This document shows, piece after piece, positions 1 through 36,480 of a DNA stretch of 36,480 bases. The translations under genes were made by a program, and so were the position numbers. The number at the start of each line of letters is the position of its first letter. The stretch's first letter is position 1. Source of the DNA: Cytophagaceae bacterium (lineage in GTDB: Bacteria > Bacteroidota > Bacteroidia > Flavobacteriales > Flavobacteriaceae); the NCBI GenBank assembly GCA_002712765.1, contig PAUP01000095.1, positions 1-36,480 on the forward strand, read 5' to 3'. The notes beneath the pieces were generated by a model. The model saw nothing but the letters and a program-made list of their open reading frames with translations. It did no database searches and was not told where the DNA came from.

Positions 1-303
1 ACAATACGGCAAGATACGTTCAAAAAACTGAGCGACCTTGGGCTTAAAATCTGGAACCGCTACCCCGTCGAGAAGGATATCAAATTCAATTTCTTTACCT
101 ACCAATTCACTCTTGGAATACCTCAAGGTGGTCTTGGTGTGACAATGACTTAGGGTAAAACTCAGACTGGGATTTGCGGGCATTTGATTGCCGTATTTGC
201 CCCAGTATTTAACCAAGGCAATATTACTAGGAGATTGCCAGGTTACCGCTCCCATTGCGGGCAATGGCGTTATGGCTGTAAAGCGAAAATCATTTTCGGT
301 CAT
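1..303 (-). CDS. mvaD: Diphosphomevalonate decarboxylase, N-terminal part (runs off the window)
   Basis: The first 101 codons are visible, from an ATG at 303 down to the window edge. Seen: after a short leader comes SPSNIALVKYWGKYGNQ and then NPSLSFTLS, which is the N-terminal GHMP-kinase-fold signature of diphosphomevalonate decarboxylases, in the form typical of Bacteroidota. Family knowledge: the enzyme uses ATP to decarboxylate mevalonate 5-diphosphate to isopentenyl diphosphate in the cytoplasmic mevalonate pathway. The gene is divergent from tspO, and a TATCTTTG -7 element sits 20 nt upstream of the ATG. Its presence implies that isoprenoids are made by the mevalonate route, which matters for reading the broken dxs at the other end of the window. 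A related decarboxylase subtype (mevalonate 3,5-bisphosphate) cannot be excluded from this fragment. Confidence 0.88.
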   Translation of the reverse strand, partial: MTENDFRFTAITPLPAMGAVTWQSPSNIALVKYWGKYGNQMPANPSLSFTLSHCHTKTTLRYSKSELVGKEIEFDILLDGVAVPDFKPKVAQFFERILPYC

Positions 304-323
304 AGGTCATAAAGGATTGAGTA

Positions 324-331
324 CAAAGATA
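324..331 (-). promoter_or_regulatory. Probable -7 promoter element of mvaD
   Basis: On the minus strand the sequence reads TATCTTTG, an exact match to the Bacteroidota primary-sigma -7 consensus TAnnTTTG, 20 nt before the mvaD ATG. No convincing -33 TTG was identified. Confidence 0.5.
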
Positions 332-408
332 CTTTTTCGAAAAGGATGTTCCTAAAGGTTGTCTTCTTTTTGCTAACTTGCCTAAGTCAAAACAAGCCAT
401 CATATGCT

Positions 409-897
409 ATGACAAGCTCTAAACGCTCACAACTCCTGCTCAAAATAAGTCTATCTGTAGGCGGCTGTCTATTGGTAGGGGCCATTGGGGCCTATGCCAC
501 CGCTGTTGGTGTAGACAATTGGTATCCCAGGCTCAACAAACCAGCATTTAATCCCCCTAATTGGCTTTTTGGCCCTGTTTGGACATTGCTTTTTATACTA
601 ATGGGAATTGCAGCGGGTATTGTATGGCACAAAGGCTTTTATCATAAATGGGTACAAACAGCCTTGTACCATTTTGGATTTCAGTTATTACTCAATGCGG
701 CTTGGAGTGTACTATTTTTTGGCCTGCAACAACCCCTGTGGGCGCTGCTCAATATCATAGCCTTATTTGTCATGATATTGCTTACGATAAAATGGTTCAA
801 GGTGGTCAACAAAACTGCGGCTTATTTGCTGGTCCCCTATGCATTATGGGTCGCTTTTGCCGCTGTACTCAATTTTGAAATCTGGCGTCTTAACTAA
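409..897 (+). CDS. tspO: TspO/MBR family tryptophan-rich sensory protein
   Basis: The product is a 162-residue membrane protein with five hydrophobic segments. Diagnostic TspO motifs are visible: GAIGAYAT in the first segment, WYPRLNKPAFNPPNW, GPVWTLLFILMGIA, LNAAWSVLFF, and a C-terminal LVPYALWVAFAAVLNF. Family knowledge: TspO binds porphyrins and related tetrapyrroles and has been linked to oxygen, light and stress responses; its exact role here is unknown. The reading frame is open back to an ATG at 346, but the ATG at 409 (MTSSKRSQ) gives the usual family length of about 160 residues, so 409 is preferred. It is divergent from mvaD, and its stop overlaps by 4 bp the stop of the convergent DUF1697 gene. 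Confidence 0.9.
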   Translation: MTSSKRSQLLLKISLSVGGCLLVGAIGAYATAVGVDNWYPRLNKPAFNPPNWLFGPVWTLLFILMGIAAGIVWHKGFYHKWVQTALYHFGFQLLLNAAWSVLFFGLQQPLWALLNIIALFVMILLTIKWFKVVNKTAAYLLVPYALWVAFAAVLNFEIWRLN

Positions 898-1433
898 TCT
901 TGCTCATCAAGTAATCGTGCAATGGCTTGCATGGTTTTAAAATTGCGCGTGGTAGCATGTACCCTTGTCTTACGCTCAATAAAATTAGTATTGCACGTTA
1001 CCTTGTGATAGCCTTTCTCTGCAAATACATACACACAATCCCGGGTACTGTACACCAACTCATCTTCAAAACTCATCTCTTGTAGTAAGGATAACTGTTC
1101 TTTTGAAAGCGGTGGGTCTAAGAGGGTAAAAACAGATTTTTGGCGCTTTGAATCCTCGAAAGGTGTAGCTTGTAAAATCGCGGTAAATTTTTTTTGAGAA
1201 AGGACAACCACAGCCACATCAAAACCATAGTGTTTTTTGATAGCCGCCGTAATACTTTGACTCAACAGTGTACGATCGTTGAGAGTACTTCCAAATACGA
1301 CATTACCACTTTGTATATAGGTGCGAATTTTGGTCAAACCAACTTGGGCGAGTAGGTCTTTGAGATCAGACATTTTTATGCGTTTATGACCCCCAACATT
1401 GATCCCTCTTAATAAGGCGACGTAAAGATTCAT
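894..1433 (-). CDS. DUF1697 family protein
   Basis: The 179-residue cytoplasmic protein opens with MNLYVALLRGINVGGH and continues with a TYIQSGNVVF segment, the characteristic start of DUF1697 proteins (about 180 residues, ferredoxin-like fold). No biochemical function is established for the family to my knowledge. The start overlaps the end of the upstream flavoprotein gene by 4 nt, so the two are probably translated from one transcript. It converges on tspO with a 4-bp overlap of stops. No signal peptide or membrane segment is seen. Confidence 0.85.
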   Translation of the reverse strand: MNLYVALLRGINVGGHKRIKMSDLKDLLAQVGLTKIRTYIQSGNVVFGSTLNDRTLLSQSITAAIKKHYGFDVAVVVLSQKKFTAILQATPFEDSKRQKSVFTLLDPPLSKEQLSLLQEMSFEDELVYSTRDCVYVFAEKGYHKVTCNTNFIERKTRVHATTRNFKTMQAIARLLDEQD

Positions 1434-2656
1434 ATCGTTTCAGATTGAGCGATGTCTTGCGCGATGATAAACCCACCTGTCCAGGCATTTTGAAAATTGA
1501 ATCCTCCAGTTATGGCATCAATATTTAGCACTTCACCCGCCAGGTAGAGCGCAGGTAAGATTTTACTTTTGAATTTTTTAAAATTGACCTCTTTTAAATC
1601 TACACCACCAGCCGTCACAAATTCTTCTTTAAAAGTACTTTTCCCGCTTACGCGAAAACGAGATGCCGTCATCGCTGAGGCCAGGCGTTGCATCTGCTCC
1701 TTGTTTAAATCTGCCCACTTTGTACTTTGATCGATAACTGCCGAGGTGAGCAAAGCATGCCAGAGCCGCTTGGGCAAGTCAAATTGTGCATACGAAAAGG
1801 GAGATTGTTTGGCATAGGTTTGTTTCAAGGCTTTGATTTGGGCTATTGCATCTTCAAAACTTTGATACAAAAGCCAATTTACCTCAATCACAAATTCGTA
1901 ATTCATTTTTGCCAATTGTCGCGCCCCCCAAGCCGATAATTTCAAAATGGCTGGACCGCTAAGCCCCCAGTGGGTGATGAGCAAGGGGCCTTCAGAAACC
2001 ATATCGGTATCCAAGACTTTTACCGAAGCCTCTGTAGATAGGCCCATCAAGCCTTCGATACGCGGGTCTTTAATATTAAAAGTAAAAAGCGATGGTACCG
2101 CTGGCGTGATATCATGGCCTAAGCGCTCGAGCAACTTCCAGATTTTTGGGTTACTGCCCGTGGTAATAACAAGATAGCGACAGTGCATAACATTTTTAGA
2201 AGTTTCTACCTGCCACAAAGCGCTCTGGTCATTATAGCTAAAGGATTGTACCGCATGCTGCGCAAAGACTTCAATGTTTAAACGGTTGGTCTCAGAGAGA
2301 AAACAATCAATGATGGTTTGAGAATTATCTGATACAGGAAACATCCTACCGTCTTCTTCTGTCTTTAGCGCGACACCTCTTTGTTCAAACCAACCTACGG
2401 TATCTCCCGTCATAAATTGATGAAAGGGCCCCAATAGTTCTTTTTCGCCTCTGGGATAATTAAGTGTCAAATCTTGAGGTATAAATTGGGCATGAGTGAC
2501 ATTGCAACGACCCCCGCCAGAAATCCTCACTTTGGTAAGTACCTCTTTACCTCTTTCGAGAATGGCAACGGAAAGATCAGGGCGCTGCTGCGCAAGATTG
2601 ATAGCTGTAAAAAAACCTGCCGCACCCCCTCCTATAATAAGGACATCTTTAGTCAT
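1430..2656 (-). CDS. YhiN/HI0933-family FAD-dependent oxidoreductase
   Basis: The 408-residue protein has an N-terminal dinucleotide-binding motif (IIGGGAAGFFTAINLA), then the family-specific KVRISGGGRCNVTH at about residues 42-55, and a C-terminal block (ALYLAGEVLNIDAITGGFNFQ) that closes the FAD site. This is the HI0933-like flavoprotein family (E. coli YhiN and relatives). The physiological substrate is not settled, so no reaction is claimed. It is cytoplasmic, and its length is usual for the family. It lies 1 bp downstream of the alpha-amylase gene and overlaps the DUF1697 gene by 4 nt, so the three minus-strand genes could be one transcription unit driven from the amylase promoter, although a functional link to starch use is not evident. 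Confidence 0.88.
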   Translation of the reverse strand: MTKDVLIIGGGAAGFFTAINLAQQRPDLSVAILERGKEVLTKVRISGGGRCNVTHAQFIPQDLTLNYPRGEKELLGPFHQFMTGDTVGWFEQRGVALKTEEDGRMFPVSDNSQTIIDCFLSETNRLNIEVFAQHAVQSFSYNDQSALWQVETSKNVMHCRYLVITTGSNPKIWKLLERLGHDITPAVPSLFTFNIKDPRIEGLMGLSTEASVKVLDTDMVSEGPLLITHWGLSGPAILKLSAWGARQLAKMNYEFVIEVNWLLYQSFEDAIAQIKALKQTYAKQSPFSYAQFDLPKRLWHALLTSAVIDQSTKWADLNKEQMQRLASAMTASRFRVSGKSTFKEEFVTAGGVDLKEVNFKKFKSKILPALYLAGEVLNIDAITGGFNFQNAWTGGFIIAQDIAQSETI

Positions 2657-2657
2657 T

Positions 2658-4061
2658 TTATTTGGCTTTAAGCATCACAAAATCCCAAGGACCAAGTGTA
2701 AGGGGTTGATTGTTTTTACCTAAGGGTGAGTTGGTCAATACATCAATATAAGATTGAGCCTTTGGAAGGCTTGTACTGGTGCTTTGGTTCGAGAAATTCC
2801 CGATAAAATGAATCGTCTCTCCGTTGTTATAGCGTTTAAAATGAAGCAAATCATCGGTAGCTGTGTCTATAAAACCGATAGCAGCTGGCCTATGCCCACC
2901 ATGAAGTGCTGGCTCGGTATTTTTTAAAGTTCCCAATTGGGCTAAAAGATCAAAGTAATTACCGGCTTGTTTGGGGATGGTATCTTTTTCAAAAAAAGCC
3001 AGCCTGTGATTTAAATCATATTCCTGACCACTGTAGATTAGTGGCATACCAGGCAATGCGTAAATGAGCGCCGTAAAAAGTTCTTTTTTCTCACCCATAC
3101 GCTCCCCAAGTGTTCCAGCCCAAGAATTTTCGTCGTGATTGGTAATAAAGTACATATTGATGTCTGAAGCATCCTGACGTTGCTCATAGGCTTTAATTTT
3201 TTCTTTAATGGCAGCTGCCTTTGCCTTTCCGTTGGCCACATCATTGAGAAGGTGATGCATCTCCCAAGTATAATGCATATCAAAACCGTGATCAAAGAGA
3301 TCTGGTTGTTCTGCCTCGGCTAGCATAAAGACAGGCCTATGCTGGGTGATCGAGTCATGAGCTCGTTTAAAAAAGGCGGGCGGTACTTTGTGAGCTACAT
3401 CCATTCTAAATCCATCTACCCCTCTTTCTTTTACCCAGTAGGTCAGATCGGCAATCATTTGATCTTGCATCTCGCGACTGTTGTAATTGAGATCGGCAAC
3501 ATCTGCCCAACCGTAGGATACTCCCGTTTCGGGATCTGATGGATCAATGATTTCTCCCTGTTCATTTTGGGTGTACCATTCGGGATGTGCTTTGATCCAG
3601 GTATGATCCCAACCCGTGTGATTAGGCACCCAATCCAAAATAACAGCGATGTCGTGATCGTGAGCGGTCTCAATCAATTGATCCATATCGGCTTGATTAC
3701 CAAACTCAGGATTGATCGCTCTAAAGTCGGAAACAGCGTAATAACTACCCAATTCTCCTTTGCGTTTGGTCTGTGAAATTGGAAATACAGGCATAACCCA
3801 TAAGATTTTCACTCCCAATTGTTTAAGTTTTGGAATTTCCTCGGTAAAGGCGGCTAGTGTTCCTTCAGGAGAATATTGCCTAATATTTACTTCGTAGATG
3901 ACAGCCCCATCGGTACTATCGCTGTGATAAGTAAATGCGCTATCCGCTTTCGCGAAAGCGTTATCCTTCTCACTAGCAACTTCCTTTTTTTTATCATGCC
4001 TACAACCCAGTATTAGCAGTAATAGCAATAGATAAGCGACTAAATTTTGAATTTTCAACAT
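2658..4061 (-). CDS. GH13 alpha-amylase family lipoprotein
   Basis: The 467-residue glycoside hydrolase has a lipoprotein signal peptide ending in ILGC (Cys20). The (beta/alpha)8 GH13 motifs are present in order: DWVPNH at about 143-148, GFRMD with the nucleophile Asp221, the general acid Glu249 in MLAEAE, and the transition-state stabiliser in TNHDE (Asp310). Family knowledge: GH13 enzymes cleave or transfer alpha-1,4/1,6-glucosidic bonds; exact specificity cannot be read here. The protein is presumably anchored in the periplasm or outer membrane, and it is divergent from susC. Residues 35-39 (AFAKA), in the linker after the lipobox, are encoded by one copy of the iterated palindrome. A TACCTTTG -7 element is present 17 nt upstream of the ATG. 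Confidence 0.92.
   Translation of the reverse strand: MLKIQNLVAYLLLLLLILGCRHDKKKEVASEKDNAFAKADSAFTYHSDSTDGAVIYEVNIRQYSPEGTLAAFTEEIPKLKQLGVKILWVMPVFPISQTKRKGELGSYYAVSDFRAINPEFGNQADMDQLIETAHDHDIAVILDWVPNHTGWDHTWIKAHPEWYTQNEQGEIIDPSDPETGVSYGWADVADLNYNSREMQDQMIADLTYWVKERGVDGFRMDVAHKVPPAFFKRAHDSITQHRPVFMLAEAEQPDLFDHGFDMHYTWEMHHLLNDVANGKAKAAAIKEKIKAYEQRQDASDINMYFITNHDENSWAGTLGERMGEKKELFTALIYALPGMPLIYSGQEYDLNHRLAFFEKDTIPKQAGNYFDLLAQLGTLKNTEPALHGGHRPAAIGFIDTATDDLLHFKRYNNGETIHFIGNFSNQSTSTSLPKAQSYIDVLTNSPLGKNNQPLTLGPWDFVMLKAK
3945..3960. repeat. Iterated palindrome, copy 1 (16-bp perfect)
   Basis: CGCTTTCGCGAAAGCG is a perfect palindrome containing the 14-bp core GCTTTCGCGAAAGC found seven times in the window. 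It lies in the amylase gene and encodes AFAKA in the linker behind the lipoprotein Cys. Confidence 0.9.
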
Positions 4062-4078
4062 GGGTTCAATTTTTTAAA

Positions 4079-4086
4079 CAAAGGTA
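4079..4086 (-). promoter_or_regulatory. Probable -7 element of the alpha-amylase promoter
   Basis: The minus strand reads TACCTTTG, an exact TAnnTTTG match, 17 nt upstream of the amylase ATG. The same octamer precedes tadA and dxs. Confidence 0.5.
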
Positions 4087-4231
4087 TAAAGCTTGTCATT
4101 ATAATAAGGTAAATATGATTTTTTTGCATTTCTTGACTAAGAATTTGAAAATTTAGACATTAAATAATTATTCATTTGTCAGTAAATAGAATGCTAAAAT
4201 TCGAAATTATTAGTTTAAATGACTTTTAAAC

Positions 4232-4247
4232 ACGAAATCGTTTTCGT
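4232..4247. promoter_or_regulatory. LacI-type operator upstream of susC
   Basis: ACGAAATCGTTTTCGT is a near-perfect palindrome (two of 16 positions break the symmetry) with the central CG typical of LacI-family operators. Its right 11 bp, ATCGTTTTCGT, recur exactly as the reverse complement in the lacI/GH32 intergenic region at 27825-27835. It sits 18 nt upstream of the putative susC -33 element, a position more usual for an activator than for a roadblock repressor (inference). Confidence 0.5.
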
Positions 4248-4265
4248 AGATTTAACGTGCATCTG

Positions 4266-4298
4266 TTGTTCCTTTAACGTAATTTTTACATAAATTTA
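4266..4298 (+). promoter_or_regulatory. Candidate susC promoter
   Basis: TTG at 4266-4268 is followed after 22 nt by TAAATTTA at 4291-4298, one mismatch from TAnnTTTG. The spacing is within the range known for Bacteroidota promoters. Transcription would start near 4305, giving a leader of about 60 nt. Confidence 0.35.
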
Positions 4299-4363
4299 AC
4301 CCTTATAATAGTGCGATTGCGCTAAATATTTAACTAAGCAAACTAATTTTAAACAAAAATCTT

Positions 4364-7300
4364 ATGAAGAAAGTATTACTTAAAAGTATGCTGCTGTTTG
4401 CCGCGATACTCTTTATGGGGACTTCTTATGCCCAAACCGTATCTGGTACGGTGATGGAAGAAAGTGGACCCCTACCAGGAGCAAACGTAGTAGTCAAAGG
4501 TACTTCTAACGGTGCTACCACCGATTTTGATGGTAATTATACCTTAAATAATGTCGCGAGTGATGCTGTACTCGTATTTAGTTATGTAGGATATTCTACA
4601 CAAGAAGTTCCAGTTGATGGAAGATCTACTATTAATGTAACATTAGCTTCTGATAACGCACTAGAAGAAGTTGTACTTATTGGATATGGGCAAACCCGTA
4701 TCAAAGATGCAACTGGTGCCGTGGCAGCGGTGACCGCCGAAGACTTTAATCAAGGGGTAATTACTTCTCCAGAACAATTGATTCAAGGTAAAACGGCAGG
4801 GGTTCAGATTTCAGAATCTTCGGGTGAACCTGGAGCTGGAATCGCTATCCGTATTCGTGGTGCTAACTCTATCCGTTCTGGTAACGATCCATTATTTGTT
4901 GTAGATGGTGTGCCTTTAGGCGGAGGTGGAGCTCCAGCCGGTGGTGCAGGAGGATTTGGAAGTGCCCAAAGAAATCCATTGAGTTTCTTAAACCCAGAAG
5001 ATATTGAGAGTATCAGTATTTTGAAGGATGCATCGGCAACAGCCATTTATGGTTCTCGTGGTGCAAACGGGGTCGTTATCATTCAGACAAAGAGTGGTCG
5101 TGGAAATTCTCAAGGAACATGGCAACTAAACACTTCTGTGAGTAGTGCTACTCCTGCAAGTGAATATAACCTTTTAAACGCTCAACAGTATCTTGCCGCT
5201 TTAGATGAGTTCGGAAATGATCCAGTAGCATTAAACTTTGGGTCAGATAATGATTTCCAAGATGCCTACACGCGTAATGCCTTTTCTAGAAGAACTGATT
5301 TGAGTTATGCCAAAAGTTATACAGGTGGTAACTTAAGAGCTTCTTTTGGGTACGCCAACCAAAACGGGGTTATCGAAAATACAGGACAAGAAAGAATTAC
5401 TGGTCGTTTAAACGCCCAGCAACGTTTGTTTAATGACAAGTTGACCTTAGACTTACAAGGAACAATTTCTCGTGTAAATGACGAGCAAGCTTTATTTAGT
5501 GGATCTGTTGGATCTACTGGAGATTTAATTGGAGCTTCTATTACAGCCAATCCAACTTGGCCTTTAGACCCAGATTTTGATCCAGGTAGTAACTTGCTTA
5601 ACCCAGTAAACTTATTGAGATACTATACTGCAGAGTCTCGCACCAACAGATACTTAGCTAATCTATCAGCTACTTACAAAATTCTTCCAGAATTGAGTGC
5701 CAAAGTAACTGGAGGTATCGATTACAGTGATGCAGAAACTATTTCTGTTTTTGCTCCAGGTGTAGCTGGTATCAACAATGTTTCTAACATTGGTGAGGGA
5801 ACTTACAATACCTTAGACAATACCAACTCATTACTAGAAGCTACGTTGACTTACAGCAAGGATTTTAGTAATTCTAGTATAGAAGTTTTAGGAGGTTACT
5901 CTTATCAAAAATTTGATCGTAACGGAATCTTTGCGACTGGTAGAGGATTTACAGGAAACAACCTGGACAACCTTATTGGTAATATGAGAGATCAGTACAA
6001 TAATGTGGCCAATGCAATTAATGGAGATTTTGTCGCATTTGGTTATGACGTTAACGATACTGCTGTGATTCGCTTCAACCCAAATAATGACGGATCTATC
6101 TTTTCAAGTGAAGGAATTGGAAATAACTTCCAAAGAAAGACCTCAGCATTTGTAGCAGGTAATTTTGACAACTTTGACGAATTACAGTCTTATTTTGTAC
6201 GTGCCAACTATACCCTTGCCGATAAGTATTTATTTACAGCTACCTATCGTCGTGATGGTTCTTCTAAGTTTGGACCTAACAACCGTTATGGTAACTTCCC
6301 TTCAGGAGCATTTGCATGGAAGATGCATGAAGAAGACTTTGTAGGAGATGCCTTTTCTACTTTAAAGCTACGTTTAGGAGCTGGTCTTGTGGGTAATCAA
6401 GATGGACTAGACTTTAACCAGTTCTCACGTCGTGAGGTATACGCTGGATTAGGATTTGACGGAGATGGTACTTTAATAGATAATTTAGTAGCCACAACAC
6501 TAGCAGGAAATGACAACCCAGATCTTAAGTGGGAGTCTACTCTTGATTTGAGTGCGGGTATTGATTTTGGATTTAACAACGATCGTCTTAACGGTAGTTT
6601 AAACTTCTATAGAAAAGAAACAAGTGATCTTTTATTAAGAAGAAACCTGGCAGCACCACAAGCAGCTATTCCTACCATCTTTGCCAACTTGGAAGATGGT
6701 GTAGTAATTAACTCAGGGGTTGAATTAGGATTAAACTACGACTTTGTAGACACAGAGGATATAGGGTTTAATGTAGCCTTCAATATTGCATATAACGACA
6801 ACGTTGTTGAAGATCTAATTTTTGATATCGACGCAGGACCTATTAATGGTAACGGATTAACAGGAGCCTTTGCACAACGATTAAGTGCAGGTCAACCATT
6901 ATTCTCTTACTATATGGCTGTTTTCACAGGTTTTGACGGTAATGGTTTCCCAACCTATGAAGACCTTAACGGTGACGGTGTAGGTGATCCTAGTAGTGAT
7001 AGAAAGTTTGTAGACAAAAGTGCCTTACCTACCATTACAAGTGGTTTGAGTTTAAACTTTAGATACAAGCGCTTTAGCATTAATACCTTCTTTAATGGGC
7101 AGTTTGGACAATATGTTTATAATGGTACAGACAACGCCTTCTTTACAGCTGGTGGTATTACCATTGGTAAGAACGTAACAGAAGCGGCTATTAACAGTGG
7201 TGAAAATGGCGCTGCAACTACAGCAGTATCTACCAGATTCTTAGAAAAAGGAGATTTTATCCGTATGCAAAATGCTTCTATTAGCTATAACTGGCCAATG

Positions 7301-7504
7301 AGCGGTGATGGTCTATTTGATAGCCTTCGTTTATCATTGACTGGGCAGAACTTATTCTTAATTACAGATTACAGCGGTTTAGATCCTGAAATTTCTGTAA
7401 ACACTGGTTCTGTAAATGCTTCTAACATTCCTACAGCCGGAATTGATTATGCAGCTTTCCCGCGTGCAAGAACTTTTACCTTAGGGGTAAATGCAACATT
7501 TTAA
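4364..7504 (+). CDS. SusC/RagA-family TonB-dependent outer-membrane transporter
   Basis: The 1046-residue protein carries a Sec signal peptide (MKKVLLKSMLLFAAILF, cleavage after SYA). Next comes a CarboxypepD_reg-like carbohydrate-binding domain at about 26-105 (VSGTV, GANVVVKGT, DFDGNYTL, SYVGY), and a TonB plug domain with LIQGKTAGVQI, IRIRGANSI, FVVDGVPL and LKDASATAIYGSRGANGVV. A 22-stranded barrel follows, ending with an aromatic beta-strand. Family knowledge: SusC proteins import glycans or peptides across the outer membrane together with a SusD lid. The gene is followed 15 nt later by susD. Codon choice is highly biased (GGT/GGA Gly, CGT Arg, AAC Asn), as expected for an abundant protein. 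The substrate is not readable from sequence; the shared operator links it to the GH32/GH65 sugar genes. Confidence 0.95.
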   Translation: MKKVLLKSMLLFAAILFMGTSYAQTVSGTVMEESGPLPGANVVVKGTSNGATTDFDGNYTLNNVASDAVLVFSYVGYSTQEVPVDGRSTINVTLASDNALEEVVLIGYGQTRIKDATGAVAAVTAEDFNQGVITSPEQLIQGKTAGVQISESSGEPGAGIAIRIRGANSIRSGNDPLFVVDGVPLGGGGAPAGGAGGFGSAQRNPLSFLNPEDIESISILKDASATAIYGSRGANGVVIIQTKSGRGNSQGTWQLNTSVSSATPASEYNLLNAQQYLAALDEFGNDPVALNFGSDNDFQDAYTRNAFSRRTDLSYAKSYTGGNLRASFGYANQNGVIENTGQERITGRLNAQQRLFNDKLTLDLQGTISRVNDEQALFSGSVGSTGDLIGASITANPTWPLDPDFDPGSNLLNPVNLLRYYTAESRTNRYLANLSATYKILPELSAKVTGGIDYSDAETISVFAPGVAGINNVSNIGEGTYNTLDNTNSLLEATLTYSKDFSNSSIEVLGGYSYQKFDRNGIFATGRGFTGNNLDNLIGNMRDQYNNVANAINGDFVAFGYDVNDTAVIRFNPNNDGSIFSSEGIGNNFQRKTSAFVAGNFDNFDELQSYFVRANYTLADKYLFTATYRRDGSSKFGPNNRYGNFPSGAFAWKMHEEDFVGDAFSTLKLRLGAGLVGNQDGLDFNQFSRREVYAGLGFDGDGTLIDNLVATTLAGNDNPDLKWESTLDLSAGIDFGFNNDRLNGSLNFYRKETSDLLLRRNLAAPQAAIPTIFANLEDGVVINSGVELGLNYDFVDTEDIGFNVAFNIAYNDNVVEDLIFDIDAGPINGNGLTGAFAQRLSAGQPLFSYYMAVFTGFDGNGFPTYEDLNGDGVGDPSSDRKFVDKSALPTITSGLSLNFRYKRFSINTFFNGQFGQYVYNGTDNAFFTAGGITIGKNVTEAAINSGENGAATTAVSTRFLEKGDFIRMQNASISYNWPMSGDGLFDSLRLSLTGQNLFLITDYSGLDPEISVNTGSVNASNIPTAGIDYAAFPRARTFTLGVNATF

Positions 7505-7519
7505 TAAAAAAAGAAAACT

Positions 7520-9118
7520 ATGAAACGTAACAATTTTAAAACAGTACGACTCTTCTTGGGCGTATTTGCTCTCGGAGCAATCGTTTCCTGTACCGACCTC
7601 GAGGTCGATCCAGACAATTCGATTGATGATCCAGACTTTTCAGGAGTAAATGATCCTGAGAATTTTGTAAACGGTATCTATGGAGGTCTTAATGGCCGTA
7701 TTGGAGATCAAGCCAACTTATTCGCGATTAGCGAAGTGACGACCGATGAATTCTTAATTCCTACTCGTGGCTCTGACTGGGGTGATAATGGTATCTGGAG
7801 ACAGTTACACCAGCACAACTGGCAGAACGATCACGCCTTTATCACAAATACGTGGAATCAGTGGAATCAAACACATTTTGCGGCTACTCAGGTTTTATCT
7901 GACTTGACTCAGACCTCGGCCGCAGTACGTGCAGATGCTCACTTTCTAAGAGCTTTGGGGTATTGGGTAATTTTGGACAATTTTGGACAAATCCCAGTTC
8001 GTGATCCTGAAGAGTCATTACTTGTAGATCCTATTGTCATTAGAGGAGAAGAAGCTGTAAATGCCATCGTTGCCGATTTGGAAGCTGCTATTGCAGATTT
8101 ACCAGCGGTAACTGGAGGTAGTGATAGAGCGAGTAAAGCAGCGGCCCGTTTACTATTGGCCAAAGTACTTTTAAATAAGCATATCTATTTAGGTAACTCA
8201 GTAGATGTTGCAGATATGAATCGTGTAGTGTCTCTTGTAGATGCTATTACTGCCGAAGGATATTCTTTACAAGCAGGATACTTCGATATCTTTAAAGAAG
8301 GTGCAGACAGCGAAACGATTTGGTGGATTCCTACAGGTGTAGGTAACCGTATCTGGAATGGATTACACTACAACAACTCTCCAGAAATTGCTGGTGGTGG
8401 TTGGAATGGTTTTGCTACTCTTGCAGAATTCTATGACCTATTCGAAGGTGACGCAAATAATAATGAAGCAGGTAACGGACAAGAAGAACGTCGCGGATTT
8501 GTTCCTTTAGCAGGACTTCCATTAGAAGAAGTTCCTGGTGGATCTGACGTAAATGATGATGGTTTTGCCGATGGATCTAACGTAGGTAACGGTTTCTTAA
8601 TTGGACAACAGTACGATTATGACGGAACACCACTTACAGATCGCGGGGGTAACCCACTTACTTTCAAAAGAGAATTTGTTGATGGTGATGGTAACCCAAG
8701 CTTGATCAATAACGGTGAAACAACTGGTATTCGTGTAATTAAGTATAACCCTCGTTTTGGTGGATTTACAAACCACGAAGTATTCTTTAGATATGCAGAT
8801 GCTTACCTTATGAAAGCAGAGGCCATCTTTAGAGGTGCTGCTGGTGGTGACGCCTTAACTATGGTTAACGATTTACGTGTACTGCGTGGAGCTGCTCCAT
8901 TAGGTTCTCTTACTGCTCAAGATCTTATCGACGAAAGAGGAAGAGAATTATACGAAGAATTCTGGAGAAGAAATGACCTTATTCGTTTTGGTCAATACAC
9001 CAGAGATTGGGACTTTAAAGACCCATCTGCTGTTGGTAATAATGATAAAAATTTATTTCCTATTCCAGCTAGTCAAATTATCTTAAACCCTAATTTGACT
9101 CAGAATCCTGGATACTAG
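7520..9118 (+). CDS. SusD/RagB-family nutrient-binding outer-membrane lipoprotein
   Basis: The 532-residue protein has a lipoprotein signal ending in AIVSC (Cys24). SusD-fold landmarks include an N-terminal NPENFVNGIYGGL helix, ADAHFLRALGYWVILDNFGQIPV, SKAAARLLLAKVLLN in the TPR-like helices, a YADAYLMKAEAIFR block and the conserved C-terminal RGRELYEEFWRRNDLIRFGQY, followed by FPIPASQI and NPNLTQNPGY. SusD forms the hinged lid of the SusC transporter at the cell surface and binds the substrate. Like susC it shows strongly biased codon use. A strong hairpin terminator begins 23 nt after the stop. Confidence 0.95.
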   Translation: MKRNNFKTVRLFLGVFALGAIVSCTDLEVDPDNSIDDPDFSGVNDPENFVNGIYGGLNGRIGDQANLFAISEVTTDEFLIPTRGSDWGDNGIWRQLHQHNWQNDHAFITNTWNQWNQTHFAATQVLSDLTQTSAAVRADAHFLRALGYWVILDNFGQIPVRDPEESLLVDPIVIRGEEAVNAIVADLEAAIADLPAVTGGSDRASKAAARLLLAKVLLNKHIYLGNSVDVADMNRVVSLVDAITAEGYSLQAGYFDIFKEGADSETIWWIPTGVGNRIWNGLHYNNSPEIAGGGWNGFATLAEFYDLFEGDANNNEAGNGQEERRGFVPLAGLPLEEVPGGSDVNDDGFADGSNVGNGFLIGQQYDYDGTPLTDRGGNPLTFKREFVDGDGNPSLINNGETTGIRVIKYNPRFGGFTNHEVFFRYADAYLMKAEAIFRGAAGGDALTMVNDLRVLRGAAPLGSLTAQDLIDERGRELYEEFWRRNDLIRFGQYTRDWDFKDPSAVGNNDKNLFPIPASQIILNPNLTQNPGY

Positions 9119-9141
9119 TTTTAAATTTTGAATTTAGCTTT

Positions 9142-9173
9142 AAAAAGAGGGTTATTTTATAACCCTCTTTTTT
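9142..9173 (+). terminator. Hairpin terminator after susD
   Basis: A 14-bp perfect stem (9142-9155 with 9159-9172) contains the GAGGGTTAT/ATAACCCTC core and a 3-nt loop, and its 3' arm runs into a T tract. It should end or strongly attenuate susCD transcription before the downstream CRTAC genes, which start only 30 nt later. Confidence 0.85.
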
Positions 9174-9202
9174 AAGTTTATAGCCCTACAATACCTGTCA
9201 TA

Positions 9203-12200
9203 GTGCGCCTTAGATCCCTATATATTTTTCTTTGCTGCGGTTTACTTTTAAGCTGCCAGGATAAAGATGATAGCCCAAGAAAATTTACAGTTACTCCAAA
9301 TACTGGTATCACTTTTGAAAACCGTGTCAAAGACAGCACTCACCTCAATATTCTTAACTATCTATACTTTTATAACGGTGCCGGCACCGCCATCGCCGAC
9401 TTTAATAACGATGGCATAAAAGACATTTACTTTACCTCAAATCAAGGTCCTGACCATTTGTATATTGGCAGAGGTGATCTCAACTTCGAAAACCAAACCG
9501 CCACAAGTGGTATTACAAACTCTCAAGGCTGGACAACGGGTGTCACCACCGTAGACATCAATGCCGATGGCTTCATGGACATTTATATTAGTAAAGTCGC
9601 ACAACACCTTGATCTGAAAGGTCATAATCTACTCTACATCAATCAAGGCATACGAGAAGGCAAGGTCTATTTTAAAGAAGCAGCCGCCACCTATGGGCTT
9701 GATTTTAGTGGATATGGAACCCAAGCCGCGTTTTTTGATTATGATCTCGATGGTGACTTAGATGTCTATTTGTTAAATCATTCGCTTTTCCCGAATGGAA
9801 ATTACGGCAAAGGCAGTATTCGCAAACGTATCGATGCTATCGCAGGCGATAAACTTCTAAGAAATGATTCGTTACAATTTACTGACGTCACTGCCTCGGC
9901 AGGTATCTTGAGCAGTAAAATAGGCTATGGCCTTGGTCTTTCTATTGGTGATATCAACAAAGACAACTACCCTGACATTTATGTAGGTAACGATTTTTTT
10001 GAAAATGATTATCTCTACATCAATCAAAAAGATGGCACCTTTAAAGAACAAAATGTAAACTCCAGCCTTTTAGGTCATACTTCACACTACACCATGGGCA
10101 CAGATATAGCCGATATAAACAACGATGGCCTGTCTGATATTCTTACCCTAGATATGTTACCCGAAGATTTGATCACTTTAAAATCTGCAGGAGCCGAGTT
10201 TGCCTATCCAATTTATCAAAATCAGCTAAGAAACGGGTATCGCCCGCAGTATATGCAAAACACCTTACAGCTCAACAAAGGCAATGGCAGGTTTTCTGAA
10301 ATTGCCTTTCAGGCTGGAATTGCGGCCACCGAATGGTCATGGGCACCTCTTGTGGCCGATTTTGACAATGATCAAGACAAGGATATTTTTATCTCAAACG
10401 GTATCCAAGGCGCCACAAACGACATGGATTTTGTCAACTTTATATCTAATGATCACATTCAATCCAAATTGGGTGAAGGTATGACTGCCCAAGATCTCGC
10501 CCTAATCAACAAACTGCCTGAAAAAAAAGTGGCAAACTACTTCTTTGAAAATAACGGAGATGCCACCTTTACCAACACTTCTAACACCTGGGCAAAAACA
10601 ACGCCTAGTTTTAGCAATGGCGCTACTTATGCCGACTTGGACAATGATGGCGATTTGGATATTGTGGTTAACAATGTAAATGAACCTGCGATTATTTTAG
10701 AAAATCATAGTGAAAAGGCCCAAAACCCCAATCACTTTATACAGATTAGTTTGCAAGGTAAGGCCCATAACACTCAAGGAATAGGCGCTCAAGTCACCAT
10801 CTATACGCCCAGCGCTACACAGTTTTTTGAAAATTATACCACTAGGGGCTACCTCTCTGCTGTCCCTCCAGAAATAGCGACAGGACTAGGACCACATCAA
10901 CGTATTGACAGTATTCTTGTGCGATGGCCTTCACAGAAACAAGAAGTCTTAAGGGATATTGCTAGTGATCAACGCATAGTAGTAAAAGAAGGTGACGCCA
11001 AGATAGCGACTGGCTCAGAAAGACAAAACGCGACCACATCATTGGTGATTGAGGTCGATCCACTTATTGATTTTCAACATAAGGATCCTACTACTATAGA
11101 ATTTGACAGAGAACCCTTAAATCCTTATGCCAGCACAAATCTAGGAAAGACCCTTGTCACGGCCGATATCAATGGTGATGGTAATGATGATATCTTGGCG
11201 CTGGGCGCCAAAGGCCAGGCCTCGAGCATATACCTATATCAAAATGGCGCCTATCAAAACATGATGTTGCCCGATGCATTACAAGATGCTATAGCCGAAG
11301 ATACCGATGCTGCCCTTTTTGATGCCGATGGCAACGGCAGCCTAGACATCGTCATTGTAAGCGGCGGCAACGAGTTTAAAAGCGGTCCTGCGCTTAGACC
11401 TAGACTGTATCTCCAAACAGACACAGCTTTTGTAAAAGTAGAAAAGGCCTTTGGAGATTTGACCCTAAATGCCTCAAGTGTTACAGCAGTCGATATAGAC
11501 AATGACAATAATCTCGACCTTAGTTTTACCGCAAACGTAATACCACATCGCTTTGCGCAATCGGCGTCTCAATATGTGTATAAAAACTCAGGGCAAGCTA
11601 GCTTTACAGATGTGACAACCACTTTTGCTCCTGAATTCAAAGAAGTAGGCAATGTACAGGCGGTAGTTTGGGTAGATATTGATCAAAATGGTTTCAAAGA
11701 TGCTATCCTTGCGGGGCATTGGATGCCTATTCAAATCTATCTTAACAACGGCCAGCGTCTGGTCAAACAATCCTCCAACGGCTTGTCAAAAAGTAACGGT
11801 TTGTGGAACACCATAACAGCAGCCGATATCGATCTTGATGGCGATCTGGATCTAATTGCAGGTAACTGGGGGCACAATACCAAACTAAATGCGAGCCCTT
11901 CAAAACCTCTGCGCGTACGCCTTGCCGATTTTGATGATAATGGCACGGTAGATCCCATCGTTTCTTACTATCAAAAAGAGACAGAAACCACCCTTGCAAC
12001 CAAAGATGAGCTCGTTAAACAAATCCCTATGATCAACAAAAAGTTTTTGTCGTATAACGCTTTCGCGAAAGCGTCTATAGACCAATTATTCTCTAAACAA
12101 AAACTAAAAAACGCCCAGACAAAAGAAGTATACACCCTGAGCACGACTTTCTTTGAAAACAACAGCAATCAATTTACGGCCAAAGCCTTGCCTTTTGATA

Positions 12201-12496
12201 GTCAAACATCTTCTGTGAATGATATCTTGATCTCCGACCTTAATAATGATGAGTATCTCGACTTATTTTTGGTGGGGAACACCTATGAAATTAGCACACA
12301 ACTCGGTAGGTTAGATGGCTCTCATGGCGTACTTTTGTTGAATGACAAAAATGGTTATTTTCAGGCTGTAAATGAGCGAGAATTAGAGGGTGGTGGCCCA
12401 GGGCGAAGTGTCCAAAAATTACAGTTAAACCAGCAAATGTATTATGTAATAGGCCGCAATAATGAGACCCCCATTTTTTTAAAAAAAACAGAATAA
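9203..12496 (+). CDS. CRTAC/VCBS-repeat lipoprotein 1 (FG-GAP propeller with ASPIC/UnbV domain)
   Basis: The product is 1097 residues from a GTG start, with a lipoprotein signal MRLRSLYIFLCCGLLLSC (Cys18). The N-terminal half carries repeated FG-GAP/VCBS calcium-loop motifs: DFNNDGIKD about 66-74, DINADGFMD about 118-126, then DYDLDGDLD, DINKDNYPD, DINNDGLSD, DFDNDQDKD and DLDNDGDLD. An ASPIC/UnbV domain follows at about 508-595 (GIGAQV, RGYLS, DSILVRWPS). A second propeller half (DINGDGNDD, DADGNGSLD, DLDGDLDLIAGNWG) and a conserved C-terminal block complete it. Family knowledge: such repeats build Ca-binding beta-propellers used for adhesion or binding; no enzymatic role is known. It has two tandem paralogues downstream. 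The GTG was chosen because it gives a clean signal peptide directly after the terminator. One palindrome copy encodes AFAKA near residues 953-957. Confidence 0.9.
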   Translation: MRLRSLYIFLCCGLLLSCQDKDDSPRKFTVTPNTGITFENRVKDSTHLNILNYLYFYNGAGTAIADFNNDGIKDIYFTSNQGPDHLYIGRGDLNFENQTATSGITNSQGWTTGVTTVDINADGFMDIYISKVAQHLDLKGHNLLYINQGIREGKVYFKEAAATYGLDFSGYGTQAAFFDYDLDGDLDVYLLNHSLFPNGNYGKGSIRKRIDAIAGDKLLRNDSLQFTDVTASAGILSSKIGYGLGLSIGDINKDNYPDIYVGNDFFENDYLYINQKDGTFKEQNVNSSLLGHTSHYTMGTDIADINNDGLSDILTLDMLPEDLITLKSAGAEFAYPIYQNQLRNGYRPQYMQNTLQLNKGNGRFSEIAFQAGIAATEWSWAPLVADFDNDQDKDIFISNGIQGATNDMDFVNFISNDHIQSKLGEGMTAQDLALINKLPEKKVANYFFENNGDATFTNTSNTWAKTTPSFSNGATYADLDNDGDLDIVVNNVNEPAIILENHSEKAQNPNHFIQISLQGKAHNTQGIGAQVTIYTPSATQFFENYTTRGYLSAVPPEIATGLGPHQRIDSILVRWPSQKQEVLRDIASDQRIVVKEGDAKIATGSERQNATTSLVIEVDPLIDFQHKDPTTIEFDREPLNPYASTNLGKTLVTADINGDGNDDILALGAKGQASSIYLYQNGAYQNMMLPDALQDAIAEDTDAALFDADGNGSLDIVIVSGGNEFKSGPALRPRLYLQTDTAFVKVEKAFGDLTLNASSVTAVDIDNDNNLDLSFTANVIPHRFAQSASQYVYKNSGQASFTDVTTTFAPEFKEVGNVQAVVWVDIDQNGFKDAILAGHWMPIQIYLNNGQRLVKQSSNGLSKSNGLWNTITAADIDLDGDLDLIAGNWGHNTKLNASPSKPLRVRLADFDDNGTVDPIVSYYQKETETTLATKDELVKQIPMINKKFLSYNAFAKASIDQLFSKQKLKNAQTKEVYTLSTTFFENNSNQFTAKALPFDSQTSSVNDILISDLNNDEYLDLFLVGNTYEISTQLGRLDGSHGVLLLNDKNGYFQAVNERELEGGGPGRSVQKLQLNQQMYYVIGRNNETPIFLKKTE
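12057..12074. repeat. Iterated palindrome, copy 2 (18-bp perfect)
   Basis: ACGCTTTCGCGAAAGCGT is the longest perfect copy of the repeat. It encodes AFAKA inside a segment that the two paralogues conserve as DYAKR and DFAGK before the helix SIDELFSK/TIEEILTK. Confidence 0.9.
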
Positions 12497-12503
12497 TCAA
12501 TTT

Positions 12504-15500
12504 ATGAATATGTTTTCCCTAAAACGCTTAGTAAGTAGCTTCCTACTTCTTATTTGCTGTTATTCATGTACGAAAGACAGCTCGAATGAGCCCGAGACCA
12601 CAGCTACAAATGAAGACACCTTATTCCAGCTATTACCTCCCGATAGCACAGGCATAGATTTTGTCAATGCCATAGAAAACCAAAAAGACTTTAATATTTT
12701 TAGATATCGCAACTTCTACAATGGTGGCGGTGTCGCTATTGGCGATATCAACAATGATGGCTTATCAGATATTTATCTTACCGCCAATATGGGAGAAAAC
12801 AAGTTATACCTTAACAAGGGTAATTTTGTTTTTGAAGACATTAGTGAAAGTGCAGGCGTAGCAGGTAACAAACCTTGGTCTACCGGAGTAGCCATGGCCG
12901 ATGTGAATGCCGATGGGCTATTGGACATCTATGTGAGTAATGCAGGAAATATGGAAGGCAACAATCACGATAATGATTTATATATCAATAATGGAGATTT
13001 AACCTTTACCGAACAAGCTGCGGCCTACAATCTGGCTAAGTCAGGTTTTTCTACTCATGCTTCCTTTTTTGATTACGACAAAGACGGAGATCTCGATGTC
13101 TATATTCTAAACAATAGTAATATCCCAGTGAGCAGCTTAGGCTATGCCGAACAACGCAACAAAAGAGCACAAAACTGGGAAAATGTACCTGAGATACTGA
13201 GAGGTGTGGGCGATTTATTAATGCGCAACGATGGTGGCACTTTTACCGATGTAAGTGAAGAGGCTGGTATTTATGGAAGTTTGATAGGTTTTGGATTGGG
13301 TATAATGATAACAGATATCAACCATGATCTCTACCCGGACATTTATGTCTCTAACGACTTTTATGAACGCGATTATCTCTACATCAATAATCAGGATGGC
13401 ACTTTTACCGAGTCGATAAAAGAATGGACCAATCACTTATCACTTTCGGCTATGGGTGTTGATATGGCAGATATCAACAACGATGGGCTACAAGATATTT
13501 TTATCACCGATATGCTTCCCGAAGCCGAAGAACGTGTAAAATCTGTGATGGAATTTGACGGCTATGATGTCTATAAGCTCAAACAGAGTAAAGACTTCTA
13601 CCAACAATTTATTCAAAATACGCTTCAAATCAATAATGGTAACGGCTCTTTTTCTGAAACCGCTTACTACAGTGGTGTTGAAGCCACAGACTGGAGCTGG
13701 TCTGGTTTGTTATTTGACATGGATAATGATGGTTACCGAGATATTTATGTGACCAATGGGATCAACCATGATTTGACCGATCTTGATTTTGTCGATTTTT
13801 TTGCCAATGATATCTTACAAGAAATGGCTCTAACTGGCAAGAAACAAGCGATAGACTCCATACTGGTAAAAATGCCAGTAAAACCACTTCCCAACTACAC
13901 CTATCACAATCAAAAGGATATCACTTTTAAAAATGTATCCCAAAAGTGGGGGCTGGGCACCAAGAGCATGTCAAATGGATCGGCCTATGGCGATTTGGAC
14001 AATGATGGTGATCTCGATTTGGTGGTTAACAATGTAAACATGCATTCATTTGTCTATGAAAACAAAAGTAATGAGCAATTGGAACACAACTATCTCAAGC
14101 TTACTTTTGAGGGTAGCGACAAAAATCCTTTTGCGGTTGGTACTAAAGTGATGCTATACTACAACGATCAAATTTCTCTACAAGAATTGATTCCGTCGAG
14201 GGGTTTTCAATCTTCTATGGAATACGATATGACCATTGGTTTAGGCGAAGCGACTAAGGTCGATTCACTGCGTATCATCTGGCCCAACGACCGTACACAA
14301 TTGCTAGAAGATGTAACGGTTAACCAAACGGTCAATTTGCAACAAGCTAGCGCAACGACCACCTACAAACTTCCTACACCTTCTGTAGTTACACCATTGC
14401 TGAGCGAGCGTTCTAATAGCCAACTGCTCACGCATCAGGAAAACAGTTATAGCGACTTTGATTACGAAGGGCTTATCGCCAAGAAGGTATCACAAGAAGG
14501 TCCTAGTCTCGCCGTAGGTGATATAGACAATGATGGTAATGAAGATATTTTTATTGGCGGTGCCAAAGGTAAAGCTGGGCAAGTATACATGCATAGCGGT
14601 AACGCTGCCCTTACTCAAACTACCCCGGCCGTTTTTGAAAGCGATGCACTCTTTGAAGATACTGCAGCTGCTTTTTTTGATGCCGATGGAGATGGCGATC
14701 TCGATTTATTAGTAGCCTCTGGAGGCAACGAACTCACCTCCAAACAACTTTTTAAACCTCGATTGTATATCAACGATGGCAAAGGCAACTTTTCTAAGAG
14801 TGCTACCGATTTGCCATCTGCCTTTCAAAATATGTCTGTTGTGGCGCCAGAAGATTTTGATAATGATGGCGATATAGATGTTTTTATCGGGTCGCGATCG
14901 GTAGTTGGGGTTTACGGGATTGACCCAGAGCACTTACTCCTAGAAAATCAAGGTGATGGAAGCTTTGTAGATGCGACACAAAAACTCGCGTATGACACCA
15001 GAACGGCTGGTATGATTACCGACGCAGTTTGGGTAGATATTGATGGCGACAACAATAAAGACTTGCTTACAGTTTCAGAATGGTCTAGTCCCAAAATTTT
15101 TAAAAACACAGGCAGGCGTTTACGTAGATCACAGTCTAGTCTGGATAGTCTTATGGGGTGGTGGAACGCGGTAGCAGCCGAAGATTTAGACAATGATGGG
15201 GATATGGATTTTGTCTTTGGTAATGAGGGTACGAATCTTCATTATTTACCAACCCAACAGACACCGATGAAAATGTATATTAATGATTTTGATAGCAATG
15301 GTACTATAGAACAAATCACCACGCTTCAAAAAGACGGTAAAGATTATCCTATCCATCAAAAAAAGGAACTCACTGGACAGATTAACGCCTTGAAAAAACA
15401 AAATATCAAAGCCTCAGACTATGCAAAAAGATCGATTGATGAGTTGTTTTCAAAAGAGATCTTAGCAAACTCAATTGTTAAAACGGTAGATCAATCGGCT

Positions 15501-15866
15501 TCTGTTATTGCCCTTAATAATGGCGACGGCAGCTTTGACATCACTGCCCTTCCCTACCAAGTACAACTTTCTTGTGTTTGTGGTATAAGTTGCACCGACC
15601 TAAATGACGATGGGTTTAAAGACATTATTCTAGGCGGTAACAACTTCGAATTTAAACCGCAATACTCGCAACTTGATGCCAATTATGGCAGCGTGCTACT
15701 TAGTCAAGGTGGGGCCACATACCAATGGTCAAATTATGACCAAAGCGGCTTTTTTGTCAAGGGAGAAATCAAACATCTACAGACATTTAAAGATAAAAGT
15801 GGACGCCATTTCCTTATCGCAGCGATCAATAATGAAAAACCCAAGATTTTTGCGTTGGATGAATAA
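12504..15866 (+). CDS. CRTAC/VCBS-repeat lipoprotein 2 (FG-GAP propeller with ASPIC/UnbV domain)
   Basis: The product is 1120 residues, with a lipoprotein signal ending in CCYSC (Cys22). It has the same architecture as its neighbours: FG-GAP loops (DINNDGLSD, DVNADGLLD, DYDKDGDLD, DINHDLYPD, DMDNDGYRD, DLDNDGDLD), an ASPIC/UnbV domain at about 526-613 (AVGTKVMLYYN, SRGFQSS, DSLRIIWPND), then a second series (DIDNDGNED, DADGDGDLD, DFDNDGDID, DIDGDNNKD, DLDNDGDMD) and the shared C-terminal SIDELFSKEIL region. It starts 7 nt after gene 1 stops and overlaps gene 3 by 8 nt, so the three are one operon. An in-frame ATG two codons later is an alternative start. It carries no palindrome copy. Confidence 0.9.
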   Translation: MNMFSLKRLVSSFLLLICCYSCTKDSSNEPETTATNEDTLFQLLPPDSTGIDFVNAIENQKDFNIFRYRNFYNGGGVAIGDINNDGLSDIYLTANMGENKLYLNKGNFVFEDISESAGVAGNKPWSTGVAMADVNADGLLDIYVSNAGNMEGNNHDNDLYINNGDLTFTEQAAAYNLAKSGFSTHASFFDYDKDGDLDVYILNNSNIPVSSLGYAEQRNKRAQNWENVPEILRGVGDLLMRNDGGTFTDVSEEAGIYGSLIGFGLGIMITDINHDLYPDIYVSNDFYERDYLYINNQDGTFTESIKEWTNHLSLSAMGVDMADINNDGLQDIFITDMLPEAEERVKSVMEFDGYDVYKLKQSKDFYQQFIQNTLQINNGNGSFSETAYYSGVEATDWSWSGLLFDMDNDGYRDIYVTNGINHDLTDLDFVDFFANDILQEMALTGKKQAIDSILVKMPVKPLPNYTYHNQKDITFKNVSQKWGLGTKSMSNGSAYGDLDNDGDLDLVVNNVNMHSFVYENKSNEQLEHNYLKLTFEGSDKNPFAVGTKVMLYYNDQISLQELIPSRGFQSSMEYDMTIGLGEATKVDSLRIIWPNDRTQLLEDVTVNQTVNLQQASATTTYKLPTPSVVTPLLSERSNSQLLTHQENSYSDFDYEGLIAKKVSQEGPSLAVGDIDNDGNEDIFIGGAKGKAGQVYMHSGNAALTQTTPAVFESDALFEDTAAAFFDADGDGDLDLLVASGGNELTSKQLFKPRLYINDGKGNFSKSATDLPSAFQNMSVVAPEDFDNDGDIDVFIGSRSVVGVYGIDPEHLLLENQGDGSFVDATQKLAYDTRTAGMITDAVWVDIDGDNNKDLLTVSEWSSPKIFKNTGRRLRRSQSSLDSLMGWWNAVAAEDLDNDGDMDFVFGNEGTNLHYLPTQQTPMKMYINDFDSNGTIEQITTLQKDGKDYPIHQKKELTGQINALKKQNIKASDYAKRSIDELFSKEILANSIVKTVDQSASVIALNNGDGSFDITALPYQVQLSCVCGISCTDLNDDGFKDIILGGNNFEFKPQYSQLDANYGSVLLSQGGATYQWSNYDQSGFFVKGEIKHLQTFKDKSGRHFLIAAINNEKPKIFALDE

Positions 15867-18800
15867 AGTATATTTTTCTATTGGTCTATTGTTTTTACTG
15901 TTTTCCTGTACTAAGGAAGGCAGTCAATTTTCTATACCTACCCCAGAAAAAACAGGGATTACCTTTACCAATACCATTACAGAGACCGACCAATTAAACA
16001 TATTGGATTATCTCTATTTTTACAATGGAGGTGGCGTAGCTGTAGGCGATATAAACCAAGATGGATTAGTTGACATTTTTTTCTCTGGCAATCAGGTCAA
16101 AAACCAATTGTATCTCAATAAAGGAAACTTAGAATTTGAAAACATATCGGCAACAGCGGGCATAGAAGGTAATAGTACCTGGAATACAGGAGCCGTTATG
16201 GGCGATGTTAATGGCGATGGGTATCTCGACATTTATGTATGTGCCGTAGTAGGTATTAACGGGTTTAACGGCTATAACGAACTCTATATCAACAATGGCG
16301 ACAACACCTTTACAGAAAGCGCCAAGAGCTATGGTTTAGATATTGACTCTTATAGCTCGTCGGCGGCATTTTTAGACTTTGATCTCGATGGAGATTTGGA
16401 TATTTACCTGCTCAATCACGCCGTACACACCCCAGAATCTTTTGGGGTAGCGAGTCTAAGAAACACCAGAAACTTTGAAACTGGAGACAAATTATTGCGC
16501 AATGACGGCAACCATTTTACTGATGTAAGCGAGCAAGCAGGTATTTATGGCGGTATTAATGGTTACGGTCTAGGTGTTGCCATATCCGATTTTAATAAAG
16601 ACGGTTACCCAGATATATATGTAGGTAACGATTTCCATGAAGACGACTATTATTATATCAATAATGGCGACGGTACCTTTTCTGAATCCTTGCGTCAATA
16701 CTTTGGACATACCTCTCGCTTTTCTATGGGTAACGACGTGGCCGATCTCAATCATGACGGCTGGCCCGACATCATCTCTCTCGATATGCTCCCTGAAGAT
16801 GAAAAAGTACTCAAGTCTTCAGAAGGCGACGACGACATACAAACCCAAAAACTGCGTACCGAGCGGTATGGATATCACTACCAGTACACCCGCAATATGC
16901 TCTATGTGAATCAGCAGGGGTACAACTATCGCGAGCAGGCACTGATGAGCGGTATTGCCGCCACAGATTGGAGTTGGAGTGCCTTATTTGCAGATTATAA
17001 TCAAGATGGAGAACAAGATCTTTTTATTGCCAATGGCATACCTAAAAGACCTAATGATCTCGACTACATCAATTATGTGTCTTCAGATCAAATTCAAAAC
17101 AAAATTTCTAATACCAAGCTTATCGATCAAAGTGCGTTAGAACTTATGCCTAGTGGTGCTACTCACAATATGATCTTTGAAGGGGGGACAGATGTTCAAT
17201 TTTTTGATAGGTCAGGGCAATGGATGATCAAAGACAGTATTGTCTCTGGTGCTACAGCCTACGCCGATCTTGACAACGATGGTGATCTTGACTTGATCAC
17301 CAATAATATCAACCGCCCTGCCACCCTTTACATCAATAAGACCAATGACAAAGCAGGTTATCTCAAGCTTGCGCTTCAAGGCAACGACAATAATACCTAC
17401 GGGGTTGGCGCTAAGGTCTACTCCTATCACAATGGCGAGTTACAGTACAAAGAACAGTATAGCGTGAGAGGCTTTCAAGCTTCGTCAGAGCCTATTATTC
17501 ATTTTGGGTATGGCACGCACACCAAAGTCGATTCTATACGCATAGTGTGGCCTAATAAGACCACACAACTACTCACCAATATCGATGTCAATCAAAGCCT
17601 TGACATAAGTCCCAAAAGTACAACACCTTGGAAACCGGCTACCCCTGCCACCGGTAAAAACTTGTTTGAAAAAACGGCCAATAATCTTGGGATAGACTTT
17701 AAACACACCGAAGACCGTTATCTCGATTTTAACCGTCAGAAATTGATTCCGTATCAAATTTCAGATAGAGGGCCTGCGGTGGCGTACGGCGATTTGAACA
17801 ACGATGGCAACAAAGATCTCTTTTTTGGCGGTTCCAAGTTTAATGCAGCTCAAGTCTATATTCAGAAAGATTCTGCTTTCGCGAAAGCGCCCACAGGATT
17901 TATCCTCCCAGACAAGGTCACAGAAGATGTAGCTGCAGCCGTAGTAGACATCAATATGGACGGAAAACAAGATGTGGTGATAGGCACGGGTGGCGGTGAT
18001 TTTTACAACCAGGCCAAACCACTAAAAAATCGCATATATCTGCAACAAGATACCACCTTTGTAGCAGGCGTATGGCCAGAAATGTTTGACAATACTGCCG
18101 TTCTAGCCATAGGAGATTACAACAGTGACCAACGTCCCGATATCTTTGTAGGAAATCATGCCATTACCAACGATTTTGGTATAGCACCCAAGTCTTACTT
18201 GCTCAAAAATGACGGGGCTAGTCTTTCTATAGATAGCAGCAATGACCTAGGCAGCCCCGGTATGATTACAGATGCGATCTGGCATGACTTTGACAATGAT
18301 GGGACCGAAGATCTTATCGTTATAGGCGAATGGATGCCCCCTGTGTTTTACAAAAATACCGAGGGACGCTTTCAAGAAGTAGATATGCAACTGGATCAGC
18401 ACTCTGGCTTATGGCAAAGCATCGCTCCCTTTGATATTGACCAAGATGGCGATGTAGATTATCTCCTGGGTAATTGGGGACTCAATAGCAAATTCAAAGC
18501 CTCTGCCAGCTTTCCTATGCGGATGTACAAGGCAGATTTTGATGATAATGGCCAGACCGAAACAATAGTTACTACTCAAAAAGAGGGTGCATACTATCCT
18601 TTACAAGGTCTTAATGTTTTGGCTTCACAGCTAGTAAGTCTCAATAAAAAATATGCCTCCTACAGTGATTTTGCTGGTAAGACTATCGAAGAAATTCTAA
18701 CCAAAGAGCAATTGCAAAAAGCAACAGTGCTCGAGGTACATACCTTGGCATCAGGATACTTAGAAAACAACAAGGGCAAATTTACCTTTAAACCCTTTGA

Positions 18801-19107
18801 GAGCTGGATGCAAGTGTCTCCCATTTTGGCTTTTTGCACCTATGATTTTGATCAGGATGGCAAACAAGAAGTTTTGGCTGCTGGCAATTATTTTGGTGTC
18901 AAGCCCTTTCATGGGAGATTGGACGCCTTTTCTGGCGCGATGATATCATCGGTTTCAGACATGGTGCCAGGACATCAAATTGGCTTAGATTTTGCAGATA
19001 AATCTATACGTGATTTACAAATTATTCGTTTACAAAATAAGACATACCTTTTGGCCACTTTTAATAATCGTGCCGCCGAAGTGTACCAATTGAATACCCT
19101 TAGATAA
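15859..19107 (+). CDS. CRTAC/VCBS-repeat lipoprotein 3 (FG-GAP propeller with ASPIC/UnbV domain)
   Basis: The product is 1082 residues. The start at 15859 (MNKVYFSIGLLFLLFSC, Cys17) gives a textbook lipoprotein signal. The frame is open further upstream, with another ATG at 15832 inside gene 2, which is less likely. The ATG overlaps the upstream stop in ATGAATAA, pointing to translational coupling. Architecture as in paralogues 1 and 2: FG-GAP loops (DINQDGLVD, DVNGDGYLD, DFDLDGDLD, DFNKDGYPD, DLNHDGWPD, DYNQDGEQD, DLDNDGDLD), ASPIC/UnbV at about 497-584 (GVGAKVYSYHNG, RGFQASSEP, DSIRIVWPN), then DLNNDGNKD, DINMDGKQD, DFDNDGTED, DIDQDGDVDYLLGNWG and the C-terminal TIEEILTKEQL region. A palindrome copy encodes AFAKA near residues 673-677. 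Confidence 0.9.
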   Translation: MNKVYFSIGLLFLLFSCTKEGSQFSIPTPEKTGITFTNTITETDQLNILDYLYFYNGGGVAVGDINQDGLVDIFFSGNQVKNQLYLNKGNLEFENISATAGIEGNSTWNTGAVMGDVNGDGYLDIYVCAVVGINGFNGYNELYINNGDNTFTESAKSYGLDIDSYSSSAAFLDFDLDGDLDIYLLNHAVHTPESFGVASLRNTRNFETGDKLLRNDGNHFTDVSEQAGIYGGINGYGLGVAISDFNKDGYPDIYVGNDFHEDDYYYINNGDGTFSESLRQYFGHTSRFSMGNDVADLNHDGWPDIISLDMLPEDEKVLKSSEGDDDIQTQKLRTERYGYHYQYTRNMLYVNQQGYNYREQALMSGIAATDWSWSALFADYNQDGEQDLFIANGIPKRPNDLDYINYVSSDQIQNKISNTKLIDQSALELMPSGATHNMIFEGGTDVQFFDRSGQWMIKDSIVSGATAYADLDNDGDLDLITNNINRPATLYINKTNDKAGYLKLALQGNDNNTYGVGAKVYSYHNGELQYKEQYSVRGFQASSEPIIHFGYGTHTKVDSIRIVWPNKTTQLLTNIDVNQSLDISPKSTTPWKPATPATGKNLFEKTANNLGIDFKHTEDRYLDFNRQKLIPYQISDRGPAVAYGDLNNDGNKDLFFGGSKFNAAQVYIQKDSAFAKAPTGFILPDKVTEDVAAAVVDINMDGKQDVVIGTGGGDFYNQAKPLKNRIYLQQDTTFVAGVWPEMFDNTAVLAIGDYNSDQRPDIFVGNHAITNDFGIAPKSYLLKNDGASLSIDSSNDLGSPGMITDAIWHDFDNDGTEDLIVIGEWMPPVFYKNTEGRFQEVDMQLDQHSGLWQSIAPFDIDQDGDVDYLLGNWGLNSKFKASASFPMRMYKADFDDNGQTETIVTTQKEGAYYPLQGLNVLASQLVSLNKKYASYSDFAGKTIEEILTKEQLQKATVLEVHTLASGYLENNKGKFTFKPFESWMQVSPILAFCTYDFDQDGKQEVLAAGNYFGVKPFHGRLDAFSGAMISSVSDMVPGHQIGLDFADKSIRDLQIIRLQNKTYLLATFNNRAAEVYQLNTLR
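17875..17888. repeat. Iterated palindrome, copy 3
   Basis: This is an exact 14-bp GCTTTCGCGAAAGC. It encodes AFAKA in a variable loop (KDSAFAKAPTG) of CRTAC protein 3. Confidence 0.9.
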
Positions 19108-19109
19108 TT

Positions 19110-20471
19110 ATGACATCATTTTTGAAAAAAACGCTTATCCTAACTTTTATCGGGGCGAGTTTGTTCTCCTGTCAACAAGAAGCTAAAGAACAAAAAGCGC
19201 TAGAGGTGACTCCAACCCAGCTTCATACCGCTATAGACAAAGTCACAGAGGTGATTATTCACGATATTTTTTCTCCACCCGTAGCCAGTCGTATTTACGC
19301 ATATCCCAATATTGCAGCTTACGAAATTATGGCAGGCCAATCTGAAGAATTTCAATCGCTTGCAGGGCAATTGCGGGAGTTGACACCCATACCTAAGCCT
19401 CAGCCAACAGCCAATATTGATTACGGTGTAGCCGCCTTGGTAGCCCATATGGAGGTGAGTAAACAACTCATCTTCTCGGAAGCCAAACTCAATGTATACA
19501 GAGACAGCCTTTATCAAAAATGGTCTACTGCCAATGCTGCACGCTTTGAGGCTTCCAAAGCCTATGGTCTAGAAGTAGCACAACACATCGCTCAATGGAT
19601 GGATGGTGATAATTACAAGCAAACCCGTACCATGCCCAAATTTACGGTGATGACCGAAGATCCCGCCCGCTGGCAACCTACCCCTCCTGCTTATATGGCG
19701 GGTATAGAACCACACTGGAACAAGATCAGACCTTTTGTACTAGACTCTGCGGCACAATTTAAACCTGCGCCTCCTCCAGCTTTCTCTTTAGACGAAGATT
19801 CTCAATTTTACAAAGAGCTCAAAGAGGTCTATGATTTGAGTATGGATATCACCAAAAAAGGTGATGATACCGAAGAAATTGCCATTGCCCAATTTTGGGA
19901 CTGCAATCCTTATGTTTCTGTAACCCGTGGACATTTGATGTTTGCTACCAAAAAAATTACCCCTGGAGGGCATTGGGTAGGCATTACCAAGATTGCTTCC
20001 AAAAAAGCCAATTTCGATCTTATGGAGTCGCTCTATGCCTATACCAAAACTACTGTGGCGATGATGGACGCTTTTATTAGTTGTTGGGATGAAAAATATC
20101 GTTCCAATTTAATTAGACCAGAGACTTTGATCAATGAGCATATCGATGATTCTTGGCAACCTATTTTACAAACACCGCCTTTTCCGGAATATGTAAGTGG
20201 GCATTCTGTGGTTTCTGGAGCAGCCTCAGAAGCTTTAACGAGTATTTTTGGGGATGATTTTGCCTTTGACGACGATACCGAACTGCCTTATGGTATTCCT
20301 GTACGTAGCTTCCCTTCTTTTAGAACTGCGGCTACAGAAGCCGCAAAGAGTCGTCTTTATGGAGGTATCCACTACAGAGCTGCTGTAGATATTGGGCTAG
20401 AGCAAGGCAAAGCCTTAGGAGAGCACATCGTGGCCTCTTTAGAAATGAAAACCGATAAAACTGCACAGTAA
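19110..20471 (+). CDS. Vanadium-dependent haloperoxidase / PAP2-like lipoprotein
   Basis: The 453-residue protein has a lipoprotein signal ending in SLFSC (Cys21). The vanadate/phosphate site shared by PAP2 phosphatases and vanadium haloperoxidases is complete: Lys329-X6-Arg336-Pro337 (KYRSNLIRP), VSGHSVVSG with His365, and Ser414-Arg415-X5-His421 (SRLYGGIH). Family knowledge: this fold either hydrolyses phosphate esters or, with bound vanadate, oxidises halides with H2O2; sequence alone does not decide which. It sits 2 nt after the third CRTAC gene and 1 nt before the GyrI-like gene, so it belongs to the same operon. Being lipid-anchored, it would act in the envelope. The precise substrate is unknown. 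Confidence 0.85.
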   Translation: MTSFLKKTLILTFIGASLFSCQQEAKEQKALEVTPTQLHTAIDKVTEVIIHDIFSPPVASRIYAYPNIAAYEIMAGQSEEFQSLAGQLRELTPIPKPQPTANIDYGVAALVAHMEVSKQLIFSEAKLNVYRDSLYQKWSTANAARFEASKAYGLEVAQHIAQWMDGDNYKQTRTMPKFTVMTEDPARWQPTPPAYMAGIEPHWNKIRPFVLDSAAQFKPAPPPAFSLDEDSQFYKELKEVYDLSMDITKKGDDTEEIAIAQFWDCNPYVSVTRGHLMFATKKITPGGHWVGITKIASKKANFDLMESLYAYTKTTVAMMDAFISCWDEKYRSNLIRPETLINEHIDDSWQPILQTPPFPEYVSGHSVVSGAASEALTSIFGDDFAFDDDTELPYGIPVRSFPSFRTAATEAAKSRLYGGIHYRAAVDIGLEQGKALGEHIVASLEMKTDKTAQ

Positions 20472-20472
20472 C

Positions 20473-21378
20473 ATGATAAAAAAAATTGTTGTTGGACTAG
20501 TAATCATGGCCTTGGTTGCTGGATTGGGGTATTTCTTTTTATGGCCTTCAGATTATAGGGTCTCTTTTAATGCCACAACTACCGCTGGCACCATCAATCA
20601 ATCGCTAAAATCCTGGAATACCCAACTGGAAGCAAGCGAAATTATTGCCAGCCACAACCTCAACGAGCTGCAACAGGAAATTCGAATAAACGATTCTTTA
20701 CATCGATATACCTGGAGCATTACCCAACTCAATGATAGCACACAACGCATACATATGGATGTCAAAGACCTAGAGCATAGTCTGGCCAACAAATGGCAAG
20801 TGCTTTTTGACGACAATCCCCCAATAGCCCTATTGGCAAAGAAGCACGCCAAGTCGTTTTACACACTGCTTATGGATCATCTATCTCGTATTAGAGTGAC
20901 CATAGAAGGAGAAAGTACCATTCCTACCCTATATTGTGCCTATATCCCGCTAAAAGGATTACAAATCGAGAAAGCCAAGGGAATGATGCAAAATTACACC
21001 CTACTAAGTGATGTGCTTCTCAAAAATCAGGTTACTTTAAACGGGACTCCCTTTGTCGAAATTACCAAGTGGGACAGAGCTACAGATAGTATTTCTTACA
21101 ATTTTTGTTTTCCTATTAAACGCTCTGAAAAATTACCTATTCTCAAACAAATCAAATACAAACGGGTTTTTGAACAACCTGCAATTAAAGCCGAATACAA
21201 CGGCAACTATATCACCTCAGATCGAGCGTGGTACGCCTTATTAGACTATGCCGAAAGGAATGATATCGCGGTAGAAACTACTCCTATTGAGATTTTCTAT
21301 AACAACCCAAATATGGGTGGCGACGAGCTCAATTGGAAGGCCGAAATCTATATGCCCATCGCCAGAGAAGAAGATTAA
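20473..21378 (+). CDS. Membrane-anchored GyrI-like (effector-binding domain) protein
   Basis: The 301-residue protein has one N-terminal hydrophobic segment (residues 5-25, KIVVGLVIMALVAGLGYFFLW) and no lipobox. A central region of about 110 residues could be an SRPBCC/START-like module (DYRVSFNATTTAGTINQSLKSW), which is tentative. The C-terminal part ends in PIEIFYNNPNMGGDELNWKA followed by EIYMPI, the typical close of GyrI-like/AraC effector-binding domains in Bacteroidota. There is no DNA-binding domain, so it is unlikely to be a transcription factor; family knowledge suggests small-molecule binding. It directly follows the PAP2/haloperoxidase gene and precedes the pentapeptide gene by 10 nt. 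Confidence 0.7.
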   Translation: MIKKIVVGLVIMALVAGLGYFFLWPSDYRVSFNATTTAGTINQSLKSWNTQLEASEIIASHNLNELQQEIRINDSLHRYTWSITQLNDSTQRIHMDVKDLEHSLANKWQVLFDDNPPIALLAKKHAKSFYTLLMDHLSRIRVTIEGESTIPTLYCAYIPLKGLQIEKAKGMMQNYTLLSDVLLKNQVTLNGTPFVEITKWDRATDSISYNFCFPIKRSEKLPILKQIKYKRVFEQPAIKAEYNGNYITSDRAWYALLDYAERNDIAVETTPIEIFYNNPNMGGDELNWKAEIYMPIAREED

Positions 21379-21388
21379 GCGCCCTAGT

Positions 21389-21958
21389 ATGGAAACTTTT
21401 ATAGACCAGACATTTGAAGATGTAGATTTTACCAAAACGCCTTTTCAAACTGCCGAATACGACAACTGCCATTTTAAGGACTGCCTTTTTCAAGACAAAC
21501 ATATCTCTAACTGCACCTTCTTAGAATGTCACTTTTCAGACTGCAATCTCACCAATACTCAATGGGGTGGCACCACTTTTAATTCGGTCGAATTTGAGAA
21601 CTGTAAATTGCTAGGAAGCGACCTTAGTGGGTGTAATCCTTTTATGTTGCAATTGCGCTTTCGCGAAAGCAATCTCACCCTGGCCATATGCAGTGCACTT
21701 CCACTTAAAGGAACCTCATTTTTGGACTGTGTATTAGAACAGACCGACTTTACTCATGCCGATTTAAAAAAAGTTCGCTTTGAGAATTGCGACCTAAAAA
21801 ATGCCATTTTTGATCAGACCCAACTTGAAGGTGCTGACTTTACAAAGGCTATAAATTACGAGATAGACCCAACCCAAAATGCAATAGCTGGTGCTCTTTT
21901 TAGTCGTGATGGTCTAGAGGGAATACTTACTACTTTTGGCATAAAAGTAATAGACTAA
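21389..21958 (+). CDS. Pentapeptide-repeat protein
   Basis: The 189-residue protein is built almost entirely of pentapeptide repeats with the central Leu/Phe pattern: NCHFKDCLFQ, NCTFLECHFSDCNL, SVEFENCKLLGSDLSGC, FRESNL, TDFTHADLKKVRFENCDLKNAIFDQTQLEGADF. These fold into a right-handed quadrilateral beta-helix. Some relatives mimic DNA and protect gyrase, but most have no known role. The frame extends upstream into the preceding gene, but METFIDQTF at 21389 is the sensible start, 10 nt after the previous stop. One palindrome copy encodes RFRES within a repeat rung. It is the last gene of the run; only a weak hairpin follows. Confidence 0.85.
   Translation: METFIDQTFEDVDFTKTPFQTAEYDNCHFKDCLFQDKHISNCTFLECHFSDCNLTNTQWGGTTFNSVEFENCKLLGSDLSGCNPFMLQLRFRESNLTLAICSALPLKGTSFLDCVLEQTDFTHADLKKVRFENCDLKNAIFDQTQLEGADFTKAINYEIDPTQNAIAGALFSRDGLEGILTTFGIKVID
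21657..21670. repeat. Iterated palindrome, copy 4
   Basis: Exact 14-bp core, here read in a different frame (with the preceding C) as RFRES inside a pentapeptide rung. Confidence 0.9.
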
Positions 21959-21971
21959 GACTATGACCTAC

Positions 21972-21993
21972 AGGAGTTGTATCTTCAACTCTT
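21972..21993 (+). terminator. Possible weak hairpin after the pentapeptide gene
   Basis: An 8-bp stem (one G-U) with a 6-nt loop lies 13 nt after the stop codon. It lacks a real T tract, so termination would be weak or factor-dependent. The remaining intergenic bases up to 22209 show no gene and no clear promoter. Confidence 0.3.
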
Positions 21994-22209
21994 TACCGAT
22001 AGCTGGGCGTTTTAATTCCGATTACTCATTGTCCGTATTGATATTGTGTAAGCAATCGCGCTAATGCTATAAGACTATATCGATATGTTAACTAAGAGGA
22101 TGATTCTATTAACATCTGACGCTATTTTTAACAAAGCCTTACCGTGTAATTCTTGAGATTGGGCAAGCTGTTTTTTATATTCTTATTGAACCAAAAAAGA
22201 TGTAAGACT

Positions 22210-22827
22210 ATGAAAAAGATACTACTGGGCGCATTAGCCGCCACCGCTATATTTACCACAACAACCCTCAATGCACAAATTGAAGATCAAATGCCCAATA
22301 AGGCACCAATGACCGATATTAACGGTACTGCAGATGACCTTGAAAATACAGGTATTGTAGGCATTAGCAATTGGGAGGCTTTCAATAAACTATCGGCACG
22401 TATGTACGAACTCGAAGGAGCTTCCTATTATACGACCATTAAAGTCATTAATGAATTAAAACCAATCGTTGCCATGCTCGAGCCTACCAAGCCGATGTGG
22501 ATGAACACCGAGGAGATTAACGAAGACATCGAAGATTTCAAAAAGGAGTTTAATGAATTGACAGCGCAAAAAACAGCAGACAGTGGAGAATTTAGAGAGA
22601 ATCTAGAAGAAATTGTAGAGCAATATGAAGATTTGCGTGAAGAAGCACATGAAGTGTTTATGGCTTATCTCGAAAATGTACAAGAAGGTAATGACCAGTG
22701 GCGCGAAGCACTCAAAAATGATATGGCCAGACAAAAGAAAATGAAAGAAGGCTATAAAGAATACAAAGAGGAAACTGAGGATAATAAAGATATCCGTGAC
22801 GGAAGTAAAATGAAATCAAATAAGTAA
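22210..22827 (+). CDS. Secreted acidic helical protein of unknown function
   Basis: The 205-residue protein is not recognised. Seen: a Sec signal peptide MKKILLGALAATAIFTTTTLNAQ with likely cleavage after NAQ or before it, a short linker rich in Asp/Asn, and then a Glu/Lys-rich, probably long alpha-helical or coiled-coil body from about residue 85 to the end (EEINEDIEDFKKEFNEL, ENLEEIVEQYEDLREEAHEVF). The tail is highly charged (KEYKEETEDNKDIRDGSK). There is no lipobox, so it is predicted to be periplasmic. The frame is open upstream to a TTG at 22153, but the ATG at 22210 starts the signal peptide. A strong terminator shared with the convergent GH16 gene follows. Confidence 0.75.
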   Translation: MKKILLGALAATAIFTTTTLNAQIEDQMPNKAPMTDINGTADDLENTGIVGISNWEAFNKLSARMYELEGASYYTTIKVINELKPIVAMLEPTKPMWMNTEEINEDIEDFKKEFNELTAQKTADSGEFRENLEEIVEQYEDLREEAHEVFMAYLENVQEGNDQWREALKNDMARQKKMKEGYKEYKEETEDNKDIRDGSKMKSNK

Positions 22828-22848
22828 TAGTACGTCTGCCTCTTTAAT

Positions 22849-22879
22849 AAAAAAATCACCCCCTGTGGGTGATTTTTTT
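22849..22879. terminator. Bidirectional terminator between the secreted protein and GH16
   Basis: A 13-bp stem (A7TCACCC paired with GGGTGAT7, 5-nt loop) has A and T tracts on opposite arms, so it can serve both converging transcripts. It lies 21 nt after the plus-strand stop and 8 nt from the GH16 stop. Confidence 0.88.
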
Positions 22880-22887
22880 ATGCGGGC

Positions 22888-23652
22888 TTACTCGTATACT
22901 CTTACATAATCAATTTCATAGGTTTGAGGAAAAATGCTGTCGTCTATAGCTCCTCCAAAATTGCCACCTATGGCCATATTGAGAATAATATAAAATGGCT
23001 TCTGGAAGGGATAATTGTCTTCCGTTTTTTGAGCTGGATCAAAGCGATAGACCTCCTTATCATCTCGATAAAAAACGATCTGATCCTCGCGCCAATCACA
23101 ACCATAGCTGTGCCAAGCCGAAGGCGTTTCTAATTTGGTTTTTTTGGTATTTATTGTATTTCCATAACTGGCCGGGGTATGTAAGGAGGTAAACAGACTA
23201 TCGGCATCTCTACCTATCCATTCCATAATATCGATTTCGCCACAAGCGGGCCAACCCACCTCAGTTATATCAGATCCCAACATCCAAAAAGCGGGCCATA
23301 AACCTTTTCCTTCTGGTAGTTTAATTCTCGCCTCTATATAGCCATATTGGAAGGCAAATTTACCCTGAGTTGTTATACGAGTTGAGGTATACACACTATC
23401 CTGTAAACGGCCTGTTATTTTTAAACTTCCGTTAGACACGCTATGATTGGAAGTGGTATAAATTTGTGGTTCATTATTACCCCATCCACACAAATCGGGA
23501 CAGCCATCACCCAGTTTAAAATTCCAATTGGAGGTGTCGAGCGCAGTGCCATCAAACTCGTCTGCCCAGAGCAATCTGCGATCATCTTCCTGGCAAGCTC
23601 CCATAAGAAGTGCCAAGATGATACCTACGCTATAAATAATCCTCGATTTCAA
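22888..23652 (-). CDS. GH16 beta-glucanase lipoprotein (laminarinase-like)
   Basis: The 254-residue protein has a lipoprotein signal ending in LMGAC (Cys20). The catalytic GH16 motif EIDIME is present (Glu139 nucleophile, Asp141, Glu144 acid/base), together with WADEFDG near the start, GYIEARIKLP, WPAFWMLG and the C-terminal IDYVRVYE. This pattern fits GH16 subfamilies acting on beta-1,3 or mixed-linkage glucans such as laminarin; specificity is inferred. The start appears to be TTG, because that codon begins the signal peptide and overlaps the GH65 stop as TTGA, implying translational coupling. It is the last gene of the lacI-pgmB-GH65-GH16 group. Confidence 0.9.
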   Translation of the reverse strand: MKSRIIYSVGIILALLMGACQEDDRRLLWADEFDGTALDTSNWNFKLGDGCPDLCGWGNNEPQIYTTSNHSVSNGSLKITGRLQDSVYTSTRITTQGKFAFQYGYIEARIKLPEGKGLWPAFWMLGSDITEVGWPACGEIDIMEWIGRDADSLFTSLHTPASYGNTINTKKTKLETPSAWHSYGCDWREDQIVFYRDDKEVYRFDPAQKTEDNYPFQKPFYIILNMAIGGNFGGAIDDSIFPQTYEIDYVRVYE

Positions 23653-25979
23653 TTGCTACTTATTTTTTGCAACACTCCATTGACTTTTATCTCCATGTCT
23701 TGGCCCTTGTCCAATTCAAAATGAGCGCCTTGTTGGGTAATCGTGGCTTTGACAATTTGATCTCTAAAATTGATTTTAAAAGAGTAACCATCCCAAGCTT
23801 TTGGAATTTGTGGCTCAAAAGACAAGGTGTCATTTTGGATGCGCATGCCCCCAAAACCTTCGACCACACTCATCCAGGTGCCTGCCATACTAGTGATATG
23901 TAGGCCCTCTTCTACTTCCTTGTTGTAATCGTCTAGGTCTAATCTAGCTGTCTGAAGGTAAAAAGCATAGGCCTGATCCATTCTTCCCAGCTTGGCAGCA
24001 ATAATAGCGTGCACACAAGGCGACAAGGAAGACTCATGCACGGTAAAAGGTTCATAAAAGTCGAAGTGTTTTTCTAATTGCTCAAGCGAAAAATGATCTT
24101 CAAAAAAGTAAAACCCTTGTAAGGTATCGGCCTGTTTGATATAGGGCGATCGCAAAATTCGATCCCACGACCATTTTTGATTAATGGGTCGCTGTGTCGA
24201 GTCTAGTTGAGATACAGGAATCAACTCTTTATCCAAAAAACCATCTTGCTGCAAATAAACGTCTAAGGTTTTATCATAAGGCAAATACATTTGAGCAGCT
24301 ACGGTTTCCCACTGGGTCATTTCGGCGGTGGTTAGGCCTGTTTTGGTGATAATTCGCTGGTAATCTTCGGCAAAATCGGTCGCCACGGCTTTAACTTTGG
24401 CGCAAGCGTATGACAAACACCACTGCGCCAGATAATTCGTAAACCAGTTGTTATTGATGTTGTTTTCATATTCGTTGGGACCAGTAACCCCAAGAATAAC
24501 ATAATGTTTCTTGTGTTGTGAATATGTGGCTCTTTGTTTCCAAAAACGAGCCACCCCAATAATGACCTCAAGGCCCATTTCTGGAACATAGCTGGTATCA
24601 CCTGTAAAACGTTCATAATTATATATCGCATAGACCATTGAGCCATTACGATGTATTTCTTCAAAAGTAATTTCCCATTCGTTGTGACACTCTTCCCCAT
24701 TCATGGTCACCATGGGGTAAAGTGCTGCCCCGTCAGTAAAGCCTAATTTTTCAGCATTTTCTATTGCCTTATCAAGCTGATTGTATCGATACTTGAGCAA
24801 ATTACGAGCTACGTGCTGGTTTTTGGTGGCCATATAAAATGGGATGCAATAAGCCTCTGTATCCCAATAGGTAGACCCTCCATATTTTTCGCCAGTAAAT
24901 CCTTTTGGACCAATATTCAATCTCGAATCTTGCCCTGTATAGGTTTGATTGAGGTGAAAAATATTAAAGCGTATGCCCTGTTGCGCTTTTACATCTCCTT
25001 GAATAACAATATCTGCCATTTCCCAAGTTTTCTGCCAAGCGGTTTTTTGAGTGTGTAATAAGGCCTCAAATCCCATAGCTTCAACCTTGTTCAAAACGTT
25101 TGTTGCCGCCTCTTGGAGCTTGTCTTTAGGATGATTTAAATCTGTGACATAGCCGCCCAATTTTTGAATAGCAAGCGTCTCATTTTGCGCTACAGTGGTT
25201 TGATAGGCATGTCCGATATAGGTTGTCACCTCTTCTTTAGAACCTACGGCTCCTTGATAAGAGGTCTTACGTCTAGGCTGATGAGGCAGTGAGATCGGTG
25301 TACCATTTCTAAACAAGGTATTACTCATCATCGTAGTGACATGAAATGCTGTCTTCATCGTATGGGCTGTGATAAAAGCGCGATGGCCTTCTTCTGAAAG
25401 TGTAAGGGTGTTCCAGAATTGATCGTCCCAGTTGGAATCTTCATTACTTACCCCGCTGTCCAGATAAGGTTCAAAACTAATCGTCGCCTCCTGATTTAAT
25501 GGAGTAACTTCATAATAAATGGCACCTACCTCATCATGAGCCATACTCAAAAATCGCTTGCTTTGAACAGCCACCTCAACCCCGTTGGTAAGTCGCGCTG
25601 TAAAAGAACGGTAAAGTACCCCTTCTTTCATATCGAGTTCGCGTTTAAAAGACATGACTTTCTCACAAGTATACAGGTCTAATTTGAGCCCATTAATACG
25701 TACTTTAATTCCTATCCAAGACGGCGCATTTAACACTTTAGCAAAATATTCGGGATAGCCGTTTTTCCACCAGCCTACTCTGGTTTTGTCAGGATAATAT
25801 ACGCCTCCTATATAACTGCCCTGAAAACTACTACCAGTATACGTTTCTTCAAAGTTTGCCCGTTGCCCCATAGCCCCGTTACCCAAACTCATCAAACTTT
25901 CTGAAGCCTTGACAGTATCAGGATTCCAGCCTTCTTCTAAGACTGACCACGGATGCGGTAAAATATATTCTAAATGCAT
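23649..25979 (-). CDS. GH65 family glycoside phosphorylase (maltose phosphorylase-like)
   Basis: The 776-residue protein has no signal peptide and is therefore cytoplasmic. Landmarks are the N-terminal ESLMSLGNGAMGQR, the phosphate/substrate loop FTGEKYGGSTYWDTE at about 361-375, and the catalytic segment GVTGPNEYENNINNN with general acid Glu503. Family knowledge: GH65 enzymes phosphorolyse alpha-glucosides (maltose, trehalose, kojibiose, nigerose) to beta-glucose 1-phosphate plus a sugar. The gene for beta-phosphoglucomutase, which consumes exactly that product, lies 2 nt upstream, so an inverting alpha-glucoside phosphorylase is well supported. Maltose is the commonest substrate with GH13 partners, but which disaccharide is used here is not settled. 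Confidence 0.9.
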   Translation of the reverse strand: MHLEYILPHPWSVLEEGWNPDTVKASESLMSLGNGAMGQRANFEETYTGSSFQGSYIGGVYYPDKTRVGWWKNGYPEYFAKVLNAPSWIGIKVRINGLKLDLYTCEKVMSFKRELDMKEGVLYRSFTARLTNGVEVAVQSKRFLSMAHDEVGAIYYEVTPLNQEATISFEPYLDSGVSNEDSNWDDQFWNTLTLSEEGHRAFITAHTMKTAFHVTTMMSNTLFRNGTPISLPHQPRRKTSYQGAVGSKEEVTTYIGHAYQTTVAQNETLAIQKLGGYVTDLNHPKDKLQEAATNVLNKVEAMGFEALLHTQKTAWQKTWEMADIVIQGDVKAQQGIRFNIFHLNQTYTGQDSRLNIGPKGFTGEKYGGSTYWDTEAYCIPFYMATKNQHVARNLLKYRYNQLDKAIENAEKLGFTDGAALYPMVTMNGEECHNEWEITFEEIHRNGSMVYAIYNYERFTGDTSYVPEMGLEVIIGVARFWKQRATYSQHKKHYVILGVTGPNEYENNINNNWFTNYLAQWCLSYACAKVKAVATDFAEDYQRIITKTGLTTAEMTQWETVAAQMYLPYDKTLDVYLQQDGFLDKELIPVSQLDSTQRPINQKWSWDRILRSPYIKQADTLQGFYFFEDHFSLEQLEKHFDFYEPFTVHESSLSPCVHAIIAAKLGRMDQAYAFYLQTARLDLDDYNKEVEEGLHITSMAGTWMSVVEGFGGMRIQNDTLSFEPQIPKAWDGYSFKINFRDQIVKATITQQGAHFELDKGQDMEIKVNGVLQKISSN

Positions 25980-25981
25980 AA

Positions 25982-26638
25982 TTAGGCGTCAATTAGTTGT
26001 TGTAAAAAAGATGCTGATATTTCGGTAAAATCAGAAAAGACATACTGAGCCTCGTGTAATACCTTTTTTTGGCCTATTCCGATACTAACCATAGACGCTT
26101 TATTGGCTGCTTGTATACCCGCAATAGAATCTTCAAAGACGATACAGTCAGAGGGAGCCGCATTGAGACCTTGAGCTCCTTTGACAAATACTTCTGGGTC
26201 AGGTTTGGCGGCTGTGACATCATTGCCATCTACAATGACCTCAAAGGCGTCTAACAGATCTACTCTTTCGAGGATGGGACGCGCATTCTTACTGGCACTG
26301 CCCAAGGCAATTCCTTGTTGTTGTTCTTGCAAAAAGGCCAATACTCTAGGAACATCAGGGAGAATCTCACTACGATCCATCCCTTTGATATGGTTGAGGT
26401 ACTCTTGATTTTTCTGAACGAGCCAATTCTCTTTTTCCTTGGCTGTCGCAGTGTAGTTACCCAGTTCTAAAAGGATCTCCAAAGAGCGTACCCTACTCAC
26501 CCCTTTAAAGAGTTCATTCTGAGTTTCTGTAAACTCAAAACCCAGGCTGTTTGCCAAATTTTTCCAGGCCAAATAATGAAATTTGGCGGTGTCTACAATG
26601 ACCCCATCAAGATCAAAAATAAATGCTTTTCTCTTCAT
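25982..26638 (-). CDS. pgmB: Beta-phosphoglucomutase (HAD superfamily)
   Basis: The 218-residue cytoplasmic protein opens with the HAD motif FDLDGVIVDTAKFHYLAW (nucleophile Asp9, acid/base Asp11). The phosphatase loop ALGSASKNA, the KPDPEVF lysine motif and VFEDSIAGIQAA with metal-binding acidic residues follow. It converts beta-glucose 1-phosphate to glucose 6-phosphate and feeds glycolysis. It lies 2 nt upstream of the GH65 gene, the standard pair for maltose-type phosphorolysis. A TACTATTG octamer (one mismatch from TAnnTTTG) ends only 2 nt before the ATG, so a separate promoter is possible but weakly supported; otherwise it is transcribed from lacI. Confidence 0.92.
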   Translation of the reverse strand: MKRKAFIFDLDGVIVDTAKFHYLAWKNLANSLGFEFTETQNELFKGVSRVRSLEILLELGNYTATAKEKENWLVQKNQEYLNHIKGMDRSEILPDVPRVLAFLQEQQQGIALGSASKNARPILERVDLLDAFEVIVDGNDVTAAKPDPEVFVKGAQGLNAAPSDCIVFEDSIAGIQAANKASMVSIGIGQKKVLHEAQYVFSDFTEISASFLQQLIDA

Positions 26639-26721
26639 AACAATAGTAGGATTGTGTCGCTGTGTTAAGGCTTACAGCTCATAGTGCTCAAGGGTTCCAA
26701 GTCAATCTAGTGACTGCCCTA

Positions 26722-27762
26722 TTACTTTAATTTTTTAGTACTCTCTCTCGCGATAAGGCTGGTCTCAATATAGGCTGTCGTGTATTCTTCTTCCTCCTCC
26801 TCAGGACGCTCGAGTTTATTGATTAATAATTCGGCGGCTTTTCTTCCCATCTGTTCGCCGTGTTGACTCACTGTAGTCAAACTTGGCGTCGCATATTTGG
26901 AGAGATCGCCATCAGAAAAACACACTATAGATACATCGTCGGGCACATTATGACCAAAAGTACGCAGCGCCTTAGAAGCCTCTACCGCAAACAATTCATT
27001 TACTGTAAAAACCCCGTCGAGATCCTTCCCTTTGAGAAAGTGTTTGATCTTGGCCACACAGCCCTGATCACAACGATCTATACTATCTAATTTTAAAATA
27101 TTATCAGGATCAACTTTGATGTCATAAGACTCTAAGGCTTCGATATAACCCTTGGTTCTCAGCTTACCTACCGTCACATAGTCTTCGGTGGTGATTATGG
27201 CAATCTTTCGACAACCCGTTTTTAACAGATGGGTCACTCCCATCTTTGCACCTTCTCTGTCGTCTATTAATACCTTATCACAAGGTATTTCATCAACCAC
27301 ACGATCAAACATTACTACAGGCATCCCTTGATCTATGGTCTCGGTCAAATGTCTAAAATCATCTTTTTGTAAGGTCTCTTTGGCCAAAGACAATATAAAG
27401 CCATCGGTGCTCCCATTGGCCAATAATTCCATATTGAGCACCTCCTTGTCAAAATCGTTATTAGACAAACAGATAATGACGTTATAATTGTGTTCTCGCG
27501 CCATTTGCTCTACCCCTCTAATAACCGTTGTAAAAAAATGATGCACAATCTGAGGTATAATAATACCAATGGTACGCGTTTTTCGATTTTTTAAACTCAG
27601 TGCAATATTGTTGGGTTTGTAATTGTATAACTTGGCAAAGGCCTTAATTTTTTGCCGGGTATCTTCACTTATTTCTGCACTATCTCTCAAGGCTTTAGAA
27701 ACGGTAGATATAGACACATCCAGTTCTTTAGCAATTAGTTTAAGGGTAAGTTTTCTTTTCAT
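26722..27762 (-). CDS. LacI-family transcriptional regulator
   Basis: The product is 346 residues from the ATG at 27762 (MKRKLTLKLIAKELDVS). The frame continues 8 codons upstream, but the shorter form starts correctly before the helix-turn-helix. The DNA-binding domain (LKLIAKELDVSISTVSKALR, hinge YKPNNIALSLKNRKT) is followed by a periplasmic-binding-protein-like sensor (GIIIPQIVHHFFTTVIRGVE, DGFILSLAKE, DGVFTVNELFAVEA). It is divergent from GH32 and is the first gene of the pgmB-GH65-GH16 group, so it is the obvious regulator of both. LacI-type half-sites lie in the divergent region and upstream of susC. Its effector, a sugar or sugar phosphate, is unknown. Confidence 0.93.
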   Translation of the reverse strand: MKRKLTLKLIAKELDVSISTVSKALRDSAEISEDTRQKIKAFAKLYNYKPNNIALSLKNRKTRTIGIIIPQIVHHFFTTVIRGVEQMAREHNYNVIICLSNNDFDKEVLNMELLANGSTDGFILSLAKETLQKDDFRHLTETIDQGMPVVMFDRVVDEIPCDKVLIDDREGAKMGVTHLLKTGCRKIAIITTEDYVTVGKLRTKGYIEALESYDIKVDPDNILKLDSIDRCDQGCVAKIKHFLKGKDLDGVFTVNELFAVEASKALRTFGHNVPDDVSIVCFSDGDLSKYATPSLTTVSQHGEQMGRKAAELLINKLERPEEEEEEYTTAYIETSLIARESTKKLK

Positions 27763-27772
27763 AAGGTAGAGG

Positions 27773-27803
27773 TAAAAATAACGCAACCACGTTAGGGATA
27801 CAA
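27773..27803 (-). promoter_or_regulatory. Candidate lacI promoter
   Basis: On the minus strand TTG (27801-27803) is separated by 20 nt from TATTTTTA (27773-27780), one mismatch from TAnnTTTG. The start of transcription would fall only a few nt before the preferred ATG. The operator-like site lies 21 nt upstream of the -33 element. Confidence 0.3.
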
Positions 27804-27824
27804 TTTAATCATTTCCTTTTTGGA

Positions 27825-27840
27825 ACGAAAACGATGTATT
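27825..27840. promoter_or_regulatory. LacI-type operator in the lacI/GH32 divergent region
   Basis: ACGAAAACGATGTATT has a strong left half that matches the susC upstream site exactly over 11 bp (as reverse complement), and a degenerate right half. It is placed so that it could act on both lacI and GH32 transcription. Confidence 0.45.
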
Positions 27841-27880
27841 ATTAATAAAATCCTATATTTTAGTATGCATAAGATTATTT

Positions 27881-29437
27881 ATGCGCACTTTCTTCTTCTT
27901 TTTGCCCCTCTTAATCTTGCTGAGTTGTAAAGAGCAATCACCCGGTTCAAAAATGAATACAGTGATTAATGACACTGTAGTGTCAGACTCGTTGCGCTTT
28001 CGCGAAAGCTATAGACCGCAATACCACTTTAGCCCTCCAACACAATGGATGAACGATCCTAACGGGCTCGTCTTTAACAAGGGTACCTACCATCTCTTTT
28101 ATCAATACTATCCTGAAGATATTGTTTGGGGACCTATGCATTGGGGTCATGCCACCTCCAAAGACCTCGTCAAATGGAAACATCAGCCCATTGCACTTTA
28201 TCCGGATAGTTTGGGTTATATTTTTTCGGGTAGCGCAGTCGTAGACCATACCAACACTTCTGGATTGGGCTCCAAAGACTACCCACCCATGGTTGCCATA
28301 TATACTTATCACAACATGGAAGGCGAGAAAGCTGGCCGATCCGATTTTCAGACTCAGGGCATTGCCTATTCTTTAGATCAAGGGCAAAGCTGGAAAAAGT
28401 ATAAAAACAATCCTGTAATTGGCAATCCTGATGGCATTAGAGATTTTAGAGATCCAAAAGTAATGTGGCACGAGCCTTCACAACGTTGGATCATGACTTT
28501 AGTGGCTGGCGATCACGCCAAGTTTTATAGCGCTCCAGATTTGATTCACTGGACCCACATAAGTGATTTTGGTAAAGACGATGGTGCTCATGGTGGGGTT
28601 TGGGAATGCCCCGATTTGTTTCGGCTCCAAACCGCAGATGGACAAGAGACCAAATGGGTACTTCTTATCAGTATAAATCCAGGCGCACCCAATGGCGGCT
28701 CAGGAACCCAATATTTTATAGGCGATTTTGACGGCACCCAGTTTACAACAACCCAAACAGCCCCCAAATGGTTAGACTATGGTTCAGATAATTATGCAGG
28801 CGTTACTTACAACGGTTTGCCCGATCAGGAGCGCAGGTTTATAGGATGGATGAGCAATTGGAATTATGCACAAAAAACCCCTACAAAAAACTGGAGAAGT
28901 GCAATGACGCTTGCTAGGAAATTAGCACTTGTCAAATTAGATCAAGGGTTTTTCTTGCAACAACAGCCTGTCGATCAACTCGATGCTTACCTGTCTAAAG
29001 ATCCTACCATTGTTAAGATTTCTGATACAGTATATCGAGCCAGCGCTTTTAATCAACACAAAATAACGCTAGATATAAAAAAGAGCGACGGCCCTTTTTC
29101 TTTACATTTTGAAAATGAGGTCAACCAAAAACTTACCTTAGGTTGGCAGGCCAAAACAGCCACCTTTTTTATCGACAAAACCCGCTCGGGCCTTACACAG
29201 TTTGAACCCCGTTTTGCAGACCGCGTGCATACTGCGCCTTTACCCTTTGATCTCGATAAAGACATCAAAATAGAACTCTACATCGATGCCTCATCTATAG
29301 AGGTATTTGTAAATGGCGGTCTTCTTACCATGACCGAACAAGTATTTCCGACCCAACCCTATACCCGTATGACCATAGCGGGAAATGTAGCCACCTCATT
29401 GCCTACTTTTTCTAAAGTGGCCAGAATTTGGGATTAA
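27881..29437 (+). CDS. GH32 fructan/sucrose hydrolase lipoprotein
   Basis: The 518-residue protein has a lipoprotein signal ending in ILLSC (Cys16). The five-bladed GH32 propeller carries WMNDPNG (nucleophile Asp59), FRDPK (Asp191, transition-state stabiliser) and WECPDLF (acid/base Glu242). A C-terminal beta-sandwich follows (IELYIDASSIEVFVNGG). Family knowledge: GH32 releases fructose from sucrose, inulin or levan; membrane anchoring points to envelope digestion of fructans or sucrose. The MFS porter and fructokinase genes follow at once, giving a complete release, uptake and phosphorylation path. A palindrome copy encodes RFRES (39-43) just before the catalytic domain. Confidence 0.93.
   Translation: MRTFFFFLPLLILLSCKEQSPGSKMNTVINDTVVSDSLRFRESYRPQYHFSPPTQWMNDPNGLVFNKGTYHLFYQYYPEDIVWGPMHWGHATSKDLVKWKHQPIALYPDSLGYIFSGSAVVDHTNTSGLGSKDYPPMVAIYTYHNMEGEKAGRSDFQTQGIAYSLDQGQSWKKYKNNPVIGNPDGIRDFRDPKVMWHEPSQRWIMTLVAGDHAKFYSAPDLIHWTHISDFGKDDGAHGGVWECPDLFRLQTADGQETKWVLLISINPGAPNGGSGTQYFIGDFDGTQFTTTQTAPKWLDYGSDNYAGVTYNGLPDQERRFIGWMSNWNYAQKTPTKNWRSAMTLARKLALVKLDQGFFLQQQPVDQLDAYLSKDPTIVKISDTVYRASAFNQHKITLDIKKSDGPFSLHFENEVNQKLTLGWQAKTATFFIDKTRSGLTQFEPRFADRVHTAPLPFDLDKDIKIELYIDASSIEVFVNGGLLTMTEQVFPTQPYTRMTIAGNVATSLPTFSKVARIWD
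27996..28009. repeat. Iterated palindrome, copy 5
   Basis: Exact 14-bp core in GH32, read with the preceding C as RFRES in the linker between lipobox and catalytic domain. Confidence 0.9.
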
Positions 29438-29449
29438 TCAACCTAGTAT

Positions 29450-30796
29450 ATGAAAGACATCACAAAGTGGAGTATAACCGTTGCCCTAGCAGGCTTTTTA
29501 TTTGGATTTGACACCGTTGTTATTAGCGGGGCCAATCAACCCATAAAAGATATATGGCCTACCTCTCCCTTGTTTCACGGTACCTTTATTATGAGTATGG
29601 CGCTATGGGGTACGGTCCTCGGATCACTTTTTGGTGGTGTACCCACCAAATTGATTGGGCGTAAAAAGACCTTATTTTGGATAGGAGTGCTGTTTTTTAT
29701 CTCGGCCATTGGCAGCGCCTTGGCTCCAGACCCTTATTTGTTTTCCTTTTTTAGGTTTATTGGTGGGGTTGGTGTTGGGGTATCATCGGTGGCAGCGCCT
29801 ATTTATATTTCAGAAATCACAACAGGGGCCAATCGGGGTAAATTAGGTGGACTGTATCAATTTTGTCTTGTCTTTGGTATCCTAATCGCCTTTATATCAA
29901 ATTGGCTGTTAAAAGGATTTGACGGGGCCAACGATTGGCGATGGATGCTTGGTGTAGAGGCCATACCCGCTTTTTTATATACCCTTATGGTACTGCGTGT
30001 ACCCAATAGCCCGAGATGGCTCGCACTACAAAAAAATGATGATGATGGTGCCCTAGCGGTTTTACACAAAATATATGAGCCTCAAGATGCCACACAACAG
30101 CTGGCTGCTATAAAAGCAGATCGAGATCAGCCCAAAAGCAGTGAAAATCTCTTTCAAAAAAAATACCAGCGCCTATTATGGCTTGGGTTTCTCATAGCCT
30201 TTTTTAATCAGTTATCGGGTATTAATTTTGTGCTCTACTACGCCCCTGAAATTTTAGAAAAAGCAGGATTAGGTGGCGCCGAGTCTTTATTTAACTCGAT
30301 CGCAATCGGGATAGTAAATCTTGTATTTACTTTGATCGGGGTTAGATTACTGGATAAATTGGGCAGGAGGCAACTTATCATTATCGGTTCTCTAGGATAT
30401 ATCTTTAGTCTGATAATGGTAGGGGTTTGTTTTCAGTATGATTTAGGACCTGCCATGCTGTTGACCTTTATCTGTTTATTTGTAGCCTCTCACGCCATTG
30501 GTCAGGGGGCTGTCATATGGGTATTTATCTCAGAAATATTCCCAAACCGTGTACGTGCTTATGGTCAGTCTTGGGGGACGAGTACGCATTGGGTGTTTGC
30601 TGCCATCATTACACTCATTACTCCTTTTTTTATCGATAAAGATAAAGGTATTTTGACCGATAGTATCTGGTACATTTATTATTTCTTTGCTGGGATGATG
30701 GTGCTGCAGTTACTGTGGGCCCTTTTTAAAATGCCCGAGACCAAAGGCAGATCACTAGAAGCTTTAGAAAAAGAACTTGTACCCGATGAAGAATAG
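29450..30796 (+). CDS. MFS sugar porter (fructose or sucrose uptake)
   Basis: The 448-residue inner-membrane protein has about 12 hydrophobic segments. Sugar-porter signatures are visible: LFGFDTVVISGA in TM1, GRKKT in the loop 2-3, RFIGGVGVGVSS, SPRWLALQKND after TM6, FNQLSGINFVLYYAPEI in TM7, DKLGRRQ and the C-terminal PETKGRSLE. Such porters are usually proton-coupled monosaccharide or disaccharide importers. The gene begins 12 nt after GH32 and overlaps the fructokinase gene by 11 nt, so fructose (or sucrose) is the likely cargo; this is inferred from context. Confidence 0.92.
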   Translation: MKDITKWSITVALAGFLFGFDTVVISGANQPIKDIWPTSPLFHGTFIMSMALWGTVLGSLFGGVPTKLIGRKKTLFWIGVLFFISAIGSALAPDPYLFSFFRFIGGVGVGVSSVAAPIYISEITTGANRGKLGGLYQFCLVFGILIAFISNWLLKGFDGANDWRWMLGVEAIPAFLYTLMVLRVPNSPRWLALQKNDDDGALAVLHKIYEPQDATQQLAAIKADRDQPKSSENLFQKKYQRLLWLGFLIAFFNQLSGINFVLYYAPEILEKAGLGGAESLFNSIAIGIVNLVFTLIGVRLLDKLGRRQLIIIGSLGYIFSLIMVGVCFQYDLGPAMLLTFICLFVASHAIGQGAVIWVFISEIFPNRVRAYGQSWGTSTHWVFAAIITLITPFFIDKDKGILTDSIWYIYYFFAGMMVLQLLWALFKMPETKGRSLEALEKELVPDEE

Positions 30797-31679
30797 TACC
30801 TTACAGATATGTTGTTTTGGAGAGCTGCTATGGGATGTCTATGCTCCAGATCAAAAACGATTAGGCGGAGCGCCCTACAATGTGGCCTATCGGCTCAATT
30901 CTTATGGTGCCCAAGCACAACTGATAACCGCCATAGGCAAAGATGAACTAGGGGTTCAAGCCCAACAAATCGTAGAAGAGGCTGGTTTATCGGACGCCTT
31001 GATTCAAAACAATTCAAAAAACACAGGCACAGTAGATGTGCTGCTGGACGCTTCAAAAAAAGCCAGCTATACTATTAATACTAATGTTGCCTGGGATTTT
31101 ATTAAAGCTACTCCAAAAGCTCTGGAAGCAGTTACCAACGCCGACGCCTTTGTTTTTGGAAGTCTGGCTTTGCGCCAAACACATAATCAAAAGACATTTG
31201 AGGCCTTGATAGAGCAGGCTTCGTATAAAGTATTTGATCTCAATTTGCGAGAACCCCATTATGATTTGGCAGTGGTCATTACTTTAATGGAGATCGCCGA
31301 TTTTATCAAACTCAACGATGAAGAGTTGGAGCTTATCACCACCTTAATGGACATCACCAAAGACTCTTTGGAAGAAGAAATAAAGGCGTTGGCAACGCTT
31401 ACTCAAAGCCAAACGGTTTGTGTCACTCTTGGCGCAGATGGCGCCATGCTCTATCACAAAGGCAAAATATATACCCAACGCGCCTTTAACATCGACCTAG
31501 TAGATACCGTGGGAGCTGGAGACTCCTTTTTGGCCACACTTTTGTTTGGATTATTATCTAATGAAACCCCAGAAGATTCCTTGGCTCTTGGCTGTTGTAT
31601 TGGGGCTTTGGTAGCTAGTAAAACAGGGGCCAATCCTATTCTTTCACAAGAGGAAATCAATCAAATGATGGGCTGGTAA
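30786..31679 (+). CDS. PfkB-family carbohydrate kinase, probable fructokinase
   Basis: The product is 297 residues from the ATG at 30786 (MKNSTLQICCFGELLWDVY); a TTG three codons upstream is less likely. PfkB features are GELLWD, the substrate-binding GGAPYNVAYRL, a beta-strand lid region and DTVGAGDSF near the C terminus with the catalytic base Asp246. It would phosphorylate cytoplasmic fructose with ATP to fructose 6-phosphate. The start overlaps the porter stop by 11 nt, indicating translational coupling, and it closes the GH32-porter-kinase operon. The 142-nt gap to aspS shows no convincing terminator. Confidence 0.9.
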   Translation: MKNSTLQICCFGELLWDVYAPDQKRLGGAPYNVAYRLNSYGAQAQLITAIGKDELGVQAQQIVEEAGLSDALIQNNSKNTGTVDVLLDASKKASYTINTNVAWDFIKATPKALEAVTNADAFVFGSLALRQTHNQKTFEALIEQASYKVFDLNLREPHYDLAVVITLMEIADFIKLNDEELELITTLMDITKDSLEEEIKALATLTQSQTVCVTLGADGAMLYHKGKIYTQRAFNIDLVDTVGAGDSFLATLLFGLLSNETPEDSLALGCCIGALVASKTGANPILSQEEINQMMGW

Positions 31680-31791
31680 ACCATCCCGATCAAAAAAAGC
31701 AGTAACTCTGGAGTCATTTGAACGAGAATGAGAAATGTGCTAGGGTGTAAAAATTGCATTCATATGGTAGTAAAATACCAGTTCAACTTCC

Positions 31792-31799
31792 TATTTTTG
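31792..31799 (+). promoter_or_regulatory. Probable -7 element of aspS
   Basis: TATTTTTG matches TAnnTTTG exactly, 22 nt before the aspS ATG. No -33 TTG is present at ordinary spacing. Confidence 0.4.
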
Positions 31800-31821
31800 C
31801 AATTCATTTCAAGAACAACCC

Positions 31822-33570
31822 ATGTTTAGAACACATACCAATGGCGCACTGCGTGCATCAGATATCAATACAGAAGTAACCCTTGCAGGCTGGGTCCAAA
31901 AATCTAGAGATAAAGGATTTATGATCTGGGTTGATCTTAGAGATCGATACGGGATTACTCAACTCATTTTTGACGAAGAGCGCACCGACAAAGCATTAAT
32001 GGAAAAGGCTAGAACCTTAGGACGCGAGTTTGTCATTCAAATTGAGGGAACCGTTATCGAAAGGTCTTCCAAAAATCCAAACATCCCTACAGGTGATATT
32101 GAAATTTTGGTTACTCAACTCGAGATTTTAAACGAGGCCTTGCTCCCACCTTTTACCATAGAAGACCAAACCGATGGAGGCGAAGATGTGCGTATGAAGT
32201 ATCGCTATCTCGATATTCGAAGAAATCCGGTTAAAAACAGTTTGATTTTTCGTCATCGGGTGACCATGGAGGTCAGAAAATATTTATCAGATCAAGAATT
32301 TATTGAAGTCGAAACTCCCTACTTGATCAAATCGACACCAGAAGGTGCCAGAGATTTTGTAGTGCCTTCACGTATGAATGAAGGCGAATTCTATGCCCTA
32401 CCACAATCGCCTCAAACCTTTAAGCAGCTCCTTATGGTAGGAGGAATGGACAAATACTTTCAAATAGTCAAATGTTTTAGAGATGAAGATCTCAGAGCCG
32501 ATAGACAGCCAGAATTTACTCAAATTGACTGTGAAATGGCCTTTGTAGAACAAGAAGATATACTCAACATGTTTGAAGGTCTTACCCGTCACCTTTTAAA
32601 AGAGGTAAATGGTGTAGAGATAGGTGATTTTCCAAGAATGCAATATGATGACGCCATGCGTTTATACGGTAATGACAAACCTGATATTCGTTTTGGGATG
32701 GAATTTGGTGAGCTAAACGAGGTAGCGCAGCACAAAGATTTTAATGTCTTTAACAAGGCCGAACTCGTTGTAGGGATTGCCGTACCAGGAGGAAATAGCT
32801 ACACCCGAAAAGAAATTGACAAATTGATTGACTGGGTTAAAAGGCCACAAGTAGGGGCCTTGGGTATGGTGTACTGTCGCGTTAACGAAGACGGGAGTTT
32901 TAAATCGTCGGTTGATAAATTTTACGATCAGCAGGACTTAGCCCAATGGGCTAAAGTAACCGGTGCCAAAGCGGGCGATCTCATATGTGTGCTCTCTGGT
33001 GATGCTTCCAAAGTACGCCCTCAATTAAGTGCCTTGCGTATGGAATTGGCAGAGCGTCTAGGACTTAGAGATCCAAAAGTATTTGCCCCTTTATGGGTGG
33101 TAGACTTTCCGTTGCTCGAACTCGATGAAGAAACAGGGCATTACCACGCTATGCATCACCCGTTTACCTCTCCAAAACCCGGACAAATCGAATTGCTAAG
33201 CACAGATCCAGGCGCGGTAAAGGCCAATGCCTACGACTTGGTACTTAATGGTAATGAAATAGGTGGCGGTTCTATTCGTATACACGATAAGGAGACTCAA
33301 GCGCTTATGTTTGACTATTTAGGGTTTACACCCGAAGAGGCCAAAGCGCAATTTGGCTTTTTAATGGATGCCTTTCAATATGGGGCACCTCCTCATGGTG
33401 GTTTGGCTTTTGGGCTTGATCGTTTAGTAGCCATTTTAGGAGGGCAAGAAACCATTAGAGATTTTATTGCATTTCCAAAGAATAACAGTGGTCGGGATGT
33501 CATGATAGATGCTCCTGCACCTATTGATGAGGCGCAATTAGAAGAATTACACTTAAAATTACGTGCATAA
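31822..33570 (+). CDS. aspS: Aspartate-tRNA ligase
   Basis: The 582-residue protein has the full bacterial AspRS layout. An N-terminal OB-fold anticodon-binding domain comes first ([26 protein letters not shown]). The class II catalytic core follows, with [41 protein letters not shown] (motif 2) and the C-terminal motif 3 [13 protein letters not shown]. The bacterial GAD insertion lies between about residues 280 and 400. It charges tRNA-Asp (and possibly tRNA-Asn, if no AsnRS exists). It is an independent housekeeping gene with its own -7 element. The end overlaps the next small gene by 8 nt. Confidence 0.97.
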
Positions 33571-33832
33571 ACTTAGACGCATATTTATCATTTTGGTATT
33601 TCTGTTGTGCACAGGAATGTTGGCCTATGGGTACAACCTCACCTCAAGTACAGAAGTAGACGAGCTTCGTCTTGGGCATAAACTCGTAGGAATGGCTATA
33701 GCGGGTTTCTTTTTTGTGGCCATGCCAGTGTTTATTTACCACCGCTGGAAAAACAAAAAAGTGAAGGATTATATGCTTACCGAAGAAAACATCCTTAAGA
33801 TGAAAGCCTTTAACGACAGTAAAAAATCTTGA
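33563..33832 (+). CDS. Small two-helix membrane protein of unknown function
   Basis: The 89-residue protein is not assigned to a named family. Two transmembrane helices are apparent at about residues 6-24 and 41-59, followed by a basic cytoplasmic stretch ([10 protein letters not shown]) and a polar tail. The start is GTG, located inside the last codons of aspS with an 8-nt overlap, so expression is probably coupled to AspRS synthesis. No other start keeps the first helix. Confidence 0.65.
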
Positions 33833-33891
33833 AAATCAGAGGCTTAATTAAAAAAATACACTAAGGAAACCTTATGTTAAAAATAAAAACG

Positions 33892-33899
33892 TAAGTTTG
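33892..33899 (+). promoter_or_regulatory. Probable -7 element of the cold-shock gene
   Basis: TAAGTTTG matches TAnnTTTG exactly, 27 nt before the ATG. The leader between them is almost pure A/T. Confidence 0.5.
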
Positions 33900-33926
33900 T
33901 TCTTTATTAATATTTTATTTTTTATA

Positions 33927-34118
33927 ATGGAAGGAACAGTTAAATTTTTCAATGAGTCAAAAGGTTATGGTTTTATAACTAATGACGACACTGGTAAAGA
34001 CATCTTCGTACACGTTACAGGTCTTAACGGTGAAACTATCAACGAAGGAGACAAAGTTGAGTACGTAGAAGAAGAAGGAAGAAAAGGAATGACAGCTGCA
34101 CAAGTACGTGTGCTGTAA
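33927..34118 (+). CDS. Cold-shock domain protein (CspA family)
   Basis: The 63-residue single-domain OB-fold protein carries both nucleic-acid-binding motifs, KGYGFI (RNP1) and DIFVHV (RNP2), in the sequence order typical of CspA. It binds single-stranded RNA/DNA and acts as an RNA chaperone. The frame is open upstream, but MEGTVKFFNES at 33927 is the conserved family start. It is transcribed alone: a TAAGTTTG promoter element lies upstream and a strong terminator downstream. Whether this copy is cold-induced or constitutive cannot be seen. Confidence 0.95.
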   Translation: MEGTVKFFNESKGYGFITNDDTGKDIFVHVTGLNGETINEGDKVEYVEEEGRKGMTAAQVRVL

Positions 34119-34146
34119 TGATATAGATATATCTTTTTACGATTGG

Positions 34147-34175
34147 ATGCCCGCTGGAAAGCGGGCATTTTTTTT
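34147..34175 (+). terminator. Terminator after the cold-shock gene
   Basis: The 9-bp stem ATGCCCGCT/AGCGGGCAT with a GGAA tetraloop is followed by a run of 8 T. It is 28 nt after the csp stop and also faces the convergent tadA gene. Confidence 0.9.
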
Positions 34176-34181
34176 GTTCAA

Positions 34182-34628
34182 TTATCGCTTTTTGGCAAAG
34201 AAAGCTTGTAATAATTGCTGCGCCTGATCTGCCAGTATACCACCTTCAATAACTGTTTTGGGATGGTAGGTCGTCCCCAATGCTGTTGCCCCTCTTCGAG
34301 GGTCTTTGGCGGCATACACCACTCTCGCTATCTGACTCCAAAAAAGTGCCCCAGCACACATTTGACAGGGTTCTAGGGTTACATATAGGGTGCAATTTTT
34401 TAAGTATTTCCCCCCTAAATAGTTGGCCGCTGCGGTGATGGCCTGCATTTCGGCATGGGCTGTGACATCTGTCAATCGTTCTGTTAGATTATGCGCTCTG
34501 GCAATAATGGTATTTTCTATGACCACCACAGCTCCTACAGGGATCTCTTCACTTTCAAAAGCTAGCTGGGCCTCTGCTAGTGCGCGTTTCATAAAATAAG
34601 TATCATCAAAAGGATCGATTATTGCCAT
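34182..34628 (-). CDS. tadA: tRNA-specific adenosine deaminase
   Basis: The 148-residue cytidine-deaminase-fold enzyme has zinc-site motifs H58-A-E60 and P87-C-Q-M-C91. The neighbouring segments EIPVGAVVV, AHNLTERLTDVTAHAEMQAI and KDPRRGA are diagnostic of TadA. It converts A34 to inosine in tRNA-Arg(ACG), which lets one tRNA read CGU, CGC and CGA. It is divergent from dxs across 47 bp. The -7 element TACCTTTG ends only 4 nt before the ATG, so the mRNA is probably leaderless. Confidence 0.95.
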   Translation of the reverse strand: MAIIDPFDDTYFMKRALAEAQLAFESEEIPVGAVVVIENTIIARAHNLTERLTDVTAHAEMQAITAAANYLGGKYLKNCTLYVTLEPCQMCAGALFWSQIARVVYAAKDPRRGATALGTTYHPKTVIEGGILADQAQQLLQAFFAKKR

Positions 34629-34632
34629 AGTA

Positions 34633-34640
34633 CAAAGGTA
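34633..34640 (-). promoter_or_regulatory. -7 element of tadA, next to the start codon
   Basis: The minus strand reads TACCTTTG-N4-ATG, an exact TAnnTTTG match. Transcription would begin at or next to the A of the start codon. Confidence 0.55.
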
Positions 34641-34663
34641 TACAAATGTTCAGCGCCATAACG

Positions 34664-34671
34664 TACCTTTG
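34664..34671 (+). promoter_or_regulatory. -7 element of dxs, next to the start codon
   Basis: TACCTTTG-N4-ATG repeats the tadA arrangement in the opposite direction. The element forms an inverted pair with the tadA one. Confidence 0.55.
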
Positions 34672-34735
34672 CAATATGTCAGCTCCACTTTTAAACCGTA
34701 TTAATACTCCAGAAGACCTTCGCAAGCTTTCGCGA

Positions 34736-34749
34736 AAGCAATTACACAC
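34736..34749. repeat. Iterated palindrome, copy 6
   Basis: Exact 14-bp core near the 5' end of dxs, read in the third frame as KLSRKQ. Confidence 0.9.
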
Positions 34750-36295
34750 GCTTCCTAAAGCGTTGCGACAGTTCATTATTGATATTGTAGCTACCAAAGA
34801 AGGGCACTTGGGGGCCAGTTTAGGGGTTATAGAGCTCACCATCGCCTTACATTATATTTTTGATACCCCAAACGATCTGTTGGTTTGGGATGTAGGTCAT
34901 CAAGCCTATGGCCATAAAATTCTTACAGGACGACGTGAGCAATTTGAGACCAATAGACGTAGAGGAGGTTTGAGTGGCTTTCCCAAACGGGACGAAAGCA
35001 TCTATGACACTTTTGGTGTGGGGCATAGCAGTACAGCGATCTCGGCAGCTTTAGGAATGGCCCTGGCCGCACTGCAACAAGGATTATTGAAGCGCAAACA
35101 TATCGCAGTAATTGGTGATGCCTCTATTGCTAGTGGGATGGCTTTTGAAGGCTTGAATCACGCGGGGGTGACTAAGGCTAATTTACTGGTAATTCTCAAC
35201 GATAATGCCATAGGTATAGACCCCAGTGTAGGCGCCTTAAAAAAATACCTTACCAATGTCAAAAAAGGAACAGCCCGAGAGGAAAATCTTTTTGAGGCTT
35301 TAAATTTTGACTACTACGGCCCCGTAGACGGACACGATCTAGAGGCGTTATTAGATATTTTAACAGTGCTAAAAGACAAGGATGGCCCAGTACTACTTCA
35401 CGTAATCACCACCAAAGGTAAAGGCCTTGCACAAGCCGAAGCCAATCAAGTCGTATATCACGCTCCAGGTAAATTTGATGCGACGACAGGCGAACTAGCG
35501 CCAAAATCTACGATAAGCCAACCTCCAAAGTACCAAGACGTCTTTGGGCATACCCTGGTCTCGCTAGCCGAGAAGAACCCAAAAATTATGGCAATAACTC
35601 CTGCTATGCCCACGGGAAGTTCGCTCCGATATATGATGGAGCGATTTCCAGACAGAGCGCTTGACGTGGGTATCGCAGAGCAGCATGCCGTAACCCTTGC
35701 CGCTGGTATGGCTACCCAAGGTATGATGGTATTTTGCACTATTTATTCTACCTTTTTACAACGTGCTTATGACCAAGTAATACACGATGTCGCCCTCCAA
35801 AACATACCCGTAATATTTTGTCTAGACAGGGCAGGTTTGGTAGGTCAGGATGGCCCTACCCATCATGGGGTATTCGATCTCGCCTATCTCAATTGCATCC
35901 CAAATCTTATCATATACGCCCCTAGCGATGAGCTAGGCTTGCGCAATATGAGGTAGACCGCTCAATTAGGTCTTGAGCATCCTATTGCGATTCGATATCC
36001 TAGAGGACGGGGGCATACTTTAGATTGGGAACAACCCTTTCAAGAAATGCCTATTGGCAAAGGTCGGTGTTTGCGCAAAGGCGCCCATATTGCTATTCTA
36101 TCTATAGGCACCATAGCACTCAACGTGAGCAAGGCTATAAAGATTCAAGCTGTCAATGCAAGTCACTACGATATGGGCTTTTTAAAACCCTTAGATCTTG
36201 AATTGTTAGATTCGATTTTTGAGCAGTATCACACTATTGTTACTGTCGAAGATGGCACCCGTATAGGCGGTTTGGGTAGTAGTGTGTCAGATTAT

Positions 36296-36309
36296 GCTTT
36301 CGCGAAAGC
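36296..36309. repeat. Iterated palindrome, copy 7
   Basis: Exact 14-bp core near the 3' end of dxs, read as AFAKA. Confidence 0.9.
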
Positions 36310-36443
36310 GTATACTGGAAATATCCAAATATTAGGCATACCAGATCGCTTTATAGAACACGGCACCGTTGCAGAATTACAGGAAGACGCTGGCATTTCT
36401 CCTACTCAAATTGCCGCAGTTCTCGCGCAAATAAAGGTATAAA

Positions 36444-36475
36444 AAAAGCGGAATATCGTTGGATATTCCGCTTTT
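36444..36475 (+). terminator. Terminator after dxs
   Basis: A 14-bp perfect stem (AAAAGCGGAATATC with GATATTCCGCTTTT) has a 4-nt loop. It starts 2 nt after the dxs stop codon. Confidence 0.88.
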
Positions 36476-36480
36476 CTAGA

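Follow-up and report, generated by a model that had tools for sequence, protein, structure and literature searches.

The 36,480-nucleotide stretch of DNA analysed here (the window) contains seven exact copies of a 14-bp perfect palindrome, GCTTTCGCGAAAGC, and its distribution in the family Flavobacteriaceae suggests that this motif probably belongs to a genome-marking system of Bacteroidota that was previously undescribed. Such a system would comprise ~400-900 near-invariant symmetric sites of ~54 bp per chromosome, which would owe their spacing to selection or drive and be read by a new dimeric protein, and it would serve either chromosome organisation or the uptake of kin DNA without a type IV pilus.

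The preliminary description of the window had regarded seven copies as unexpected by chance, and this was borne out by a Markov expectation of ~1e-4 or less and by 100 dinucleotide shuffles of the window, which yielded no copy of GCTTTCGCGAAAGC. All seven lie within ORFs, use all three reading frames and encode AFAKA (four copies), RFRES (two) or LSRK (one). Copy 1 (3946-3959; the palindromes are given without strand) encodes AFAKA near the N-terminus of an amylase-like ORF (2658-4061, minus strand) and the site is present in all three covered relatives. Copies 2 (12059-12072) and 3 (17875-17888) encode AFAKA in CRTAC-type ORFs on the plus strand (9203-12496 and 15673-19107) and were found in 7/10 and 6/10 covered relatives, respectively; the three relatives without the site at copy 2 match at 35-37% only and may be paralogues, and G007 additionally carries copy 3 with a one-base difference. 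Copy 4 (21657-21670, RFRES), in a pentapeptide-like ORF (21287-21958, plus strand), is present in 6/10 covered relatives and, with a one-base difference, in G008, while copy 5 (27996-28009), which encodes RFRES directly ahead of a conserved RPQYHF block in a GH32-like ORF (27881-29437, plus strand), is present in 4/9, with the first 12 bases retained in four more. Copy 6, in the N-terminal dxs ORF (34646-35956, plus strand; LSRK), lies at 34726-34739 and not at 34736-34749, an earlier error of 10, and was found in none of 12 covered relatives. Copy 7 (36296-36309), encoding AFAKA in the C-terminal dxs ORF (36047-36442, plus strand), was found in 10 of 11, the exception (G017) encoding AFAKA via other codons. 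Rfam models at gathering scores had no match within the window.

The palindrome is iterated throughout the genome, as had been proposed: the window's own 2.77-Mb draft genome holds 369 copies and none of the reversed control, so that the copies are neither at the Markov level nor confined to the segment. The genus of the window is inferred to be Dokdonia, represented here by, among others, the complete genome of D. donghaensis (G001) and an incomplete draft (G000). Strain DSW-1T of D. donghaensis has been sequenced by PacBio (PMC4974333). All 18 Dokdonia genomes searched contain 369-905 copies each and no reversed control, which supports the suggested comparison in concept to HIP1, a highly iterated palindrome. 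The genome counts correspond to a density of ~130-275 copies per Mb, and the ~900 copies in G001 to ~1 site per 3.7 kb. The motif had also been suspected in related marine flavobacteria, where we found it, frequently at orthologous positions. Among 299 genomes drawn from the family, more than 19 copies occur only in Dokdonia, Nonlabens and a third genus; since these draws show the motif to be rich in three genera only, its role is not a general one. A ParB tree of 26 genomes gives three changes for the motif-rich genera, and its well-supported branches are compatible with one. In a small sample of motif-poor genera (15 stretches of 20 kb, L404-L418, each from a different genus), no other iterated palindrome of 10, 12 or 14 bases with at least three copies was found; one of these stretches, L414, carries two copies of GCTTTCGCGAAAGC. 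We also considered 'dialects' of the motif centre (GCTTTNNNNAAAGC) and rejected them, as a count above 61 was seen only in the five rich genomes of the 299 (G000, G003, G027, G258 and G207).

The copies are evenly distributed along the chromosome. Their spacing has a CV of 0.725 versus 0.99 at random, with none of 2000 randomisations as low, and gaps below 1 kb number four where 24.8 are expected. In G001, 20-kb windows contain 1-8 sites each with a variance/mean of 0.36 (45 of 46 windows, one with masked bases being omitted), and 20 stretches around the chromosome contain 3-8 sites each. That every copy is inside a gene is true of the window but does not generalise: in 400 kb of D. donghaensis, 53 of 107 copies lie between ORFs and 54 inside, and in a sample from G000, 11/53 are not entirely within ORFs.

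The pattern of copies is all-or-nothing, with many exact and few decayed. In 920 kb of G001 we counted 249 exact copies and 22, 40 and 28 copies with one, two and three mismatches, versus means of 0.0, 0.07, 1.07 and 10.9 for 15 control palindromes in 400 kb. Protein-guided alignments of orthologues, made without using the motif, show that the motif is conserved at the DNA level. From G001 to a second species (G004), exact matches were obtained for 18 of the 19 coding copies that could be mapped, and 72/72 testable motif codons are identical, compared with 572/1030 flanking codons (three ORFs without orthologue omitted); the corresponding numbers are 17/18 copies and 68/68 codons for G005, and 17/19 copies and 71/72 codons for G006. 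Copy loss is greater in the latter genome than in its sisters (27/32 exact from G004, 29/32 from G005), and the distant pair G003 and G000 has few mappable copies in common (2/6). The site is retained at some places despite protein identity down to ~55%. That the motif stays near letter-perfect while adjacent DNA changes indicates that a protein probably reads it as a recognition mark.

Furthermore, the site exceeds the 14 bases. The surrounding bases had been described as not shared, which more copies contradict: a flank consensus emerges, in which the 14-mer is enclosed by C and G and then by TTAC...GTAA, less pronounced in G000 than in D. donghaensis, and the degenerate flanks extend to ~20 bases on each side, i.e. 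roughly 54 bp in total. This degenerate flank is common to coding and intergenic copies, and left-right covariation is absent (341 symmetric matches versus 349 shuffled at the first four intergenic positions). Together with the perfect symmetry, these features suggest that the site is read as duplex DNA. We tentatively favour the reading that GCTTTCGCGAAAGC with its degenerate flanks is a duplex recognition site of a putative symmetric dimer, most likely organising or marking the chromosome.

Several other explanations need to be weighed. A perfect inverted repeat could form an RNA or cruciform hairpin, e.g. a transcription terminator, and many intergenic copies in G001 indeed lie shortly after a stop codon, but we consider this very improbable given the missing covariation, the half of the G001 copies that lie within ORFs, flanks that have A rather than T downstream, and tandem, divergent and convergent spacers that hold 77, 26 and 19 copies, roughly in proportion to their lengths (41.6, 20.5 and 14.6 kb). 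A mobile element of the REP or MITE kind would account for many scattered copies, yet there is no common insert beyond the degenerate flank, all three reading frames are used, and the dxs, CRTAC and pentapeptide sites are in register with site-less relatives, mostly without inserted codons; we therefore agree with the preliminary description that the motif is not a mobile element, an origin that seems to us next to inconceivable. In some amylase and GH32 alignments, gaps adjoin the site. It is also unlikely, although less so, that the palindrome is tied, as HIP1 may be, to a DNA methyltransferase or to a mismatch-repair signal on the internal CGCG or TCGCGA. HIP1 (GCGATCGC, cyanobacteria), for which the available part of PMC4390886 describes a link to methyltransferases, is the closest iterated palindrome, and it shares with our motif a short perfect palindrome in hundreds to thousands of dispersed, lineage-limited copies. 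However, HIP1 is a different sequence of 8 bases at 300-2700 per Mb (same part of PMC4390886), against 14 near-invariant bases plus flanks at ~130-275 per Mb in Bacteroidota hosts with very few one-mismatch copies, and such a length is far beyond the expected reading of a methyltransferase. Outside the motif, the internal words show nothing striking (CGCG, 341 versus a Markov estimate of 437; TCGCGA, 45 versus 38) and we saw no clear restriction avoidance; the suggested restriction target is improbable for a 14-base site.

DNA uptake is a close rival to chromosome organisation, and we regard it as quite possible; both were among the roles put forward in the preliminary description. Competent cells would prefer motif-bearing DNA and recombination would restore and spread the motif by molecular drive, as for DUS in Neisseria and USS in Haemophilus. 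Like these, GCTTTCGCGAAAGC occurs in hundreds of dispersed exact copies outnumbering one-mismatch copies, evenly spaced at permissive places (site flanks 71-72% conserved versus a block average of 76-78%, G001/G016 against G004/G005), with stronger conservation of orthologous copies than of the adjoining sequence and losses that are frequently single mismatches (5/5 between G004 and G006). The exact to one-mismatch ratio of 11.3 over 42 variants gives, by the formula in the accessible text of PMC2397512, a 2Nes of ~6.2, based on all copies and not only aligned ones, where the same text has ~4 for DUS; the exactness is stronger than the ~2.4:1 given there for DUS. Two Nonlabens phages of 35.7 kb each, nearly identical to one another (97.9% over 32.1 kb), have no copies where 6-7 would be expected at Nonlabens density, assuming a motif-rich host. 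A preference for its own DNA is described for another flavobacterium, without an established motif, in the part of PMC7965970 available. On the other hand, GCTTTCGCGAAAGC is perfectly palindromic and its flank consensus is symmetric too, whereas DUES are stated to be non-palindromic in the portion of PMC1939737 at hand. A type IV pilus-like machine (secretin, PilC-like) is without match in 7/11 rich genomes, including the complete and very dense G001: secretin PF00263 and T2SSF PF00482 were each found in 4/11 rich (G007, G009, G017 and G258) and 3/15 poor genomes. ComEC, present in all 11 rich genomes tested but also in 14/15 poor ones, was rejected as a discriminating gene. According to the available sections of PMC2397512, genes of recent acquisition lack DUS; our motif is missing from the two phages but does occur on mobile elements: a phage-like contig (L174) has three sites in 11.3 kb, and mobile clusters in other genera of the family, resembling metal-efflux or conjugative elements, carry it too. 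Preferential uptake is putative here; our literature search showed no transformation of Dokdonia or Nonlabens among the matches listed, and in the available text of PMC11813361, which names Dokdonia, 'natural transformation' appears in the reference list only.

For the recognition site of a dimeric protein, which we tentatively prefer, the mechanism would be that a sequence-specific protein binds the GCTTTCGCGAAAGC duplex as a symmetric dimer, as the symmetry of the motif suggests, and that the regularly spaced sites serve to mark or organise the chromosome as a whole, as part of nucleoid architecture. ParB, Noc, SlmA and MatP act on nucleoid architecture via palindromes on smaller scales; parS, the Noc and SlmA sites and matS are palindromes of 12-16 bases with dimeric readers, present in tens of copies and either restricted to one chromosome domain or kept out of it. 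Our motif is likewise a palindrome, but its ~900 copies in G001 are uniform, without domain confinement or exclusion. No reader protein was found among the ParB paralogues examined in rich and poor genomes: ParB_N has exactly one match in 10/11 rich genomes, and a second ParB paralogue was dismissed because extra matches occur without relation to the motif, in G000 (rich) and in G047, G066, G118 and G161 (poor). The choice of chromosome organisation rather than DNA uptake is the least certain part of our interpretation. For a nucleoid protein, so many sites with hardly any tolerated variants would be out of the ordinary, and accumulation through uptake predicts even spacing, permissive positions and exactness just as well (available part of PMC2397512).

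In the open-licence literature searched, the exact GCTTTCGCGAAAGC string was absent, its inner 12-mer gave no match and its inner 10-mer matched, among the papers listed, only ones unrelated by title. Searches of this literature for an overrepresented uptake sequence for transformation in Bacteroidetes gave nothing, and among the matches listed there was nothing on the motif for a Dokdonia palindrome and no flavobacterial highly iterated palindrome. As an iterated sequence of 14 bases, GCTTTCGCGAAAGC is remarkably clean, with hundreds of exact and few decayed copies, and the question of its role is of the kind still open for HIP1. Since its hosts, Dokdonia and Nonlabens, are cultivable marine flavobacteria, this role could be settled by experiments on binding, deletion or uptake. 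Furthermore, the motif may serve as a label of DNA that once resided in these genera.

All seven exact copies of the 14-base perfect palindrome GCTTTCGCGAAAGC reported in the preliminary description were recovered in the window, where 0 of 100 shuffles gave a copy; the sixth copy occupies 34726-34739, a shift of ten bases relative to the position first given for it, and allowing up to two mismatches added just one further place. The copies had also been said to lie always inside genes, which is true of the window (7/7 in ORFs, in all three frames) but not of the first 400 kb of D. donghaensis DSW-1T (G001; 3,293,944 bp, PMC4974333), with 54 copies inside ORFs and 53 between them, even though ORFs cover 93%, nor of the source-genome sample (42 inside ORFs, 11 not wholly inside). 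ORF calling used length as its sole criterion; the names given to the window's genes were assigned by eye or taken from that description. The window's dxs is split into two ORFs, 34646-35956 (436 aa) and 36047-36442 (131 aa), which may reflect a frameshift or mis-assembly in the draft genome.

Occurrence of the motif is all or nothing. The 400 kb of G001 hold 107 exact copies and 8, 15, 15 and 94 with one to four mismatches, while 15 permuted control palindromes averaged 0, 0.07, 1.07, 10.9 and 99.7 at zero to four; the corresponding counts in 332 kb of the source genome including the window were 53, 6, 13, 25 and 110. Over 920 kb of G001 we found 249, 22, 40 and 28 copies at zero to three mismatches, against a Markov expectation (orders 1-5, motif masked) of 0.0005-0.007 exact copies. 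In the source genome (G000; 2.77-Mb draft, 78% complete) we counted 369 copies of the motif and 0 of its reversed sequence, and 18/18 Dokdonia genomes have 369-905 each. Among 299 genomes drawn from the family, the motif occurs at all in 61 and more than 19 times in only five (G000, G003, G027, G258, G207); G207, of genus g191, has 408, and the genus of G258 (g11) is most likely Nonlabens, the genome matching a Nonlabens contig at 85.6-88.5% identity over 5.7 kb. An 18-base extension of the motif occurs in at least 111 named stretches, and among the 80 matches listed 77 are named Dokdonia or Nonlabens, the remaining three being Muricauda sp. TY007, a Flavobacteriaceae MAG and Flavobacteria bacterium BBFL7. 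Drawing 395 genomes from the phylum gave 22 with any copy; G000 apart, none had more than 6.

Within Dokdonia the motif is conserved at the DNA level. In a collinear block of about 120 kb, blastn from G001 to G005 could map 24 of 34 copies, 23 of them exact, with 72% identity in the flanking 90 bases; the comparisons G001-G016 and G004-G005 each gave 32/33 exact, losses were greater in G006 (exact 27/32 from G004, 29/32 from G005), and distant pairs, with few mappable copies, were mixed (G003 to G000, 2/6). As the motif itself might have anchored the blastn matches, protein-guided alignments of the coding copies were made as well. From G001, exact copies numbered 18/19 in G004 (three ORFs without an orthologue excluded), 17/18 in G005 and 17/19 in G006, and codons for the same residue were identical in 72/72, 68/68 and 71/72 cases in the motif versus 572/1030, 531/988 and 514/1006 in the flanks. 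The window copies, starting at 3946, 12059, 17875, 21657, 27996, 34726 and 36296, have an exact site in relatives in 3/3, 7/10, 6/10, 6/10, 4/9, 0/12 and 10/11 cases (36/65 comparisons). Lost copies often differ by a single change (5/5 in G004 versus G006), the rest by three or four bases or gaps; the dxs site of G017 retains AFAKA by different codons. In G015 (C4, L117) a 20-base insertion interrupts one copy relative to that of G002 at block position 34443.

Spacing is even (CV 0.725 versus 0.99 expected; 4 versus 24.8 expected gaps below 1 kb), with CVs of 0.43-0.60 in five 120-kb blocks, 3-8 copies in each of 20 stretches round the G001 chromosome, and a variance/mean of 0.36 in 45 G001 windows without masked bases. 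The three largest gaps in the first 400 kb of G001 are mostly giant ORFs (about 4430, 5060 and 2940 codons); the first two, at G001:C1:288426-320307, lack the motif entirely and each has a 319-codon neighbour of the same start. Coding copies are frequently close to signal peptides or linkers, as judged by eye, and comEC of D. donghaensis holds a copy (RFRES) at G001:C1:104330-104343, the ORF's ComEC match being 104404-105204. The site reaches beyond 14 bases: the flank consensus from +1 to +4 is G 91%, T 74%, A 87% and A 73% in intergenic copies (n=127) and G 85%, T 47%, A 69% and A 63% in coding ones (n=119), and in both the outgoing strand is poor in G as far as about +20. Covariation between left and right flanks was not found, symmetric matches being slightly fewer than in shuffles in 6/6 comparisons; the site thus seems to be recognised in duplex form rather than as a hairpin.

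Outside the motif-rich genomes, copies are found on mobile DNA. Single 20-kb stretches from six motif-poor genera (L414, L419-L423; G118, G095, G104, G231, G218, G128) account for 19 of the 28 copies in their genomes, in clusters that by eye resemble metal-efflux and conjugative-transfer genes and by blastn are common to several genera; in G093, G303 and G068 copies cluster on one to three contigs, with a similar cluster at G093:C3:32-110 kb. Motif density in such clusters is about that of a motif-rich host. Constraint on the elements is weaker than in Dokdonia, 46/80 pairwise comparisons being exact (both directions counted), with 140 mismatches versus 314 expected from flanks. These clusters perhaps derive from a motif-rich host and mark past passage through it. 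At least 120 viral stretches carry the motif; the 80 listed have mostly single copies, and at least seven contigs have two or more. L174 (IMGVR_UViG_2617271332_000001), with ORFs phage-like by eye, has three in 11.3 kb, in contrast to two Nonlabens phages of 35.7 kb each without a copy, which are 97.9% identical over 32.1 kb and so count as about one observation. A second ParB-domain gene in G000 (C8:6247-6525, L383) may derive from a plasmid or an integrated element.

The perfect symmetry suggests that a putative dimeric protein reads the palindrome, and even placement over the whole chromosome fits an organising role. The same features also fit an uptake-like sequence maintained by recombination, a reading we consider possible but on the doubtful side. 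DNA uptake sequences (DUS) are described with 97% versus 85% identity, in permissive places and with spacing related to conversion tracts (PMC2397512), DUES spacing is even (PMC1939737), and long fragments make uptake more even (PMC7811141). The 249:22 ratio over 42 variants gives a 2Nes of about 6.2 by the formula in PMC2397512, above the roughly 4 given there for DUS. Against uptake, the motif is palindromic whereas DUES are stated to be non-palindromic (PMC1939737), mobile elements bear it, and secretin and T2SSF matches are absent from 7/11 motif-rich genomes; ComEC, present in 25/26 genomes, does not decide between the readings. Riemerella columbina shows a preference for its own DNA, for which no motif has been established according to PMC7965970. 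The choice is close, and we put chromosome organisation slightly higher, as a tentative role short of an even chance.
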